Shown here in pieces: positions 1 through 64,000 of a stretch of 64,000 nucleotides of DNA (positions within the stretch are counted from its first letter, which is position 1; the number at the start of each line of letters is the position of its first letter). The stretch is from Nibricoccus aquaticus (GTDB lineage Bacteria > Verrucomicrobiota > Verrucomicrobiia > Opitutales > Opitutaceae). The stretch lies in contig NZ_CP023344.1 in the NCBI RefSeq assembly GCF_002310495.1, positions 3,179,501 to 3,243,500 on the forward strand. The letters are read 5' to 3'. The notes under the pieces were generated by a model that ran no database searches, was not told where the DNA came from, and worked only from the letters and a program-made list of their open reading frames with translations. The position numbers and the translations under genes are program-made.

Positions 1-577
1 CGGCCTCGGCATCGAGGACGGAGAGTTCGCCGCGAGCCTCGTCGTAATCCTGTTTGCTGACGCCGCCCTCCTCGACGAGACGGGCAAGACGCTGTTCGCG
101 GAAGCCGGCGAGTTCGCGGCGGGACTGGGCGCGGCGGAGGTTGGCCTGGAGGGAGGAGTCGTCGATTTTGACGAGGACGTCGCCGGCTTTCACGCGCTGG
201 CCCTCGGTGAAATTGATGGCGGCGATTTTTCCATTCACCTCGGTCTGGATCTCGACGGATTCCTCGGCGCGGAGGGTGCCGTTGGCGCTGATGGACTCGG
301 TGAAAGGGATGGCGTGTAGTTTAATGCCGGTGACGGGTATGCCGGCGCCGGCGTTGCGAGCAGGCGTGGCGGCGGGTTTGGCGGCGGGTTTGAATTTTTT
401 CCAGGCGAAGACGCTGAGCGCGCCGAGGGCCAGGAGGGTGATGAGGATGGCGATGAGTTTGCCGCGGCCTTTTTTCGACGAAGGAGGCGAAGACGGAGGA
501 GCGTGGCGCGGCGGCGAGGGCGGTGCGGCGTGCGGGCGGGCGGCGACGGGTTCGCTGACGGAGAGTATGGTTTTCAA
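1..577 (-). CDS. RND efflux membrane-fusion protein (HlyD/AcrA type), 3' end missing
   Basis: About 192 N-terminal codons are present and the gene runs off the left edge. The product has a Pro/Ala-rich cytoplasmic start, one membrane segment (KLIAILITLLALGALSVF, about residues 33-50), an Ala/Pro/Lys linker, then the biotinyl-lipoyl-like half motif EVNGKIAAINFTEGQRVKAG and the start of the alpha-hairpin (LARLVEEGGVSKQDYDEA). This fits the periplasmic adaptor of an RND or ABC exporter. The start is taken as TTG at 577 because no ATG or GTG lies in frame between the upstream stop and the membrane segment; no clear ribosome binding site is visible. It lies 177 nt after the metal ATPase, so a metal-export role is plausible but inferred. 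Confidence 0.8.
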   Translation of the reverse strand, partial: MKTILSVSEPVAARPHAAPPSPPRHAPPSSPPSSKKGRGKLIAILITLLALGALSVFAWKKFKPAAKPAATPARNAGAGIPVTGIKLHAIPFTESISANGTLRAEESVEIQTEVNGKIAAINFTEGQRVKAGDVLVKIDDSSLQANLRRAQSRRELAGFREQRLARLVEEGGVSKQDYDEARGELSVLDAEA

Positions 578-754
578 GCGAGGCGGAGGGCTGACGTGAG
601 CGCGCGGATGCGGTGTGTGAACCGCGGAGTGCGGCGCGATCCGGCATCAGCAGAGGATATGCCGCTACTGGGGAAACGAGGTGGAGGACGGACGGGTTAA
701 GCAGGATTCAACGCGCTGAGCGGGCGGTTGAGTTTTCGGCAAGCGAGGGGCGGG

Positions 755-2650
755 TCAGGCGTCGAAACGGAGGAGGCGGGAGCTGTTGAGGAGGACAAAG
801 AAGGCGCTGGTTTCGTGGAGGAGTGCGGCGGTGAGCGGGCCGACGAGGCCGAGGCTGGAGACGAGGAGGGCGACGAGGATGATCGCAGTCGAGACGGCGA
901 GGTTCTGATTGATGAGGCGGAGGGAGCGGCGGGAGATCTGGATGAAATGAACCAGTCGGCGAAGGTCGGGCTGGAGGATGGCGACGTCGGCGGTTTGCAC
1001 GGCGATGTGGCTGCCGGAGTTGTTGAGGGCGATGGAGAGGTCGGCGGCGGCGAGGGCGGGGGCGTCGTTGACGCCGTCGCCGACGACGAGGACGCGGCGG
1101 CCTTCGGCGCGGAGGGCGTGGACCTCGCGGGATTTTTCCTCGGGCAGGCAGTTGGCGACGAAGCGGGGAATGCCGGTGGCGGTGGCGATGGCTTGGGCGG
1201 AGTGGGCGTGATCGCCGGTAAGAAGGACCGCGCGGGTGAGGCCGAGGGTGCCGAGGGTTTCGACGACGTCGCGGGCTTCGGAACGGAGGCTGTCGCTGAG
1301 GAGAAAGCGGAGGGCGGGGCGGCCGTCGATCGTGGCGTAGACGGTGCGCTGGCCGGCGGATTCAGGGGGCTCGGGGGGCGGAGTGATGTTGTTTTCGCGG
1401 AGCCAGGCGGCGCTGCCGAGGAGGAGGGTGTGGCCATGGATGCGGCCGAGGAGGCCGCGGCCCGGGGTTTCCTGGACGTCGGAGGCGGTGGGAGCGGCGG
1501 CAGGTGACTCGGTCGTGAGAGCGTGAGAAGCGATGGCGTGAGCGACGGGATGTTGGGAGGAGGCAGCCAGCGCGCGGGCAAGTGGGAGGAAGTCGGATAC
1601 GGAGCGGGCGGGATCGCAGGCGGTGGTTTCGGCGACGATGAGACGGCCGTGCGTGAGGGTGCCGGTTTTGTCGTAGACGACGGTGTCGAGCGTGGAGGCG
1701 GTTTCGAAGTGGCGGGGCGTTTTGACGAGAATGCCGAGGCGGGCGCAGACGGCGAGGGCGGCGACCATAACGGCGGGTCCGGCGAGGACGAAGGCGCAGG
1801 GGAGGCAGACGACGAGGACGGAGACGGCGCGGTCGAGGTCGCGGGTGAGAATCCAGACCATGGCCGTGAGCATGAGCACGGCAGGCGTGTAGTAGCGGAG
1901 GTAGGTGTCGAGTCGGCGGGCGATGAGCGGTCGGTCGGTGGAGGCGGCTTCGAGGATGGCGCGGACTTTACCGATGACGGTGTCGGAGGAGGCTCGGGTG
2001 GTTTCGAGTTCGATGACGCCGGAGAGATTGAGCGTGCCGGCGAAGACGGTGGAGCCGGGGGCGACGTCGGCGGGGAGGGCTTCTCCGGTGATGGCGCTTT
2101 GGTTGACGGCGGAGTGACCGGTGAGGACGAGGCCGTCGGCGGGGATGAGTTCGCCGGGGAGTACGCGGAGACGGTCGCCGGGTTGGAGCGTGTCGGCGTC
2201 GGCGGGTTCCTCGATCAGTCCGCGCAACCGCCGGGCGGATACGCGCGAGAGGCGGCCGAGGCCTTCGATGGCTTCGCGGATGCCGCGGACGCTGCGCTCT
2301 TCGAGGAGTTGTCCGAAGATAAGGATGATCGCGACGATGGAGCCGGTCGCGTAGCGTCCGCCGGCGAGGCAGGCGAGGAGGACGATGGCGACGAACTGGT
2401 CGAGGTAGTAGGGGTTGAGCGATTTTGCGGTGTGGAAGAGGCCGCGAATCGCGCCCGTGAAGACGGGGATGCATACGACGAGCCAAGCGGCGAAGGCGAG
2501 GAGGCCGGCGAGTTCGGGCTGGGCGGAGCGGAGCTGGCGCAGGAGCAGGCTGAGGAGGAGGGCGAGCGCGGCGAGGAGGGCGGTGGAGAGGCGGACGGGC
2601 AGCGAGAGCAGGCCGCGGTCGGACGGGAGGAGGTCGGAGCGGGGTCTCAT
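755..2650 (-). CDS. P1B-type heavy-metal translocating ATPase with variant CLPC motif
   Basis: 631 residues with no N-terminal metal-binding HMA domain. In order: N-terminal membrane helices, the actuator motif TGEALP (about 188-193), the membrane metal site CLPC (282-285), the phosphorylation motif DKTGT (Asp327), the HP dipeptide typical of P1B pumps (His367-Pro368), and GDGVNDAP in the ATP-binding domain. The family normally has CPC, or sometimes SPC, CPH or TPC, in membrane helix 6. Here the residue before the proline is Leu and a Cys sits one place earlier, so the metal cannot be predicted. The start ATG overlaps the stop of the upstream SPFH gene by 4 nt, so the two are translationally coupled. 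The coupling to three SPFH proteins suggests a membrane-microdomain pump; that role is inferred. Confidence 0.9.
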   Translation of the reverse strand: MRPRSDLLPSDRGLLSLPVRLSTALLAALALLLSLLLRQLRSAQPELAGLLAFAAWLVVCIPVFTGAIRGLFHTAKSLNPYYLDQFVAIVLLACLAGGRYATGSIVAIILIFGQLLEERSVRGIREAIEGLGRLSRVSARRLRGLIEEPADADTLQPGDRLRVLPGELIPADGLVLTGHSAVNQSAITGEALPADVAPGSTVFAGTLNLSGVIELETTRASSDTVIGKVRAILEAASTDRPLIARRLDTYLRYYTPAVLMLTAMVWILTRDLDRAVSVLVVCLPCAFVLAGPAVMVAALAVCARLGILVKTPRHFETASTLDTVVYDKTGTLTHGRLIVAETTACDPARSVSDFLPLARALAASSQHPVAHAIASHALTTESPAAAPTASDVQETPGRGLLGRIHGHTLLLGSAAWLRENNITPPPEPPESAGQRTVYATIDGRPALRFLLSDSLRSEARDVVETLGTLGLTRAVLLTGDHAHSAQAIATATGIPRFVANCLPEEKSREVHALRAEGRRVLVVGDGVNDAPALAAADLSIALNNSGSHIAVQTADVAILQPDLRRLVHFIQISRRSLRLINQNLAVSTAIILVALLVSSLGLVGPLTAALLHETSAFFVLLNSSRLLRFDA

Positions 2651-3657
2651 CGGGCGTCGGCGGTTTGCGGGCGCAGGAGTATCTGCGGCGCGGATGCGGC
2701 GGGGGCGAAGGCGGCCTGGTTGAACTTGGGGAGAACTTCTTCGCGGACCTCGGCGAGGAGGCGGGAGCGGACGTTGACGGGAGATTCGTGGTAGGCGGCG
2801 AGGATGGAGAGGAAGGCGTCGCGCTCGCCCTCGGCGCGGGTGAGGGCTGCGGCGGCGTCGGCGACGGCGCGGGTGCGCAGGGTGTTGGCCTCGGAGGCGG
2901 CCATTTCTTTGGAGCGGGCGAGGTAGGCGCGGGCTTCCTCGACGAAGGTCTGTCGCTCGACCTTGGCGGAGTTGACGTCCTGGAAGGCGGGGAGGACGGG
3001 TTTAGGCGGAAGGAGTTCGCGGATTTCGAGTCCGCCGAGAGCGATACCGAGATCGAGCGCGGAGAGGCGCTGGCGGAGTTCTTCGAGCGTGCGGTCGCGG
3101 TAGGTGGCGAGGCCGGCGGGAATGACGTCGTCGATGGCGGCCTCGGCGAGGGTGCGGGCGGCGGATTGGTAGAAAAGCGCGGCGAGGGTGGCGTCAGGAT
3201 CGGCGGATACGGAGAAGAAGCGGACGGGATCGACGATCTGGTAGCGGAGGGAGAAGGAGCCCTGGACGATGTTGGCGTCGCCGGTGAGCGTGTAGCCGTC
3301 TTTGGCGGGGTCGAGGAAGTGGCGGAGCGGGCCGTAGTCGGTCTCGTTGTGGGTGGAGCGGGCGATGTCTCGGGCGAGCCAGCCTTCGAGTTTGAGTTCG
3401 CGCGGAGCGCCGGTGGCGAGGCGGATGACGCGGTCGATGGGTTCGGGGAAGGCGACAAGCAGGCCGGGACCGTGGGCCTGGGGCTGGAGGCGGCCGAAGC
3501 GGAGGACGAGGGCGGACTCGCCGGGTTTCACAAAGTGAACGCCGGAGCCAAGGTATCCGCCGAGCACGCACACAAAGACGATCGTGAGCAGCGTGAGCGA
3601 GCGGCGGGCGGCGAGCTCGGTCGAGGCGAGCGGCGGCTGGGCGGCGGGTGTGCTCAT
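2647..3657 (-). CDS. SPFH/prohibitin-family protein (HflK/HflC-like)
   Basis: 336 residues. A short cytoplasmic N-terminus is followed by one membrane segment (about 21-38), then an SPFH domain beginning FVKPGESALVLRFGR, and a long Ala/Glu-rich helical region (about 230-300) with the KxERQTFVEEARAYLARSKEMA pattern of HflK/HflC coiled coils. HflK and HflC form a ring around the FtsH protease in other bacteria; no ftsH gene is present here. The gene overlaps its upstream neighbour (start inside that gene's stop) and its downstream ATPase gene by 4 nt each, a tightly coupled operon. No residues mark it as hflK or hflC proper, so no symbol is assigned. Confidence 0.85.
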   Translation of the reverse strand: MSTPAAQPPLASTELAARRSLTLLTIVFVCVLGGYLGSGVHFVKPGESALVLRFGRLQPQAHGPGLLVAFPEPIDRVIRLATGAPRELKLEGWLARDIARSTHNETDYGPLRHFLDPAKDGYTLTGDANIVQGSFSLRYQIVDPVRFFSVSADPDATLAALFYQSAARTLAEAAIDDVIPAGLATYRDRTLEELRQRLSALDLGIALGGLEIRELLPPKPVLPAFQDVNSAKVERQTFVEEARAYLARSKEMAASEANTLRTRAVADAAAALTRAEGERDAFLSILAAYHESPVNVRSRLLAEVREEVLPKFNQAAFAPAASAPQILLRPQTADAR

Positions 3658-4622
3658 GGAGCGACGGCGGTCCCGGGGGAGGCGAGGGGCGTGGGTGAAG
3701 GAGGAAAGAAGGGGGAGGAAGCAGGAGGAGATGTGGAGGCGTCTGGCTTGAGGAGTTGGAAAGGCGGGGTGCGGTCGTCGGCTACGAGGGTGATGTTGCG
3801 GCCGGCGACTTTGCGGAGGGCTTCGAGTTCGCGGAGGAAGCGGAAGAGTTCGGGGTCGCGGGCGTAGGCGGCGGCGGTTACGCGGGCGGCGGCGGCCTCG
3901 GCTTCGCCGCGTTTCTGATCGGCGAACTGGCGTGCACTGGCGACGAGGGCGGTTTTCTCGGCTTCGGCGGCGGAGCGGATTTCGTCGGCCTTGCGCTGGC
4001 CCTCGGCGCGGAACTGGGCGGCGTACTGCGCGCGCTCGGCCCGCATCCGGTCGAACATGAAAGGCGTGTTGGCGGCGGGGAGGGCGAGCTGGCGGATGCC
4101 GATGGACTCGATTTTGACGCCGAAGGTTTCGCGGACGGTGCCGGCGACGGAAGCCGCGATCTCGCGCTCGATGTCGGCGAGTTTCACCACGCCGGGGCGG
4201 ACGGAGATGAGCTGGTCGAAGGAGTAGCGGCCGAGAACGGCGTTGCGCGCGGAGGTGACGATGCTGTCGAGCTTGGTGCGGAAGCCGGGGAGGCTGCCCT
4301 GAGTGGCGCGGAGGAACTGGAGCGGATCGTCGATGCGCCAGACGGCGAAGAACGGGAGGATGACGTTACGTTTGTCGGCGGTGAGGGCCTCGGAGATGCG
4401 GCCTTCGAGGACTTCGAGGCGGGCGTCGAAGCGGGTGACGGACTCGAAGGGCCAGGGGAGTTTCCAGCCGAGGCCGGGCTCGGTGACAACACGGACGGGA
4501 CGACCGAAGCGGGTGACGACGGCCTGCTCGACCTCGGAGACCTGGTAGCAGAAAGCGGAGTAGCCGGTGAGGGCGGCAACGAGGAGGGCGAGGAGGAGGC
4601 GGCAGGCGACGATGAGTTTCAT
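3654..4622 (-). CDS. SPFH/prohibitin-family protein (HflC-like)
   Basis: 322 residues with an N-terminal signal-anchor (LLLALLVAALTGYSAF) followed by the HflC hallmark VEQAVVTRFGRPVRVVTEPGLGWKLPWPFE. The ADKRNVILPFFAVWRIDDPLQFL stretch is the conserved core beta-strand block, and RMRAERAQYAAQFRAEGQRKADEIR is the typical stomatin/HflC helical region. A Pro/Ser-rich tail ends the protein. It probably hetero-oligomerises with the neighbouring SPFH proteins on the periplasmic face of the inner membrane (family knowledge). It lies 4 nt after the stop of the large SPFH gene and overlaps the next gene by 4 nt. Confidence 0.88.
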   Translation of the reverse strand: MKLIVACRLLLALLVAALTGYSAFCYQVSEVEQAVVTRFGRPVRVVTEPGLGWKLPWPFESVTRFDARLEVLEGRISEALTADKRNVILPFFAVWRIDDPLQFLRATQGSLPGFRTKLDSIVTSARNAVLGRYSFDQLISVRPGVVKLADIEREIAASVAGTVRETFGVKIESIGIRQLALPAANTPFMFDRMRAERAQYAAQFRAEGQRKADEIRSAAEAEKTALVASARQFADQKRGEAEAAAARVTAAAYARDPELFRFLRELEALRKVAGRNITLVADDRTPPFQLLKPDASTSPPASSPFFPPSPTPLASPGTAVAP

Positions 4623-4626
4623 CGGA

Positions 4627-6414
4627 TCAAGGGAGGGAGTTGGCGCCGTCGCGCAGATCGTAGAGGAGGGGAGCGCGCGAACCGGAGGGCGGATGCGCGG
4701 TGAGGACGAGGCGGATACGCGGGAGGACTTCTTCGAGGACGCTGAGACGGTTGCGGAAGTCGAAGAGGGCGGGGGCGGCGGCGCGGGCGTCGACCTTGCC
4801 GGTGAGGATGGCGGCTTCGCCGGTGATGGCGGCGAGGCGCTCGGCGGAGAAGCTTTCGGCCTGGCGGCGGAGGCTGAAGGATTCGCTGCTGGCCTGGGCG
4901 ATGGCGGTGATGCGGTTGGCGGAGGCGAGGTCGATCATCATGCGGCGTTGTTCGAAGGCGCTGATGACTTCCTGGAAGGCGGGGGCGACATCCACGGGCG
5001 GGTGGATGTCTTTGAGGCCGACGTAGCGGATGCGGGCGCCGAGGCTGAGGGCGTCGGCGGAAGATTGAAGGCGGTCGCGTATCTGGTTACTGACGACATC
5101 GCGTTCGCCGGTCATGATGCCGAAGCTGTCGCGCGAGGCGGTGGCGATGAGGAGTTCGCGCTGGGCGAGGTTGGAGAGGAGACGCGGGAGATCGGCGCTG
5201 GTGCGCTCGGCGGCGAGAGCGTCGGTGAGGTCGAAGTGGACGGGGACGTTGAAGGTGAGGACTTCTTCGCCGTTGCCGACGAGGAGGTTGCTCTCGCCGG
5301 AGAAGTGGACCTCGGTCCAGAGGACGGGACCGCCGAGGTCTTTGTCGAAACCGAGGGCGAAATCCTGGACGCGTCCGACGGGGACGAGCCGAACGCGTTC
5401 CATTGGCCAAGGTGCGATGAAATGGAGTCCGGGCGAAAGGGTTTCTTTTTGGAATTTTCCCCAGGTGACGCGGACGGCTTCGCTGTCGGGCGGGACGATG
5501 ACCACGGTGGTGGAGAGCCAGCTGGTGAGGACGATGATGAGGAGGAGCGGCTCGATGCAGAGGCGGGCGTAGCGGGCGAGCCAGGTGCCGCGGATCTCGA
5601 GGCCGAAGGCGTCGTGGACGGAGGTGGCGAGGGTTTGCAGCGGGGAGCGGCCTCCGAGTAGGGCGCCGGTGGAGAAGCTGTAGCCGGAGAACGGATGCGC
5701 GCGGCGTTGGGAAGGCGACTGGAACCAGCGGACGAGGGCAGAGAGCAGCCATTCGAGCGGGAGGAGGAAGGCGAGCGCGGAGGTGGCGAAGGCGAGCGGG
5801 CGGGCGAGATTCCAGGTGGGCGCGTAGAGCGTGGCTAGGCCGGCGGCGGCTTGGGCGAGGAGCAGTATCAGGAGGAGCGTGAAGCCAGCGCGGGGATCGG
5901 AGCGGCGGGGGATTTCGCGGGAGGCGACGGCCTGGCGGAGGAAGTAGAGGAGGAAGAAGAGGGAGACGCTGAGGACGAGCGTGCGGGTGAGCGTGGCGTC
6001 GGGGATGGAGATTAGGGCGGTGGGTGACGGGGGCAGCGAGTTGAACGCGAGAAGTCTGGAGGCGGGGAAGGATTCGGGGCGGAGCAGGCGGAAGGCGGTG
6101 AGAGCGCAGGCGAGGGCGAGGAGGACGTGCGCGACGACGAAGGCGGGGGCGGAGAGATGCTGGAGGCTCTGGCGGAAACGCAGGCGTGGGGAAGCGGGCG
6201 AGCCGGGCGACGGGGTGGAGGGCTCGCGGGCGTGGAGGTTATTCCACACGGGCTGGGAGAAGGCGATCAGTGCCCACCAGGCGGATACCAGCGCGATGCC
6301 GGGGAGCACGCCCTGCCAGCCGAGTCGGAGGAGGACGAGATGGAGAAGGGCGACCGAGGCGAAGACGCCGCCGCAGAAAAGCGGGAAGCGGGAGGCGGCG
6401 GAAGCGGCGGGCAT
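4627..6414 (-). CDS. Polytopic-membrane SPFH fusion protein
   Basis: 595 residues, about twice the usual HflK length. The first ~290 residues hold roughly six hydrophobic membrane segments (for example FASVALLHLVLLRLG, VLLALACALTAFRLL, LVLSVSLFFLLYFL, LLLILLLAQAAAGLATL). A further helix (LCIEPLLLIIVLTSWLSTTVVI) leads into an SPFH domain starting VPPDSEAVRVTWGKFQKETLSPGLH. Helical C-terminal repeats include ASANRITAIAQASSESFSLRRQAESFSAERLAAI. It is the first gene of the operon that continues with two more SPFH proteins, the metal ATPase and the fusion protein. I do not recognise a characterised homologue; SPFH membership is clear, while the role of the membrane domain is unknown. Confidence 0.85.
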   Translation of the reverse strand: MPAASAASRFPLFCGGVFASVALLHLVLLRLGWQGVLPGIALVSAWWALIAFSQPVWNNLHAREPSTPSPGSPASPRLRFRQSLQHLSAPAFVVAHVLLALACALTAFRLLRPESFPASRLLAFNSLPPSPTALISIPDATLTRTLVLSVSLFFLLYFLRQAVASREIPRRSDPRAGFTLLLILLLAQAAAGLATLYAPTWNLARPLAFATSALAFLLPLEWLLSALVRWFQSPSQRRAHPFSGYSFSTGALLGGRSPLQTLATSVHDAFGLEIRGTWLARYARLCIEPLLLIIVLTSWLSTTVVIVPPDSEAVRVTWGKFQKETLSPGLHFIAPWPMERVRLVPVGRVQDFALGFDKDLGGPVLWTEVHFSGESNLLVGNGEEVLTFNVPVHFDLTDALAAERTSADLPRLLSNLAQRELLIATASRDSFGIMTGERDVVSNQIRDRLQSSADALSLGARIRYVGLKDIHPPVDVAPAFQEVISAFEQRRMMIDLASANRITAIAQASSESFSLRRQAESFSAERLAAITGEAAILTGKVDARAAAPALFDFRNRLSVLEEVLPRIRLVLTAHPPSGSRAPLLYDLRDGANSLP

Positions 6415-6536
6415 GAGTCTGGCGTAAGCAGGGGCGGTGCCGGGCGCCGGAGGGTTTTATCGCGGGCGGGCTTATTCAGATGGGTACGCGATGTCGCTTA
6501 AAGCGGGGGAAGTATCGCGAGCGGGATTGGCGTTAT

Positions 6537-6592
6537 GCGGGGTGGGGGCACCCCGCCTACAGCGGAATCGGAAATGCCGGCCAGAGGCCTGC
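6537..6592 (-). repeat. REP-like extragenic palindromes (two units)
   Basis: Unit one is a perfect 8-bp stem (6537-6544 with 6549-6556, 4-nt loop) followed on the plus strand by CTAC, so on the minus strand it reads GTAG then stem. Unit two (6576-6592) has 7-bp arms with one mismatch around AGA. The GTAG-plus-stem layout recurs at 12135-12158, 27131-27155, 34391-34411 and 47724-47745, always in this orientation. Confidence 0.55.
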
Positions 6593-6883
6593 GCTGCCGG
6601 GGACGGAGCAATCAATCGCGGTGGCGGGTGAATTCGTTGGGGGAGTTGGGCGCGGGTGGAGTGCCGGAGGGGTTGGAGACGGAGGCGGCGCCGAGGAAGG
6701 GGGTGGCTTGCGTGGCACGGGCGGAGGATTGCGCGGGGAAATTAGACGCGGGGGTGGGGGCGGCGTGGATGGGGTAGAGGGGGCGGCGGATGAGATTGGG
6801 CGGCTGTTTCACGGTGAGGGCGGTGTCGGGCGTTCGGTGGTTTCGTGTTCGGAGGGCCGGAGCGGGTGGAGGCGGAGGTGATG

Positions 6884-6906
6884 AATGTCATCCATTAGAT
6901 GACATT
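6884..6906. promoter_or_regulatory. Inverted repeat, candidate operator
   Basis: The perfect 9-bp arms AATGTCATC and GATGACATT are separated by CATTA. There is no T-run, so it does not look like a terminator. It stands out as AT-rich in GC-rich surroundings, about 470 nt upstream of the SPFH operon start. Operator function is inferred. Confidence 0.35.
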
Positions 6907-6995
6907 GGATTTTGGGGAAAAGCGGGGTGGGGGGGCGTTGGGTAAGGTGTGATTGAGGGGTGTGGACGACACGGAGGTCGTCCCTCCGTTTAAGA

Positions 6996-7023
6996 GGGAG
7001 CGATGGCAGGGCGCATCGCTCCC
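6996..7023 (-). terminator. Hairpin after the acetamidase gene, possible terminator or mRNA end
   Basis: Arms GGGAGCGAT and ATCGCTCCC are 9 bp with a 10-nt loop, starting 23 nt after the acetamidase stop on the minus strand. Only TCTT follows, so intrinsic termination would be weak. It may instead be a REP-type element. Confidence 0.4.
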
Positions 7024-7045
7024 GGTGTAGTTGGAGCGCGGTGAC

Positions 7046-8182
7046 TTAGTCGTACCAGTAGGGGGTCTTGTCTTTGATCCAGAGGCTTTTTGGGATCATG
7101 CCGTGCATGCCGAGGTTGCCGTTGACGATGACGGTGTTGCGGTAGCTGACGGCGACGGAGGCGAGGGAGTAGGCTTCGAACTTGGTGAGGCCTTTGTTTT
7201 CGACGAGCCAGTCGATGGTCTCCTGCATCGCCATTTTCATGGCGGCGTCGAGGTCGGTGTTGAGGCCCATGACGATGTAGTGGGTGGGCGTTTCGAACCA
7301 CGGCGTTTTGATTTTCTTGCCCTTGTGAACGATGAACTGCTGGACGGTGGTCATGCAGGTCTCGATGGCGGGGCCGGTGATCTCGCCGTCGCCCTGGGCG
7401 GCGTGGGCGTCGCCGGTGAAGTAGAAGGCGCCTTTGACGTGGACGGGGACGAACATGCGGGAGCCGGGGACCAAATCGCGGAGGTCGATGTTGCCGCCGA
7501 AATTGCCGGGGGCGCGGGAGCCGACGCGTTTGGCGGTGGCGGGATCGGGGGCGACACCCATCACACCCATGAAGGGTTCGAGGGGGACTTTGATGTCGTC
7601 GTTAAAATTGGCCCAGCCCTTGGTGTAGTCGTAGGTGTAGATCTTGGCCTCGCGGGCGGCGAGGAGCTCGGGGAGGCCGCCGCTGCCTGGGCCGGCGCCG
7701 TTGTTGCCGTAGGGGACGCGGAATTTGTTATCCCAGATGCGGACTTCGAGGGTGTCGCCGGGCTCGGCGCCTTCGATGTAGACGGGGCCGGTGAGCATGT
7801 GGCCGCCGGTGCCTGCGGGGAGGCCGGAGGGCGGAACCTGGAGGCGGGCGGCGACCATTTCCTGGATGACGGGATGCTCAAGAGAGAGGCCGAGTTTTTT
7901 GACGAACTCCTGGTAGTTGTCGTCTCTCATGCCGCCCATGCTGATGGTGTCGATCTGGACGATGTCGCCGGACTTCACGCGGTAAACGGGCTGGGCGTCG
8001 GAGCCGAGCCAGCCCCAAGCGAGGTTTTGCGGGGTGGCTTTGACGTGATGGTCGATGCGGGGCGCCTGCTTTTTGGTGGGAGACCAGGGCTTGGGATCGA
8101 GGGCGGGCGAGGGCTGGGCGTGTAGGCCAATGGCCGATACGGCGAGGGCGGAGGCGGTGAGGAGGTGGCGAAGGGTGCTCAT
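7046..8182 (-). CDS. Exported acetamidase/formamidase family protein (FmdA/AmdA type)
   Basis: 378 residues with a Sec signal peptide ending near LHAQ (residue 23). The family hydrolyses formamide, acetamide or similar short amides to the acid and ammonia. Seen here are PGDTLEVRIWD (about 141-151), GVMGVAPD (about 206-213) and GDAHAAQGDGEI (257-268), the conserved metal-site region of FmdA-like proteins. Known members are mostly cytoplasmic, so export is notable. It is the last gene of the amidase array, 74 nt after the first-listed AS amidase, and unlike the rest it belongs to an unrelated fold, which suggests selection for amide cleavage as such. A hairpin follows the stop. Confidence 0.88.
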   Translation of the reverse strand: MSTLRHLLTASALAVSAIGLHAQPSPALDPKPWSPTKKQAPRIDHHVKATPQNLAWGWLGSDAQPVYRVKSGDIVQIDTISMGGMRDDNYQEFVKKLGLSLEHPVIQEMVAARLQVPPSGLPAGTGGHMLTGPVYIEGAEPGDTLEVRIWDNKFRVPYGNNGAGPGSGGLPELLAAREAKIYTYDYTKGWANFNDDIKVPLEPFMGVMGVAPDPATAKRVGSRAPGNFGGNIDLRDLVPGSRMFVPVHVKGAFYFTGDAHAAQGDGEITGPAIETCMTTVQQFIVHKGKKIKTPWFETPTHYIVMGLNTDLDAAMKMAMQETIDWLVENKGLTKFEAYSLASVAVSYRNTVIVNGNLGMHGMIPKSLWIKDKTPYWYD

Positions 8183-8256
8183 GTGTCGGAGTGAGGCTGA
8201 GGTGGCGGCAAGAAGACGTGAGGCGAGTCGGGATGCCCCGTGTGTGCGTGAATGTT

Positions 8257-9891
8257 TCAGTAAACGAGGATGTCGGTTGGGAGCTGCGGGGTGTTGACGG
8301 GGAGGACGCGGGCTTTGGTGGCCTGTTCGAAGTCGTAGCCGTAGGCGAGGAGAGCGGGCTCGGTCCAGGCGCGACCGAAGAAGGAGACGGTGACAGGGAG
8401 GCCGTCCTTGGTCATGCCGGCGGGGACGATGACGTCGGGCCAGCCGGTGAAGTTGGCGTAGCTGGTGGGCGAGTTGCCCATGGGCGGAGCCGGGTCGGGC
8501 GGGTTGATGGGCTGGGCAGGGCGGGGCGAAGTCGGGTAGATGATCGCGTCGAGCTGGTGCTTGGCGAAGAGCGATTCGAAGAGGGCGCGGACGGTGGGGA
8601 GCAAGGAATCGCGCGTGGTCAGGTAGATCGGGTCGTCGGTACGGAAGGAGATGTTGTCAGGCTGGCTCCACTTGAGGCCGGCGGCTTTGCCGGCGCTGCG
8701 GTACTTCGTTGCGGGGTCGTTGGAGAGACGAACGACGTCGTCGAAGGATTTCGGGAAGCCGGGCTTGGTGGTTTTCAGGTAGGTGGTGAGGTCGGCTTTG
8801 AACTCGGCGCGGACGATTGTATTGTAGATTTCCTGACGGCTCTTGAGGAGCGTCTCCGGGAAGCGGACATCATCGACGATGATGGCGCCGAGCGATTCGA
8901 GTGTCTTGATGGACTCGTTGATGATGCGCTCGACCTCGGGATCTTGAGTCGTGAAATCGCGGGCGACACCGATGCGGGCGCCTTTGAGCGCGCCGCGTTT
9001 CAGGAACTGCGTGTAGTCGGAGTAGTAGTGGCCGCCGCTGGCGAGGGTGGCGGAGTCGGCGGGGTCGATGCCGGTCATGGAGCCGAGCATGGCGGCGACG
9101 TCGTACACGCTGCGGGCCATGGGGCCGGCGGTGTCGTAGGAGAGTCCGAGCGGGATGACGCCGTCGCGGGACATGAGGCCGCGGGTGGGCTTGAGGCCGG
9201 CGATGCCGTTGGCGGAGGAGGGGCCGCGGATGGAGCCGCCGGTGTCAGTGCCAATGCCCATGTGGCCGAAGCTGGCGGCGATGCCGGCGCCGGTGCCGCC
9301 GGAGGAGCCGGAGGGGCCGCGGTCGAGGGCGTGAGGATTGAGGGTCTGGCCGCCGGCGGAGGAGAAGCCGTTGGGGACGCGACCGGCTTTGACGATGTCT
9401 GCGGGGGCACCGCTGGCGCTGCCGCCGGAGCCGGCCCATTCGGAGAGATTAACCTTGGCGAGAATGACGGCGCCGGCGTCGCGGAGTTTTTTGGTGATGA
9501 AGGCGTCGTCGGGCGGGAGGGAACCTTCGAGGAGCTGGGAGCCGCCGGTGGTGGGGAGGTCGAACGTATCCACGTTATCCTTCAGGAGGACGGGCACGCC
9601 GTGAAGGGGAGAGCGGGGGCCTTTGGATTTGAGCTCGGCGTCGAGAGCTTTGGCCTCGGCGAGGGCTTTGGGGTTGAGGGTGATGACGGCGTTGATGACC
9701 GGGCCTTTTTTATCGTAGGCGTCGATGCGCGCGAGGTAGGCGGCGGTGAGTTTTTCCGAAGTGAGACCGGCTTTGAAGGCGGCCTGGATGTCGGCCGACG
9801 TCGCGGTGTTGAGATTGAGTTCGGCGGCGCTTAGGGGGAAGGCCGTGGCGAAGGTGAGAGCGGCGAGGAGGACGCGGGTGGCGTTGGTCAT
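8257..9891 (-). CDS. Secreted amidase-signature hydrolase 1
   Basis: 544 residues with a Sec signal ending near SAAE (residue 24). AS enzymes cleave a C-N amide bond through a Ser nucleophile activated by a cis-Ser and a Lys. Here these are Lys104 (LLKDN), Ser196 (GSSGG) and Ser220 (GTDTGGSIR), all present. The mature N-terminus LNLNTATSADIQ and the AYLARIDAYD block recur in most Sec-type paralogues of this window. Closest relative by eye is amidase 6 at 18944-20665, with 47 consecutive identical residues. It lies downstream of a strong terminator (10080-10117), so it and the acetamidase probably form a separate transcription unit. The natural substrate is unknown. Confidence 0.93.
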   Translation of the reverse strand: MTNATRVLLAALTFATAFPLSAAELNLNTATSADIQAAFKAGLTSEKLTAAYLARIDAYDKKGPVINAVITLNPKALAEAKALDAELKSKGPRSPLHGVPVLLKDNVDTFDLPTTGGSQLLEGSLPPDDAFITKKLRDAGAVILAKVNLSEWAGSGGSASGAPADIVKAGRVPNGFSSAGGQTLNPHALDRGPSGSSGGTGAGIAASFGHMGIGTDTGGSIRGPSSANGIAGLKPTRGLMSRDGVIPLGLSYDTAGPMARSVYDVAAMLGSMTGIDPADSATLASGGHYYSDYTQFLKRGALKGARIGVARDFTTQDPEVERIINESIKTLESLGAIIVDDVRFPETLLKSRQEIYNTIVRAEFKADLTTYLKTTKPGFPKSFDDVVRLSNDPATKYRSAGKAAGLKWSQPDNISFRTDDPIYLTTRDSLLPTVRALFESLFAKHQLDAIIYPTSPRPAQPINPPDPAPPMGNSPTSYANFTGWPDVIVPAGMTKDGLPVTVSFFGRAWTEPALLAYGYDFEQATKARVLPVNTPQLPTDILVY

Positions 9892-10079
9892 GATGCTTGG
9901 TGGTGGGCGTGGTGTGGCGCTGGCGAGGCAAGCACGGCATGTGCCCTCGTGAGGGCGGGGCGGGTGGATTCAGTTGTTTTCAAGTGAACGGGCGGGGCGT
10001 GCGATTTGGCTCAAGCGAACGCTGAGTGACCGACTGTGCGCACATCGCGGCATGCGGATGGCGGAGGCAGACCCGGAAA

Positions 10080-10117
10080 AAAGAAAACCGCCGGGCCGAG
10101 GCCGGGCGGTTTTCTTT
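10080..10117 (-). terminator. Bidirectional factor-independent terminator
   Basis: 13-bp perfect arms (AAAGAAAACCGCC at 10080-10092 and GGCGGTTTTCTTT at 10105-10117) enclose a GGCC-GA-GGCC inner stem. The minus-strand transcript ends in TTTTCTTTTTT. It begins about 50 nt after the stop of the 702-residue amidase and closes the long array that starts at 38685. Confidence 0.9.
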
Positions 10118-10166
10118 CAAACAGCGCCGTTCGGATAGACGGACGGCGCGGACAGGCTCAACGCGA

Positions 10167-12275
10167 TCAGGGCAGCGGACCGAAGTCAGGTGGAGGGCTG
10201 CGGTGTTTGGTGGCGGCCTGGTAGGCGGAGGCGACTTTGATCATCGTCGGTTCGTCGAAGGGGCGCGCGAGGAAGTCGACGCCGACGGGGAGTTTCGCGG
10301 GGACGGGACCGACGAGTTTTGAAGCGGGCTCGGTTTCGCCGGGAGTCGCGCCGGGGCCTGTAGTGGGGACGCGGGGTTTGTCGGGATCGACGACGCGGTC
10401 GTAGACCTGTGTGGTGAAACCGGCGGGAACGGTCATGTTGGGGAAACCCTGGGCGCCGAGAAAACTCCAGACGAGGGGACGGCCATTTTGGCGCGGGACG
10501 GTGGGCGAGCCGAGCTTGGGCGCGGGGATGTTGTTGGTCGGCGACATGATCACGTCGAGGTTGAGGTCGGCCATGGCGTGCTGGACGATGTACTGGACGG
10601 CGTAGCGCAGGTGTACGCGCGGACGGTTGTCGATTTCACGCGGCTCGTTTTTGCGCACGAGGCCGGACTTGCGGTCGCCGAAGCGTTCGTCGTCGAAGAA
10701 TTTTCCGGTGGAGAGGAGGTCGTCGATCGTGTGGATGCGTTCGTCGCCGCGGAGAGCGAGGTAGTAGTTGAGCATGTGTTTGCCCTGGCCGAGAGCCTCG
10801 CCGTCGCCGAAGTCGCGGATGGTGAGTTTGGCGGGGACTTTTTCCGGGTGCATGGTGAGGTCGAGCACGGTGGCGGTGCGATCGGTGGTGGGTTTGCCCT
10901 CGGCATCGACCGGGAAGAGCTCGGGGTAACGCTTCGCGGTGGTGGGGCTGTAGAGGACGTAGAAGTTTTTGTGGATGTAGGGCGTGAGCAGATCTTTTTC
11001 GCCGGGATCGACGATGGTGGCGCCGAGTTTACGGAGGTCTTCGATGGCTTTCTCGAAGAGATCGAGAGCCTGAGTATCTTCTTCGGTGAAGAGATCGCGG
11101 CGGGTGTACTCGCGGAGGACGCCGACGCGGACGCCGTCGAGACGGCCGGCTTTGGCGAAGCTGGCGTAAGGCTGCGAAGGTGTGCGGCGGAAAGACGCGG
11201 CGGTCATGGGATCGAGCGGATCGAAGCCGGCGATGACATCGAGGATGCGGGCGGCGTCGTCCACGGAGCGGGCGATGGGGCCGGTGCGGGTGTTGATGCC
11301 GCCCTCGACCATGCCGTGGCGGGAGACGAGTTCCTGCGTGGCGGCGATGCCGACGAGATTGTTGTACACGGCGGGGCCGCGGATGGAGGTGCCGCTTTCC
11401 TCGCCGATGGAGACGAGCACAAGGTTGGCGGCGACGGAGGAACCGGAGCCGGAGCTGGAACCCATCGGGGAGCGCTCGGTGTCGTAGGGATTGTTGAGTG
11501 TACCGTTAAAGGAACTACGCGGCGTGCCGGAGGCGTACTCGCCCATGGTCGCTTTCGCGAGGATGATGGCACCGGCTTCGCGGAGGCGCTTGATGAAGGT
11601 GGCGTCGGTGGGCGGACGGTCGTTGGCGTAAGGGACGTCGGCGCCGGCGGTGGTGCGTAGGTCGAAGGTGTCGTACTGGTCTTTGATTGCCATGACGACG
11701 CCGTGGAGCGGGCCGATGAGTTTGCCGGTCTTCTTGAAGTGGGCGTCCTGCGCGGCGGCGACTTCGAGTGCGTCGGGCATCGCGGGATTGTTGTCCACAG
11801 GATCGGTGAGCGAGCGCGCCATGCGTTCGGGGAAGCCGAGGGATTTCAGCGTGGCGGGGCGAAGGTTGAGCGTGGCGATGGCGTTGATCTGTTTCGCGTG
11901 GGGGATGGTCTCGATGACGCCCAGGATGCCGTTGGGTTCGCGGACGCCGGGGCCGTTGTAGGCTTTGATGCGGGCGAGGTAGCGCTGAACCAACTCGGTG
12001 GAGGTGACTTGGCTGGCGAGGATCGCGGATTGGGTGGAGGCGATGGAGGCTTCCTCGAGGCGGAAACCGGCCGCGTGCGCGGCCGGAGTGACCAATGACC
12101 AGTGACCAATGACCAATGCGCAGGCGAGGAGGGTCCGCGCCTTAAATGGCGCGGCTACGTGAATGCGTGCGAGTCGTCTCGCGAAGGGAACGAAGGAGGC
12201 GAAGGGGCGGAGTGAGAGCGGGGAACGCTCAACGTTTAACGCTGAACGCTTAACGCTCAATGGGAGGAAATTCAT
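10167..12275 (-). CDS. Amidase-signature hydrolase 2, long form with repeat-derived leader
   Basis: 702 residues, about 150 longer than the neighbours. The triad is intact: Lys198 (IKDQYDTFD), Ser273 (GSSSGSG), Ser297 (GEESGTSIR, a variant of GTDTGGSIR). Extra length comes from a ~69-residue leader, a loop at about 108-178, and a long central/C-terminal extension. The leader is unusual: its DNA consists of AACGCTN heptads, a REP-like hairpin and TGACCAA heptads. The last of these encodes the hydrophobic CALVIGHWSLV core that ends at AAHAAG. The ATG at 12275 is the first start in frame; a shorter start inside the leader cannot be excluded. Long AS proteins with similar variation occur in exported families; the substrate is unknown. 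Confidence 0.88.
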   Translation of the reverse strand: MNFLPLSVKRSALNVERSPLSLRPFASFVPFARRLARIHVAAPFKARTLLACALVIGHWSLVTPAAHAAGFRLEEASIASTQSAILASQVTSTELVQRYLARIKAYNGPGVREPNGILGVIETIPHAKQINAIATLNLRPATLKSLGFPERMARSLTDPVDNNPAMPDALEVAAAQDAHFKKTGKLIGPLHGVVMAIKDQYDTFDLRTTAGADVPYANDRPPTDATFIKRLREAGAIILAKATMGEYASGTPRSSFNGTLNNPYDTERSPMGSSSGSGSSVAANLVLVSIGEESGTSIRGPAVYNNLVGIAATQELVSRHGMVEGGINTRTGPIARSVDDAARILDVIAGFDPLDPMTAASFRRTPSQPYASFAKAGRLDGVRVGVLREYTRRDLFTEEDTQALDLFEKAIEDLRKLGATIVDPGEKDLLTPYIHKNFYVLYSPTTAKRYPELFPVDAEGKPTTDRTATVLDLTMHPEKVPAKLTIRDFGDGEALGQGKHMLNYYLALRGDERIHTIDDLLSTGKFFDDERFGDRKSGLVRKNEPREIDNRPRVHLRYAVQYIVQHAMADLNLDVIMSPTNNIPAPKLGSPTVPRQNGRPLVWSFLGAQGFPNMTVPAGFTTQVYDRVVDPDKPRVPTTGPGATPGETEPASKLVGPVPAKLPVGVDFLARPFDEPTMIKVASAYQAATKHRSPPPDFGPLP
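12089..12118. repeat. Heptanucleotide tandem repeat (TGACCAA family) inside a signal-peptide coding region
   Basis: Four tandem 7-bp units on the plus strand (TGACCAA, TGACCAG, TGACCAA, TGACCAA) then TG. Read on the minus strand they give the VIGHWSLVT hydrophobic core of amidase 2. The same array is at 56141-56170, inside a 49-bp identical block, and a variant is at 47614-47643. Confidence 0.85.
12135..12158 (-). repeat. REP-like hairpin within coding sequence
   Basis: 7-bp arms CCGCGCC and GGCGCGG around TTAAAT, then CTAC on the plus strand (GTAG before the stem on the minus strand). It lies inside the leader of amidase 2 and is translated as part of HVAAPFKAR. Confidence 0.55.
12224..12260. 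repeat. Heptanucleotide tandem repeat (AACGCTN family)
   Basis: Five tandem 7-bp units: AACGCTC, AACGTTT, AACGCTG, AACGCTT, AACGCTC, then AA. They encode the LSVKRSALNVERS start of amidase 2 on the minus strand. A near-identical array is at 56252-56288. Confidence 0.85.
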
Positions 12276-12299
12276 GTGAGTGATGTCGTGGAAAATCGG

Positions 12300-12881
12300 T
12301 TAAGGGAGGCGGGTCCAGACGAAGACCATCTGGATGTCCTTGCCGTCGGAGTCGCGTTTGCGGGGCGGGGTGGCGAGCGAGAGGGAGCCGGCGGCGTCGA
12401 AGGAGTAGTAGCGCTTTGCGGCCTGGCCTTGCTGGGCGAGGTTGATGTTGCCGTCCTGCTGGTGGATGACGCAGCCCTCGGCGGGCAGGAGTTTCCATGT
12501 GCCGAAGTAACTCGAGAAACCATCGGCGGAACCGGCGGGCGCTTTTTCGCGGCCCTCGCGGATGATCTGGACGGAGAGGCGGCTATTGGCCGTGTAGATG
12601 AGCTGGCCATCCACCCCAGCGCGAGCGGCGGGGGTTTCTTTGCCGGTGGCGGTGTCGCGTTCGCGGATGGCGATGAGTTTCCAGGCGCCGATGAATTTCG
12701 GTGCGAGGCTGGCGGTTATCGTGGCTTCGTCGGTGGTGACGGGAGCGGCGACGGACGCCGTGAGCAACGCGCTGTGAACGAAGAGCAGCGCGAAGAAGGC
12801 GGAGACTCTTCTCGCGAGAGACGCGAAAGGGAGGCGCTGCGCCTCCAATGAAGATGAGATCGTTGGAGGTGCAGCACGCAT
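12300..12881 (-). CDS. Exported lipocalin-like domain protein
   Basis: 193 residues with a signal region (SAFFALLFVHSALLTASVAAP, cleavage near 46). The mature part matches the bacterial lipocalin-like domain: FIGAWKLIAIRERDTATGKE at the first strand, then GQLIYTANSRLSVQII (the usual G-x-LIYT-DGRMSV block), and SYFGTWKLLP. Such domains are small beta-barrels thought to bind hydrophobic or small ligands. It lies 9 nt after amidase 3 and 24 nt before amidase 2, embedded in the run, so it may bind the substrate or product. That role is inferred. Confidence 0.75.
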   Translation of the reverse strand: MRAAPPTISSSLEAQRLPFASLARRVSAFFALLFVHSALLTASVAAPVTTDEATITASLAPKFIGAWKLIAIRERDTATGKETPAARAGVDGQLIYTANSRLSVQIIREGREKAPAGSADGFSSYFGTWKLLPAEGCVIHQQDGNINLAQQGQAAKRYYSFDAAGSLSLATPPRKRDSDGKDIQMVFVWTRLP

Positions 12882-12890
12882 GACAGGAAA

Positions 12891-14450
12891 TCAGAGCGGT
12901 TTTTTGACCGCGGGCTTGGTGGTGTCGGGAGTGAGCGGGGGCTGGCGCTTGTGCCACTCGGTCGCCTTCTCGTAGGCGTTGGCGAGGGCAAGGACTTTGC
13001 CGTCGGAGAAGCGAGGGCCTGAGATCATGAGGCCGATGGGGAGGCCGTCCTTGCTGAAACCGCAGGGGATGGAGATCGACGGGAGGCCGAAGAGGTTAAA
13101 CGGCCAGCAGTTCGACGTGATACTCGGGTCGGTTGGATTGCTCGAGTAAGCTTTGGTGAGCAGATCGTCGATCTTGGGCGGGAGTATCCGGTGCGTGGGC
13201 ACGATCACGAGATCGACGCCGGCTTTTTCGAAATGGTCGCCGATGGTGCGGCGGAGGAGCTGGACCTCCCACATGCCCTTCACGTAATCGACGGCGGTGC
13301 CGCCGCCGTCTTTGGCGAGGGCTTCGAGGCGGCGACGCTGCGGGTACATGTACGAACCGGCGGAGGACTTCACATAGTCTTCGTGCCAGGCGAGGGTCTC
13401 GGCTGCGCCGTTGAGCGGACGCGGAGCGGCGGGGAGGTACATTTCCTTCGAGCCGGAGGTGAGGCCGTTGAGGACTTCGACGGCTTTGTAGAAAGCTTCT
13501 TTCACCTCTGGATCGAGGTAGTCGAAGTAGCCCACGGGGAGACCGAGCTTGAGGTCTTTGACGGGCTGCTTGAGGGCGGCGACGTAGTCTTCCTTCGGGG
13601 CGTTTTCGACGGAGGTGATGTCGAGTTTATCGTAGCCCGCGAGGACGTTGAGCATGATGGCGGCGTCCTCGACGGTGCGCGTCATCGGGCCGGCGTGGTC
13701 CATCGAAACGCGGAGCGGGATGATGCCGCGGATCGGCACGAGGCCGTAGGTGGGCTTGATGCCGACGATGCCGGAGAAAGAGGCGGGCATGCGGATGGAG
13801 CCGCCGGTGTCGGTGCCGATGGCGCCGTAGGCGAGATACGCGGAGATGGCGGCGCCGGAGCCGGAGGAGGAACCGCCGGTGTTGTGGGCGAGGTTCCACG
13901 GGTTGCGCGCCGGGCCGAAGTAGGAGGATTCGCCACCGCCCATGGCGAATTCCTGGAGGTTGGTTTTGCCGATGATGACGGCGCCGGCGGCGACCATACG
14001 TGTGACGATGGGTGCGTCTTCAGCGGGGAGACGCTCGGCGAAAAGCGCGGAGCCGCCGGTGGTGCGGGCGTTGGCGGTATCGACGTTGTCCTTGAGCGCG
14101 ATAGGAACGCCGTGGAGCGGGCCGCGGGATTTGCCGGCTTTGGTCTCGGCGTCGAGGGCTTTGGCCTGCGCGAGAGCCTGGGACTTCATGACGGTGATGA
14201 AGGCGTCGAGTTTTGGATCGTACGTCTCGATACGCGCGAGAGACGCCTCGGTGAGCTGGGTCGAGGTGACCTTGCCGGAGCGGATCTCGGCGGCGGCTTC
14301 GGCGAGCGTGAGTTTGGCGAGACGGTCCTGCTCGGCCGTGGGAACGGCGAAGGCGATTTTGGTCAGCGAGCAGCTGATGAGCAGTGTGCCGAGGAGTGCG
14401 CGGGCGGCGCGAGTGCGGCGGCTTTGTGGAGTGGTTGCGTGGTGATGCAT
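12891..14450 (-). CDS. Amidase-signature hydrolase 3 (GatA-like branch)
   Basis: 519 residues. The leader is rich in Arg (SRRTRAARALLGTLLISCSLTKIAFAV); cleavage is likely near residue 36. Triad: Lys120 (ALKDNVDTA), Ser194 (GGSSSGSG), Ser218 (GTDTGGSIRMP). The blocks GVPIALKDN, GIVGIKPTYGLVP and DHAGPMTRTVEDAA are closer to GatA and 6-aminohexanoate-cyclic-dimer-hydrolase-type amidases than to the other Sec paralogues, so it may handle a different amide. A GatA role is unlikely: it has a leader and no gatB or gatC lies nearby. It is 57 nt after the asparaginase gene at 14508. Confidence 0.9.
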   Translation of the reverse strand: MHHHATTPQSRRTRAARALLGTLLISCSLTKIAFAVPTAEQDRLAKLTLAEAAAEIRSGKVTSTQLTEASLARIETYDPKLDAFITVMKSQALAQAKALDAETKAGKSRGPLHGVPIALKDNVDTANARTTGGSALFAERLPAEDAPIVTRMVAAGAVIIGKTNLQEFAMGGGESSYFGPARNPWNLAHNTGGSSSGSGAAISAYLAYGAIGTDTGGSIRMPASFSGIVGIKPTYGLVPIRGIIPLRVSMDHAGPMTRTVEDAAIMLNVLAGYDKLDITSVENAPKEDYVAALKQPVKDLKLGLPVGYFDYLDPEVKEAFYKAVEVLNGLTSGSKEMYLPAAPRPLNGAAETLAWHEDYVKSSAGSYMYPQRRRLEALAKDGGGTAVDYVKGMWEVQLLRRTIGDHFEKAGVDLVIVPTHRILPPKIDDLLTKAYSSNPTDPSITSNCWPFNLFGLPSISIPCGFSKDGLPIGLMISGPRFSDGKVLALANAYEKATEWHKRQPPLTPDTTKPAVKKPL

Positions 14451-14507
14451 GCGGTGGTGTGGGAAGAAGTGGTTGCGGCGATAGCTGGTGGCGTGCCGGT
14501 GTGGGGC

Positions 14508-15614
14508 TCAGTACTCGTCGAAGATGCGTTTGATCTCGGCGGGATCGGAGGTGTGGGTGAGAGCGAGTTGAAGGAGGATGCGGGCTTTTTGAGCGGAGAG
14601 ATTGTCGCCGGGGATCACGCCGGATTTTTTGCGGGCGTTGGTTTCGATCACGCGGCCGGTGCCGGTGCGCGTGGTGGCGACGACGATCACGCCTTTGGCC
14701 TGGGCGCGTTTGATGGCGTCGTTTTGCTGATTCGAAGGACTGCCGGCGCCGGAGCCGTCGAGGACGATACCTTTGGCTCCCTCGGCGACGAGTGCATCAA
14801 TGGGAGCGCCGGAGGCTTCGAGATAGGAATACTGGACGTCGACCTGCGGGAGCGTGGTGATTTTAGCGGGATCGAATTCTGAATCCACGGTGTGGCGACG
14901 CGTGGGGTTGCGGTAGTAAACGATTTTGTCGGGGTCGGCGTAGCCGAGAACACCGAGGTCGGGCGATTGGAAGGCATGGACGCGGTAGGCGGACGATTTT
15001 TTCACGTCGCGGGCGGAGTTTATCTCGTCGTTCATGGCGAGGACGACGCCGCGGCCGACGGACTCGGGGGAGGCGGCGATGCGGACGGCGTTGTAGAGAT
15101 TCAGCCAGCCGTCGCTGCTTAGAGCGGTGGATGGACGTTGCGCGCCAACGAAGACGACGGGCTTTTTCGAGCGGACGGTGAGGTGGAGGAAGAAGGCGGA
15201 CTCTTCGAGGTTGTTGGTGCCTTGCGTGATGATGATGCCGGCGATGTCGGGCTCCTTGGCGAAGATTTCGTTCACGCGTTGGGCGACTTTGAGAACGGTC
15301 GCCATGGTGCGGCCGGGGCCGCCGCGCGGGAGGACATCTTCTTCGACGGAGACATCGGCGATGGCCTTGAGCTCGGGGAGCTCGTTGACCATTTCCTGCA
15401 CGGGCTTTCGCGGGTTTCCTTCGCCGCCGTAGTTGGCGAGGTTCATCCGGTCGGAGGCGGTGCTGTCGATGGTGCCGCCGACGGAGATGATGCGGATCTT
15501 GGGCAGCGCGGTTTCGGTTGCGTGAAGAACCGACGAAAAAATCAGCGAGCAAAGCGCGGTGAGGCGCAGCGCGTGATGCACGAAACGCCGGGAAGCGGTG
15601 AGTGGACGGAGCAT
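14508..15614 (-). CDS. Exported asparaginase-type amidohydrolase A (QGTNN variant)
   Basis: 368 residues with a leader ending near HATET. Type II asparaginases hydrolyse Asn (or Gln) to the acid and ammonia using Thr12, Thr89, Asp90 and Lys162 (E. coli AnsB numbering). Here GGTI supplies Thr48, Thr133 is in QGTNN, and Lys206 is in DVKKSS. The signature HGTDT is altered at three places: His to Gln, Asp to Asn134, and Thr to Asn. The C-terminus KARILLQLALTHTSDPAEIKRIF and final IFDEY are typical of the family. It sits 3 nt after amidase 4. Activity is likely, but substrate preference may differ from asparagine. Confidence 0.88.
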   Translation of the reverse strand: MLRPLTASRRFVHHALRLTALCSLIFSSVLHATETALPKIRIISVGGTIDSTASDRMNLANYGGEGNPRKPVQEMVNELPELKAIADVSVEEDVLPRGGPGRTMATVLKVAQRVNEIFAKEPDIAGIIITQGTNNLEESAFFLHLTVRSKKPVVFVGAQRPSTALSSDGWLNLYNAVRIAASPESVGRGVVLAMNDEINSARDVKKSSAYRVHAFQSPDLGVLGYADPDKIVYYRNPTRRHTVDSEFDPAKITTLPQVDVQYSYLEASGAPIDALVAEGAKGIVLDGSGAGSPSNQQNDAIKRAQAKGVIVVATTRTGTGRVIETNARKKSGVIPGDNLSAQKARILLQLALTHTSDPAEIKRIFDEY

Positions 15615-15617
15615 GGA

Positions 15618-17225
15618 TTAGAATTTTGGCGAAAGAGGCGGAACGCTCGCCGGAGGGCGGCGATAGTGCGTGGCCTGTTCGTATGCGTACGCGTAGCTGA
15701 CGATTTTTCCGTCGGACCAGGCTCGGCCGACGATTTGAAGACCGAGCGGGAGACCTTCACCGGCGTAGCCCGATGGGAGGGAGATGGCGGGCCACTGGAG
15801 CATGGAGCCGACGAAGGTGAGGCTGCTGGAGAGGGCGGTGGGGCCGGCATCGGGCGCGGGCTTGGGATCGTCGGTGATCTGGGTGTTGCGATCGCCGTTG
15901 CGCGCGGGGAGCTGCGCCCACGTCGGGAAAATAAGGGCGTCGATTTTAGCGGCGTCCATTTCGCGCGTGAAGGCTTCGCGAAGGAGCTGCTCGTTATTGC
16001 GGCCGGTGATCGTGGCGGGATCTTTGTCGGCGGGCAGGGCGGTGACGGCGGCTTCGGTCGAGGCTTGGTGGAGCGGGTGGAGGAGTTTCGAGTCGGCGAG
16101 TTCTTTGACAGTGCCGTAGGGAACGCCGGGATGAGCGGCGTACCAGAGGGCCATGTCGCTTTGGAAACTGGACGGCGTCTGCGGCGGGCGCGGGATGGTG
16201 TCCATCTCGGGGACGGTGAAGGGATCGACGATCTCGGCGCCGGCGGCTTTGAGCTCGGCGATGGTTTTCTCGAAGTTGGCGAGTATTCGCTTGTCGGTGA
16301 CGGTGGGTTTGAATGCCTGGCGGAGGACGCCGAGGCGAACGCCTTTGAGAGCGTCTTTGCGCAGCGAAGAGGCGAAGCCCGAAGGGAAGGGCGAAGGAGC
16401 GGGGATGCGGTGGGGAGGCTTGGTGGTGGCGATGTCGGCGGGGTCTGCGCCGGAGATCACGTCGAGGAGGATGGCCATATCGGCGACGTTGCGGGCCATG
16501 GGGCCGGCGGTGTCGCGATGGGCGTCGAGCGGGACAACGCCGGTGCGGGAAACGAGACCGACGGTCGGGCGGAGACCGGCGAGGGCGTTGTGCGCGGCGG
16601 GCATGCGGACGGAGCCGCCGGTGTCGGTGCCGATGCCCACGACGGCGAAGCTGGCTGCGAGCGAGGCGCCGGTGCCGCCAGAGGAGCCTCCGGTAGCGTA
16701 AGCGGTGTGGTAAGGATTGCGCGCGAATCCGGGGAGGACGGAGTTAATGTTGTCGCCGCCGCCACGGGCGAATTCGGAGAGCGAGGCCTTGGCGATGATG
16801 AGGCCGCCGGCGGATTTTATTTTGGCGACAACGGGAGCGTCGGTCGGAGGTACGTAGTTTTTCCAGCCTTGGAAACCGTTGGTCATGGGCATGCTGGTGG
16901 CGTCGAGGTTGTCTTTCACGACGACGGGAATTCCCCAGAGCGCGCCTTGAGGAATCTGGCCGGTGGGCAATTTTGCGCGGGCGGCGTCGAGTTTGTCGGC
17001 TTCAGCGAGGATCGCAGGGTTAACCGTGATGATCGAATTGATCGTCGGGCCCTGCTGATCGTAGGCCTCGATGCGCACGAGGTGCGCTTCGACGACCTGG
17101 CGCACTGTCGTGCGCCCATCGCGATAAGCTGCGTGAAGATCGGCGATGGTGATTTCTTCGATGGCCGCGGCACGGGCCGATGCCGCGGCGAGAAGAAGCG
17201 TGCTGAGAAGACGGAGGAAGCGCAT
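15618..17225 (-). CDS. Secreted amidase-signature hydrolase 4
   Basis: 535 residues, Sec signal ending near SARAAA. Triad: Lys104 (VVKDNLDA), Ser181 (GGSSGG), Ser205 (GTDTGGSVRMP). It carries the subgroup marks MTNGFQGWKNYVPPTDAPV and GGDNINSVLPGFARNPY, and the short tail PPLSPKF. Its clear paralogue is amidase 20 (51205-52812), sharing KDALKG-RLGVLRQAFKP and NFEKTIAELKAAGAEI. Both are followed upstream by relatives of one another (amidases 5 and 21), evidence of a two-gene block duplication. Three nt separate it from the asparaginase gene downstream. Confidence 0.93.
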   Translation of the reverse strand: MRFLRLLSTLLLAAASARAAAIEEITIADLHAAYRDGRTTVRQVVEAHLVRIEAYDQQGPTINSIITVNPAILAEADKLDAARAKLPTGQIPQGALWGIPVVVKDNLDATSMPMTNGFQGWKNYVPPTDAPVVAKIKSAGGLIIAKASLSEFARGGGDNINSVLPGFARNPYHTAYATGGSSGGTGASLAASFAVVGIGTDTGGSVRMPAAHNALAGLRPTVGLVSRTGVVPLDAHRDTAGPMARNVADMAILLDVISGADPADIATTKPPHRIPAPSPFPSGFASSLRKDALKGVRLGVLRQAFKPTVTDKRILANFEKTIAELKAAGAEIVDPFTVPEMDTIPRPPQTPSSFQSDMALWYAAHPGVPYGTVKELADSKLLHPLHQASTEAAVTALPADKDPATITGRNNEQLLREAFTREMDAAKIDALIFPTWAQLPARNGDRNTQITDDPKPAPDAGPTALSSSLTFVGSMLQWPAISLPSGYAGEGLPLGLQIVGRAWSDGKIVSYAYAYEQATHYRRPPASVPPLSPKF

Positions 17226-17248
17226 GGGAGCGAAGGCGTTGAGGTGGA

Positions 17249-18892
17249 TCAGGGGACGAGTTTGTCGCTCGCGAGGGCGGGCGTGTTGACCGGGAGTTTG
17301 ATGGCCTTGGTGGCCTGCTCGTAGTCGTAGGCGAAGCCGAGGAGGCGGCCTTCGGTGAAAGCGCGGCCGAGGAGCGAGAAGGTGACGGGCAGGCCGCGCG
17401 GGCTCATGCCGGCGGGGACGACGAGGTCGGGGAAGCCGGTGATGTTGGCGATGTTCAGCGGATTGGCGCCGGGGGATGGCGGGCCGGATTCGCGGGCGGG
17501 TGGGTTGATGAGCGAGACCGGCGTCGGTGATGTCGGGTAGAGGATCGCGTGCAGCTGGTGGTTGGCGAAGACGCCCTCCATGGCGGCGCGGACGTAGGGA
17601 ATACCTTCGGCGATGGCGGCGGTGTAGACGGGATCGTGAAGATCGAGGGAGGTCTCGGCCTGGTATTTCAGGCCGACGGCTTTGCCGGAGCTGCGGTAGC
17701 CAGTCGCGGGATCGTTGGCGAGGCGGGCGAGGTCGTAGATGTTTTTAGGATACTTGGGCGCTGTGGTGGCGAGGTAGCCGGCGATCTGGGCTTTGAACTC
17801 GGCGGAGCGGACGGTGTTGTAGAGCGGGCCGCGGATGCCCTGCACGGGCGGAGGGATGCGGACGTCGTCGACGATGATGGCTCCGAGCTCTTTTAGTTTC
17901 GCGATGGCCTGGTTCACGACGGCGTCGATCTCGGCGTCCTTGCCGAAGAAGTCGCGGGCGATGCCAATGCGGGCGCCTTTAAGGGAGCCGGGTTTCAGGT
18001 AAGTGGTGTAGTCAACGGGCGTGCGGCCGGCGGACTTGAGGGTGGAGTCGTCGTCGGGATCGATGCCGGCGAGGACGTTGAGGGCGGCGGCGAGGTCGTA
18101 GGTGCTGCGGGCGAGCGGTCCGACGGTGTCGAACGTGAGCGCAAGAGGGACGACACCGTCGCGAGAGACGAGGCCGTGGGTGGTTTTGAGGCCGAAGGTG
18201 CCGGAGGCGTTGGCGGGGCCGCGGACGGAGGCGGCGGTGTCGGTCCCGAGTCCAAACTGACCGAATACGGCGGCGATGGCGACGCCGGTGCCGCCGGAGG
18301 AACCGGCCGGGCCGCGGTCGAGGACGTGGGGATTTTTAGTCTGACCGCCGTGGGAGGAGTAGCCGTTGGGGACTTCGCCGGCGGCGACGAGTTTAGGATC
18401 GGTAGCGCCAGAGACGGAGCCGCCGCCGCCGGCCCATTCGGAGAGATTGACCTTGGCGATGACGATGGCACCGGCGGCGCGGAGTTTTTTCACGACGAAG
18501 GCGTCGTCGGGAGCGATGGAACCTTCGAGGAGTTGCGAGCCGGCGGTGGTGGGAAGATCGAAGGTGTCGATGTTGTCTTTGAGGACGATGGGAACGCCGT
18601 GGAGCGGGCCGCGGACTTTTCCTGCTTTGCGCTCGGCATCGAGGGACTTGGCTTCGGCGAGGGCGTTGGGATTGAGGACGATGACGGCGTTAAGGGCCGG
18701 GCCTTTTTTGTCGTAGGCTTCGATGCGCGCGAGGTAGGCGGTGGTGAGTTTTTCCGCGGTGAGCGTGCCGGCGGAGAAAGCGGTTTGAATGTCGGCGATG
18801 GTGGCAGTCGTGAGATCGAGCGGGACGGCGCGCAGAGGAAGTGCGGCCATGGCTGCGAGGACGATTGCGGCGAGGTGGGAACGGAGACTCAT
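17249..18892 (-). CDS. Secreted amidase-signature hydrolase 5 (AAS variant)
   Basis: 547 residues, Sec signal ending near LRAVP. Triad: Lys105, Ser198 (GSSGG), Ser222. The nucleophile loop reads GTDTAASVRGP: both glycines before the Ser are Ala, unlike any other member here. Those glycines form the oxyanion-hole turn in AS enzymes, so rate or substrate size may be changed. The rest (PIVLKDN, NPHVLDRGPAGSSGGTG, LKGARIGIARDFFGKDAEID) follows amidase 21 at 52887. The C-terminus is VNTPALASDKLVP. Confidence 0.92.
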   Translation of the reverse strand: MSLRSHLAAIVLAAMAALPLRAVPLDLTTATIADIQTAFSAGTLTAEKLTTAYLARIEAYDKKGPALNAVIVLNPNALAEAKSLDAERKAGKVRGPLHGVPIVLKDNIDTFDLPTTAGSQLLEGSIAPDDAFVVKKLRAAGAIVIAKVNLSEWAGGGGSVSGATDPKLVAAGEVPNGYSSHGGQTKNPHVLDRGPAGSSGGTGVAIAAVFGQFGLGTDTAASVRGPANASGTFGLKTTHGLVSRDGVVPLALTFDTVGPLARSTYDLAAALNVLAGIDPDDDSTLKSAGRTPVDYTTYLKPGSLKGARIGIARDFFGKDAEIDAVVNQAIAKLKELGAIIVDDVRIPPPVQGIRGPLYNTVRSAEFKAQIAGYLATTAPKYPKNIYDLARLANDPATGYRSSGKAVGLKYQAETSLDLHDPVYTAAIAEGIPYVRAAMEGVFANHQLHAILYPTSPTPVSLINPPARESGPPSPGANPLNIANITGFPDLVVPAGMSPRGLPVTFSLLGRAFTEGRLLGFAYDYEQATKAIKLPVNTPALASDKLVP

Positions 18893-18943
18893 GAAGAGAT
18901 TTTCGAGTTTGGACTGTGCGGAGCGCGGATTGGCGGAGGGCGC

Positions 18944-20665
18944 TTAGTAGGTGACGATGTCGGTGGGCAGCGCGGGCGTGTTGACGGGGAGGGCGAGGGC
19001 CTTGGTCGCCTGCTCGAAATCGTAGGCGTAGGCGAGAAGCGCGGGCTCGCTCCACGCGCGGCCGAGGAAGCTGAGCGTCACGGGGAGGCCGTCTTTGGTG
19101 ATGCCGGCGGGGACGATGGCGTCGGGCCAGCCGGTGAAGTTGGCGAAGGAGGTGGACGATTCGGGCCAAGCGACACCGTCGGTCGGGTTGATGGGCATGG
19201 CTGGGCGCGGCATCGTGGGGTAGACGAGCGCGTCGAGCTGATGTTTGGCCATGAGGGCCTCGAACGTGGCGGTGAGGGCGGGGAGGATTTCGCGCTTGGT
19301 CGCGAGGTAGACGCGATCGTCGAGGTCGAAGGTGATGCCGGGCGAGGAGACCCACTTGAGGCCGGCGGCCTTGCCTGCGCTGCGGTATTTGGTGGCGGGA
19401 TCGTTCGAGAGGCGGACGACGTCGTCGAAGGATTTGGGGAAACCGGGCTTGGTGGTTTTCAGGTAGGTCGTGAGATCGGCCTTGAACTCGGCTTTGACGA
19501 CGAGGTTGTAGATGTCGGCGCGGGCGCGGCGCAGATATTCCGGGATGGAAACGTTATCGACGATGACGGCGCCGAGTTCGCGGAGTCTGGCGATGGAGGC
19601 TTCGAAGATACGGTCCACCTCGGGGTCCTGGCCGAGGTAGTCGCGGTTGACGCCGATGCGGGCGCCTTTGAGGGAGCCGCGTTTGAGGAACTTCGTGTAG
19701 TCGGTGTGATAGTGACCGCCGCTGGCGAAGGTCGCGGCATCCGCAGAGTCGATACCGGTCATGGCGCCGAGCGAAGCGGCGACGTCGTAAATGTGACGAC
19801 CCATGGGGCCGGCGGTGTCGTAGGAGAGGCCGAGCGGGATGACGCCGTCGCGCGACATGAGGCCGCGCGTGGGTTTGAGACCGGCTATGCCGTTGTGAGA
19901 AGAGGGGCCGCGGATGGAGCCGCCGGTGTCGGAGCCGATGCCGAAAGGCGCGTAGACGGCGGCGAGACCTGCGCCGGTGCCTCCGGAGGAACCCGACGGG
20001 CTGCGGTCGAGGGCGTGGGGATTGCGCGTCTGGCCACCAGCGGAAGAGAAGCCGCCGGGGATGAAACCGGCCTTGAGAATATCGGGTGGTGCTCCTGCGG
20101 CGGAACCGCCAGAGCCGGCCCATTCGGAGAGGTTTACTTTGGCGAGAATGATGACGCCGGCGTCGCGGAGTTTTTTGGTGATGAAGGCGTCGTCGGGCGG
20201 GAGAGAGCCTTCGAGGAGTTGCGAGCCGCCGGTGGTGGGGACGTCGAAGGTGTCGACGTTGTCCTTTAGGAGAACAGGAATGCCGTGGAGCGGGCCACGG
20301 ACTTTTCCGGCTTTGCGCTCGGCGTCGAGGGCGCGGGCCTGGACGAGCGCTTGGGGGTGAAGCGTGATGACGGCGTTGATCTCAGGGCCTTTTTTGTCGA
20401 ACGCTTCGATGCGGGCGAGGTAGGCGCCGAGGAGTTTCTCGGAAGTCAGGCCGGCCGAGTAGGCGGCCTGGATGTCGGCGATGGTGGCGGTCTTGATGTC
20501 GAGTTGCGCGGCCTGAAGCGCCGGGAGAGTGGCGAAACCGGCGCAACCTATCGCCAGAGAGACGGAGAAGTGTCTCGCGAAGGCGGAGAAGGGGGCGAAG
20601 GAGCGCCGCTGCGAGGGCGGAACTGGATTGGGTGCTGAGGCTGAGAGACTGCGTGATGGCTGCAT
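18944..20665 (-). CDS. Secreted amidase-signature hydrolase 6
   Basis: 573 residues. The start at 20665 gives a long leader (about 52 residues) with the hydrophobic part FSVSLAIGCAGFATLPALQA; a shorter start is possible but no internal Met precedes that core. Triad: Lys134, Ser226 (GSSGG), Ser250 (GSDTGGSIR). Near-twin of amidase 1: 47 identical residues at its codons for AEFKADL to GLKW (19352-19492 against 8668-8808), with about 14 silent differences. Tail VNTPALPTDIVTY. Confidence 0.92.
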   Translation of the reverse strand: MQPSRSLSASAPNPVPPSQRRSFAPFSAFARHFSVSLAIGCAGFATLPALQAAQLDIKTATIADIQAAYSAGLTSEKLLGAYLARIEAFDKKGPEINAVITLHPQALVQARALDAERKAGKVRGPLHGIPVLLKDNVDTFDVPTTGGSQLLEGSLPPDDAFITKKLRDAGVIILAKVNLSEWAGSGGSAAGAPPDILKAGFIPGGFSSAGGQTRNPHALDRSPSGSSGGTGAGLAAVYAPFGIGSDTGGSIRGPSSHNGIAGLKPTRGLMSRDGVIPLGLSYDTAGPMGRHIYDVAASLGAMTGIDSADAATFASGGHYHTDYTKFLKRGSLKGARIGVNRDYLGQDPEVDRIFEASIARLRELGAVIVDNVSIPEYLRRARADIYNLVVKAEFKADLTTYLKTTKPGFPKSFDDVVRLSNDPATKYRSAGKAAGLKWVSSPGITFDLDDRVYLATKREILPALTATFEALMAKHQLDALVYPTMPRPAMPINPTDGVAWPESSTSFANFTGWPDAIVPAGITKDGLPVTLSFLGRAWSEPALLAYAYDFEQATKALALPVNTPALPTDIVTY

Positions 20666-20746
20666 GAAAGAGAGGGTCAGAGGCGGACGGATGAAAAGGG
20701 CGGGCGGGGAGTGCCGGACTCCCGCGCCCGCGCGAGTCGTGGCGGT

Positions 20747-22315
20747 TTAGATCGGCGGGCGCTGCCAGCCGCCGCTTTGGGCTTCGAGGGCGGAGGCGAC
20801 GGCGATGGTGATGTCTTCGCGCCATGGGGCGGCGACGACCTGGATGCCGATGGGGAGGTTCTTGCCGTCGGAGGAAGTGCCGCAGCGGACGACGGTTACT
20901 GGCCAGCCGGTGGTGTTGAACGCGCCGGTGTAGCTCCAGTTGGGAGCGCCGCCCGGCGTCGGGCTGATGCGGTCGATCTCGGTGGCTGGCGTGCCGGCGA
21001 CGGGGCAGAGCAAGACGTCGTATTTTTGAAACCACGACAGCATGCGGGACTTGGCGGCGTCGGCCTGTTCCCATGCCTCGACGTACTCGGCGGTGGAGAT
21101 GGTTTTGCCGGCTTTGACGCGCTCGGTGACGGACGGGGAGAAGTTCTTGGTGCCCCATTTGTCGGCGAGTCGCTTGTAGAAAGCCCAGCCGTCGCCGCCG
21201 GTGAGTTTGGTGCGGGAGGCGTAGAGATCGGTGAGGATTTCCTTGGGGAGATCTTCGGTGACGGAGGCGACGTGGCCTTCGAGCCATTTGACGCACTGAA
21301 GGATGGTTTTCTTGGTGTCGTCGTCGGTGGTGGTGACGCCGTTGGTCGGGAAGAAGGCGAGGCGTAGTTTCTTCAGATCGACCTTGGCGGGATCGGCCCA
21401 CGCAACGGGCGCGCAGGAGGCATCGCGGAAGTCGGGGCCGGAGATGATGGGCGTGATGAGGGCGATGTCCTCGACGCGGCGGGCCATCGGGCCAAGCTGT
21501 TGCCAGAGATCGAATACGCCGCCGAAGTCGACGATGTGGCCGGTGCGCGGGACGCGGACGGAGGTGGGTTTGATGCCGACAATGCCGTTGTTGTGGGCGG
21601 GGCCTCGGATGGAGCCGCCCCAGTCGGAGCCGATGTCGAAAGCGGAACCGCCGGCGGCGACGATCGCGCCTGCGCCACCGGAGGATCCGGAGGTAGTGCG
21701 GGTAAGGTCGTAGGGATTGTGGCTGGAGCCGTAGAGAAGGTTGCTCGTGCTACTGATGCCGCCGAGGCCGCCGAGGGTGAACTCGGGGGTATTGGTTTTT
21801 CCGAGCAGGATGGCGCCGGCAGCTCGAACGCGGGCGACGCAGGTGGCGTCTTTTTTGGGGATGAATTGCTGGCGGCCGTAGGTGGCGCCGGTGGAGATGA
21901 CGCCCTCGGTGTCGAGGGAGTCTTTGATGGTCATCGGCACGCCGTGGAGAGGGCCTTTGAGCTGTCCCTTCGCGAGGGCGGCGTCGGCGGCTTTGGCCTC
22001 GGTGAGCGCTCGGGCGTAGCAGTTCATGACGACGGCGTTGAGGCGGTCGTTCACGACCATGTGGCGGTCGATGAAGGCCTGGGTGGCCTCGACGGCGGAG
22101 ACTTTTTTCTCGCGGATGAGCTGCGCGAGTTTGGTGGCCGACATGTAGATGATGTCGTCAGTCTTGTCGGTGGACGTGGCGGGGCCGGGCGCGGCTTTGG
22201 CGGAGGAGGTGGTGAACGACGGGAGCGCGGCGGCAGCAGCGAAGAGGCCGGCGGAGCGGAGGAAGTCACGACGCGCGGAGCGGGTGACCAAGGGGAGAAG
22301 AGTGGATTTGGACAT
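20747..22315 (-). CDS. Tat-exported amidase-signature hydrolase 7
   Basis: 522 residues with a twin-arginine signal (SARRDFLRSAGLFAAAAAL, residues 13-31), so it should be exported folded. Triad: Lys131 (TIKDSLDTEG), Ser211 (GSSGG), Ser235 (GSDWGGSIRGP). Mature N-terminus STDKTDDIIYMSATKLAQLIREKKVS and tail GGWQRPPI mark the Tat subgroup of the window (amidases 7-10, 13, 14). The TTSGSSGGAGAIVAAGGSAFDIG block is shared with amidase 10. First of four consecutive Tat amidases, with gaps of 20, 11 and 47 nt. Confidence 0.93.
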   Translation of the reverse strand: MSKSTLLPLVTRSARRDFLRSAGLFAAAAALPSFTTSSAKAAPGPATSTDKTDDIIYMSATKLAQLIREKKVSAVEATQAFIDRHMVVNDRLNAVVMNCYARALTEAKAADAALAKGQLKGPLHGVPMTIKDSLDTEGVISTGATYGRQQFIPKKDATCVARVRAAGAILLGKTNTPEFTLGGLGGISSTSNLLYGSSHNPYDLTRTTSGSSGGAGAIVAAGGSAFDIGSDWGGSIRGPAHNNGIVGIKPTSVRVPRTGHIVDFGGVFDLWQQLGPMARRVEDIALITPIISGPDFRDASCAPVAWADPAKVDLKKLRLAFFPTNGVTTTDDDTKKTILQCVKWLEGHVASVTEDLPKEILTDLYASRTKLTGGDGWAFYKRLADKWGTKNFSPSVTERVKAGKTISTAEYVEAWEQADAAKSRMLSWFQKYDVLLCPVAGTPATEIDRISPTPGGAPNWSYTGAFNTTGWPVTVVRCGTSSDGKNLPIGIQVVAAPWREDITIAVASALEAQSGGWQRPPI

Positions 22316-22335
22316 GGCAGTGATGATCGAGGATT

Positions 22336-23874
22336 TCAGATCGCGGGCTTCACGAAGCCGCCGGTTTTGCTTTCGATGAAGGCCATGGCGGCGACGACGA
22401 GATCGTCGCGCCAGGGCTGGCCAACGACCTGGATACCGAGCGGGAGCCCGTCTTTTTCGGCGGTGCCGCAGCGGACGACGCCAGCGGGCCAGCCAGTGGT
22501 GTTGTATTGGGAGGTGTAGGACGCGCCGGCGCTACCACCGCGCGGACGCTCGTGGTCGAGCGTGATGGGCGCCTCGTTGCTGGCGGGGCAGATGATGAGG
22601 TCGTACTGCTCGAACCACGCGAGCTGTTCGCTGCGGATGGCGTCCATCTCCTCGCAGAGGCGGGTGAAGTCGGGCGAAGGCAGTTCCTCGCCGTCGAGAC
22701 GGAGGCCCGGGGAGGCCTGGGTGGTGCCGTGGAGCTTGAGCATGCGGCGCATGTGGTCGCGTCCGTTGGCGGCGCTGTACTTATTCCGAATCTCCGCGAG
22801 CTCCTTCATTTTGGGTGGAGCGTCCTGTTTGATGGAGGCGACGCCGAGGGACTCGAAGTAGGCGACGGTCTGTTTGACGGTGGCCTGAAGCTCGGGCGTG
22901 GGATCGACCTGACCGTTGGTCGTGTAATAGCAGATACGGATTTTTTTGAGATCGACGGCGGAGGGATTGCCGAAGGGCACGGGGCACATGGCGGCGTCGA
23001 TGCCATCGGGGCCCGAGATGATGGGCATGAGCAGCGCGAGGTCCTCTACACGGCGGACGAGCGGGCCGGTTTCCTGGAAGGAGTCGAATGCGCCGCCGTA
23101 GCCGACGATGTGGCCGGTGCGCGGGACGAGGCCGAGAGTGGGCTTGAGGCCGACGATGCCGTTGGCGAAAGCCGGGCCGCGGATGGAGCCGCCGTAGTCG
23201 GAGCCGAGATCGAAGCTGGCTCCTCCGGACGCGACGATCGCGCCGGCGCCACCGGAGGATCCGCTGGGCTGGTAGTTCAGGTTATACGGATTTTTGGTGA
23301 GGCCGTAGACGAGATTGACTGTGCCCTTTCCGCCGCCGCCGAGGGTGAACTCGGGTGTATTCGATTTTCCGAGCAGGATAGCACCGGCATCGCGGCAGCG
23401 GGCGACGATGGTGGCGTCTTTGCCCGGCACGAAGTACTTGCGACCGAGCGTGCCGCCGGTGGAGACGACGCCGGCGGTGTCGAAGGAGTCTTTGATCGTC
23501 ATGGGCACGCCGTGGAGCGGGCCCTTGAGTTTGCCTTTGGCGAGGGAGGCATCGGCCTCGGCGGCCTCGGCCAAGGCGCGTTCGTAGCACATGGCGACGA
23601 CGGCGTTGATCTTGGGGTTAACCGCGTCGATGCGGGCGATGTGGAGTTTGATGACCTCGGTGGCCGAGAGCTTCTTGGTGCGGATAAGCTCTGCCAGCCG
23701 GGTGGTGCTCATGAAGAGCGGGTCGGTGGTCTTGTCGGAGGAGGTGGGAGACGCGAAGGGGGATTGACCATGGAGACGTGAGATCAGGGACGACGCGGCG
23801 AGTGCGGCGAGTGTGCCGTAGCCGGTGTTGCGAAGGAAACGACGGCGCGAAACGGGAGCGGTGATGCGGGTCAT
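22336..23874 (-). CDS. Tat-exported amidase-signature hydrolase 8
   Basis: 512 residues; Tat signal SRRRFLRNTGYGTLAALAAS (residues 9-28). Triad: Lys128 (TIKDSFDTAG), Ser206, Ser230 (GSDYGGSIRGP). Distinguishing blocks are LGGGGKGTVNLVYGLTKNPYNL and ETGPLVRRVEDLALLMPIISGPDG. Tail GGFVKPAI. Amidase 9 is its nearest relative in the GGG-x-x-GT-x-NLVYG segment, suggesting adjacent tandem duplication. Confidence 0.93.
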   Translation of the reverse strand: MTRITAPVSRRRFLRNTGYGTLAALAASSLISRLHGQSPFASPTSSDKTTDPLFMSTTRLAELIRTKKLSATEVIKLHIARIDAVNPKINAVVAMCYERALAEAAEADASLAKGKLKGPLHGVPMTIKDSFDTAGVVSTGGTLGRKYFVPGKDATIVARCRDAGAILLGKSNTPEFTLGGGGKGTVNLVYGLTKNPYNLNYQPSGSSGGAGAIVASGGASFDLGSDYGGSIRGPAFANGIVGLKPTLGLVPRTGHIVGYGGAFDSFQETGPLVRRVEDLALLMPIISGPDGIDAAMCPVPFGNPSAVDLKKIRICYYTTNGQVDPTPELQATVKQTVAYFESLGVASIKQDAPPKMKELAEIRNKYSAANGRDHMRRMLKLHGTTQASPGLRLDGEELPSPDFTRLCEEMDAIRSEQLAWFEQYDLIICPASNEAPITLDHERPRGGSAGASYTSQYNTTGWPAGVVRCGTAEKDGLPLGIQVVGQPWRDDLVVAAMAFIESKTGGFVKPAI

Positions 23875-23885
23875 GGGAAGGGAAT

Positions 23886-25412
23886 TTAGATGACGGGCTT
23901 AACGTAACCGCCGGTGGCGGCTTCGATCTTGGCGGCGACGGCGAAGACGACGTCTTCGCGGAAAGGGCGGGCGATGACCTGGACGCCGATGGGAAGGCCC
24001 TCGGCTTTGGCGGTGCCAGCGCGGACGACGGCGGCTGGCCAGCCGGTGAGGTTGTAGATGCTCGTGTATCCCGCTTTTCCGGGCACGGGCTTTTCCAGCG
24101 CGGGAGCGGGGAAGGCGTTGGTCGGGCAGAGGATGACGTCGTAATTCTCGAACCAGCCGAGGAGGCGGCTGCGGAGGTCGTCGCGTTTCTCGATCATTGC
24201 GGTGAAGTCGCTCGAGATGATCGATTCGCCGCCCATGCCATTGGCGAAACCGGGGGAGGCTTGTTTGCTGCCGTGCTTGGTGAGCAGGCGTTGTTTCCAG
24301 GCGCCGCCGTCGGCGCGGAGGAGTTTGCCGCTGATCTCGTTCCACTCGGCGTCGCCGCCATGGAAATCTTCTTTGATGGAAGCGACGGAGCCCTCGATGG
24401 CCTTGAGCGCGGCCTTCATCGCTTCGAGCGTTTCGGGCGTGGGCGTGACGAGCTTGTTGTCGAGGTAGTAGGCGACGCGAAGTTTTTTCAGATCGACGCT
24501 GCGGTAATCTTCGAGCGGGAGAGTCGCGGCGAGTGGATCGAGGAAGTCTTCGCCGTGGATGATGCCGGTGATGAGGGCGAGATCTTCGATGCGACGGGCG
24601 AGCGGGCCGAGTTCTTGATAGGTGTCCCACGCGCCGCCGTAGCCGGGGACGTGACCTGCGCGGGAGACGCGGCCGAGGGTGGGCTTGATGCCGGTGATGC
24701 CGCAGGCGTGGGCGGGCGAACGGATGGAGCCGCCGAAGTCGGAGCCGATGTCGAAGGCAGAGCCACCGGCGGCGACGATCGCGCCGGCGCCGCCGGAAGA
24801 ACCGCGGGGCGTGTGGGCGAGGTTGTACGGATTATAGGTCTGGCCGTAGACGAGATTGTAGGTGCCGCGGTCACCGCCACCGAGGGTGAATTCGGGTGTA
24901 TTCGATTTTCCGAGCAGGATCGCGCCAGCGGCGCGGCAGCGGGCGACGACGGTGGCGTCTTTGCCCGGGATGAAGTTGGCGCGGCCGACGGTGCCGGTCG
25001 TGCTGACGACGCCTTCGGTTTCGAGGGAGTCCTTAATGGTGAAGGGAACGCCGTGGAGCGGGCCGAGGATTTTTCCTTTGGCGAGTGAGGCGTCGGCTTC
25101 TTTCGCTTCGAGGAGTGCGCGCTCGGCGCAGAGGGCGACGATGGCGTTGAGCTTGCCGTTCACGGCGTTGATGCGCGCGAGGTAGGCTTTAGTCGCTTCG
25201 ACGGCGGAGACTTTTTTCTCACGGATGAGGCCGGCGAGCTTGGTGGCCGACATGTAGAGGATGTCGGTGGTGGGATCGGTGGACGCGGTGGTGGTAGCGG
25301 CGCGGGCGGTCGTGGACGTGAGGCGCGAGGCGATGGCGAGTGCTGCAGTACCGACGGCGGCGGTGCGAAGGAAGGAGCGGCGGGAGGCGGAGAGCGGAGG
25401 AAGAGAGGGCAT
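23886..25412 (-). CDS. Tat-exported amidase-signature hydrolase 9
   Basis: 508 residues when started at ATG 25412, which places the Tat motif SRRSFLRTA at residues 10-18. The frame stays open further upstream to 25742, but that part is Arg/His-rich, overlaps the coding sequence of amidase 10 and has no family similarity, so it is rejected. Triad: Lys127 (TIKDSLETEG), Ser205 (RGSSGG), Ser229 (GSDFGGSIRSP). Tail GGYVKPVI. The Asp usually in KDS-x-DT is Glu here (KDSLETEG), a mild change near the Lys. Confidence 0.92.
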   Translation of the reverse strand: MPSLPPLSASRRSFLRTAAVGTAALAIASRLTSTTARAATTTASTDPTTDILYMSATKLAGLIREKKVSAVEATKAYLARINAVNGKLNAIVALCAERALLEAKEADASLAKGKILGPLHGVPFTIKDSLETEGVVSTTGTVGRANFIPGKDATVVARCRAAGAILLGKSNTPEFTLGGGDRGTYNLVYGQTYNPYNLAHTPRGSSGGAGAIVAAGGSAFDIGSDFGGSIRSPAHACGITGIKPTLGRVSRAGHVPGYGGAWDTYQELGPLARRIEDLALITGIIHGEDFLDPLAATLPLEDYRSVDLKKLRVAYYLDNKLVTPTPETLEAMKAALKAIEGSVASIKEDFHGGDAEWNEISGKLLRADGGAWKQRLLTKHGSKQASPGFANGMGGESIISSDFTAMIEKRDDLRSRLLGWFENYDVILCPTNAFPAPALEKPVPGKAGYTSIYNLTGWPAAVVRAGTAKAEGLPIGVQVIARPFREDVVFAVAAKIEAATGGYVKPVI

Positions 25413-25459
25413 GACGGGAGTGGCGGGGGTCGTGTTGCGGAGGCGGGTGGTCGTGCGGT

Positions 25460-27058
25460 TTAGATGGCGGGCTTCTGCCAGCCGCCGGTTTTGCTTTCGA
25501 TGAAGTCGCAGGCGGCGAGGACGATCTCGTCGCGCCAAGGCTGGCCGGTGACCATGATGCCGAGGGGTAGTTTTTCCGGGCTGGTCGCGGCGCGGACAAC
25601 GGCGCTCGGATAGCCGGTGGTGTTGAACATGCCCATGTAACTCGACCCGGGCTTCCACGTGGTTCCGGCGGTGCCGAGGTTGATCGGCATGGCGGGTTTT
25701 CCGGCGGTTGGGCAGAGGACGATGTCGTAGTCCTTTATCCACTGCAGGAATCTGACTTTATTGGCGTCCTGCTTTTCCCAGAGTTCGATGAGTTCGGCGG
25801 TCGAGGTCATGCCCTGCTTGTAGCGGGCGACGACGGTGGGCGAGACGGCCTTGGTGCCCCATTTCTCGGCCAGGCGTTCGAGGTAGGACCAGCCGCAGGC
25901 GCCCATGAATTTGAAGCGGATTTCCTCCAGCTCCAGGATGATGTCTTTGGGGCAATCCTCGGTGACCTGGGCACCTGCGTCGGCAAAATATTTGGCGCAG
26001 GCTTTCACCATATCCTGCGTTTCCGGGGTGGTCTCGGCGAGGCCGTTGGTGGGGAAGAAGGCGACGCGGAGCTTGGAAATTTCGATGGGCGTGGTTTTCC
26101 ATGGCATCGGGTATTGCGAGCAGTCGGTGAAGTCGGGACCGGCGACGATGGGCATGAGCAAGCTGAGGTCTTCGACGCGGCGGGCCATCGGCCCCAGCTC
26201 CTGCCAGTTGTCGAGATAACCGCCGAAGCCCACGATGTGGCCGGTGCGCGGGACGCGACCGAAAGTGGGTTTGATGCCGGCGATGCCGTTGTTGTGAGCG
26301 GGGCCGCGAACGGAACCGCCCCAGTCGGTGCCGATATCGAAGGCGGAGCCGCCTGCGGCGACGATGGCTCCGGCGCCGCCAGAGGAACCGGCGGTCGAGC
26401 GCGTGGTGTCGTAGGGATTCTTGGTGATGCCGTAAACGATGTTGGCGGTCGTGCTGACGCCGGGGATACCGCCACCGGCGAGCGTCCACTCGGGGGTGTT
26501 AGTTTTGCCGAGGAGAATCGCACCGGCGGCGCGCAGGCGGGCGACGGTGGTTGCGTCTTTTTCGGGGATGAAATTCATGCGGCCCACGGTGCCGGCGGTG
26601 GAGATGACGCCGGCGGTGTCGATCGAGTCCTTGATGGTCATCGGAACGCCGTGGAGCGGGCCTAGGAGTTTGCCGGAGGCGAGCGACTGGTCGGCGGCTT
26701 TGGCCTCCGCCATGGCACGCTCGCGGCAGAACTGGACGACGGCGTTGATCTTGGGGTTCACGGCGTCGATCCGCGCGTAGTTGGCGGTGACGGCTTCGAC
26801 GGCGGATACTTTTTTGTCGCGGATGAGGCCGGCGATCTTGGTGGCCGACATGAAGGCGAGGTCGTCGTTGGTGTCTTTGGACTTCAGATACGACGGGCCG
26901 GAGGAGGTTTGCGCAGAAGCGGGGCGGACGCCGAGCTGGGCGAGGAGGGCGGAGGAGCCGGCTAGGCCGGCGCCACGGAGGAAGGCGCGCCGCGTAGAAT
27001 GCGGCGTGACGGACTGAGTGGCGGTGGCGCGGGAGGTGTGAGCGGAGTCGGAAGGCAT
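25460..27058 (-). CDS. Tat-exported amidase-signature hydrolase 10
   Basis: 532 residues with Tat signal TRRAFLRGAGLAGSSALLAQ (22-41) and cleavage near ASAQ. Triad: Lys143 (TIKDSIDTAG), Ser225 (AGSSGG), Ser249 (GTDWGGSVRGP). Shares with amidases 7 and 13 an extended linker ending STTANIVYGITKNPYD. Tail GGWQKPAI. It is separated from the upstream asparaginase-like gene by 102 nt that include a REP-like hairpin. Confidence 0.93.
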   Translation of the reverse strand: MPSDSAHTSRATATQSVTPHSTRRAFLRGAGLAGSSALLAQLGVRPASAQTSSGPSYLKSKDTNDDLAFMSATKIAGLIRDKKVSAVEAVTANYARIDAVNPKINAVVQFCRERAMAEAKAADQSLASGKLLGPLHGVPMTIKDSIDTAGVISTAGTVGRMNFIPEKDATTVARLRAAGAILLGKTNTPEWTLAGGGIPGVSTTANIVYGITKNPYDTTRSTAGSSGGAGAIVAAGGSAFDIGTDWGGSVRGPAHNNGIAGIKPTFGRVPRTGHIVGFGGYLDNWQELGPMARRVEDLSLLMPIVAGPDFTDCSQYPMPWKTTPIEISKLRVAFFPTNGLAETTPETQDMVKACAKYFADAGAQVTEDCPKDIILELEEIRFKFMGACGWSYLERLAEKWGTKAVSPTVVARYKQGMTSTAELIELWEKQDANKVRFLQWIKDYDIVLCPTAGKPAMPINLGTAGTTWKPGSSYMGMFNTTGYPSAVVRAATSPEKLPLGIMVTGQPWRDEIVLAACDFIESKTGGWQKPAI

Positions 27059-27130
27059 GGTGATGGGTGAGCGCAGGTCGGAAGTACGAGTAAGAGTTGG
27101 AGAACGATTTTTTCTGAGACGCGGACCGGA

Positions 27131-27155
27131 GGCCTGACGTGAAGTCAGGCCCTAC
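27131..27155 (-). repeat. REP-like hairpin
   Basis: Perfect 8-bp arms GGCCTGAC and GTCAGGCC around GTGAA, then CTAC. It lies directly after the stop of the asparaginase-like gene at 27161, between it and amidase 10; it could also mark an mRNA 3' end or a processing site. Confidence 0.6.
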
Positions 27156-27160
27156 ATGGG

Positions 27161-28948
27161 TCAGTGGGTGTCGAAGAGGGCCTGGTAGAGTTTCACCTTT
27201 TCCTTGATGGCGGTGATTTCGGCGGGAGTGGGTTTTTCGGGATCGGCGGCGTGGGGTAGCGGGCCGTACTTCATGAGGGCGGCGGTTAGGAGGAGCCGGG
27301 CCTTGGTGGCGATGGCGTTGCTGCCCTCGATGAAGAGATTGTTCGGGTTGGTGTTCACGAGGGCATGCGCATCACCGCGGGCGACGCGAACGACGGGCAG
27401 ACCGCAGAGGACGGCTTTTTCCAAGGCCATGTCCTGGGAGCGTGACAGGCTCGCGTAAGGGGAGAGGCCTTCGGCGACGACACCCGCGAGCGGGTATTTC
27501 TCGAGAAGCATGTCGAAGGTGGCGGTGAAGCCTTTTTCACCGGCAGGATTGGGTTCGCCGGCGTCATCGTACCAGTTGTCGCCCTTGAGCATGGCGACCT
27601 TGGGGATGGCCTTAGGGACGAGTTCGCCCTTCGCGTCTTTGATGGCGACGGGGACCTTGTGGAATTTACCGTCGTGGCGCAGGAGACCGTCGATGGTGGC
27701 GGGGAGCGCGGTGACGCGGACTTCGGAGTTCCAGGTGTGTTTGCGGGTGGGGACGTTGGTGATGTAGCCGCCGGTCGTCATCACGCCGAGGATACCGCCG
27801 TAGCCGCCGGTGGCGACGTAGCCGCCGGGGTGGGCGTCGCCTTTGACGATCTCGCGGCCGGAGTAGATCATCTCGTCCTGGACCATGACGGCACCCAGGC
27901 GGTTTTTGCCATCGGGGCCGGCCCAGATTTTGGAGAGGACGTAGTTAATGGAATCGAGGATGTTGCCGTCGCCGTCAGCGCTGATGACGCCGCGATGGCG
28001 GTGGGCGGAGTTGACGGAGATCGGGAGGGGCGTGTCTACGAGGAGGTTGAGCCAGTAGACGGTGCCTTCGGACGTGGGGCTGCCTTCAAGCCAAAGGGCG
28101 CCGGCGTATTTGCCGCTGGAGAGAGCGGCCTGCATGCGGTTGGCCGCCTGCGCGAGCATGGGGCGGGTTTGGGCGGCGCCGTAGGGACCGTAGGTGAAAA
28201 AATCTTCCCCGAGTTTTTCGGGGGCGATGTCGCCCTCACCGATGTCGGTGCGCTTGGCGGCGGGTAGGCCCTTGGGGTATCCGGCGGCTGGAACGCCGCG
28301 GTAAAAGTCGTAGTCGGCCTTGGAGAAAATCCCGCCGCCGTTGCGCTCGATCTCTTCGAAGATGCGGGAGGGATCGGGGACGAACGTCTGGCGGGATTGG
28401 GCGAAGGGGGCGCCAGGTTTGGTGGAGGTGCTTTCCCAAGCGCTGCCGTCGGATTGGCGGCCCATGTAGGGGAGCGCGTAGAGGCCGTCCTCGGGTTTGA
28501 GCGTGACGGCGTAGGCGGGTTTGTCGGAGGGGCTTTTCTTTTCTTTGGAAAACTCGCCGGAGGCGTTCACGTAGCCGTCGGGTGCGGCGTAGAGTTCGGA
28601 GACCTGGCTCTCGAGCGGATGCGCCGTGAACATCTCGATGTAGATCGTGGCGGGAGCGGCGAGGCGCTGGTAGCGTGGCCAGTCGGTGAGGGTGCGGCCG
28701 TAGGCGTCTTTGCGTAGGGGGAGGCCGTACTGCTCGCGGGCCTTGTTACTCGTGATGAGCGGGGCGTTGTTCTGGATAGTCGCGGTGGGGCCGGAGAAGA
28801 CGGCGATGCGGGGCTTGTCGGCTGCGAGAGCAGTGGATGAAAGCGGAAGGAGGGCGAGAGCGGTGGCGAGGGCGCGGACCAGGGGTCCGACGCTGCGGGG
28901 AGAAGTCCCACCGGATCGGTGGGCGCGATGCGGTGGGGGGAAGGTCAT
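27161..28948 (-). CDS. Divergent asparaginase-like exported protein
   Basis: 595 residues, leader ending near TALAAD. Asparaginase ancestry is seen in the order of blocks: IAVFSGPTATIQ (in the place of LFTTGGTIQ), EGSPTSEGTVYWLNL (in the place of HGTDTMEETAYFLDL), SADGDGNILDSINYV, VQDEMIYSGREIVKG and NVPTRKHTWNSEV. The Thr89 equivalent is Ser290, the Asp90 position is Pro291, and the Lys is Lys369. Roughly 150 extra residues (about 65-270) separate the first two blocks. The extreme C-terminus lacks the usual QLALT-IFNEY ending. It may have lost asparaginase activity or gained another. It sits 4 nt upstream of the Tat block and follows amidase 11. Confidence 0.7.
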   Translation of the reverse strand: MTFPPPHRAHRSGGTSPRSVGPLVRALATALALLPLSSTALAADKPRIAVFSGPTATIQNNAPLITSNKAREQYGLPLRKDAYGRTLTDWPRYQRLAAPATIYIEMFTAHPLESQVSELYAAPDGYVNASGEFSKEKKSPSDKPAYAVTLKPEDGLYALPYMGRQSDGSAWESTSTKPGAPFAQSRQTFVPDPSRIFEEIERNGGGIFSKADYDFYRGVPAAGYPKGLPAAKRTDIGEGDIAPEKLGEDFFTYGPYGAAQTRPMLAQAANRMQAALSSGKYAGALWLEGSPTSEGTVYWLNLLVDTPLPISVNSAHRHRGVISADGDGNILDSINYVLSKIWAGPDGKNRLGAVMVQDEMIYSGREIVKGDAHPGGYVATGGYGGILGVMTTGGYITNVPTRKHTWNSEVRVTALPATIDGLLRHDGKFHKVPVAIKDAKGELVPKAIPKVAMLKGDNWYDDAGEPNPAGEKGFTATFDMLLEKYPLAGVVAEGLSPYASLSRSQDMALEKAVLCGLPVVRVARGDAHALVNTNPNNLFIEGSNAIATKARLLLTAALMKYGPLPHAADPEKPTPAEITAIKEKVKLYQALFDTH

Positions 28949-28952
28949 GGGA

Positions 28953-30554
28953 TCAGTAGGTGATTTTTTCGATGCCGAGGAGCGGCGTAGTGGCGGGCAA
29001 CTTACGTTGCGGGTTCGCCTGTTCGTAGGCGTAGGCGACCTTGATGAGCGTTGGTTCGTCGTAGAGTCGGGCGAGGATCTCGAGGCCGACGGGCACGCCG
29101 TCGGTGTTGAAACCGGCGGGGACGGTCATCGCGGGCATGCCGCTGGCGGTGGAGATGCGGTTACCGTTGCCGGCTACGCGGCTGCGGGCGTCGTTGGGCG
29201 GCGTGGGCGTCTCGCCTTTGTTGGGAACGGCGTCGGCGATGGTGCGGACGGGTTTGGTCTCGTGCGGGTAGACGAGGACATCGACCTGCCAGCGGTCCAT
29301 GAGCTCGTGGACAAATTTTTGGAGGACGAAGCGGCCTTCGAGTTTGGCGATGTACTCGGCGTTGCCGGTGGGTTCGGCGGCGGATTGTTCTTCGTCGTAG
29401 CGTTTCTGGAGGCGGCCGATCACGCCGCCTTTGACGAGGTCGGGGATGGTCTTGATCGGGAACTGGGGACCGCGGCTGGCGAAGTAGGCTTCGAGGGCGA
29501 CGCGGTTCTCGGCGTTGCCGTAGTTGGTCTCGCGGACGAGGTCCCAGAGATTTGCACCGACAGGGAGCGGGTCGATGACGACGGCGCCGGCGTCCTTGAG
29601 TTTCTTGATGGCAGCCTCGATGAGCTCGACGGCGGGTTTGTCGGCGTCTTCGGTGCCGAAGAGTTCGCGGACGACGCCGATGCGGGCGCCTTTGAGGCCG
29701 TCCTTCTTGAGCGAGGAGAGATAGTTGTCGGATGGCGTTTTCCCGAGGCCCTTGTATGAGAAAAGGTCCGACGCATCGGTGCCGGCCATGATGGACATGG
29801 TGATGGCGGCGTCGGTGACGGAGCGGGCCATGGGGCCGGCGCGGTCATAGGTGATTGAGATCGGGATGATGCCGGCGCGGGAGACGAGGCCTTCGGAGGG
29901 CGCGAAGCCGACGAGGTTGGCCTTGGTGGAGGGATTGCGGATGGAGGAGCCGGTCTCGGTGCCGAGGCCAACCCAGCCGAAGAGAGCGGTCACACCCGCG
30001 CCTGAGCCGCCGGAGGAACCACCGGGAATTTTTTCTAGGTTGTAGGGGTTGAGGACCTGGCCGCCGAGGGAGCTGGTGCCAGTGGCGCCGCGGGCGAATT
30101 CATCGAGATTGGTTTTTGCGAGGATGATCGCGCCGGCGGCGCGGAGGCGGGCGATGGTGAAGGCGTCGCGGAACGGGACGGTGCCAGCGAGCGCCTTGGC
30201 TCCACCGGTGGTGGCGAGGTCGAAAGTGTCGTAGTTATCTTTCACCAACACGGGGACGCCGTGCATGAGGGAGCGCGGGCCTTTGGCTTTGCGTTCGGCG
30301 TCGAGGGCACGGGCGAGTTCGAGCGCCTTCGGGTGGAGCGTGAGGATCGCGTTGAGCTTGGGGCCGGCCTGGTCGTAGGCGGCGATGCGCTTCAAGTAGA
30401 CCTCGACGACTTTTTCGGAGGTGAGGCCGGCGTCGTAGGCTTTTTGGAGATCGAGGATCGTCGCGGTGGACAGGTCCAGCTCGGCGGCGCGAGTGAATGT
30501 ATGCGCGGCGCTGGTGAACGCGGCTGCGATAAGAAGGACGCGGGAGAGTCTCAT
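28953..30554 (-). CDS. Secreted amidase-signature hydrolase 11
   Basis: 533 residues; Sec signal ending near TRAAE. Triad: Lys105 (LVKDNYDTFD), Ser180 (GGSSGG), Ser204 (GTETGSSIRNP, the second Gly replaced by Ser). Related to amidase 12 through KDNYDTFDxxTTGGAxAL and LAKTNLDE-ARG. Tail TPLLGIEKITY. It is 6 nt downstream of amidase 12 and 4 nt upstream of the divergent asparaginase-like gene. Confidence 0.92.
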   Translation of the reverse strand: MRLSRVLLIAAAFTSAAHTFTRAAELDLSTATILDLQKAYDAGLTSEKVVEVYLKRIAAYDQAGPKLNAILTLHPKALELARALDAERKAKGPRSLMHGVPVLVKDNYDTFDLATTGGAKALAGTVPFRDAFTIARLRAAGAIILAKTNLDEFARGATGTSSLGGQVLNPYNLEKIPGGSSGGSGAGVTALFGWVGLGTETGSSIRNPSTKANLVGFAPSEGLVSRAGIIPISITYDRAGPMARSVTDAAITMSIMAGTDASDLFSYKGLGKTPSDNYLSSLKKDGLKGARIGVVRELFGTEDADKPAVELIEAAIKKLKDAGAVVIDPLPVGANLWDLVRETNYGNAENRVALEAYFASRGPQFPIKTIPDLVKGGVIGRLQKRYDEEQSAAEPTGNAEYIAKLEGRFVLQKFVHELMDRWQVDVLVYPHETKPVRTIADAVPNKGETPTPPNDARSRVAGNGNRISTASGMPAMTVPAGFNTDGVPVGLEILARLYDEPTLIKVAYAYEQANPQRKLPATTPLLGIEKITY

Positions 30555-30560
30555 GAGAGG

Positions 30561-32141
30561 TCAGTACGTGATGGTTTCGCCGGGGAGGGGCGGGGTGATT
30601 TTCGGGAGTTTGCGATGCGGCGCGGTCTGTTCGTAGCCGTAGGCGATCTGGAGGATCTTCGCGTCGTCGAAGGCGGCGCCGAGGAACTCGATGCCGTTGG
30701 GCGTGCCGTCGGCGGTGAAGCCGGCGGGAACGGTGATTGCGGGGAGGCCACAGTAGTCGCTGATGCTCTGGCCGGATGCGCCGGGAGGAAGGGGCCAGGT
30801 GCCGGCTTTGGGAAGCGGGCCGGAGCGCACGGGATAGACGAGCGCGTCGAGGTCGAACTTCACCATGAGGTCCTCGAGGAGATCCTTGAGGATGGCGCGA
30901 TTCCGGTACTTGCCGGCGTATTCAGCATTCAATTCGAGTACGATAGCGGCTTCGGATTCGGCGTAGCGCTCCTTGAGTCGTGGATGGAATTTTCCGGTCT
31001 TGATGAGATCGGCGAGCGTGGAGACGGGCTGGTTCGCGCCGCGGGCTGCGAGGTAGCTGTTAAAGGATGCCTTGAATTCGTAGTTGCTGACGCCCTGACC
31101 CTGAAGCATCGCGAAGAGATCGGTGCCGGATGAGACGGGATCGATGATGATAGCACCGGCGTCCTTCATCTTCGTGACGGCGTCCTCGATGAGCTTGTGA
31201 TACTCGGCGTGCTCGGGGCCGTTCTTGAAGAGATCGCGGAGGATGCCGAGGCGTTTGCCTTTGAGCGCGCCTGGCTTGAGGAAGCTCTCGTAAGGGGCGT
31301 CGGGAGTTTTGCCGATGCTGAGGCGGGTGATCTGGTCGTTGGGATCGATGCCGGCCATGACGGTGAGCATCACGGCGCAATCGTAGACGCTGACGGTCAT
31401 CGGTCCGCCGCGGTCTTGTGTCATGGAGATCGGCATGATGCCCGCGCGGCTGAGAAGACCTTCGGTCGCGACCATGCCGACGATGTTGTTGTCGTTGGCG
31501 GGATGGCGGACGGAGCCGCCGGTTTCGGTGCCGAGTCCGACGAGTGCGTAGACAGCGGCGACACCGGCACCGGTGCCCGCGCTAGAGCCGCCGGGGATGA
31601 GATCGAGTGCGTGAGGATTGAGCGTTTGTCCGCCGAGGGAGCTGACGCCGTTTCCGCCGCGGGCCATTTCATCGAGGTTGGTTTTGGCGATGATGATGGC
31701 CCCGGCCTCGCGGAGTTTTTTGACCATGAAGGCATCGTGCGCGGGGACGGCATCTTTGAGCGCGAGCGCTCCGCCGGTAGTCGGCATGTCGAAGGTGTCG
31801 TAGTTGTCCTTCACGAGCACGGGGATGCCGTGCAGGGCGGAACGGACTTTTCCTGATTTTCGCTCGGCATCGAGGGCGCGGGCTTCGGCGAGGGCGCGTT
31901 CGCCGTTGTTGTAGATGACGGCGTTGAGCTTGGGTCCGGCCTGATCGTACGCGGCGATGCGCGCGAGCGAGAGTTTGACCAGTTGCTCGGAGGTCAGCGC
32001 GCCGGCGGTGAGGGCGGCGTTGACCTCTTTGAGCGTGGACTGGGTGAGGACGAGGGTTTCGGCGCTGGCCGGTTTGAGCAGTGCGAGCGCACTGAGGACG
32101 GCGAGTGCGAGCGACCGGCGCAGGCGGAGATTAGTATTCAT
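30561..32141 (-). CDS. Secreted amidase-signature hydrolase 12
   Basis: 526 residues when started at ATG 32141, which gives a clean Sec signal (LRLRRSLALAVLSALALLKPASA). This start overlaps the last 11 nt of the asparaginase gene upstream, whose final codons are in another frame, so translation is probably coupled. A longer open frame to 32285 lies wholly inside that gene and is rejected. Triad: Lys111, Ser186 (GGSSAG), Ser210 (GTETGGSVRHP). Tail PPLPGETITY. Confidence 0.92.
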   Translation of the reverse strand: MNTNLRLRRSLALAVLSALALLKPASAETLVLTQSTLKEVNAALTAGALTSEQLVKLSLARIAAYDQAGPKLNAVIYNNGERALAEARALDAERKSGKVRSALHGIPVLVKDNYDTFDMPTTGGALALKDAVPAHDAFMVKKLREAGAIIIAKTNLDEMARGGNGVSSLGGQTLNPHALDLIPGGSSAGTGAGVAAVYALVGLGTETGGSVRHPANDNNIVGMVATEGLLSRAGIMPISMTQDRGGPMTVSVYDCAVMLTVMAGIDPNDQITRLSIGKTPDAPYESFLKPGALKGKRLGILRDLFKNGPEHAEYHKLIEDAVTKMKDAGAIIIDPVSSGTDLFAMLQGQGVSNYEFKASFNSYLAARGANQPVSTLADLIKTGKFHPRLKERYAESEAAIVLELNAEYAGKYRNRAILKDLLEDLMVKFDLDALVYPVRSGPLPKAGTWPLPPGASGQSISDYCGLPAITVPAGFTADGTPNGIEFLGAAFDDAKILQIAYGYEQTAPHRKLPKITPPLPGETITY

Positions 32142-33264
32142 TGAAGATGCGGGTGACCTCGGCGAGGTCGGTGGATTGGGTGAGCGCGAGCTGGAGTAGG
32201 ATCCGGGCTTTTTCCGGGTGAAGGTTGTCGCCGGGGACCATTTTCGCTTCGCGGCGGCGCGGCGTGTCCTGCACGCGGCCGCCATAGGTGCGAGCGGTCA
32301 TGACGACGACGACGCCTTTTTCCTGGGCACGTTTAACGGCGGCCTGCTGGCTCGTAGTGGCTCCGCCAGCACCGACGCCGTCGATGACGATGCCTTTGAC
32401 GCCGTGTTCGACAGCGGCGTCGATGAAGTAGCCGGGCGCTTCGCGATAACCGTAGAAAATCTCGACTGCGGGAACGGTCGGGTAGGATTTACCCGCGAAC
32501 TCTGAGCCGGTGGTGTGACGGCGGATGACGTCGCGCTGGAAAACGATTCTGTCGGGATCGGCGACACCGATGGCGCCGACGTCGACGCCCTTGAAGGTGT
32601 GCGTGCGGTAGGCGCTGGTTTTATCGAGATCGCGGGCGGGAGTGATGAGGTTGTTGGTGCAGTGGAGCACGCCTTTGCCCCAAGCCTCTTTGGTGGCGGC
32701 GACGCGTATGGCGTCGAAGAGATTGCGGGGGCCGTCGCCGGACATGGCGGACCAGGGACGTTGCGAGCCGACGAAGACGATGGGCTTATCGGTCTTCACG
32801 GTGAGGTTCATGTAGAAGGCGACCTCGGACTGGGTGTTGGTGCCGTGGGTGACGACCATGCCGTCGACGTTGGGATCGTTCGCGAGCTCGTTGAGACGCT
32901 GGGAAACGCGGTGGAGATCTTCGTGCGTTTCCTGGCCGGAGGCGCGGTTCTGCGGAGCACGTTGATCGTCCACGGTGACGCGGGCGACGGTGGCTACCTC
33001 GGGCATCTCGTTGACCCAGTCGATGGGCTCGACGCGGACGCCGCCACCGTAGTTGGTGATGTTGGTACGTGGTTCACCGCGGCTGGCGATGGTACCGCCC
33101 ATAGAGACGAGGACGATGCGCGGGAGCGTGGCGGCGTTGGCCGGCATCGCTGGCGGCGGAGAGTAAGTCGGAATTTCCGCCGTGAAGGCGGAGGGACTGA
33201 GCAGTGAGCAGTGGCCGATGACCACGGCGGAGAGGAGAAGGCGGGAGAAATTTTTTGAGCGCAT
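32131..33264 (-). CDS. Exported asparaginase-type amidohydrolase B (HGTNT variant)
   Basis: 377 residues. Leader LLSAVVIGHCSLLSPSAFTAE is encoded partly by heptad repeats at 33198-33224. Catalytic Thr58 (SMGGTI), Thr142 and Lys215 (DLDKTSA) are present; the signature reads HGTNTQSE, so Asp90 of the family is Asn143. RPWSAMSGDGP and the final IFNEY are family-typical. The stop overlaps the amidase 12 start by 11 nt. Substrate preference is uncertain because the residue that binds the alpha-amino group is changed. Confidence 0.87.
   Translation of the reverse strand: MRSKNFSRLLLSAVVIGHCSLLSPSAFTAEIPTYSPPPAMPANAATLPRIVLVSMGGTIASRGEPRTNITNYGGGVRVEPIDWVNEMPEVATVARVTVDDQRAPQNRASGQETHEDLHRVSQRLNELANDPNVDGMVVTHGTNTQSEVAFYMNLTVKTDKPIVFVGSQRPWSAMSGDGPRNLFDAIRVAATKEAWGKGVLHCTNNLITPARDLDKTSAYRTHTFKGVDVGAIGVADPDRIVFQRDVIRRHTTGSEFAGKSYPTVPAVEIFYGYREAPGYFIDAAVEHGVKGIVIDGVGAGGATTSQQAAVKRAQEKGVVVVMTARTYGGRVQDTPRRREAKMVPGDNLHPEKARILLQLALTQSTDLAEVTRIFNEY
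33198..33224. repeat. Heptanucleotide tandem repeat in a signal-peptide coding region
   Basis: Units TGAGCAG, TGAGCAG, TGGCCGA, TGACCA on the plus strand. On the minus strand they encode VIGHCSLLS in the leader of asparaginase-type protein B. Confidence 0.7.
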
Positions 33265-33306
33265 GTGCGAAAGTTCTATGAGGAGGAGTCGTGGGTTGGG
33301 TCTGGC

Positions 33307-34347
33307 TCAGTACTCGTTGAACATGCGTTGAATTTCCTTCGGGTCGGTCGTCTTGGTGAGAGCGAGGCGAAGAAGGATGCGCGCTTTATGCGGCGAGATG
33401 TTGTCGGAAGTGGGCACGCTGGATTCGGCGCTGCGGGTGCTTTCGAGGACGCGGCCGGAGCCCTTGCGGTCGCTGTTCACAAAGACGACGCCCTTGGCCT
33501 GGCCGTTTTTGACTGCCTCGCGACTACCACCGGTGAGGACGATACCCTTGGCGCCAGCGGCGACGAAGGCATCGATCGCGGTGCCATCGGACTCCTGGTA
33601 ACCGTACGTGATGTCGACGCGGGGGAGCGTGGTGAGCGTGGAGACGTCGAACTCGGACTTGCTGGTATGGCGCGTCGTGGGCTTGCGATAGAAGACGATG
33701 CGATCTGAGTCGGCGAAACCGAGAGGGCCGGAGTCGCGGGCGACGAACGTATCCATGCGATTGGTATTTCCCTTGGTGGTTTCGCGGGCGGCGTTGATCT
33801 CGTCATTGAGGAGGATCATGACGCCCTTGCCGCGAGCTTCAGGCGTGGCGGCGGTGCGCACGGCATTGAGAAGGTTGAACGGACCATCACGGGAAACGGC
33901 GGTGAAGGGACGCATCGCACCGACGACCACGACGGGTTTGTCGGACTTGATGACGAGGTTGAGGAAGTAGGCGGTCTCCTCGAGCGTGGCGGTGCCGTGA
34001 GTGACGACAGCGCCTGCGGACTCGGGCTTCGCGAGCCATTCGTTGATAGCCTTGGCGAGACGGAGCTGGATCTCGGTGTTAACGCTCGGCGAGCCGACGT
34101 TGGAGATTTCCATGTAGGAGAGATCGGCGAAATCTTTCATCTCGGGGAGATCGGCGATCAGTTCCTCGGGCGTCACTTTGCCGTCGGAATACTCCATGTG
34201 TTTCTGGCGGTGATTGCCTTTGCTTTGGATGGTGCCGCCGGTGGTGAAGAGCTTCACCTTGGGCAGGTCGGCACCGACAGCGGTGAGTGCGGAGAGAAGT
34301 GTGAGAGCGGCGGCGGTGAGCACGCAGCGGAGAGAATGAGGATGCAT
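33307..34347 (-). CDS. Exported asparaginase-type amidohydrolase C (HGTAT variant)
   Basis: 346 residues, Sec signal ending near AVGAD. It belongs to a second subgroup together with the gene at 44978: both share LFTTGGTIQSKG, GKVTPEELIADLPE, ISNVGS and VGAMRPFTA-SRDGP. Catalytic Thr39, Thr119 and Lys192 (ETTKGNT) are present, but the Asp of HGTDT is Ala120, removing the carboxylate entirely. Ends QRMFNEY. Followed 42 nt later by gene B. Confidence 0.88.
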   Translation of the reverse strand: MHPHSLRCVLTAAALTLLSALTAVGADLPKVKLFTTGGTIQSKGNHRQKHMEYSDGKVTPEELIADLPEMKDFADLSYMEISNVGSPSVNTEIQLRLAKAINEWLAKPESAGAVVTHGTATLEETAYFLNLVIKSDKPVVVVGAMRPFTAVSRDGPFNLLNAVRTAATPEARGKGVMILLNDEINAARETTKGNTNRMDTFVARDSGPLGFADSDRIVFYRKPTTRHTSKSEFDVSTLTTLPRVDITYGYQESDGTAIDAFVAAGAKGIVLTGGSREAVKNGQAKGVVFVNSDRKGSGRVLESTRSAESSVPTSDNISPHKARILLRLALTKTTDPKEIQRMFNEY

Positions 34348-34390
34348 AGAGTGGGACTTACAGGGCCGATGGGTTGCGCGGAGTCACAGA

Positions 34391-34411
34391 CCGACGTGAA
34401 GTCGGGCCTAC
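34391..34411 (-). repeat. REP-like hairpin
   Basis: CCGAC and GTCGG arms around GTGAA, followed by GCCTAC on the plus strand. It lies in the 84-nt gap between asparaginase-type genes C and D, same orientation as the other copies. Confidence 0.5.
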
Positions 34412-34431
34412 GACGGAGGCAGCAACGTGGA

Positions 34432-35508
34432 TCAGTACGTGTCGAAGATACGTTGGATTTCGGTGAGGTCGGTGGTCTTGGTGAGCGCGAGCATCAGGAG
34501 GATGCGGGCTTTCTCGGGCGGGAGATCGTCGCCAGGGACGATTTTGGATTCGCGACGACGAGGCGTGTCTTGAACTCGGCCGCTGCGAGTGCGGGCGGTG
34601 GCGACGATGACGACGCCTTTTTCCTGGGCCTTCTTGACGGCATCCACCTGGCCGCCGGCAGGTGAACCTGCGCCGGTGCCATCGATGATGATTCCCTTCA
34701 CGCCGTGATCGACGAGTGCATCGACGAGATAGCCGGGCGATTCGGTGTAGGCGTAGAGAATTTCAACCGACGGAAGTGTGGCGGGGAGTTTCGAGATGTT
34801 GAACTCGGACTCGGAGGTGTGTTTGCGGAGAGGCTTGTTGTAGATGACGACCTTGTCGGAGTCAGCGTAGCCGAGCGGGCCGGTGTTGGGACTCTTGAAG
34901 GTTTCCAGCCGATACGCGCTGGTCTTGGTAACATCGCGCGCGCCATTGAGCGTGTCGTTCATCATGTGGAGGACGCCCATGCCGGCTGCCTCGGGAGTGG
35001 CGGCGATGCGGACGGCGTTGTAGAGATTCATCGGACCGTCGCCGCTGAGCCCGGACCAGGGACGCTGCGAACCGACGAAGACGACGGGCTTTTTCACCGA
35101 GACGGTGAGGTGCATGAACCACGCGGCTTCGGCGAGGGTGTTGGTGCCGTGAGTGACGACGATGCCATCGATGGATTGGTCGTTGGCGAGTTCCTGTAGG
35201 CGCTTCGCAACGCGAGCGAGGTACGGGAATGTGTCGCCGCCGACGGTGCCCTCGGGCTGACGCATGTCCTCGGCGGTGACGGTGGCCACCTCTTGAACTT
35301 CGGGGAGGAAATCCAGCCACTCCTGCGGGGCGACGCCGTTGCCTTTGCCGCCGTAGTTGTTCAGGTTCATGCGCGACGACGCCTTGCTGGCGATCGTGCC
35401 TCCCATGGAGACGATCACGACTTTAGGTTTGGCGAAGGCGGAGGCGGTCAGCGCTGCGAATGCGGCGGAGATCAGGAAGAGGGAGCGGAGGCGGGTGTGT
35501 TTGCGCAT
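34432..35508 (-). CDS. Exported asparaginase-type amidohydrolase D (HGTNT variant)
   Basis: 358 residues; Sec signal LRSLFLISAAFAALTASAFA. Thr38 (SMGGTIASKAS), Thr122 and Lys195 (DVTKTSAYR) are present; Asp90 is Asn123 (THGTNTLAE). Close to genes A, B and E of this window through GSQRPWSGLSGDGP-NLYNAVRIAATPEA and SPGYLVDALVDHGVKGIIIDGTGAG. Ends IQRIFDTY. Three asparaginase-type genes follow each other here (D, C, B) before two amidases. Confidence 0.88.
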   Translation of the reverse strand: MRKHTRLRSLFLISAAFAALTASAFAKPKVVIVSMGGTIASKASSRMNLNNYGGKGNGVAPQEWLDFLPEVQEVATVTAEDMRQPEGTVGGDTFPYLARVAKRLQELANDQSIDGIVVTHGTNTLAEAAWFMHLTVSVKKPVVFVGSQRPWSGLSGDGPMNLYNAVRIAATPEAAGMGVLHMMNDTLNGARDVTKTSAYRLETFKSPNTGPLGYADSDKVVIYNKPLRKHTSESEFNISKLPATLPSVEILYAYTESPGYLVDALVDHGVKGIIIDGTGAGSPAGGQVDAVKKAQEKGVVIVATARTRSGRVQDTPRRRESKIVPGDDLPPEKARILLMLALTKTTDLTEIQRIFDTY

Positions 35509-35547
35509 GAAAAGGAGAAGAGAGGTGGCGGGAGCGGGGATAAGGGT

Positions 35548-35574
35548 TCAGGCCCGACGCGAGGTCGGGCCTGA
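35548..35574 (-). repeat. Strong 11-bp-arm hairpin (REP-like)
   Basis: Perfect arms TCAGGCCCGAC and GTCGGGCCTGA around GCGAG, 15 nt after the stop of amidase 13 and 39 nt before the next start. No T-run follows. It may protect or attenuate the message between the Tat amidase pair and the asparaginase trio. Confidence 0.6.
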
Positions 35575-35589
35575 CAAGGAGGCGGGCGA

Positions 35590-37137
35590 TCAGATGGACG
35601 GTTTGGACCAGCCGCCGAATTTGCCTTCGACGGCGGACATGGCGGCGAGGACGACGTCTTCGCGCCAGGGCTGGGCGGTGAGCATGATGCCGAGGGGCAT
35701 TTTTTCGGGTGACGTGCCGGCGCGGACGACGCCGCTAGGCCAGCCGGTGAGATTGTACGTCGTGGTGTATCCAGAACCACGGACGCGTTCATTGCCTTCG
35801 CGGCTTCCGATGACGGGAGCAGGTCCGAGCGAAGGCGGGCAGATGATGAGGTCGAAGCTTTTGACCCAGCCGAGCATCTTGCTGCGCCAGGCGTCGCGAT
35901 CTTCGAGGAGTTTTGTATACTCGGAGGTCGCAATGAGCGGGTAATCGAAGCGGCGGTCGGGGCCGGGCTTGGTGGTCTTGTATTTTTCGGTGAGACGCTT
36001 CTGCCACGCGTTGCCGTCGCCCTCGCGAAGTTTGGTGGAGAGCTCGGCGGCCTCGATGGCACCGGGAGGATGCGACTCGGTGACTTTGCAGCCGAGGCCT
36101 TCGAAGAATTTTGCGCAGGCCAGGACGGTCGCGGTCATCTCCGCGGTGGGCTTGGCGGAGTCGGGCGCGAGGCTGGTGTAGTAGGCGACGCGCAATTTGG
36201 ACAGATCGACGGTGGATGGCTCGGTCCACGGCATCGGAAGGATGGCGCAGTCGAGGTCGTCGGGGCCGGAGAGGATCGGCATAAGCAGCGCGAGATCCTC
36301 GACCTTGCGGGCCATGGGGCCGCCTTGCTGGTAACTTTCGAACACACCGCCGTAATCGACGATGTGGCCGGTGCGCGGGATTCGTCCCGAGGTGGGTTTG
36401 ATTCCGGCGATGCCGTTGGCGTGAGCGGGGCCGCGGATGGAGCCGCCGAAGTCGGTACCGACGTCGAACGGCGAACCGCCCGCGGCGATGATCGCGCCGC
36501 CGCCGCCGGTGGACCCGGAGGTGGAGCGGGTGACATCGTACGGATTGCGCGACATCCCGTAGATGATGTTCACGGTCGTGCCCAAGCCGCTGATACCGCC
36601 GAGGGTGAACTCGGGTGTGTTGGTTTTCCCGAGGAGAATGGCTCCGGCGGCGCGGAGGCGCGCGACGATGGTGGCGTCTTTGGACGGGACGAAGAAGGCG
36701 CGGCCCTGGGTGCCTCCGGTGGAGATGACGCCCTCGGTGTCCCAGGAGTCTTTGATGGTCATGGGAACGCCGTGGAGCGGGCCCTTGGATTTGCCGGACG
36801 CGAGGAGATCGTCGGCGGCTTTGGCCTCGGCGAGAGCGCGGTCGCGGCAGAACTGGACGACGGCGTTGAGCTTCGGGTTAACGACGTCGATGCGGGCGTA
36901 GTGGGCTTTGACGACTTCGACAGAGGAGACTTTTTTCTCGCGGATGAGCTGGGCGATTTTGGTCGCCGACATGAAGACGAGGTCGTCGGTTTTATCGGAA
37001 GACGTCGCGTAGGCGGGCGCTGACTGCGCGCTGGCGATTGCGGCGAAGGGAAGCGAAGCGAGGAGAGTGGCGGCGGATTTTTTTCCGGAGCCGGTGAGGA
37101 AAGCGCGACGGCTGGTGAAGGTGTTCGTGAGCGACAT
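35590..37137 (-). CDS. Tat-exported amidase-signature hydrolase 13
   Basis: 515 residues. Tat signal SRRAFLTGSGKKSAATLLASL (9-29), cleavage near IASAQ. Triad: Lys129 (TIKDSWDTEG), Ser209 in GSTGG (second Ser of the usual GSSGG is Thr; the cis-Ser itself is kept), Ser233 (GTDFGGSIRGP). Linker GGISGLGTTVNIIYGMSRNPYD resembles amidases 7 and 10. Tail GGWSKPSI. 18 nt after amidase 14. Confidence 0.92.
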   Translation of the reverse strand: MSLTNTFTSRRAFLTGSGKKSAATLLASLPFAAIASAQSAPAYATSSDKTDDLVFMSATKIAQLIREKKVSSVEVVKAHYARIDVVNPKLNAVVQFCRDRALAEAKAADDLLASGKSKGPLHGVPMTIKDSWDTEGVISTGGTQGRAFFVPSKDATIVARLRAAGAILLGKTNTPEFTLGGISGLGTTVNIIYGMSRNPYDVTRSTSGSTGGGGAIIAAGGSPFDVGTDFGGSIRGPAHANGIAGIKPTSGRIPRTGHIVDYGGVFESYQQGGPMARKVEDLALLMPILSGPDDLDCAILPMPWTEPSTVDLSKLRVAYYTSLAPDSAKPTAEMTATVLACAKFFEGLGCKVTESHPPGAIEAAELSTKLREGDGNAWQKRLTEKYKTTKPGPDRRFDYPLIATSEYTKLLEDRDAWRSKMLGWVKSFDLIICPPSLGPAPVIGSREGNERVRGSGYTTTYNLTGWPSGVVRAGTSPEKMPLGIMLTAQPWREDVVLAAMSAVEGKFGGWSKPSI

Positions 37138-37155
37138 GTGTGGATGTGGCAGAGG

Positions 37156-38685
37156 TTAGATCGCGGGTTTCACGAAGCCGCCGGTGCCGGCTTCGACGAA
37201 GTAGGCGGCGGCGAGGGAGATGTCTTCACGCCAGGGCTTGGTGATCAGCTGCACGCCGATCGGCAGGCCGTCGGGTGAGGTGCCAGCGCGGACGACGGTG
37301 CCGGGCCAGCCCGTGTTGTTGTACGTGCCGGTGTATCCATAATTTCCACCGGCGGGTGGCGTCCAGCGGGGTTCATCCGGCCAGGGCTCGGCGGGAGTGG
37401 CGTTGGCAGGGCAGATGACGAGATCGTAGGGCTTTACCCACTGAAGGAATTTGACGCGGTTGGCGTCGAAGTCTTCGGCGAGTTTGGTGAACTGCGCAGT
37501 GTCGCACGACGGCTCGGAGCCCATCGCGATGACCGGCGAAACTTGCGTGGTGCCGTACTTGGCCAGCATGCGGTGGACCCAGGCGCGGCCGTCGGCGGTG
37601 GAGAGAGCGTTGCGGATTTCCTGGGACTCTTTGATGAGTGCCAGTGGAGCGTCTTCGACGACGGTGACGCCGAGATCTTTGAAGAGGGCGACGGTTTTTT
37701 GGACGGCGGCGACGGTCTCGGACGTACATTTTTTCTCAGAACCGTTTTCGATATAGTAGGCGACTTTGATTTTCTTGAGATCGACTTTGGAGACGTCGGC
37801 CCACGGCATCGGGGCGATGGCGGCGTCCATGTAGTCGGGGCCGGAGATCAGCGGGAGAATGAGGTCGAGATCCTCGACCCATCGGGCCATCGGGCCGATG
37901 ACCTGGAAGGAGTCGAAGTAGCCACCGTAGTCGACGATGTGGCCGGTGCGCGGGACGCGTCCGAACTGGGGCTTGATGCCGGCGATGCCGCAGAAGTGAG
38001 CGGGGCCGCGAATGGAGCCGCCGAAGTCGGTGCCGATGTCGAAGGGCGAGCCGCCGGCCGCGATGATCGACGCGCCGCCGCCAGTGGAGCCGCCGGGCTG
38101 GTAGCCAAGTTTGTACGGGTTGTGAGTCTTGCCGTAGATGAGATTGGTGGTCTGGCCGGAGAGGGTGAGCTCGGGTGTATTCGTTTTTCCCAGTATGATG
38201 GCACCGGCGGCGCGGACGCGCTGGACGTAGGTGGCGTCGCGGGTGGCGATGCGGCCTTTGCGACCCATGGTGCCACCGGTGGAGACGAGCCCGAGGGTGT
38301 CGTGCGAGTCTTTCATGGTGCAGGGGACGCCGTGGAGCGGGCCGAAGAGTTTGCCCTTGGCGAGGGCTTCGTCGGCGCGTTGCGCTTCCTGCAAGGCTCG
38401 CTCGAAGCACGGAAAGACGACGGCATTGAGCTTAGGGTTAACCGCCTCGATGCGGGCGATGTAGGCCTTGGTGACCTCGACGGAGGAGATTTTCTTTTCC
38501 CTGATCATCGCAGCGATGCGCGCGGCGGAGGTGTAGAGAATATCGTCGGGGATCGGTGCTTTGCTGGCGGCGGCTTCGAGGCGGAGGCGGGAAGCGAGGA
38601 CGGTGGCGGCGGAAAGGGCGCCGAGTTGTCCGATGAAGCGGCGGCGGGAGGACGGCGGGAGGAAGGCTTGGGAACGCATGTGCAA
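37156..38685 (-). CDS. Tat-exported amidase-signature hydrolase 14, head of a long gene run
   Basis: 509 residues. Tat signal SRRRFIGQLGALSAATVLASR (13-33). Two possible starts, ATG 38685 and ATG 38679, differ by two residues. Triad: Lys125 (TMKDSHDTLG), Ser200 (GGSTGGG), Ser224 (GTDFGGSIRGP). Its linker is the shortest of the Tat set (LSGQTTNLIYG). Tail GGFVKPAI. No gene precedes it on this strand for 2 kb (the SulP gene is divergent), so it heads the run that continues to the terminator at 10080. A direct-repeat motif about 152 nt upstream matches that of both TonB receptor genes. Confidence 0.93.
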   Translation of the reverse strand: MHMRSQAFLPPSSRRRFIGQLGALSAATVLASRLRLEAAASKAPIPDDILYTSAARIAAMIREKKISSVEVTKAYIARIEAVNPKLNAVVFPCFERALQEAQRADEALAKGKLFGPLHGVPCTMKDSHDTLGLVSTGGTMGRKGRIATRDATYVQRVRAAGAIILGKTNTPELTLSGQTTNLIYGKTHNPYKLGYQPGGSTGGGASIIAAGGSPFDIGTDFGGSIRGPAHFCGIAGIKPQFGRVPRTGHIVDYGGYFDSFQVIGPMARWVEDLDLILPLISGPDYMDAAIAPMPWADVSKVDLKKIKVAYYIENGSEKKCTSETVAAVQKTVALFKDLGVTVVEDAPLALIKESQEIRNALSTADGRAWVHRMLAKYGTTQVSPVIAMGSEPSCDTAQFTKLAEDFDANRVKFLQWVKPYDLVICPANATPAEPWPDEPRWTPPAGGNYGYTGTYNNTGWPGTVVRAGTSPDGLPIGVQLITKPWREDISLAAAYFVEAGTGGFVKPAI

Positions 38686-38837
38686 GAAGCAGGTGTTGAG
38701 AAGGCCCGGAGTGACGTGTGATCACGCGGAGAGACGCGACGGACTGCGGGGTGGGCAGGACGAAACGATTCCAGTGATGCGGTCTCTCGCTTAGCACGGG
38801 AGATGCCCCGGGTGCCGCGAATCGGGTGCGTGGAGAA

Positions 38838-38876
38838 GGATTCAACACGCGGGGCGGGTGATTGTTTTTAATTCAA
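38838..38876 (-). promoter_or_regulatory. Bipartite direct-repeat motif upstream of amidase 14
   Basis: On the minus strand TTGAA (38876-38872) is followed, 31 bp on, by a second TTGAA within TGTTGAATCC (38847-38838). The same arrangement (TTGAA, offset 31 bp, ATGAA within TGATGAATT) lies upstream of both TonB receptor genes, at 59268-59305 and 62360-62397. An A-rich tract follows the first half-site in all three. A 31-bp offset is about three helical turns, as for a regulator bound on one face. Operator role is inferred. Confidence 0.45.
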
Positions 38877-39035
38877 GCCGGCGGGCTTGATGAGGCTGTG
38901 CTTTCGGAAGTTGGGGTTGCGCCTGGCGTGTTGATCCGAACCATCCCGCGTTCGTACATGACGCGTTTCTTGCTCACTCCACCTTAATTTTTTCCGCTGA
39001 CCCAGCGTCGAGCGGTGGGTGAGTGCGGTGTCTGC

Positions 39036-39047
39036 CACAATTGTGGT
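39036..39047. promoter_or_regulatory. 12-bp perfect palindrome upstream of the SulP gene
   Basis: CCACAATTGTGG, 133 nt before the SulP ATG. Candidate site for a dimeric regulator; no regulator gene is nearby. Confidence 0.3.
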
Positions 39048-39180
39048 AGCGCGCTTGTTCTAATACGACGGTCCTGTGAGGGACGCTGTTACCTGCTTCG
39101 CCGGTTTAACTGTGGCGTGTTTACCGCGCTGTTTCTTTCCAGGGCTTCTGCCCACATTTTAACTTTTAATCAGATCACTC

Positions 39181-40674
39181 ATGTCCACTCAGACCTATAA
39201 ACATCAATGGTTCGGCAACCCGGTCCGCGATCTCGTAGCCGGCACTGTTGTCGCCCTCGCGCTCATTCCCGAGGCCATCGCCTTCTCCATCATCGCAGGC
39301 GTCGATCCTCGGGTCGGCCTCTATGCCTCGTTCTGCATAGCGGTCGTGATCGCCTTTGTCGGCGGGCGCTCGGGCATGATTTCGGCCGCCACGGGCGCGA
39401 TGTCGCTGCTCATGGTCACGCTCGTGAAGGAGCACGGGCTGCAATACCTATTTGCGGCCACCTTGCTCACGGGCGTCATTCAGATCATCGCCGGTTTTCT
39501 GAAACTGGGTAATCTTATGCGCTTCGTGGCCCGGTCCGTGGTGATCGGCTTCGTCAATGCGCTCGCGATCCTCATCTTCCTTGCGCAGCTGCCGGAGTTC
39601 ACGGGGCAAGGCTGGCTCATGTATGCCTGCGTCGCGGGTGGACTCGCGATTATCTACGGCCTGCCGCGGCTGACCAAGGCGGTGCCTTCGCCGCTGGTGT
39701 GCATCGTCGTGCTGACGGGGCTCTCCGTGTGGCTGGGGTGGGGCGAAAACAATCTGCTGCGCACGGTTGGAGATATGGGCGCACTGCCTTCGACGCTTCC
39801 GGTGTTTCTCTTCCCCGACATTCCGTTCACGTGGGAAACGTTGATGATCATTCTGCCTTACTCGTTGCCGCTGGCGGTGGTGGGTCTGCTGGAGTCGTTG
39901 ATGACGGCGACGATCGTGGATGATTATACGGATACGGGCAGCGATAAGAACCGGGAATGCACGGGGCAAGGCGTGGCCAACATCGCCTCCGGTTTATTCG
40001 GCGGCATGGCCGGATGTGCGATGATCGGCCAGACTGTCATCAACGTGAAGTCCGGCGGACGCGGACGGCTCTCCACGTTTTGGGCGGGGGCATTTTTGCT
40101 GTTTCTCATTGTGATGCTCGGTGACTGGGTGGCGCGCATCCCGATGGCTGCGCTGGTCGCGGTGATGATCATGGTGTCGATCGGCACGTTTAGTTGGGCG
40201 TCGCTGAAAAACATCCGGGTGTATCCGAAGTCGGCCACGTTTGTGACTTTTGCCACGGTCGCGATCGTCGTCGGCACGCATAATCTGGCGCTTGGCGTGG
40301 GGGCGGGCGTGCTCCTGAGCGCGTTGTGCTTCGCGGCGAAGATCGCGCGGCTGCTGCATGTGACCTCGCATTTGAGCGCGGATGGGTCGGAGCGAATTTA
40401 CCACGTGCGCGGGCAGCTTTTTTTCGCGTCCACGACTGCGTTCGTAGCGGCGTTCGATCTACGGGAAAAACTTCAGAAGGTGACGCTCGATGTCACTCAT
40501 GCGCATTTTTGGGACACGACCTCGATCAACGCTCTGGATAAGATCGTGATCAAATACCGCCAGCAAGGTGTCACCGTCGAGCTGGTGGGACTGAACGCTG
40601 CGAGCAAGGCGATCGTCGAACGGCTGGCGATCTATGACCGGACGGGAGCGGCTGATGCGGTATCCGCGCACTAA
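39181..40674 (+). CDS. SulP-family anion transporter with STAS domain
   Basis: 497 residues. The SulP membrane domain opens with [34 protein letters not shown], holds the conserved [28 protein letters not shown] loop (about 258-285) and many hydrophobic helices. It ends in a STAS domain (about 395-490) with [19 protein letters not shown]. The family moves sulfate, bicarbonate or, in E. coli DauA, C4-dicarboxylates including aspartate. Which anion applies here cannot be read. It is the only plus-strand gene, lies inside the amidase array, and converges on amidase 15 with 5 nt between stops and no terminator. Import of dicarboxylates released by asparaginase-type enzymes is an attractive but unproven idea. 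Confidence 0.93.
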
Positions 40675-40679
40675 ACGGA

Positions 40680-42251
40680 TCAGTAGGTGATCTTTTCGCC
40701 TGTGAGGGCGGGTGTGGTGGCGGGGGACTTGCGGTGCGCGGAGACGGCTTCGTAGCCGCTGGCGACGGTGATCAATTTTGGCTCGGAGAAGGGGCGGCCG
40801 AGGAACTCCATCGCGAAGGGCATGCCGTCGTCGAAGAAGCCGCCGGGGACGATGATGGCGGGGAGGCCGGTGACGGAGGCGAGCTGGTTGCGCGATTCCT
40901 GGCGGTTCGTTTTAGGCATGCCGGCGAGGTCCTCGATGCGGTAGGTGCGGAAAGGTAGGACGAGGGCATCGAGTTCATATTTGTCCATGACGCCGATGAG
41001 AGCGTCGCGGAGGACCTTCTGGTGTTTGAGAGCGGCGGCGAACTGCGGGTTGCGATCGGGAGCGCCGAGCTTCGCGCTGGCGACGATGGCGGGCTTCACG
41101 AGGTCGGGCGCTTTTTCGATCATCTCTTTCACGGAGCGGATGGGCGCGGACGGCGGAAGGGCAGAGAGGTATTTGTCGATGGCGGAGGCGACCTCGTAGG
41201 GATAGGCGGAGGCGTCGACTTGGGTTTGATGGAGGACGAGGCCGGTGAGGACGGGATCGACGATGACGGCGCCGGCTTTCTTCATGTCCTCGATGGCTTT
41301 TTCGCCGAGAGCAATGCCGTCGGTGTGGAGAGGGCCGGAGCGGATCATCTCGCGGAGGACGCCGATGCGGGCGCCTTTGAGGCCGTCTTTTTTGACGAAG
41401 CTCGTGTAGGGCGCTTCGGGGAGTTTTCCGACGGAAGCCTGAGTAGCGAGGTCGGCGGGATCGTATCCGGCAATCGAATCCAGGACGGCGGCGCAGTCGT
41501 AGACGGAGCGGGCCATGGGGCCGCCGTTTTCCTGGGAAGGTGAGCTCCACATCATGCCGGTGCGGGAGACGAGGCCGTGGGTGGTGGAGAAGCCGACGAG
41601 GTTGTTGAGGGCGGTGGGAATGACGATGGAGCCGGTGGTGTCGGAGCCGAGGCCGACGGTGCCGAACCATGCGGCGATGGCGGAACCGGTGCCGGAGCTG
41701 GAGCCGCCGGGGAATTTTTTCAGGTTGTACGGAGTGAGCACCTGGCCGCCGAGGGTGCTGCCGCCGCTGGAAGCGACGCCGTACCAGTCGGATTGATTGA
41801 GCTTCGCGAGAACGATGGCTCCGGAGGCGCGGAGGCGGGCGATGACGAAGGAGTCGCGGGAAGGCTGCGACGTTGCCATGGGCTTGAAGCCGCCGGAGGT
41901 GGGCATGTCGGCGGTGTCGTAGACGTCCTTGGCGAGGACGACGATACCGTGCAGCGGGGAGCGAGGGCCTTTGGCTTTACGCTCGGCGTCGAGGGCGCGG
42001 GCTTCGGCGAGGGCGGCGGCGCGGTCTTTGAGGGTGATAATGGTGTTCAGTGCCGGGCCCTTTTTATCGTAGGCGTCGATGCGGGCGAGGGAGAGCTGGA
42101 CGAGTTTTTCGGAGGTGAGCGCGCCGGAGTCGAAGGCGGCGTTGAGGTCCGAGATCGTTGCTGTGGAGAGATCGAACTGCGCGGCGCGCAGTTGCAACAG
42201 GAGAAAAAGCCAGAAGGAGGCCAGAAGGCAGAAGCGGATAGAGCGGAGCAT
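40680..42251 (-). CDS. Secreted amidase-signature hydrolase 15
   Basis: 523 residues. Leader MLRSIRFCLLASFWLFLLLQLRAAQ contains imperfect CAGAAGG heptad DNA (42211-42235). Triad: Lys108 (LAKDVYDTAD), Ser184 (GGSSSG), Ser208 in GSDTTGSIVIP; the Arg that normally follows GGSI is Val. Shares KDV-x-DT-DMPT-GG with amidases 17 and 18. Tail TPALTGEKITY. It is the last gene of the run that begins at 56306 and meets the SulP gene tail to tail. Confidence 0.92.
   Translation of the reverse strand: MLRSIRFCLLASFWLFLLLQLRAAQFDLSTATISDLNAAFDSGALTSEKLVQLSLARIDAYDKKGPALNTIITLKDRAAALAEARALDAERKAKGPRSPLHGIVVLAKDVYDTADMPTSGGFKPMATSQPSRDSFVIARLRASGAIVLAKLNQSDWYGVASSGGSTLGGQVLTPYNLKKFPGGSSSGTGSAIAAWFGTVGLGSDTTGSIVIPTALNNLVGFSTTHGLVSRTGMMWSSPSQENGGPMARSVYDCAAVLDSIAGYDPADLATQASVGKLPEAPYTSFVKKDGLKGARIGVLREMIRSGPLHTDGIALGEKAIEDMKKAGAVIVDPVLTGLVLHQTQVDASAYPYEVASAIDKYLSALPPSAPIRSVKEMIEKAPDLVKPAIVASAKLGAPDRNPQFAAALKHQKVLRDALIGVMDKYELDALVLPFRTYRIEDLAGMPKTNRQESRNQLASVTGLPAIIVPGGFFDDGMPFAMEFLGRPFSEPKLITVASGYEAVSAHRKSPATTPALTGEKITY
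42211..42235. repeat. Imperfect heptanucleotide repeat (CAGAAGG family)
   Basis: Three CAGAAGG/C units with one 4-nt interruption; on the minus strand they encode part of the hydrophobic leader of amidase 15. Related arrays at 43781-43815 and 49303-49330. Confidence 0.5.
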
Positions 42252-42256
42252 TTGGA

Positions 42257-43831
42257 TCAGTAGGTGAATTTTTCGCCGGAGAGTGCGGGGACCATGGCGG
42301 GATGCTGGCGGCGGTGCGTGGCTTGTTCGTAGGCGTAGCCGAGACGGAAGAGCACGGGCTCGCTCCAGGGACGGCCGAGGATCTCCATCGCGATGGGGCC
42401 ATTTTCTTTTTTCGTGTAGCCGGTGGGAACGATGAGTGCGGGAAGACCGGTGATGGAGCTCACGGCATTGTCTTTTCCGGCGAGTCCTTTTTCGAGATGT
42501 GGCTCGGGCGGCAGCGTCTTGAACGGGTAGACGAGCGCATCGAGTTTGTATTTGTCCATGAGCGCGACGAGTTGGGCGCTGAGCGATTCCTGCATGTCGC
42601 GACGGGCGAGGTAGTCGGCGTGGTGGGTCAGCGAGCGAAACTCGGCGTAGCCTTTGCGGATGCTGGGTTTCACGAGGTCACCGAAGGCGACGAGGTCGTC
42701 CATGTTTTTGATGACGGCATTGGGGCCGAGGCGGCGGAAGTAGAGGTCGTAGGAGAACTGCGCTTCGTGGAAATTCGTTCTCATGCCGCCGTGGGAATCG
42801 AGGAATTTGAAGACGTCGTAACCGAGCGAGAGATCGTCGAGGACGATGGCGCCCGAGGCCTTCATGTCGGTTATCGCGGTTTCGATGAGGGCGGTGCCTT
42901 CGACGTGTTTATCGCCCTTGCGGAAAAGATCTCGAAGCACGCCGATGCGCGCGCCTTTGAGGCCATCTTTTTCGAGGAACTGCGTGTAAGAACCCTTTGG
43001 CATGCGGCCGGGAGCGGTGATGGTGAGGAGATCCTCGGCGTCAAAACCAGCGACGATGTCGGTGAGGGCGGCGACATCGTAGACGGAGCGGGCCATAGGG
43101 CCGCAGCGTTCCTGGGTGAAAGAAGTCATGACCTGACCGGCGCGGGGGATGAGCCCACGGGTAGGAGCGAGGCCGACGATGGAGTTGTTGGACGTGGGAT
43201 TGCGGATGGAGACGCCGGTTTCGCTGCCGAGTCCTAGTTGCGCGAATACGGCGGCGACGGATGCGCCGGTGCCGCCGGAGGAGCCACCGGGGGTGAGTTC
43301 GGCGTTGTAGGGATTGAGCGTGCGGCCGAGGACGGTGCTCTGGTCGCCGGGTTTGGGGACCCCGAACCAGTCGTCCATGTTGACCTTGGCGAGGATGATG
43401 GCGCCGGCCTCGCGGAGGCGTTTCACGACGGTGGCGTCGAGCGTGGGCTGGGAGTTTTTGAGCGGAAGAAAGCCGGCGGAGGTCGGCATGTCCTTCGTGT
43501 CGTAGAGGTCTTTGAGGACGACGGGAACGCCGTGTAGCGGAGAGCGCGGGCCTTTGGTCTTGCGCTCGGCATCGAGGGCGCGGGCGGTGGCGAGCGCCTC
43601 GGTGTTAAGCGTGATGACGGCGTTTATTTTTGGGCCGGCCTTGTCGTAGGCCTCGATGCGGGCGAGGTAGAGCTGCGTGAGTTTTTCGCTGGTGAGGGCG
43701 CCGGATTCGAAAGCCGCGTTGATGTCGGCGACGGTGGCGGTTGAGAGATCGAACTGCGCTGCGCGTAACTGCAGTTGAGGGAGAAGCCAGAGGCCAGATG
43801 CCAGGAGGCAGAAGCGGAAGGAACGAAGCAT
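42257..43831 (-). CDS. Secreted amidase-signature hydrolase 16
   Basis: 524 residues. Leader FRFCLLASGLWLLPQLQLRAAQ comes from heptad repeats. Triad: Lys107 (VLKDLYDTKD), Ser184 (GGSSGG), Ser208 (GSETGVSIRNP). The FAQLGLGSETG-SIRNPTSNNSIVGL stretch links it to amidases 11, 17 and 18. Tail VPALSGEKFTY. Gaps of 3 nt upstream (asparaginase-type gene E) and 5 nt downstream. Confidence 0.92.
   Translation of the reverse strand: MLRSFRFCLLASGLWLLPQLQLRAAQFDLSTATVADINAAFESGALTSEKLTQLYLARIEAYDKAGPKINAVITLNTEALATARALDAERKTKGPRSPLHGVPVVLKDLYDTKDMPTSAGFLPLKNSQPTLDATVVKRLREAGAIILAKVNMDDWFGVPKPGDQSTVLGRTLNPYNAELTPGGSSGGTGASVAAVFAQLGLGSETGVSIRNPTSNNSIVGLAPTRGLIPRAGQVMTSFTQERCGPMARSVYDVAALTDIVAGFDAEDLLTITAPGRMPKGSYTQFLEKDGLKGARIGVLRDLFRKGDKHVEGTALIETAITDMKASGAIVLDDLSLGYDVFKFLDSHGGMRTNFHEAQFSYDLYFRRLGPNAVIKNMDDLVAFGDLVKPSIRKGYAEFRSLTHHADYLARRDMQESLSAQLVALMDKYKLDALVYPFKTLPPEPHLEKGLAGKDNAVSSITGLPALIVPTGYTKKENGPIAMEILGRPWSEPVLFRLGYAYEQATHRRQHPAMVPALSGEKFTY
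43781..43815. repeat. Heptanucleotide tandem repeat (CAGANGC family) in a leader
   Basis: Units GAGAAGC, CAGAGGC, CAGATGC, CAGGAGG, CAGAAGC on the plus strand. The minus strand encodes CLLASGLWLLPQ, the signal-peptide core of amidase 16. Confidence 0.75.
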
Positions 43832-43834
43832 GGC

Positions 43835-44941
43835 TCAGTACTGGTCGAAGATGCGTTTGATCTCGGCGAGGTCGGTGGTCTTGGTGAGCGCGAGCTGGAG
43901 GAGGATGCGGGCTTTCTCGGGCGGGAGATTATCGCCGGGGACGACTTTGGCCTCGGTGCGGCGGGGAGTTTCCTGGACGCGGCCGCCGCGGGTGCGGGCG
44001 GTGGCGACGATGATGACGCCTTTTTCCTGGGCGCGTTTGATAGCGTCCTCGGTCGTGCGCGGGACGGAGCCGGCACCGGTGCCGTCGACGACAATGCCTT
44101 TGACGCCGTTGGCGACCATGGCGTCGACGATGTAGCCGGGGGTGCCGTTGTAGCCGTAGACGATTTCGACGTCGGGGAGCGCGGCGGGGAGCTTCGCGAT
44201 GTTGAACTCGGACTTGAAGGTGTGGAGGCGGGTGGGCTCGGCGTAGAATTTCACGATATCGGGATCGGCCACGCCGATGACGCCGAGGTCGATGCCCTGA
44301 AAGGTGTGGACGCGGTAGGCGCTGGTCTTGGTGACGTCGCGGATGGGAAACACGTTTTGATTCATGGCGTGGAGAACGCCTTTGCCGGTGGCGGCCTGGG
44401 TGGCGGCGACGCGGACGGCGTTGACCATGTTGAGGGGGCCATCGCCGCTCATGCCGGTCCAGGGACGCTGGGCGCCGACCATGACGACGGGCTTCTTGAT
44501 ATTCACGACGAGACTGAAGAAGTAGCCGGTCTCGACCATGGTGTTAGTGCCATGAGTGACGACGATGCCGTCGACGGAATCGTCGGTGGCCAGTTCCTGG
44601 ATACGCTTGGCGACCTTGAGCCAGTGAGCCTCATCGATCTCGGCGTTTTCCGGCGGGCGGACATCTTCCGGCGTCACGCGGGCGAAGAGAGCGAGTTCAG
44701 GAAGAGCGGTGACCCAGTCTTCCGGGCTGAGGCGGGGAGCGCCGTAGTTGGTGACGTTGAGGCGTTCCTTGGCGGTGCCGGAGATGGTGCCGCCGAGGGA
44801 GAGGAGGCGGATGCGCGGGAGCGAGGAGGCGAGGCCGGGCGGTGTGATGGGCGGGATTTCCTGCGCGGATGCGCAGGGAACGAGCAGTGACGAAGAGCTG
44901 AGAACGAGTGACGTGGCGAGAAGGACGGTGGAAATTTTCAT
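43835..44941 (-). CDS. Exported asparaginase-type amidohydrolase E (HGTNT variant)
   Basis: 368 residues; signal STVLLATSLVLSSSSLLVPCASAQ. Thr52 (SLGGTI), Thr132 and Lys205 (DVTKTSAYR) are present; Asp90 is Asn133 (THGTNTMVE). The substrate-loop segment GAQRPWTGMSGDGP and YNGTPGYIVDAMVANGVKGIVVDGTGAG match genes B and D. Ends IKRIFDQY. It is directly followed by amidases 16 and 15, as gene B is by amidases 12 and 11. Confidence 0.88.
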   Translation of the reverse strand: MKISTVLLATSLVLSSSSLLVPCASAQEIPPITPPGLASSLPRIRLLSLGGTISGTAKERLNVTNYGAPRLSPEDWVTALPELALFARVTPEDVRPPENAEIDEAHWLKVAKRIQELATDDSVDGIVVTHGTNTMVETGYFFSLVVNIKKPVVMVGAQRPWTGMSGDGPLNMVNAVRVAATQAATGKGVLHAMNQNVFPIRDVTKTSAYRVHTFQGIDLGVIGVADPDIVKFYAEPTRLHTFKSEFNIAKLPAALPDVEIVYGYNGTPGYIVDAMVANGVKGIVVDGTGAGSVPRTTEDAIKRAQEKGVIIVATARTRGGRVQETPRRTEAKVVPGDNLPPEKARILLQLALTKTTDLAEIKRIFDQY

Positions 44942-44977
44942 GAGGGATGGGCCGGGGGTGATGACGTTACCGGGGTC

Positions 44978-46081
44978 TCAGTATTCGTTGAAGATGCGCT
45001 GGAGCTGGCGCGGATCGGAGGTCTTGGTGAGCGCGAGACGCAGGAGGATGCGGGCTTTTTGAGCGTTCAGGTTGTCGGCGGTGATGATGCCGCGACCGGC
45101 ACCGCGTTCGCTGAGGGTGACGCGACCGGCTCCCTTGCGGTCGCTTTGGACGATGACGACGCCTTCGGCCTGAGCGGCGGAGAAAGCGCGGGCGTAGGAC
45201 GGGGAGCTGTCGGCGAAGACGATGCCTTTGGCGCCGGCCTTCGTGAGGGCGAAGATGGGCGCGGAGCTGGCTTCTTGATAACCGTAGACGATGTCGACCT
45301 GAGGGAGTGTCTCGATCTTGGATACGTCGAACTCGCTGGTGACGGTGTGGCGGACGAGCGGGTTGCGGTAGAAGACGACGCGGTCGGAGTCGACGAAGCC
45401 GAGCGGCCCGAGTTCGCGGGCGACGAAGGTCTCGACGTGGTAGGTATGGTTCTTGGTGACGAAGCGGGCTGAGTGGATGGTGTCGTTGAGGACGACCATC
45501 ACGCCTTTGCCGGCGGCATCGGGCGTGGCGGCGGTGCGGACGGCGTTGTAGAGATTGTACGGGCCGTCGCGGCTGATGGCGGTGAACGGGCGCATGGCGC
45601 CGACCACGACGACGGGCTTGGCGGAGTTGACGGTGAGCTGGAGGAAGTAGGCGGTTTCCTCGAGCGTGCCGGTGCCGTGCGTGACGACGGCGCCCGCGAC
45701 ATCGGGACGGGCGAGCGTGGCGTTGATGGATTTGGCGAGTTTCAGGAGGAGCTCTGTGGTGACGCCGCCGGAGCCGATGTTGCTGATCTCGGTGACCTCG
45801 ACTTTGGCGAGAGTTTTGAGCTCGGGGAGATCGGTGAGGAGTTCGTCCGGTGTGACGCGACCGTCATTATACTCGGAAAGGGTCAGGCGATGTTTGCCTT
45901 TGCTTTGAATGGTGCCGCCGGTGGTGAAGAGAGCGACGGTAGGAAGTTCGGCCGCGGTGGAAACAGCCACCGCGGCGAACGACCAACATCCGACGAACAA
46001 CAACGACCGTCGGAAAAGGGAGAGCGCACGCGCCGCGCGAGCGACGTGGGCGAGCGAGAGCGAAGTGAGGGAGAAGGTCAT
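44978..46081 (-). CDS. Exported asparaginase-type amidohydrolase F (HGTGT variant)
   Basis: 367 residues; leader FRRSLLFVGCWSFAAVAVSTAAE. Paralogue of gene C: LFTTGGTIQSKG, GRVTPDELLTDLPEL, EISNIGSGG. Thr57, Thr137 and Lys210 (FVTKNHT) are kept; the Asp of HGTDT is Gly138. The MNDEI-SARD stretch is LNDTIHSARFV. Ends LQRIFNEY. 3 nt after amidase 17 and 36 nt before gene E. Confidence 0.88.
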   Translation of the reverse strand: MTFSLTSLSLAHVARAARALSLFRRSLLFVGCWSFAAVAVSTAAELPTVALFTTGGTIQSKGKHRLTLSEYNDGRVTPDELLTDLPELKTLAKVEVTEISNIGSGGVTTELLLKLAKSINATLARPDVAGAVVTHGTGTLEETAYFLQLTVNSAKPVVVVGAMRPFTAISRDGPYNLYNAVRTAATPDAAGKGVMVVLNDTIHSARFVTKNHTYHVETFVARELGPLGFVDSDRVVFYRNPLVRHTVTSEFDVSKIETLPQVDIVYGYQEASSAPIFALTKAGAKGIVFADSSPSYARAFSAAQAEGVVIVQSDRKGAGRVTLSERGAGRGIITADNLNAQKARILLRLALTKTSDPRQLQRIFNEY

Positions 46082-46084
46082 GAT

Positions 46085-47695
46085 TCAGTAGGAGAAGGAT
46101 TCGCCGGGGAGGGCGGGTGTGGTGGGGGGAAGTTTGCGGACGCCTTTCGCGACGGCTTCGTAGCCGGAGGCGATCTTGATGAGCGTGGGTTCGCTCCAGG
46201 GGCGGCCGAGGATTTCGAGGCCGACGGGATTGCCGTCGGGCGTGAAGCCCATCGGCACGACCAGCGCGGGCAGGCCAGTGAGCGGGCTGAGCTGGATCGT
46301 GTCGCTGTAAACGGTTTCGGAGGGACGCGGACCGATGAGCATCGGACGGCGCAGGCGGTGCGGGTAGATGAGCGCGTCGAGCTGGTACTTATCCATCAGC
46401 GCGATGGCGGCGGCGCGGAGGGCGGCTTTGCCTTCGAGCGTGGCGCGGTACTCGGGGTCGCGGTTGAGATCGGGTGCGTTGGCAATAGCGGCTTTGACGC
46501 CGGGTCGCATGGGGACGCCCTCGTGGCCGAGCATGAGCTCGCTAGAGTTTTTATACGGATACTCCGGGCCCTGGCGTGCGAGGTAGAGATCGACGGCGGT
46601 GATGCGCTCGAAGCGGCTGGGGAGACTGTTGGAAACGAGGTAGGATTTTAGACTAAAACCGAAAGTCAGACCATCGACGACCTTTGCGCCATTGGCGGGG
46701 AAAACGGCGAGGGCTTTTTGGGTGAGTTCGAGAACCTCGGGCTCTGAGGGGCCGAACTCCCAGGCGTCTTTGAGGATGCCGACGCGGGCACCGCGCAGGC
46801 CGTTTTTGTCGATGAAGGACGTGTAGGATTTCTCGGGCATCTGGCCGAGGCTTTGGGCGGTCCAGAGATCGAAGGAGTCGAAGCCAGCGATGACATCGAG
46901 GGTGGCGGCGAGATCGTATACGGAGCGGGCCATGGGGCCGCCGCGTTCGCCGGTGACGTAGCTCCACATCTGGCCGTCGCGGGAGATGAGGCCGGAGGTG
47001 GAGGCGAGGCCGTAGAGATTGCCGTCGCTTGTGGGAGTACGTATCGAGAAACCAGTTTCACTGCCGAGGCCGATCGTTCCCATGACGGAGGCGAGTGCGG
47101 CGGAGGTGCCGGATGAGGACCAGCCGGGCGTGCGCTTGAGGTCGTAGGGATTGAGGGTGTTGCCGCCCATCGTGCTGGCGGCGACCGTTTCGGGAGCGGC
47201 GTACCAGTCGGACTGGTTGTTTTTCCCGAGGATAACGACGCCGGCTTCGCGGAGTTTTTTGACGATAAAGGCGTCCTTCGAAGGCTTCACACCTTTGAGC
47301 GGGAGGTAGCCCCCGGTGGTGGGCATGTCGAAGGTGTCGAAGACGTCTTTGACGACGGCGACGGTGCCGTGGAGGGGACCGCGCGGGCCTTTGGTTTTGC
47401 GCTCGGCGTCGAGGGCGCGGGCCTCGGCGATGGCGTTGGGGTTGACGTAGAGGAAGGATTTTATCGTCGGGCCCTTCTGATCGTAGGCGTCTATGCGGGC
47501 GAGGTAGAGCTGGACGAGTTTTTCGGAGGTGAGTACACCGCTGGACATGGCGGCCTGGATGTCGGCGGCGGTGGCGGTGGTCAGGTTGAAATCGGCTGCG
47601 CTGGCCTGCGGAATGACCAATGACCATTGACCGATGACCAATGCCAGAAACGCGGCGCGGGTGTGGCGGCGAAAAATAGAACCTAGGGAACTCAT
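46085..47695 (-). CDS. Secreted amidase-signature hydrolase 17
   Basis: 536 residues from ATG 47695; a GTG 33 nt further upstream lies inside a REP-like hairpin and is less likely. The leader AAFLALVIGQWSLVIPQASAAD is built on TGACCAA heptads. Triad: Lys116 (VVKDVFDTFD), Ser193 in GWSSSG (Trp before the cis-Ser in place of Gly), Ser217 (GSETGFSIRTP). Near-twin of amidase 18 (GGNTLNPYDLKR-PGWSS, YLPLKGVKPSKDAFI). Tail TPALPGESFSY. Confidence 0.9.
   Translation of the reverse strand: MSSLGSIFRRHTRAAFLALVIGQWSLVIPQASAADFNLTTATAADIQAAMSSGVLTSEKLVQLYLARIDAYDQKGPTIKSFLYVNPNAIAEARALDAERKTKGPRGPLHGTVAVVKDVFDTFDMPTTGGYLPLKGVKPSKDAFIVKKLREAGVVILGKNNQSDWYAAPETVAASTMGGNTLNPYDLKRTPGWSSSGTSAALASVMGTIGLGSETGFSIRTPTSDGNLYGLASTSGLISRDGQMWSYVTGERGGPMARSVYDLAATLDVIAGFDSFDLWTAQSLGQMPEKSYTSFIDKNGLRGARVGILKDAWEFGPSEPEVLELTQKALAVFPANGAKVVDGLTFGFSLKSYLVSNSLPSRFERITAVDLYLARQGPEYPYKNSSELMLGHEGVPMRPGVKAAIANAPDLNRDPEYRATLEGKAALRAAAIALMDKYQLDALIYPHRLRRPMLIGPRPSETVYSDTIQLSPLTGLPALVVPMGFTPDGNPVGLEILGRPWSEPTLIKIASGYEAVAKGVRKLPPTTPALPGESFSY
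47614..47643. repeat. Heptanucleotide tandem repeat (TGACCAA family) in a leader
   Basis: Units TGACCAA, TGACCAT, TGACCGA, TGACCAA then TG. The minus strand encodes LVIGQWSLVI in the signal peptide of amidase 17. Confidence 0.8.
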
Positions 47696-47723
47696 GGGAC
47701 TGATGGGATTTATATCGGAGGCG

Positions 47724-47745
47724 CGCACCAGAGGTGCGGCCCTAC
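47724..47745 (-). repeat. REP-like hairpin
   Basis: CGCACC and GGTGCG arms around AGA, then GCCCTAC on the plus strand. It fills the gap between amidases 18 and 17, just before the start of the latter. Confidence 0.55.
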
Positions 47746-47750
47746 AAGGA

Positions 47751-49367
47751 TCAGTAGGTGATGGATTCGCCGGGGAGGGCGGGGGTGCTTGGCGGGAGTT
47801 TGCGGAGGTCTTTGGCGGAGGCTTCGTAGCCGGAGGCGATTTTAATGAGCGTGGGTTCGCTCCAGGGGCGGCCGAGGATTTCGAGGCCGACGGGATTGCC
47901 GTCGGGGGTGAAGCCCATCGGGACGATCATCGCGGGCAAACCGGTGAGGGGGCTCATCTGATTGGCCGTGTATTTGCGTTCTGGATCGCCGCGCGGGCCG
48001 AGAGGGAGAGGCTTGCTCAACTTGTGCGGGTAGATGAGCGCATCGAGTTCGTACTTGTCCATGAGTGCGATGACGGCGGCGCGGAGGGCGGCTTTGCCGG
48101 CGAGAGTGGCGCGGTACTCGGGGTCGCGGTTGAGGTCGGGCAGGTCCTCGATGTTTTCTTTGTCGGCCGGACGGCCCGGGACGTTGGGGACGCCGTGATC
48201 GAGGAGGAGCTGGCGGGCATTTTTGAACGGATACTCCGGACCCTGGCGGGCGAGGTAGTGATTGATCGCGTGGATGCGCTCGTACCGGCTCGGGAGGGAA
48301 TTTCCTTCCAGGTACTGCGGCAGATCGATGCCGAGTGCGACGGGGTCGATGACCTTGGCACCGTTCTGGCCGAAGACGGCGATGGCTTTTTTCGCCATGG
48401 CGACGACGTCGGGGTCATGCGCGGGGGAGTGGAAATCCCAGCCTTCTTTGAGCACGCCTACGCGGGCGCCTTTGAGGCCGTTTTTGTCGATGAAGGAGAC
48501 GTAGGATTCGAGGGGCATTTTGCCGAGGCTTTGGGCGGTCCAGAGATCGAAGGCGTCGAAACCGGCGATGACATCGAGCGAAGCGGCGAGATCGTAGACG
48601 GAGCGGGTCATGGGGCCGCCGCGTTCGCCGGTGATGTAGCTCCACATCTGTCCATCGCGAGAGATGAGGCCGGAGGTGGTGGAGAGGCCGTAGAGATTGC
48701 TGTCGGACGTGGGGGTGCGTATCGAGAAACCGGTTTCACTGCCGAGGCCGATGGTGCCGAAGACGGCGGCCATGCCTGCGCCGGTGCCGGCGCTAGACCA
48801 GCCGGGGATGCGTTTGAGGTCGTAAGGGTTGAGCGTGTTCCCGCCGAGAGTGCTGGCGGCGGTGTTGGCGGGCTGGCCGTACCAGTCGGACTGATTGAGT
48901 TTGGCGAGGATGACGCAGCCGGCTTCGCGGAGTTTTTTGATGATGAAGGCGTCCTTGGACGGCTTCACGCCTTTGAGCGGGACGAAGCCGCCGGTGGTGG
49001 GCATGTCGGCGGTGTCGAAGACGTCTTTCGCGATGACGACGACGCCGTGGAGGGGGCCGCGCGGGCCTTTGGTTTTGCGCTCGGCGTCGAGGGCTCGAGC
49101 CTCGGCGAGGGCGTTGGGGTTGAGGAAGAGTACGGAGGCGATCTTCGGACCTTTGGCGTCGTAGGCTTCGATGCGATTGATGTAGAGCTGCGTTAGCTTT
49201 TCCGAGGTGAGCGCGCCGGAATTCATGGCGGCCTGGATGTCGGCGATGGTGGCGGTAGAGAGGTTGAACTCGGCGGCGCGAAGCTGCAGCTGAGGAAGAA
49301 GACAGAGGCCAGATGCCAGAAGGCAGAGACGGAGCGAGCGACTGGAGATGAGACTGATAGGACGCAT
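47751..49367 (-). CDS. Secreted amidase-signature hydrolase 18
   Basis: 538 residues. Leader LRLCLLASGLCLLPQLQLRAAE, heptad-derived, nearly the same peptide as in amidase 16 though the mature enzymes differ. Triad: Lys114 (IAKDVFDTAD), Ser191 (GWSSAG), Ser215 (GSETGFSIRTP). Paralogue of adjacent amidase 17. Tail TPALPGESITY. Nine nt after amidase 19. Confidence 0.92.
   Translation of the reverse strand: MRPISLISSRSLRLCLLASGLCLLPQLQLRAAEFNLSTATIADIQAAMNSGALTSEKLTQLYINRIEAYDAKGPKIASVLFLNPNALAEARALDAERKTKGPRGPLHGVVVIAKDVFDTADMPTTGGFVPLKGVKPSKDAFIIKKLREAGCVILAKLNQSDWYGQPANTAASTLGGNTLNPYDLKRIPGWSSAGTGAGMAAVFGTIGLGSETGFSIRTPTSDSNLYGLSTTSGLISRDGQMWSYITGERGGPMTRSVYDLAASLDVIAGFDAFDLWTAQSLGKMPLESYVSFIDKNGLKGARVGVLKEGWDFHSPAHDPDVVAMAKKAIAVFGQNGAKVIDPVALGIDLPQYLEGNSLPSRYERIHAINHYLARQGPEYPFKNARQLLLDHGVPNVPGRPADKENIEDLPDLNRDPEYRATLAGKAALRAAVIALMDKYELDALIYPHKLSKPLPLGPRGDPERKYTANQMSPLTGLPAMIVPMGFTPDGNPVGLEILGRPWSEPTLIKIASGYEASAKDLRKLPPSTPALPGESITY
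49303..49330. repeat. Heptanucleotide tandem repeat (CAGANGC family) in a leader
   Basis: Units CAGAGGC, CAGATGC, CAGAAGG, CAGAGAC; on the minus strand they encode LCLLASGLCLL of amidase 18. Confidence 0.7.
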
Positions 49368-49376
49368 GGAGGATGC

Positions 49377-50975
49377 TCAGTAGGTGAAGGTTTCGCCGGG
49401 GAGGGCGGGAGTGGTGGAGGGAGCGACGAGGTGTTTCGTCGCCTGTTCGTAGGCGTAGGCGTAGCCGAGGAGTTTGGGCTCGGAGAAGGCGGGGCCGAAG
49501 AAGGAGATGGTCACGGGCATCTTGTTGTCGGCGGTAAGACCAGCTGGGACGATGACGTCGGGAAACTGGGTGACGTTGGCGATGCTGGTGAGGGAGGGCG
49601 GGCCGACGCGGTCCACGATCTCAGGGGTCTTCGGGTCGATGAGCTCGGGCTGGCGGGAGCGGGTGGGATAGACGAGGGCGTCGAGCTGTTTGTCTTCCAT
49701 AAGACCGAGGACGGCGTCGCGGACCGCGATCATGCCGTGGTTTTTCGCGGAGGTGTATGTGAGCGATGTGATGGGCGGGCCTTCGCTCATGCGTTTGAAG
49801 CGGGTGAAGACGCTTGGGTGCGGGAGGAATTTTCCGGTGGGCGCGGTGAGGGCGAGGCCCTTGGCGGCGAGCTCGGCCTGGGTTTTGGGGAAGCCGGGGC
49901 GGAGACCGCCGAGGTAAGCGGCGTAGTTTTCGCGGACTTCGGACATGCGGATGGGCTCCATGACGGCCGCGCGATTTTGGAGGGCGATGGCGGGGAAGTT
50001 GACCGGATCGACGAGGATTGCGCCCTGGGCTTTGAGCTCGGCGAGGGCGGACTCGAAGACCTTGTCCACCTCGGGGTCGGTGCCGGCGTAGTCGCGGATG
50101 ACGCCGAGGCGGACGCCTTTGAGCGCATCCTTTTTCAAGAACTGGGTGTAGTCTTTATAAAAGAGACCGGCGCTACGGCTGGTGAGCGGGTCGGCGGGGT
50201 CGATGCCGGTCATGAAGCCGAGCGAGAGGGCGAGGTCGTACACGGTGCGGGCCATGGGGCCGCCTGTATCGAACGTCAGGATGCATGGCATGATGCCGGA
50301 GCGGGAGAGCAGGCCGTTGGTGGGTTTGAGTCCGACGATGCCGTTGGCGGAGGAAGGGCCGCGGATGGAGCCGCCGGTGTCGGAGCCGAGGCCGAGCGGG
50401 GCGAACCAGGCGGCGAGGCCGGCGCCGGTGGCTCCGGAAGAGCCGGCGGGATGGCGGCGGGGATCGTGGGGATTGAGGGTCTGGCCGCCGCGTGAACTGA
50501 AGCCGATGCCGCCGTGGGCGAATTCGTCCATGTTCACTTTTGCGAGCATGATGGCGCCGGCGTCGCGCAGGCTTTTGATCATGGGGGCGTCCTTGTACGG
50601 AATGGAGCCGTCGAGGAGGAAGGTGCCGCCGGTGGTGGGCAGATCGAAGGTGTCGTAGTTGTCCTTCACGAGAACGGGGATGCCGTGAAGGGGACCGCGG
50701 GGGCCTTTGGCTTTGCGCTCGGCGTCGAGGGCGCGGGCTTCGTCGAGGGCGCGCGGGTTGAGCGTGATGACCGTGTTAAGCTTGGGGCCCTTGTGGTCGT
50801 AGGCCTCGATGCGCGCGAGGTAGAGGGTGATCAGTTTCTCATAGGTGAGCGCGCCGCTGGCGACGGCTTCCTGGATGTCGGGGATCGAGGCGGTCTCGAG
50901 GGTGAACGTGCGGGCGTGGGTGCTGGCAGCCAGCAATGAAGCGGCGAGAGCGGTGACGAAAAGTTTGAGTCGCAT
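49377..50975 (-). CDS. Secreted amidase-signature hydrolase 19
   Basis: 532 residues, Sec signal LKLFVTALAASLLAASTHA. Triad: Lys104 (LVKDNYDTFD), Ser179 (GSSGA), Ser203 (GSDTGGSIRGP). Blocks GIVGLKPTNGLLSRSGIMPCILTFDTGGPMART and DPLTSRSAGLFYKDYTQFLKKDALKG place it near amidases 21 and 22. Tail TTPALPGETFTY. A 229-nt gap separates it from amidase 20, so an internal promoter is possible. Confidence 0.93.
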   Translation of the reverse strand: MRLKLFVTALAASLLAASTHARTFTLETASIPDIQEAVASGALTYEKLITLYLARIEAYDHKGPKLNTVITLNPRALDEARALDAERKAKGPRGPLHGIPVLVKDNYDTFDLPTTGGTFLLDGSIPYKDAPMIKSLRDAGAIMLAKVNMDEFAHGGIGFSSRGGQTLNPHDPRRHPAGSSGATGAGLAAWFAPLGLGSDTGGSIRGPSSANGIVGLKPTNGLLSRSGIMPCILTFDTGGPMARTVYDLALSLGFMTGIDPADPLTSRSAGLFYKDYTQFLKKDALKGVRLGVIRDYAGTDPEVDKVFESALAELKAQGAILVDPVNFPAIALQNRAAVMEPIRMSEVRENYAAYLGGLRPGFPKTQAELAAKGLALTAPTGKFLPHPSVFTRFKRMSEGPPITSLTYTSAKNHGMIAVRDAVLGLMEDKQLDALVYPTRSRQPELIDPKTPEIVDRVGPPSLTSIANVTQFPDVIVPAGLTADNKMPVTISFFGPAFSEPKLLGYAYAYEQATKHLVAPSTTPALPGETFTY

Positions 50976-51204
50976 GGCGTGGGTAAAGGAGATGCACGCA
51001 AAGCGAGAACAGGGCCGTAGAGCTGACTAAAACGGTGCCGCGGGACGGATTGAGAAATTGGATGCGGAGCGCCGGAGGAGTTGAGGGAAAGTGAAGCGGG
51101 AAGGCGGATGCGGGCGGGGTAGCGCGTTGTTGGGGGTGCGCCACGGTTTTGCGCGACGGGGGGCGTCACGCCTCCATCGGAAGACGATGCATGGGAGGCG
51201 TGGA
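50976..51204. other. 229-nt spacer between amidases 20 and 19
   Basis: Holds a small perfect stem GGCGT-C-ACGCC at 51162-51172 within G- and C-rich flanks, resembling a degenerate REP-like unit. No gene and no clear terminator. It is the largest gap within the 56306-40680 run. Confidence 0.4.
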
Positions 51205-52812
51205 TCAGAGTTTGGGGCCGAGGGGCGGGACGGTCGGGGGTGGGCGACGGTAGTGCGTGGCCTGTTCGTAAGCGTAGGCGTAGCCGATAATTTTGGCGTC
51301 GTCCCAGGCGCGGCCGACGATCTGGAGGCCGACGGGAAGTCCTTCGCCGAGGTAGCCGTTGGGGACGGAGAGGCCGGGCCATTGGAGGGTGCTGGCGACG
51401 AAGGTGAGGCTCGCGCCGAGGCCGGTGACGCCGCCTTTGGGATTGGGCTCGCTGGTCATGATCTGGGTGTTGCGGTCGCCGTTGATGACAGGGAGTTGTG
51501 CCCAGACGGGGAATACAAGGGCGTCGATGCGCTGGGCGTCCATGGCTTTGGTGAAAGCGGCGCGGTAGGCGTTTTCGGTGGCGAGGCCTTTGATGGTGTC
51601 GGGATCGCTTTCGAAGGGACCGGAAGCGGCGACGGATTCGAGGCGGGCCTGGTGAAGCGGGTGGGCGAGCTTGGAATCTGCGATGGCTTGAACGGAGGCG
51701 TACGGGACGCCGGGGTGGCGGGCGAACCACTTGGCGAAATCGTCTTTCAGGCGCGCGGGTGTTTGCGGAGCGCGGGGGAGTGTGTCGAGTTCGGGCACGG
51801 TGAAGGTGTCGATGATCTCTGCGCCGGCGGCTTTTAGCTCGGCGATGGTTTTCTCGAAGTTGGCGATGATGCGCGGATCGGTGACGGCGGGCTTGAAGGC
51901 CTGACGGAGAACACCGAGACGCGCGCCTTTGAGTGCGTCTTTTTTGAGAGAAGCGGAGAAGCGGGAAGGAAAGGGACTCGGAGCAGCGATGCCGTGCGGA
52001 GGAGTTTTTGTAGCGAAGTCGTCGGGATCGGGACCGGCGATGGCTTCGAGCGTGAGCGCGAGATCGGTGACGGTGCGGGCCATGGGGCCGGCGGTATCGC
52101 GGAGGCCAGAGTTGGGTGTGACGCCGCTGCGCGAGACGAGGCCAACGGTGGGACGGAGCCCGACGAGGGCGTTGTGGGCGGCGGGCATGCGGACGGAGCC
52201 GCCGGTGTCGGTGCCGATGCCGACCATGGCGAAGTTGGCGGCGATGGAGTTGCCGGTGCCGCCGGAAGAGCCGCCGGTGGCGTAGGCGGTGTTGTAGGGA
52301 TTGCGCGCGTAGCCACCGAGGACGGAGTTGATGTTGTCGCCACCGCCGAAGGTGAATTCGGAGAGGGAGTTTTTGCCGAGGATGATGGCGCCGGAGGCTT
52401 TGAGTTTCGCGACGAGCGGGGCGTCGGCGGGCGGGATGTAATTTTTCCAGCCCTGGAAGCCGGAGGTCATCGGCATACCCGCGGCGTCGATACAGTCTTT
52501 GACGAGGACGGGGATGCCGTGGAGCGGGCCGGAGAGTTTGCCGGTGGAGCGGAAGGAGGCGTCGAGTTTATCGGCTTCGGCGAGGGCGAGTTTGTTGAGG
52601 TTGATGATGGAGTTGAGGTGCGGGCCGCGCTGATCGTAGGCGTCGATGCGGGCGAGGTAGGCGGTGACGACTTCGCGGACGGTGAGGCGGCCGGTCGAGT
52701 AGGCGGCGTGGAGATCGGCGACGGTGGCCTCTTCGATGGAAAGAGCGCGCACGAGCGGTGTCGCGAGGAGCAGCAAGGCGACTGTGGCCAAGCGGCGGAA
52801 GGTGGATGACAT
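51205..52812 (-). CDS. Secreted amidase-signature hydrolase 20
   Basis: 535 residues; Sec signal LATVALLLLATPLVRA. Triad: Lys105 (LVKDCIDAAG, Cys where most have Asn), Ser182 (GGSSGG), Ser206 (GTDTGGSVRMP). Strongly similar to amidase 4 over the full length and sharing its unusual start SIEEATVADLHAAYSTGR and tail PPLGPKL. Its upstream neighbour, amidase 21, parallels amidase 5, the upstream neighbour of amidase 4. Confidence 0.93.
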   Translation of the reverse strand: MSSTFRRLATVALLLLATPLVRALSIEEATVADLHAAYSTGRLTVREVVTAYLARIDAYDQRGPHLNSIINLNKLALAEADKLDASFRSTGKLSGPLHGIPVLVKDCIDAAGMPMTSGFQGWKNYIPPADAPLVAKLKASGAIILGKNSLSEFTFGGGDNINSVLGGYARNPYNTAYATGGSSGGTGNSIAANFAMVGIGTDTGGSVRMPAAHNALVGLRPTVGLVSRSGVTPNSGLRDTAGPMARTVTDLALTLEAIAGPDPDDFATKTPPHGIAAPSPFPSRFSASLKKDALKGARLGVLRQAFKPAVTDPRIIANFEKTIAELKAAGAEIIDTFTVPELDTLPRAPQTPARLKDDFAKWFARHPGVPYASVQAIADSKLAHPLHQARLESVAASGPFESDPDTIKGLATENAYRAAFTKAMDAQRIDALVFPVWAQLPVINGDRNTQIMTSEPNPKGGVTGLGASLTFVASTLQWPGLSVPNGYLGEGLPVGLQIVGRAWDDAKIIGYAYAYEQATHYRRPPPTVPPLGPKL

Positions 52813-52833
52813 GTGAGAGATGTTTTTTATTTT

Positions 52834-52850
52834 CCGGATTTTTTATCCGG
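52834..52850 (-). promoter_or_regulatory. Leader hairpin before amidase 20
   Basis: CCGGAT and ATCCGG arms with a 5-nt T (A on minus) loop, ending 21 nt before the ATG and followed on the minus strand by an A-rich stretch (AAAATAAAAAAC). It could influence ribosome access; no T-run, so not a terminator in the coding direction. Confidence 0.35.
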
Positions 52851-52886
52851 CGTTCGGATGCGGTGAGTGAGGGCGATGCGTTTCGA

Positions 52887-54548
52887 TCAGAGTTTATCGC
52901 TGGGTAGGGCTGGCGTGGTTTTCGGGAGCACGATGGCTTTGGTCGCTTGCTCGAAGTCGTAGCCGTAACCGAGGAGTTTGGCCTCGCTGAAAGCGGGGCC
53001 GAAGAAGGAGAGCGTCACGGGGAGGCCGTCTTTGGTCATGCCTGCGGGGACGATCAGGTCGGGAAATCCGGTGAGGTTGGCGATGCTGGTGGCAGAGTCG
53101 GTCGTACCGGTTGGCGCGGGCGGCGTGGTTGATTCAATCAGCGCGGCCGGGCGGGTGCCGGTGGGATAGACGATGGCGTCGAGCTTTTCGTTTTTGAAAA
53201 CAGCGAGCACGGCGGCGGTGATGAGCGCGAGGCCCTCGTTTTTCGCAGCGAGGTAAACGGGATCGTCGATGTCGAGTGCGACCGAGGCGGTGTACTTAAG
53301 CGCGTAGGCTTTGCCCGGGGCCTTGTAGCCTGTTTTCGGGTCGTTCGCGAGAGTGACGAGATCGTCGAACGTTTTCGGATACTTGGCGGAGGTTGTCTTC
53401 AGGTAGTCGGTGATCTGGGCCTTGAACTCGGTGGCCATGATCAGCGAGTAGATGCCGCCACGACCTTCGAGGAGATAGGCGGGATAGTTCACGTCGATGA
53501 CGGTGGCGCCGAGCTTGGTAAGCGTGGCGAGGGCTTCGTTGAACACGCGATCGGTCTCGGGGTTTTTGCCGGTGAAATCGCGGGCGACGCCGATGCGAGC
53601 GCCTTTGAGCGAGCCGGGCTTGAGGAACTTTGTGTAGTCCTTCTCAAATTTTCCGGCGCTCTTTTTGGTCGCGTCATCGTGGGAGTCGACGCCGGTCATG
53701 ACATTGAGGGAGACGGCGATGTCGTAAACGTTGCGAGCCATTGGCCCGCCAGTGTCGAAGGTGAGGGCGAGCGGGACGATGCCATCGCGGGAGAGCAGGC
53801 CGTGCGTGGGTTTCAGCCCGACGATGCCGTTGGCAGCGGACGGGCCACGGACGGAGCCGCCGGTGTCGGAGCCCAGTCCAAACTGAGCGAATACAGCGGC
53901 AATGGCGGAGCCGGTGCCGCCCGAGGAGCCGGCGGGACCGCGGGTGAGATCGTGCGGATTGAGCGTCTGGCCTCCGAGCGAACTGGAGCCGTTGGGGACG
54001 GCACCGGCTTTGAGGACGGCGGGATCTTTGGCGCCGCTGACGCTGCCGCCACCGCCGGCGAATTCGGAAAGATTGAGCTTCGCGAGAATGATGGCGCCTG
54101 AGTCGCGGAGTTTTTTAACGACGAAGGCGTCGTCGGGCGCGATGGAACCTGCGAGGAGTTGCGAGCCTGCTGTCGTGGGCAGGTCGAACGTGTCGAAGTT
54201 ATCTTTGAGTACGATGGGAATGCCGTGGAGCGGGCCGCGGATTTTCCCGGACTTGCGCTCGGCATCGAGGGCTTTGGCTTGGTCGAGCGCTTTGGGGTTC
54301 AGCGTGATGACGGTGTTGAGCGTCGGGCCTTGCTTGTCATAAGCGGCGATACGGGCGAGGTAGGCGGATGTGAGCTTTTCAGAGGTGAGCGTGCCTTTGG
54401 CCATCGCTGCTTCCAAGTCGGCGATGGTGGCGGTTTCGAGATCGAGAGCGTAGCTGGAGGAGAGAAACGGAGCGGCGAATGCGCAGCCCAAAGCGAAGGT
54501 AAGGCGGCGGATGAGAGTCCGTTGGTGAGTGGAAAAGAGAGAAGGCAT
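52887..54548 (-). CDS. Secreted amidase-signature hydrolase 21
   Basis: 553 residues; signal RRLTFALGCAFAAPFLSSSYA. Triad: Lys115 (VLKDNFDTFD), Ser208 (GSSGG), Ser232 (GSDTGGSVRGP), so unlike its relative amidase 5 it keeps both glycines before the Ser. Shares with it GSVSGA-DP, IAPDDAFVVKKLR and YLKPGSLKGARIG. Tail TTPALPSDKL. Confidence 0.93.
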   Translation of the reverse strand: MPSLFSTHQRTLIRRLTFALGCAFAAPFLSSSYALDLETATIADLEAAMAKGTLTSEKLTSAYLARIAAYDKQGPTLNTVITLNPKALDQAKALDAERKSGKIRGPLHGIPIVLKDNFDTFDLPTTAGSQLLAGSIAPDDAFVVKKLRDSGAIILAKLNLSEFAGGGGSVSGAKDPAVLKAGAVPNGSSSLGGQTLNPHDLTRGPAGSSGGTGSAIAAVFAQFGLGSDTGGSVRGPSAANGIVGLKPTHGLLSRDGIVPLALTFDTGGPMARNVYDIAVSLNVMTGVDSHDDATKKSAGKFEKDYTKFLKPGSLKGARIGVARDFTGKNPETDRVFNEALATLTKLGATVIDVNYPAYLLEGRGGIYSLIMATEFKAQITDYLKTTSAKYPKTFDDLVTLANDPKTGYKAPGKAYALKYTASVALDIDDPVYLAAKNEGLALITAAVLAVFKNEKLDAIVYPTGTRPAALIESTTPPAPTGTTDSATSIANLTGFPDLIVPAGMTKDGLPVTLSFFGPAFSEAKLLGYGYDFEQATKAIVLPKTTPALPSDKL

Positions 54549-54602
54549 GGGGTGGAAAAGCGTGCCGTGGCGGTGGTGAGTGATGCGCGGGAGACGGTGT
54601 GG

Positions 54603-56306
54603 TCAGTAGGTGATGGTTTCGCCGGGGAGGGCGGGGGCGTGTTTGGGGACGCGGATGTTTTTCGACGCCTGCTCGTAGGCATAACCGAGGGCGAGGAGCT
54701 TGGGTTCGCTGAAGGCGGTGCCGAAGAAGCTGATACCGATCGGCAGGCCGTTGGAGGTGAAGCCGGCGGGGACGATCAAGTCGGGGAAGCCGGAGAGATT
54801 AGCGTAGTTGGTCGCTGAAGGGCGGGCGTCGGCACCCGCGGCGGGAACTTCACCGATGAGCGCAGGGCGGCGCGGGCTCGTGGGATAGACGATGGCGTCG
54901 AGCTTCTGGCTATCGAGAAGGGCCTGCATCGTGTCGCGCACGAAGGCGAGGCCGTGGGTCTTCGCGGCGAGGTAAGCAGGATCGGTCAGCGGAGCGGCCT
55001 TGGCTTCCTGGCGGTAGAGGGCGAGGCGGCCGGGGTTTGGCCAGTAGCCCTCGGGGGAGACGGCGCTGATTTTTTCGGAGAGGGCGAGGAGGTCGTCGAT
55101 GTTCTTTGGATACCCGGGCTTGAGGGTGGCGAGGTAGTCGGCGATCTGGGCTTTGAACTCGGGGCGGCGGATGGCGTTGTAGAGATCGCCGCGCATACCG
55201 AGGAGGATAGGCGGGTACTTGATGTCCACGAGGATGGCGCCCTGGGCTTTCATGACGGCGAGGGCGGACTCGATGGTGACATCGACCTCGGGGTCCTGGC
55301 CCATGAAGTCGCGGGCGACACCGATGCGGGCACCCTTGAGGGAGTCCTTCTTGAGAAAGGCGGTGTAGTCCTTGGCGACTTTACCGACGCTCTTCTTGGT
55401 GGCGTCGTCGAGCGGGTCAGGCTCGCCGGCGGTGACGTTGAGGGAGATGGCGATGTCATACACGGAGCGGGTCATGGGGCCGCCGGTGTCGAATGATAGT
55501 GCGAGCGGGATGATGCCCGCGCGGGAAAGGAGGCCGTGAGTGGGTTTGAGACCGACGATGCCGTTGCTGGTGGAAGGGCCGCGGATGGAGCCGCCGGTGT
55601 CGGAGCCGTATCCGAGCGGCGAATAATAGGCAGCGATGGCGACACCGGTGCCTCCGGAGGAGCCGGAAGGCGTGCGATCAAGGGCGTGAGGATTGTGCGA
55701 CTGGCCGATGAGGGAACTCATCGCGCCACCGGAGGCGAATTCGGAGGTGTTGACCTTGGCGATGATGATGGCGCCAGCCTCGCGGAGTCGGGCGGTGATG
55801 GTCGCGTCTTTGGGCGGTATCGAACCTTTCAGGCCGTAGAAACCGCCCGTGGTGGGGAGGTCGAACGTGTTATAGTTATCTTTGTAAACAACCGGGATGC
55901 CGTGGAGCGGGCTGCGGACTTTTCCGGATTTGCGCTCGGCGTCGAGCGAGCGGGCTTCGTCGAGGGCTTTGGGGTTGAGCGTGATGACGGCGTTGAGCGC
56001 GGGCTCGTAGGCTTTGACGCGGGCGAGGTAGAGGCTGACGAGTTTTTCGGACGTGAGAGTACCGGCGGAGAATGCCTTATTGAAGTCTTCGATGGTGGCG
56101 GAGGACAGGCTCACCTCCGCTGCGCGAAGCTGAGCTGGAGTGACCAATGACCAGTGACCAATGACCAATGCGCAGGCGAGGAGGGCGGGGCGGAAAAGGC
56201 GGAAGGCCGAATTCTGAAGGCCGAATGACGAAGGGCTGGAGGCGGACGGAGAACGCTCAACGTTTAACGTTGAACGCTTAACGCTCAAGGGGAGGAGGCG
56301 ATTCAT
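54603..56306 (-). CDS. Amidase-signature hydrolase 22 with repeat-derived leader, head of the second run
   Basis: 567 residues from ATG 56306. The frame is open further upstream to 56537 but would cross the terminator at 56372-56401 and the receptor gene, so the short start is chosen. The ~63-residue leader is made of three heptad families and includes the same CALVIGHWSLVTPA core as amidase 2. Triad: Lys142 (VYKDNYNTFD), Ser216 (GSSGG), Ser240 (GSDTGGSIRGP). Tail APALPGETITY. It heads a run of ten genes down to 40680; the promoter must lie within about 65 nt upstream or in the leader DNA. Confidence 0.9.
   Translation of the reverse strand: MNRLLPLSVKRSTLNVERSPSASSPSSFGLQNSAFRLFRPALLACALVIGHWSLVTPAQLRAAEVSLSSATIEDFNKAFSAGTLTSEKLVSLYLARVKAYEPALNAVITLNPKALDEARSLDAERKSGKVRSPLHGIPVVYKDNYNTFDLPTTGGFYGLKGSIPPKDATITARLREAGAIIIAKVNTSEFASGGAMSSLIGQSHNPHALDRTPSGSSGGTGVAIAAYYSPLGYGSDTGGSIRGPSTSNGIVGLKPTHGLLSRAGIIPLALSFDTGGPMTRSVYDIAISLNVTAGEPDPLDDATKKSVGKVAKDYTAFLKKDSLKGARIGVARDFMGQDPEVDVTIESALAVMKAQGAILVDIKYPPILLGMRGDLYNAIRRPEFKAQIADYLATLKPGYPKNIDDLLALSEKISAVSPEGYWPNPGRLALYRQEAKAAPLTDPAYLAAKTHGLAFVRDTMQALLDSQKLDAIVYPTSPRRPALIGEVPAAGADARPSATNYANLSGFPDLIVPAGFTSNGLPIGISFFGTAFSEPKLLALGYAYEQASKNIRVPKHAPALPGETITY
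56141..56170. repeat. Heptanucleotide tandem repeat (TGACCAA family) in a leader
   Basis: Four units identical to those at 12089-12118, in a 49-bp block (56137-56185) that matches 12085-12133 exactly. Encodes VIGHWSLVT of amidase 22. Confidence 0.85.
56202..56236. repeat. Heptanucleotide tandem repeat (GAAGGCC/GAATTCT family)
   Basis: Units GAAGGCC, GAATTCT, GAAGGCC, GAATGAC, GAAGGGC; the minus strand encodes FGLQNSAFRL in the leader of amidase 22. Confidence 0.65.
56252..56288. repeat. Heptanucleotide tandem repeat (AACGCTN family)
   Basis: Units AACGCTC, AACGTTT, AACGTTG, AACGCTT, AACGCTC, then AA. Encodes LSVKRSTLNVERS at the start of amidase 22; differs from 12224-12260 by one base. Confidence 0.85.
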
Positions 56307-56371
56307 GGGAAGCGATGATGCGGACGGATGTGGGACGGCTGGGTGTGCCCGGAAAGTGGTTACACAAGAAA

Positions 56372-56401
56372 AAGGCGGCCGGGTTTGGGACCGGCCGCCT
56401 T
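56372..56401 (-). terminator. Factor-independent terminator of TonB receptor 1
   Basis: 11-bp perfect arms (AAGGCGGCCGG / CCGGCCGCCTT) with an 8-nt loop, followed on the minus strand by TTTCTT after the stem's own TT. It starts 12 nt after the receptor stop and separates the receptor from the amidase run. Confidence 0.9.
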
Positions 56402-56413
56402 GGGAGGCTTGCG

Positions 56414-59167
56414 TTAGAAGAAGCGTTTTACGGCCAGTTCGTAGCTGCGTGGGATGCGGGCGCTGACCCAGTAGAAGGCACCTTTGTTGAAGTAGAGCTT
56501 GTCGAAGACGTTCGCCACGTTGAGGCGGACTTCCCACTGCTCGTTGCTCCAGGTGATGCCGGCGTCGTGCGCGGTGGCTTCGGGGACGTTGTACTGTTTC
56601 AGGCGGTCCGTGCTGTAGGAGCCCTGGTGATAAACGGTCCAGCGGAGATCGATATTTTTGACCGGCGAGTAGGTGGCGGTGAGGTTGAGCACGCGGTGCG
56701 GGAAACCTTCGACCTCGTTGTAGATCGTGTTGGCCTGCTCGGTGGAGATGGTGCTGGAGAGGCGACCGCCGTATCCAAATGCTTCGGCGGGGATGAGGAC
56801 GTTGCCGGCGGCATCGACGACGTCGGGGAAGCCGAAGAAGCGGGCGCTGGCGGTGACGGCGCGGGAGGAGCCGGGCAGGTAGGTGTTTTTGCTCCAGTTG
56901 CCACCGGCGAGGAAGCTGAGCTTCTGGTTCACGATCCAGCGGAGTTCGAATTCGATACCTTCACCGAGCGTGGCGCTGAGGCCGCCGTCGCCGTCCTCCG
57001 GATTAAAGGAGGCGCGGGTCTGACGGTAGACGGAGAGCGTGTTGAAGAGGCGACCCTTCATCAGCGTGCTCTTGATGCCAGCTTCCTTGAGTTCGGTACG
57101 GGCGAGGAGGTTGGTGCGGACGTTGGCTTGAGCGACGGCGCCAGTGGAAGCGTTGACGAGAAGCGAGGCGTTGTCGGCGTAGCTCAGGTACGGACGGAGG
57201 CCGAAGGGCGCGCGGTAGGTGAGCGAGACCGAGTACGAGTAGTCGTGGTCGGAGCCTTTGACGACGGACGCGGTGGAGATGCCACCGTTGCCGTTACGCA
57301 GGAAAAGACCGGCGGGCACGTAGCTGTTGGCGTCAACATGGTCAGTGCGGCCACCGACGAAGAGGTCGAAGAGTTCGAAGAACGAAAAATCCGTGGCGAA
57401 GCCGATACCGGCGGTGGTCTGTATCGAGTCCTCAGCGACGGATTTCTGCGAACCGTTCCAGGTGGGATCGAGGAGGATGGAGCTGAAGGTGTCGTTGGGG
57501 GTGAATCCCACCATCAGGCTGCGGCGAAAATCGATGTCGGCGGTATTGTCCGTCATGCGGCCGCCTTCGTAGTAGTGGAAGTTGGCGGAGGCGAAGGAGG
57601 TGGCGGTGAGCCAATCGCCGGGGATGGCCCACTTTTTGGTGACGGTGATTTTTTCCTCCGCGGTGAAGACCTCCTGGTGTTGCGAGAAGGGATTGCGGCC
57701 GAGTTTCACCTGGTCGTGGTAGTCGGCGAGGAACTGGGCCTTGATGGTGAAGTCGGGGTTGGAGTCATTCACCAAGTCGAAGAACGTGGTGTAAACGCGC
57801 GCTTCGTAGAAATCTTCGCCGAAGGATTTGGAGTAATCGACGTCGACGAGCTGCCAGCTGGAGGGGTCGAGGTCGAAGGCGCGGGGCATGTAGAACGCCA
57901 CTTTCGCGTTCGCGGTGTTGGGCATGCCGTTCGCGAGGCTGCTGCCGTAGATCATGAGTTGATGACCCTGGCGGGCGTTACCGGCGAGGTCGGTGTAGCC
58001 GGCGTTGAACTGGGCCATGGTGATGGTGCCACCGTTAACGGCGCCGCCCTGCCAGGGCATGTTGCGGAAGAGCGGGGAGTTGTTCTGGCCGATGTAGCGG
58101 AGGGAAGGATTGACGTTGCCGGTGCCGGTGACGCCAAGCTGCTGGCTGCCGGGGGCGTAGTTGCCGGGGCGGTTGACGCCGTCGCCGTAGTAGGAGGTGA
58201 GGATTTCAGTGTCACCGATGTAACCGTCGCCGTTGGTGTCGAGTTTGTAGCTGAAGCCGCCGTTCCAATATTTGCCTTTGTCGATGAGCTCCTGAGTGGT
58301 GCGGTTGATGCCGCCGGGGAGGCCGCCGCGGGAATACTGGGAGACGCCGCCGGTTTCCATGCGCCACTTGTCAGTGATGTCGAGGGTGAGAGTAGCCTGG
58401 ACGATCTCCTGCTGGTCGCGTTCCTGGCGGATTTTTGGAGAGTTATTATAGTAACTGCCGGAGTTCTCCATGTAACCGAAGACGTGGTAGCCGCCCTTCT
58501 TGCCGCCGATCTGAATGGGGCCGCCGACTTCGGCGGTGACGATACGTTTGTCAAAGGAGCCGATGGTGAAGCTCGTGTTGCCCGTGGGCTTTTCGAGGTA
58601 TTTGCCCGTTTTGCCGAGGCGGGCGGTCTTGGGATTGAAGTTCATGTAGCCGCCGATGCGGCCGAGGCCGAAGATCGGGGAGGGGAGACCGCGGACGATC
58701 TCGATGGAGTCGTTGGCGGCGAAGACGGTGCGCCAGTTGCCCTGCGGGTCGATGCGGCGCATGCCGCGAAAGTAGAAGTCAGAGGTGACGTTGCGGACGT
58801 TGACGTTGCCCTGAAGGCCGTACCGAAAGTTGGAATACGTGCTGGGGACGAGGCGGGCGATGTCTTCGGAGTTGCGGATGGAAAGTGAGTCGATGAGGTC
58901 GGAGCTGAGGACGGTCACCGAGCGGGGCGTGTCCACGAGGGCTTTGGAGAGACCGAGGACGCCTTCGATCGGCTGCGTGGGCATGATCAAATTGACGTCT
59001 TCACCGGCGACGGTCTCGAGGTCGTCTAGTTTCACGGCGGGTTCGTCGGCGGCCGGTGCGGGTGTCTGGGCGAAAATGGAGGGACTGCTGGCGAGGCAGC
59101 AGATGGCGGCGAAGAGCAGGCGGGACTGCCGTCGGAGGTGAGTGTCTTTGGTGCGCGATGTGTTCAT
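56414..59167 (-). CDS. TonB-dependent outer-membrane receptor 1 (siderophore-receptor-like)
   Basis: 917 residues from ATG 59167; the frame extends to 59482 but crosses the neighbour's terminator and leader region, and only this start puts the signal peptide (RRQSRLLFAAICCLASSPSIFAQ) first. A TonB-box-like segment (VKLDDLETVAGEDVN) precedes the plug (TPRSVTVLSSDLID through VEIVRGLPSPIFGLGRIGGYMNFNPK). The 22-strand barrel ends YELAVKRFF with a terminal Phe. An EF-hand-like loop DTNGDGYIGDTE is at 310-321. Such receptors import siderophores, cobalamin, glycans or other large solutes using TonB energy; the ligand is unknown. It neighbours the amidase array and shares an upstream motif with amidase 14. 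Confidence 0.93.
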   Translation of the reverse strand: MNTSRTKDTHLRRQSRLLFAAICCLASSPSIFAQTPAPAADEPAVKLDDLETVAGEDVNLIMPTQPIEGVLGLSKALVDTPRSVTVLSSDLIDSLSIRNSEDIARLVPSTYSNFRYGLQGNVNVRNVTSDFYFRGMRRIDPQGNWRTVFAANDSIEIVRGLPSPIFGLGRIGGYMNFNPKTARLGKTGKYLEKPTGNTSFTIGSFDKRIVTAEVGGPIQIGGKKGGYHVFGYMENSGSYYNNSPKIRQERDQQEIVQATLTLDITDKWRMETGGVSQYSRGGLPGGINRTTQELIDKGKYWNGGFSYKLDTNGDGYIGDTEILTSYYGDGVNRPGNYAPGSQQLGVTGTGNVNPSLRYIGQNNSPLFRNMPWQGGAVNGGTITMAQFNAGYTDLAGNARQGHQLMIYGSSLANGMPNTANAKVAFYMPRAFDLDPSSWQLVDVDYSKSFGEDFYEARVYTTFFDLVNDSNPDFTIKAQFLADYHDQVKLGRNPFSQHQEVFTAEEKITVTKKWAIPGDWLTATSFASANFHYYEGGRMTDNTADIDFRRSLMVGFTPNDTFSSILLDPTWNGSQKSVAEDSIQTTAGIGFATDFSFFELFDLFVGGRTDHVDANSYVPAGLFLRNGNGGISTASVVKGSDHDYSYSVSLTYRAPFGLRPYLSYADNASLLVNASTGAVAQANVRTNLLARTELKEAGIKSTLMKGRLFNTLSVYRQTRASFNPEDGDGGLSATLGEGIEFELRWIVNQKLSFLAGGNWSKNTYLPGSSRAVTASARFFGFPDVVDAAGNVLIPAEAFGYGGRLSSTISTEQANTIYNEVEGFPHRVLNLTATYSPVKNIDLRWTVYHQGSYSTDRLKQYNVPEATAHDAGITWSNEQWEVRLNVANVFDKLYFNKGAFYWVSARIPRSYELAVKRFF
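58205..58240 (-). other. EF-hand-like Ca2+ loop coding segment in TonB receptor 1
   Basis: Encodes DTNGDGYIGDTE, matching the canonical 12-residue EF-hand loop at positions 1 (Asp), 3 (Asn), 5 (Asp), 6 (Gly) and 12 (Glu); position 9 is Gly. Confidence 0.6.
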
Positions 59168-59267
59168 TAGTGTGTGGGCTTCTGGTTGCTTGATGGCTGC
59201 TGATGGAAGCGGGCGAGGCTTAGCCGAACGGATGCCAAGGCAGGGAATGTTCCCGGGGGTTTCGGAT

Positions 59268-59305
59268 AATTCATCAAGGGGCGAGAGGCAGGGATTTTTG
59301 TTCAA
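59268..59305 (-). promoter_or_regulatory. Bipartite direct-repeat motif upstream of TonB receptor 1
   Basis: Minus strand: TTGAA (59305-59301), A-rich tract, then TGATGAATT (59276-59268), the half-site offset being 31 bp. Ends 100 nt before the start codon. Same layout as at 62360-62397 and 38838-38876. Confidence 0.5.
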
Positions 59306-59412
59306 CCTGTGCAGCGAGAAGAAGTGCTGCGGCGTGGTGCGGGCAGCGGATGTGGAGGGCGGCGGGTGGTAACGAAACGAGTCGAAGACATGTAGTGGGT
59401 GTTTGGGCACGA

Positions 59413-59443
59413 AAAACCCCGCCTCGGGTGGAGGCGGGGTTTT
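59413..59443 (-). terminator. Bidirectional terminator of TonB receptor 2
   Basis: 13-bp perfect arms (AAAACCCCGCCTC / GAGGCGGGGTTTT), 5-nt loop, followed on the minus strand by a T-run ending TTTTTCG. About 63 nt after the receptor stop. Confidence 0.92.
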
Positions 59444-59505
59444 GAGGAGGATAGGGGGCTGGCCGGGTGAGCGGAGCCCCATGCGACTTGGATAAGTCGC
59501 GGTCC

Positions 59506-62265
59506 TTAGAAGCGACGGGTGACGGACAACTCGAAGTTGAGCGGGAGGCCGGGCTGGAGGAGGGTGCCGCCGAAGGAGCCGTTGTTAGGCACCCAGTATT
59601 CCTCGTCGAGGGCGTTGCGGACGGTGAGCGAGGCGCGCCAGAGCTTATGGTCGTAGGCGACCGTGAGGTTGTGCGTGAGGTAGCTCGGGAGCGTCAACAG
59701 GTCGGGGAGTTCGGAGGAGGCGGCGACGGAGTCCACGTAGTTGGCGCTCCAGCTGGCGCTGAAGCCGCTGTCCCACGAGTAACCGACAAAGGAGCCGAGC
59801 ACCCAGCCGGGGTACTGGCCGAACTTGTCGTATCGGGCATCCGAATTCGGGATGGTGACGAAGGCGTTGCCGCCGTAGAGGAAGGCGTTGGCGGGGACGA
59901 TGACGTTGCCGTTGGCGTCCTTGATGTCGCTCACGCCGAGATAATTCGCGGTGACGGCGGCGGTGCGGGTCTGGGTCGGGTCGAGCTTCACGCGATCAAT
60001 CATGAGGCGGGTGGCGCTGGCAATGAAGGACCAGTGGCGGGTGGGGAGGTAGCGCAATTCGAGCTCCATGCCCTTGTTTTGATTGGAGCGGTTGTAGCTC
60101 TCGCCTTCCTGGATGACGTTACTGCTGCGGATCTGGTCGAAGAAGGAGGTGGAGTAGAAAAGTTTGTCCTTAAAAAACTTTCCTTTGAATCCGGCTTCCT
60201 TGAGCGAGGCTTCGGCGAGAATGGCACCGGTGAGGACGTTGGAGTAGGAGACTTCCTGGAAGGTGCCGGTGAGGGCGGAGGAGGCTTTGGCCTGTGTGTA
60301 GTACGGAGTGAAGCCGGCCCACGGAGTCTTTAAGTTGACGCTGATGGAGTGGGAGAGGGCGTTGTCCTTGTTGCTGATGCTGCGCGGGGCGCTGTGGACG
60401 CCGGTGGAGGCGGCGGCGACATTCGAGCCGGTGGCGGTGGTGCCGCCGCGGGCGTACTGGGCGCCTTCGTCGGTGGTGATGTCGATCCAGTCTTTGCGGA
60501 CACCGCCGGTGATGCCGAGGCGTTCCCAGAGGGTTAGATCGACCATGGCGCCGAGGCCGGTCTCCATGTAGTCGGAGGAGACATTGGAGCTGATGGGCTC
60601 GCCGGTCGCGAAGGAGCTATCGCCGGTGCGCACGAAGGAGGCGAAGGTATCGGTCGGCGTGTATCCACGGACCAGATCGCGACGGTGGTCGTAATCGCCA
60701 CTGGTCGCGATGCGGAAGGCATCAGAGAAGCGGAGATTGGCGGAACCGAGGAGATTCAGATCAACCCAGTCGGGGAGTTTGTTGAGGACGGGGATATTGG
60801 TGGCGTTGCGGGTGGCGGTGTACTTGGCCTCGACGACGCTGATCTCCTGGCGTTGATTGAACGGGAGCTGCGATTCCTTCTCCTGGTATTGATAGTCGTA
60901 GAAGAACTGGAGCTTCTGGGTGGCGTCGGTATCGGAGTCGTCGATGAAGTCGAGATAGCCGGTGTGAGTATAACCGTCGGCCTTTTCCTCGATAGCTACG
61001 AGAGACCAGTCACGACCGACGTACTGGAGTTCAGCGGGATTGAGGAAGAAGCCGGCGGGGGTGTTGTTGAGGTTGGTGATGAGCGAGGTGGCGGCAGAGC
61101 CGTCGGCGAAACGGATGGGGCCGGCGGCGAGGATGGCCTGGCCTTGCGCGGTCGCGGCGACGGAGGCGTAGGCGGGCGTGCTGAGCAGATTGATGAGGGT
61201 CTGCGGGGCACCGATGATGGAGTTGGCGCCGCGGAGCTGGCTGACTGTGCCGAAACTCACTGAGAGCGGACGGGCGGGGGTGGTGCCGGTGAGGGAGCGG
61301 CTTTGTTGTATTTCGCGTTCGGATACGACGCCGTCGCCGTTGGTGTCGAGATTCACAAGGGCCGAGCCGCGGAGGTAGGTACCGGCGTCGAAGGAGGTCT
61401 GGTCAACGCGATTGGCGCCGGCCTGGCCGGCGTTGATGGCGCGCTGATAGATGACACCGGCTTCGAGGCGCCAGGAGGGATTGAGGTTGAGGGCGAGAGA
61501 AGCCTGGAGGACGCGGTCGCGCTGGAAGTTATCCTCGAAGTAGCTCTCGGAGTCGTTGACGAGACCGAAGACCTGGAAGCCGCCGGACATGCCCTTGATG
61601 GAGAGAGGCTGGGCGTAATTGAACTGGGCTTCGACGCGGTCGTAGGAGCCGATGACGCCGCTGAAGCTGCCGCTGGAGGTTTCGAGGTAGCGGCCGGTGG
61701 TGCCGCGCACAGACTTGGGAGTGTAGTTGGTGTAGCCGCCGATGCGGCCGTTGCCAAAGATGGGCGAGGGAGGTCCGCGGACGATCTCGACGTTTTCCCA
61801 CATCGTAATGACGTTCCGGATATTTCCCTGGGCATCGATGCGTTTCATGCCGCGCAGGTAGGTGTCAGCGGGGAGGCCGCGGAGCTGGGTGGAGCCGGCG
61901 ATGCCCCAGCGGTTGACGGTGTAGGTGCCGGGGACGATGCGGGAGAGCTGGTCGCCGTCGCGGATGCCGATCTTATCGACGAGGTCGGAGCTGATGGTGG
62001 TGACGGAGCGGGGCGTGAGGACGAGATCTTTGGAGAAACCGAGCGCGCCCTGGAGCGGCTGGGTCGGCATGATCATGTTTGGGTCTTCGCCGGCCTCGGT
62101 CTCGAGGTCTTCCATTTTAACGACGGGCTCGGAGGCTTCGGTGGCGGGAGCCGGAGTGGTGGCCTGCGCAAAAGCGGCAGAGCTGCCGGTGAGGCAGCAG
62201 AGGGCGGCGAACAGCAGGCGCGCGCGGCGCCGGCGATGGATGTCTTGGATGCGTGTTAGGTTCAT
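59506..62265 (-). CDS. TonB-dependent outer-membrane receptor 2 (siderophore-receptor-like)
   Basis: 919 residues from ATG 62265, chosen because the signal peptide (RRRRARLLFAALCCLTGSSAAFAQ) then begins at residue 10; an open frame reaching 62454 adds no family sequence. TonB-box-like VKMEDLETEAGED precedes the plug (LTPRSVTTISSDLVDKIGIRDGDQL to VEIVRGPPSPIFGNGRIGGYTNY). The barrel ends LNFELSVTRRF. An EF-hand-like loop DTNGDGVVSERE lies at 307-318. Paralogue of receptor 1, most alike in the signal, plug and leader DNA. Expressed as its own unit with a leader motif and terminator. Confidence 0.93.
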   Translation of the reverse strand: MNLTRIQDIHRRRRARLLFAALCCLTGSSAAFAQATTPAPATEASEPVVKMEDLETEAGEDPNMIMPTQPLQGALGFSKDLVLTPRSVTTISSDLVDKIGIRDGDQLSRIVPGTYTVNRWGIAGSTQLRGLPADTYLRGMKRIDAQGNIRNVITMWENVEIVRGPPSPIFGNGRIGGYTNYTPKSVRGTTGRYLETSSGSFSGVIGSYDRVEAQFNYAQPLSIKGMSGGFQVFGLVNDSESYFEDNFQRDRVLQASLALNLNPSWRLEAGVIYQRAINAGQAGANRVDQTSFDAGTYLRGSALVNLDTNGDGVVSEREIQQSRSLTGTTPARPLSVSFGTVSQLRGANSIIGAPQTLINLLSTPAYASVAATAQGQAILAAGPIRFADGSAATSLITNLNNTPAGFFLNPAELQYVGRDWSLVAIEEKADGYTHTGYLDFIDDSDTDATQKLQFFYDYQYQEKESQLPFNQRQEISVVEAKYTATRNATNIPVLNKLPDWVDLNLLGSANLRFSDAFRIATSGDYDHRRDLVRGYTPTDTFASFVRTGDSSFATGEPISSNVSSDYMETGLGAMVDLTLWERLGITGGVRKDWIDITTDEGAQYARGGTTATGSNVAAASTGVHSAPRSISNKDNALSHSISVNLKTPWAGFTPYYTQAKASSALTGTFQEVSYSNVLTGAILAEASLKEAGFKGKFFKDKLFYSTSFFDQIRSSNVIQEGESYNRSNQNKGMELELRYLPTRHWSFIASATRLMIDRVKLDPTQTRTAAVTANYLGVSDIKDANGNVIVPANAFLYGGNAFVTIPNSDARYDKFGQYPGWVLGSFVGYSWDSGFSASWSANYVDSVAASSELPDLLTLPSYLTHNLTVAYDHKLWRASLTVRNALDEEYWVPNNGSFGGTLLQPGLPLNFELSVTRRF
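61312..61347 (-). other. EF-hand-like Ca2+ loop coding segment in TonB receptor 2
   Basis: Encodes DTNGDGVVSERE: Asp1, Asn3, Asp5, Gly6, Ser9 and Glu12 all fit the EF-hand/dockerin loop pattern. Placed at nearly the same residue number as the loop in receptor 1. Confidence 0.65.
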
Positions 62266-62359
62266 TCGTGTGTGGTGTGGGCCTGAGGGTGGTTCAGGAG
62301 GCGAATGACCATTAGCGCGATGGGTGCCAGCACGTGCGCCGTGACGGCGGCTTTTGAAA

Positions 62360-62397
62360 AATTCATCACCGGCTGGCGGGTGTAGATTATTTTTCAA
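62360..62397 (-). promoter_or_regulatory. Bipartite direct-repeat motif upstream of TonB receptor 2
   Basis: Minus strand: TTGAA (62397-62393), A-rich tract, then TGATGAATT (62368-62360), offset 31 bp; ends 94 nt before the start codon. Confidence 0.5.
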
Positions 62398-62456
62398 TGT
62401 GAGCGGCCTATAGCGGGACGATGAAATGAGTACGTAGTTGAGATACGGGCACAAAA

Positions 62457-62482
62457 AATCCCGCTCGGTAAGGAGCGGGATT
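62457..62482 (-). terminator. Factor-independent terminator of the coiled-coil/TPR operon
   Basis: 10-bp perfect arms (AATCCCGCTC / GAGCGGGATT), 6-nt loop, followed on the minus strand by TTTT. It begins 26 nt after the stop of the last gene. Confidence 0.92.
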
Positions 62483-62508
62483 GTGACTGTGTTGGGAGTG
62501 GCCTGAGA

Positions 62509-63018
62509 TCAGGGAACGGAGGCGATGGAGGTGCTGGCGGCTTTGCGGGCGACCATCTCGGTGAGGCGCTGGATTTCCATCTCGGCGGCGCGTTTGGCGA
62601 TGCGGTGGCTCTCGATTTCGCGGGTCATGGCGAAGGACTTGGCGGCGATGGCGTCCTTGGCGGAGCGGGCGGTGGCGAGCTCGGCTTCGAGGGATTTGAG
62701 GGCGGCGGCGTTCTTGGTGGCGAGTTCCTGGTTGGCGGCGATCTCCGCAGAGATGCGGTCGCCGGCTTCTTTCCACTTGGCGCGTTTCTCGGCTTCTTTC
62801 TGCTGCTCTTCGGCGAGGCGGGCTGCGGCGCGTTTCTCGGCGTCGGCCTTGGCCTTGTCGATGGCTTCCTGCTTCTTGGCCTCGGCCTCGGCTTTGAACT
62901 GCTCTATGCGGGCGGCCTCGGCTTTGGCTTCGATCGCGGAGGATTTGGAGTGCTGCCAGAAGACAACTCCGAAGAGGGTCATCAGGACGATCGGTGTGAT
63001 GATGTAGAAACGATTCAT
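62509..63018 (-). CDS. Single-pass membrane coiled-coil protein
   Basis: 169 residues. An N-terminal anchor (FYIITPIVLMTLFGVVFWQ, residues 4-22) is followed by an almost uninterrupted Ala/Lys/Glu helix (about 28-160) typical of a long coiled coil. It has the same plan as the upstream neighbour (MN, aromatic pair, anchor, charged helix), so the two may pair. No domain of known function is recognised. It closes the operon; 12 nt separate it from the next gene upstream. Confidence 0.8.
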   Translation of the reverse strand: MNRFYIITPIVLMTLFGVVFWQHSKSSAIEAKAEAARIEQFKAEAEAKKQEAIDKAKADAEKRAAARLAEEQQKEAEKRAKWKEAGDRISAEIAANQELATKNAAALKSLEAELATARSAKDAIAAKSFAMTREIESHRIAKRAAEMEIQRLTEMVARKAASTSIASVP

Positions 63019-63030
63019 GAGGAAAGGCGA

Positions 63031-63567
63031 TCAGGAGGTTTTTTTGGTGGCGGCGGCAGCGGCGGCGGCGGCGCGTGAAGTCTCGGCGGCGGCGATCTGG
63101 GTGATGAGCGTTTCGAGGGTTTTGATGTTCTCGCGCGCTTTGGTGATGAAGCCCTGGAGGAAAGACTGTTCGGCCTCGATGAAGGCGATGCCCTCCTGGA
63201 TTTTGGCGGTGGCGGCCTTCTCGGTTTCGATTTCTTTTTTCAAGCGGTCCATCTGTTTCGCGAGTTTGTCCTGCTCGCGGAAAGTTTTGTCGCGGAGATC
63301 GAGGGCGGCCTGGCGTTCTTCTTTTTCGGCGAGGTCGCGGGCGTCTTTTTCGGCGCGTTCTTTTTTGCGGAGTTCCTGGGCTTTCATCGCGTCGGCGAAG
63401 GCCTTGGTCTTGGCCTCGGCCTCGGCTTTGAGTTTGTCGGCTTTTTCCTGTTTTTCTTTTTTCTCAACGATGGCCTGACGCTCTTTGGCACCGCTTTGAT
63501 AGGTCATGAAGACCCCGGTGAAGACGAGCATCGCGAGGAGAGGAGCGGCGAAGTAGAGTTTGTTCAT
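63031..63567 (-). CDS. Single-pass membrane coiled-coil protein
   Basis: 178 residues. Anchor FAAPLLAMLVFTGVFMTYQS (6-25), then a highly charged helix rich in KKEKQEKADKLKAEAEAKTK-type heptads, a second helical part (about 115-160) and an Ala-rich tail. Likely periplasmic coiled coil anchored in the inner membrane. It lies 12 nt after the TPR gene. It may support envelope energy transduction if the operon continues with TonB/ExbBD genes to the right; that cannot be seen here. Confidence 0.8.
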   Translation of the reverse strand: MNKLYFAAPLLAMLVFTGVFMTYQSGAKERQAIVEKKEKQEKADKLKAEAEAKTKAFADAMKAQELRKKERAEKDARDLAEKEERQAALDLRDKTFREQDKLAKQMDRLKKEIETEKAATAKIQEGIAFIEAEQSFLQGFITKARENIKTLETLITQIAAAETSRAAAAAAAATKKTS

Positions 63568-63579
63568 AGGAGGAGATTT

Positions 63580-64000
63580 TCAGGCTTTGGAGGGAGCGAG
63601 GAGTTCTTCGCGCTCTTTGAGCGCGTCGGTGATGGCGCGTTTGATGGGAGCGACGTCGGTGGGTTTGATGTCGGCTTGCTGGGAGGCTTGCTCGGTCCAG
63701 CGGGCGGCTTCTTCGAGTTTGCCGAGTTCGTAGCCGAGATAGGCGAGGTAGAGGTAGGTCTGGCCGGGCTTGTCGAGCTGGCCCTTGTCGCTGGCCTTGA
63801 GCGTGTGCGTGTAGGCGTCGGCGACGCGGCCCTGGGTGTAGTAGAGCTGGCCCATGAGAAATTCGAGCTGGCCGTCCTGCGGGAAGGCGGTGGTGGCGCG
63901 TTTGAGGGCGTCGAGGGCGCGGTCCTCGTGTTTCATTTGTTGATACGCGCTGGAGAGGAGCTCCCAGTTTTTCTTCTGGTTCTCGATGGCGCCGCTCTTG
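63580..64000 (-). CDS. TPR-repeat protein, 5' end missing
   Basis: The C-terminal 139 residues are in the window; the frame continues through the right edge (KSGAIENQKKNWELLSSAYQ precedes the first internal Met). At least three tetratricopeptide units are visible: NWELLSSAYQQMKHEDRALDAL, QLEFLMGQLYYTQGRVADAY and TYLYLAYLGYELGKLEEAARW. The wording resembles TPR proteins found at the end of TonB-ExbB-ExbD operons in other Gram-negatives, so a link to the TonB receptors is possible; this is inference. Confidence 0.8.
   Translation of the reverse strand, partial: KSGAIENQKKNWELLSSAYQQMKHEDRALDALKRATTAFPQDGQLEFLMGQLYYTQGRVADAYTHTLKASDKGQLDKPGQTYLYLAYLGYELGKLEEAARWTEQASQQADIKPTDVAPIKRAITDALKEREELLAPSKA

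Follow-up and report, generated by a model that had tools for sequence, protein, structure and literature searches.

The 64,000-nucleotide stretch of Nibricoccus aquaticus DNA analysed here (the window) encodes two TonB receptors together with a long array of amidase and asparaginase genes, which raises the question of whether importers and hydrolases are switched together, and by what. An earlier note had proposed a bipartite motif, TTGAA-N24-TG[AT]TGAAT, upstream of both receptors and of amidase 14, as the signal that makes the array and the receptors one regulon. The features of the locus are as follows.

62361..62397, minus strand: TTGAA/ATGAA box pair with 31 nt spacing, upstream of TonB receptor 2 (motif scan)
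62312..62329, minus strand: -24/-12 element TGGCACCCATCGCGCTAA of receptor 2, 37 nt below the near box
59506..62265, minus strand: TonB receptor 2, 919 aa, Plug domain
59269..59305, minus strand: TTGAA/ATGAA box pair upstream of TonB receptor 1 (motif scan)
59220..59237, minus strand: -24/-12 element TGGCATCCGTTCGGCTAA of receptor 1, 37 nt
56414..59167, minus strand: TonB receptor 1, 917 aa, Plug domain
56401-56372: terminator-like hairpin
40680..56306, minus strand: amidase and asparaginase genes lying between receptor 1 and the SulP gene
38840..38876, minus strand: paired TTGAA/TTGAA boxes before amidase 14 (motif scan)
38791..38808, minus strand: -24/-12 element GGGCATCTCCCGTGCTAA of amidase 14, 37 nt
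10167..38679, minus strand: amidase/asparaginase run, amidase 14 (37156-38679) first
9979..10014, minus strand: paired TTGAG/TTGAA boxes before amidase 8257-9891 (column slide, spacing scan)
9929..9946, minus strand: -24/-12 element GGGCACATGCCGTGCTTG before amidase 8257-9891, 37 nt
7046..9891, minus strand: amidase (8257-9891) and acetamidase/formamidase (7046-8182)
707..742, minus strand: TTGCC/TTGAA box pair upstream of the HlyD-type RND adaptor, a probable sixth site
647..664, minus strand: -24/-12 element CGGCATATCCTCTGCTGA before the RND adaptor, 47 nt below the near box
start near 577, extending out of the window: HlyD-type RND adaptor

A scan of the whole genome (4.73 Mb) returned exactly three matches to the motif, all at the three named places, compared to 0 exact matches for the reversed control pattern. 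Read on the minus strand, the words span 38876-38840, 59305-59269 and 62397-62361, the spans first given for them being one or two bases longer. In 3/3 sites [AT]TGAA follows TTGAA at exactly 31 nt, the half-site offset that had been claimed, with a distance of 29 nt from TTGAA to TGWTGAAT. When the gap was left free between 12 and 42, the genome contained eight matches, three at gap 24 and five across the other 30 gaps. Allowing two or fewer mismatches gave 69 matches against 11 in the reversed control; thus, loose copies of the motif words are common in this genome.

As the pattern was defined from its three sites, and after viewing them, a separate test was based on the columns in which the receptor leaders agree. 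The leaders of receptors 1 and 2 are homologous, agreeing in 51 of 86 columns. Sliding these 51 columns across 127,828 placements in the window revealed the amidase 14 leader as the top non-self match, with 34/51 (mean 12.5, sd 3.2), followed by two placements at 28. None of 2000 shuffles of the amidase 14 intergenic region attained 34, and for the site at 10014 before amidase 8257-9891 one of 2000 shuffles was equally good. That the pattern is a chance product, fitted post hoc to three sites, gains something from its origin in those very sites and from the 69 matches at two mismatches; it is nevertheless scarcely credible, being strongly disfavoured by the column slide, the shuffles, the spacing scan, the scan of 252 genomes and the promoters of receptor relatives, each with its control. 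The motif is genuine and resembles a binding site for an activator partnering sigma-54 RNA polymerase.

In all three leaders (receptor 1, receptor 2 and amidase 14), a sigma-54-type -24/-12 element lies below the boxes in a fixed register, and the alignment runs ungapped from the boxes to GGCA[TC]C-N7-GCTAA. The motif marks all three leaders, as had been claimed for a regulon signal, but it belongs to a larger module of enhancer and promoter, of which it forms the upstream half. A relaxed module was defined as TTG[AC], [AT]TGAA 31 nt on (31 or 32 in the spacing scan) and then the -24/-12 element. It was additionally found before amidase 8257-9891, before the RND efflux adaptor (site 742) and before an ExbB-ExbD-ExbD-TonB operon, 3.5 kb beyond the window. 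The cluster therefore has six sites, with a box-to-promoter distance of 37 nt (four sites) or 47 nt (two), different by one helical turn. Judged by a near TGGCAY-N7-GCW form, GG and GC are correctly spaced in 6/6 sites, with scores of 14.0 to 15.5, the same GG/GC form as that of known sigma-54 promoters in the sections of PMC3844500 that treat them. The earlier note had dealt with the motif words alone; beyond its view lay the -24/-12 element in register, the sites at 10014 and 742 in the window, and one site just outside.

The spacing scan took -24/-12 elements with a score of 14 or more and searched box positions once the spacing was known. In the window, 5/5 box pairs have such an element, at 37, 37, 37, 37 and 47 nt, with only 15 elements at this score over the whole window and both strands. 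In 20 kb of flanks, one of four box pairs has one, at 47 nt before ExbB, and in the loci of relatives (494 kb), 8/31 have one, at 36, 37, 37, 42, 47, 48, 48 and 48 nt. The helical phase between box and promoter is therefore kept at 37 or 47 nt in the six own sites and at 36-37 or 47-48 nt in relatives, except for one background pair at 42 nt, which is out of phase. The promoter pattern by itself is not enriched genome-wide, since a genome scan with it alone gave 35 matches against 50 for the reversed control. A sigma-70 reading of the motif, with TTGAA as -35 and TGAAT as -10, was rejected as it would need a 25 nt spacer, and a consensus scan for sigma-70 sites (TTGACA, 16-18 nt, TATAAT) found 0 in 54500-63600 and 38600-39250.

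Scanning of 252 family genomes with the composite pattern revealed 11 sites in 5 genomes, compared to 0 for the reversed control. Of the six sites outside the own genome, four stand in front of a receptor, Exb or amidase gene: relative G104 has one before ExbB and one before a receptor, and G110 one before a receptor and one before an amidase. The composite site of G112 heads no cluster gene, and that of G100 is taken as chance. The -24/-12 element is found in 20/28 relatives of receptor 2, with a score of at least 14.5 within 250 bp upstream, compared to 0/28 on the reverse strand and 0/560 random windows; this count omits locus L080, which has a broken receptor gene and a site just 5' of it, and includes L104 and L106, which have shorter upstream flanks than the 1500 of the other loci. 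A related-locus search with receptor 2 as query returned none. Loci of ExbB homologues from named genomes, set up as a forward test, have the -24/-12 promoter in 10/19 cases and the paired boxes in only 2/19, one of the two (L232) being on a contig of the already known carrier G110; another ExbB locus, L225, is on a contig of G215.

G215 holds the closest receptor relative, which has the far box and no second box 31 nt on. Its homologue of amidase 14 (84% identity) lies directly behind the receptor, so that a receptor leader may be the ancestor of the one before amidase 14, and the independence that the earlier note had granted to amidase 14 is not strict. Stronger cases of independence are the sites preceding amidase 8257-9891, ExbB and the RND adaptor. 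This gene order, together with the homology of the two receptor leaders, would also suit a reading in which the leaders are alike through descent alone, promoter copies having spread as the array grew and the boxes being leftovers without a role. Such a history is very improbable, as the boxes and their phases recur before the unrelated ExbB and RND adaptor genes and in other genera, whereas the intervening sequence has diverged.

Altogether, the six own sites, the common sigma-54-type promoter and the presence of such sites at homologous genes of some relatives make one regulon of receptors and amidases the best reading of the sequence, so that a co-regulation hunch becomes a concrete, testable promoter model. 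Probably, paired enhancers and sigma-54 promoters co-switch the receptors, ExbBD-TonB and the amidases, with the RND adaptor as a probable further target. We infer that sigma-54 reads the six promoters and that an enhancer-binding protein binds the TTGAA boxes, in response to a signal that would concern amide or nitrogen supply. Judged by its module, the ExbBD-TonB operon is a member of the predicted regulon, and the RND efflux operon probably is too.

In the proposed mechanism, the box pair would serve a bacterial enhancer-binding protein as its upstream activating sequence. Hand counting puts the box centres at about -92 and -61, or at about -102 and -71, relative to the predicted start. Two activator dimers would sit on one helix face, 31 bp or three turns apart, assemble into an AAA+ ring and reach the waiting sigma-54 polymerase through a DNA loop, and a distance of 37 or 47-48 nt between box and promoter would preserve the helical phase. 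Most enhancers lie 70-150 bp upstream according to the relevant section of PMC3844500; in the 37-nt class the near box falls short of this range, at about -61. With this module before ExbB, receptors 2 and 1, amidase 14 and its run, amidase 8257-9891 and probably the RND adaptor, uptake and amide hydrolysis would be co-switched.

The far wider occurrence of -24/-12 elements than of boxes (20/28 receptor relatives and 10/19 ExbB loci, against 2/19 for the boxes) would also fit sigma-54 promoters whose TTGAA boxes bind a repressor or DNA-bending protein, the enhancer-binding protein acting elsewhere or without specific sites. The little dyad symmetry of the boxes points the same way: by eye, the near box of G110 reads TTGA-N6-TCAA, but most other boxes have no dyad and clear ones are few. 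We regard this arrangement as unlikely, since the position of the boxes, their three-turn pairing and the one-turn shift (37 or 47-48 nt) suit an enhancer that has to face the polymerase.

For the favoured sigma-54 enhancer model, RpoN is encoded once (PF04552, 1.5e-58, the single match in the genome), and a sigma-54 interaction domain scores above 80 bits in eight own proteins, of which seven also have a receiver domain. None of the enhancer-binding protein genes is closer than about 130 kb to the cluster, and none of the eight proteins scanned reaches the NtrC equivalog, with a top TIGR01818 score of 494.6 below the cut-off of 558.6. Among the enhancer-binding proteins, L166 (genome 2232474) is the best match of one locus per genome in four genomes with cluster genes (73-74% identity in G104, G215 and G110, 56% in G003) and of 0/15 loci from G105, G106 and G150; eight groups were tested over seven genomes, and G215 figures as a carrier here despite having a receptor without the canonical pair. 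Two L166 orthologues have a CheX neighbour, one above and one just below the Pfam cut-off. Given the eight groups, the seven genomes and the CheX neighbour, L166 is not named as the activator. In a broader reading, on which we are evenly divided, sigma-54 would be a standing switch in this family for an entire clade of TonB receptors and often for ExbBD-TonB, and one lineage would have added a 67-kb locus for amide utilization, with an importer, an energizer, efflux and about 30 amide hydrolases, under a single dedicated, unlinked activator via the paired TTGAA enhancer.

The two strong activator sites of glnA are about 32 bp apart, or three turns. The motif resembles this NtrC/NRI enhancer of glnA (glnAp2) in that a pair of activator sites precedes a -24/-12 promoter, but differs in the TTGAA box, which is not an NtrC site, in boxes nearer to the promoter, and in its targets, which are receptors, Exb and amide hydrolases. 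Polysaccharide utilization loci combine a receptor and hydrolases within one regulated locus. The present locus recalls them in its dedicated outer-membrane importer beside many hydrolases; however, amide hydrolases replace glycosidases and the promoter is of sigma-54 type. At glnAp2 the paired sites act by looping, as described in parts of PMC7408454 and PMC4740811. In the sections examined of a sigma-54 regulon survey across phyla (PMC12316311), no regulon of TonB receptor, ExbB or amidase genes is listed for Opitutia, and a description of sigma-54-controlled outer-membrane nutrient import in this group was not found in the open-licence literature. If true, the model would tie outer-membrane nutrient import to sigma-54 control and present an amide-based counterpart of polysaccharide utilization loci, with the enhancer sequence as a handle on the regulator and hence on the substrate.

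Elsewhere in the genome, the receptor at 1119370 has a far box and a weak -24/-12 element with no near box. The genome matches to the -24/-12 pattern include receptor 1, receptor 2 and a receptor at 562692, and 4/47 own receptors score above 14 (these three and one at 3579288), against a reverse-strand maximum of 14.0. By eye, paired boxes are absent at 562692 and 3579288; sigma-54 control of a receptor is thus not the same as membership of the paired-box regulon.

The earlier note had placed a bipartite motif, TTGAA-N24-TG[AT]TGAAT, upstream of TonB receptor 1 (R1, 56414..59167, -), TonB receptor 2 (R2, 59506..62265, -) and amidase 14 (37156-38679, -). The three positions were right to within two bases, and the pattern matches three times in the 4,730,447 bases of the genome, each time inside the window. 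With the gap freed from 12 to 42, eight genome matches were found, three having a gap of 24; with two mismatches allowed, there were 69 matches vs. 11 in the reversed control. As the pattern was derived from the sites themselves, this rarity alone is weak proof.

Alignment of the three leaders revealed an ungapped register that runs from the first box through GGCA[TC]C-N7-GCTAA, in which GG and GC are placed as in sigma-54 -24/-12 promoters. When the columns identical between R1 and R2 (51 of 86) were slid across 127,828 window placements, the best non-self match was amidase 14, with 34, and the runners-up, with 28 each, were 742(-) and 10014(-), both of the same layout. Box pairs were searched as TTG[AC] (far box) then [AT]TGAA (near box) at 31 or 32 nt, and a -24/-12 element scoring ≥14 was required. 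All five box pairs of the window are followed by such an element, together termed a module:

62397, minus strand: box pair and -24/-12 element, 37 nt from the near box
59305, minus strand: box pair and -24/-12 element, 37 nt from the near box
38876, minus strand: box pair and -24/-12 element, 37 nt from the near box
10014, minus strand: box pair and -24/-12 element, 37 nt from the near box
742, minus strand: box pair and -24/-12 element, 47 nt from the near box

As the window holds 15 elements scoring ≥14 on both strands, we estimate that ~0.006 would be expected per candidate box pair. In 20 kb of flanking sequence, one of four candidate box pairs has a qualifying element. This pair outside the window (locus L154 3677, genome 3246976, minus strand) stands 47 nt before the element CGGCATATCACGTGCTAA, with a second -24/-12 element of equal quality at 36 nt. 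Sigma-54-like elements also occur without box pairs: CGGCACCGCCCCTGCTTA at 6425-6442 (-), 28 nt upstream of where the Band_7 gene 4627-6414 starts, and two strong ones 1.9 kb apart near the receptor at 562692 (L172 4233 and 6090, -).

Pfam matches on the scanned proteins comprise amidase-signature enzymes, asparaginases and TonB plug domains. The amide-hydrolase array at 7046-56306 is unusually large, with 22 amidase-signature genes (PF01425 has 28 match rows in the genome and 23 in the window, two of which fall in one gene), at least four asparaginase-family genes (by Pfam 14508, 33307, 43835 and, weakly, 27161) and one acetamidase/formamidase gene (7046-8182); 32131, 34432 and 44978, outside the Pfam scan, are asparaginase-like in appearance. 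These enzyme classes release ammonia or amines from amides, and sigma-54 often serves nitrogen supply, from which we infer a nitrogen link.

The minus-strand run is interrupted by the plus-strand SulP gene 39181-40674, with amidase 14 as the first gene past the break, and a terminator-like hairpin lies before R2 and, by eye, also before R1 and before 9891; most modules are thus placed where transcription units should begin. The outside-window site lies ~240 nt before ExbB, after which come two ExbD-like genes and then TonB; Pfam confirms ExbB, TonB and one ExbD. Site 742 precedes an HlyD-type adaptor (390 residues) and then a 1,052-residue frame that by eye resembles an RND permease. The cluster has efflux genes on both sides: an outer-membrane efflux protein gene (L154 3589-5178, +) is divergent from the ExbB site, and the RND adaptor follows site 742.

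RpoN is encoded once in the genome. PF00158 has eleven matches, eight of them >80 bits; one of these eight lacks the GAFTGA loop, and the nearest is encoded ~130 kb from the window. The activator is probably a response regulator, because seven of the eight candidates >80 bits carry a receiver domain. We propose that an enhancer-binding protein would bind both boxes and drive sigma-54 polymerase through looping, similar to NtrC at glnA as described in PMC7408454, PMC4740811 and PMC3844500. By hand count, the predicted transcription starts lie 44 (R1), 38 (R2), 103 (amidase 14) and 29 nt (amidase 8257-9891) before the start codons. For modules of the 37-nt class the box centres are near -92 and -61, and for those of the 47-nt class near -102 and -71. 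The main mechanical doubt is that, for an enhancer, the nearer boxes are close to the promoter. Searches of open-licence literature listings, pairing sigma-54 or RpoN with TonB receptors, ExbB, the amidase signature, Opitutaceae and Verrucomicrobia, found no description of such a regulon. The closest paper found is PMC12316311, which describes sigma-54 promoters upstream of COG0154 in Proteobacteria and upstream of TonB in Flavobacteriia.

Among 252 family genomes, the composite of box pair and promoter has 11 sites in five genomes (reversed control, 0), five of them in the own genome. The other six are in G104 (one before ExbB, one before a receptor leading into amidases), G110 (one before the receptor, one before an amidase), G112 (one, with no cluster gene beside it) and G100 (one, without any cluster-gene match, taken as chance). 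G003 narrowly misses the pattern, and its receptor leader shows the same register; in this 69% complete genome, the receptor and one amidase homologue (L162 7993-13584) are in three pieces each, from either decay or assembly error, with the promoter module intact. Loci of relatives, partly overlapping and chosen for cluster genes or pattern matches, total 494 kb; in them a promoter follows 8 of 31 box pairs, at 36, 37, 37, 42, 47, 48, 48 and 48 nt, giving two distance clusters one helical turn apart. Related sites are not independent of each other.

The closest receptor relative, in G215, has the far box and no second box at 31 nt. Directly behind this receptor lies an amidase-14 homologue (84% identical), accompanied by an asparaginase, a homologue (76%) of 27161-28948 and additional amidases. 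One receptor-led operon likely grew and then split in the own genome into fragments that each kept or captured a module copy. Amidase 14, which the earlier note had regarded as independent of the receptors, is thus not a fully independent witness.

In a forward test, ExbB homologues from named genomes gave 19 loci (by title, eight Opitutaceae, four Verrucomicrobia, four Akkermansia muciniphila, one Rariglobus and two bacterium only). The promoter is present at 10 of these vs. 0/19 on the reverse strand and 4/380 random windows, whereas paired boxes occur at just two, indicating that the promoter is wider spread than the paired enhancer. R2 was searched across the same 252 genomes, and the sequences of 29 among the best-matching relative loci were inspected. 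Strict [TG]GGCA[CT]N7GC[TA] lies upstream in 24 and was not found upstream in five (L084, L093, L098, L101, L104), compared to none on the reverse strand (137,172 bases) and two in the forward strand past the upstream part (93,672 bases). In a 28-locus count that omits L080, the strict pattern is ≤250 bp upstream in 21, and a score ≥14.5 is reached there in 20, vs. 0/28 on the reverse strand and 0/560 random windows. By eye, the TTGAA pair is missing from most R2-relative loci.

In many relatives (L081-L105), a common GCCAATC[GA] lies just below the -12 box, shortly past the predicted start, and a common GAATTAAT lies ~30 nt above the -24 box; both are missing from the window's leaders. Another receptor branch (L147, L106, L107) has a GTATAC word, a possible repressor site, immediately adjacent to its sigma-54 element on the upstream side of the -24 box; in L106 and L107 the word is doubled as GTATAC-N6-GTATAC.
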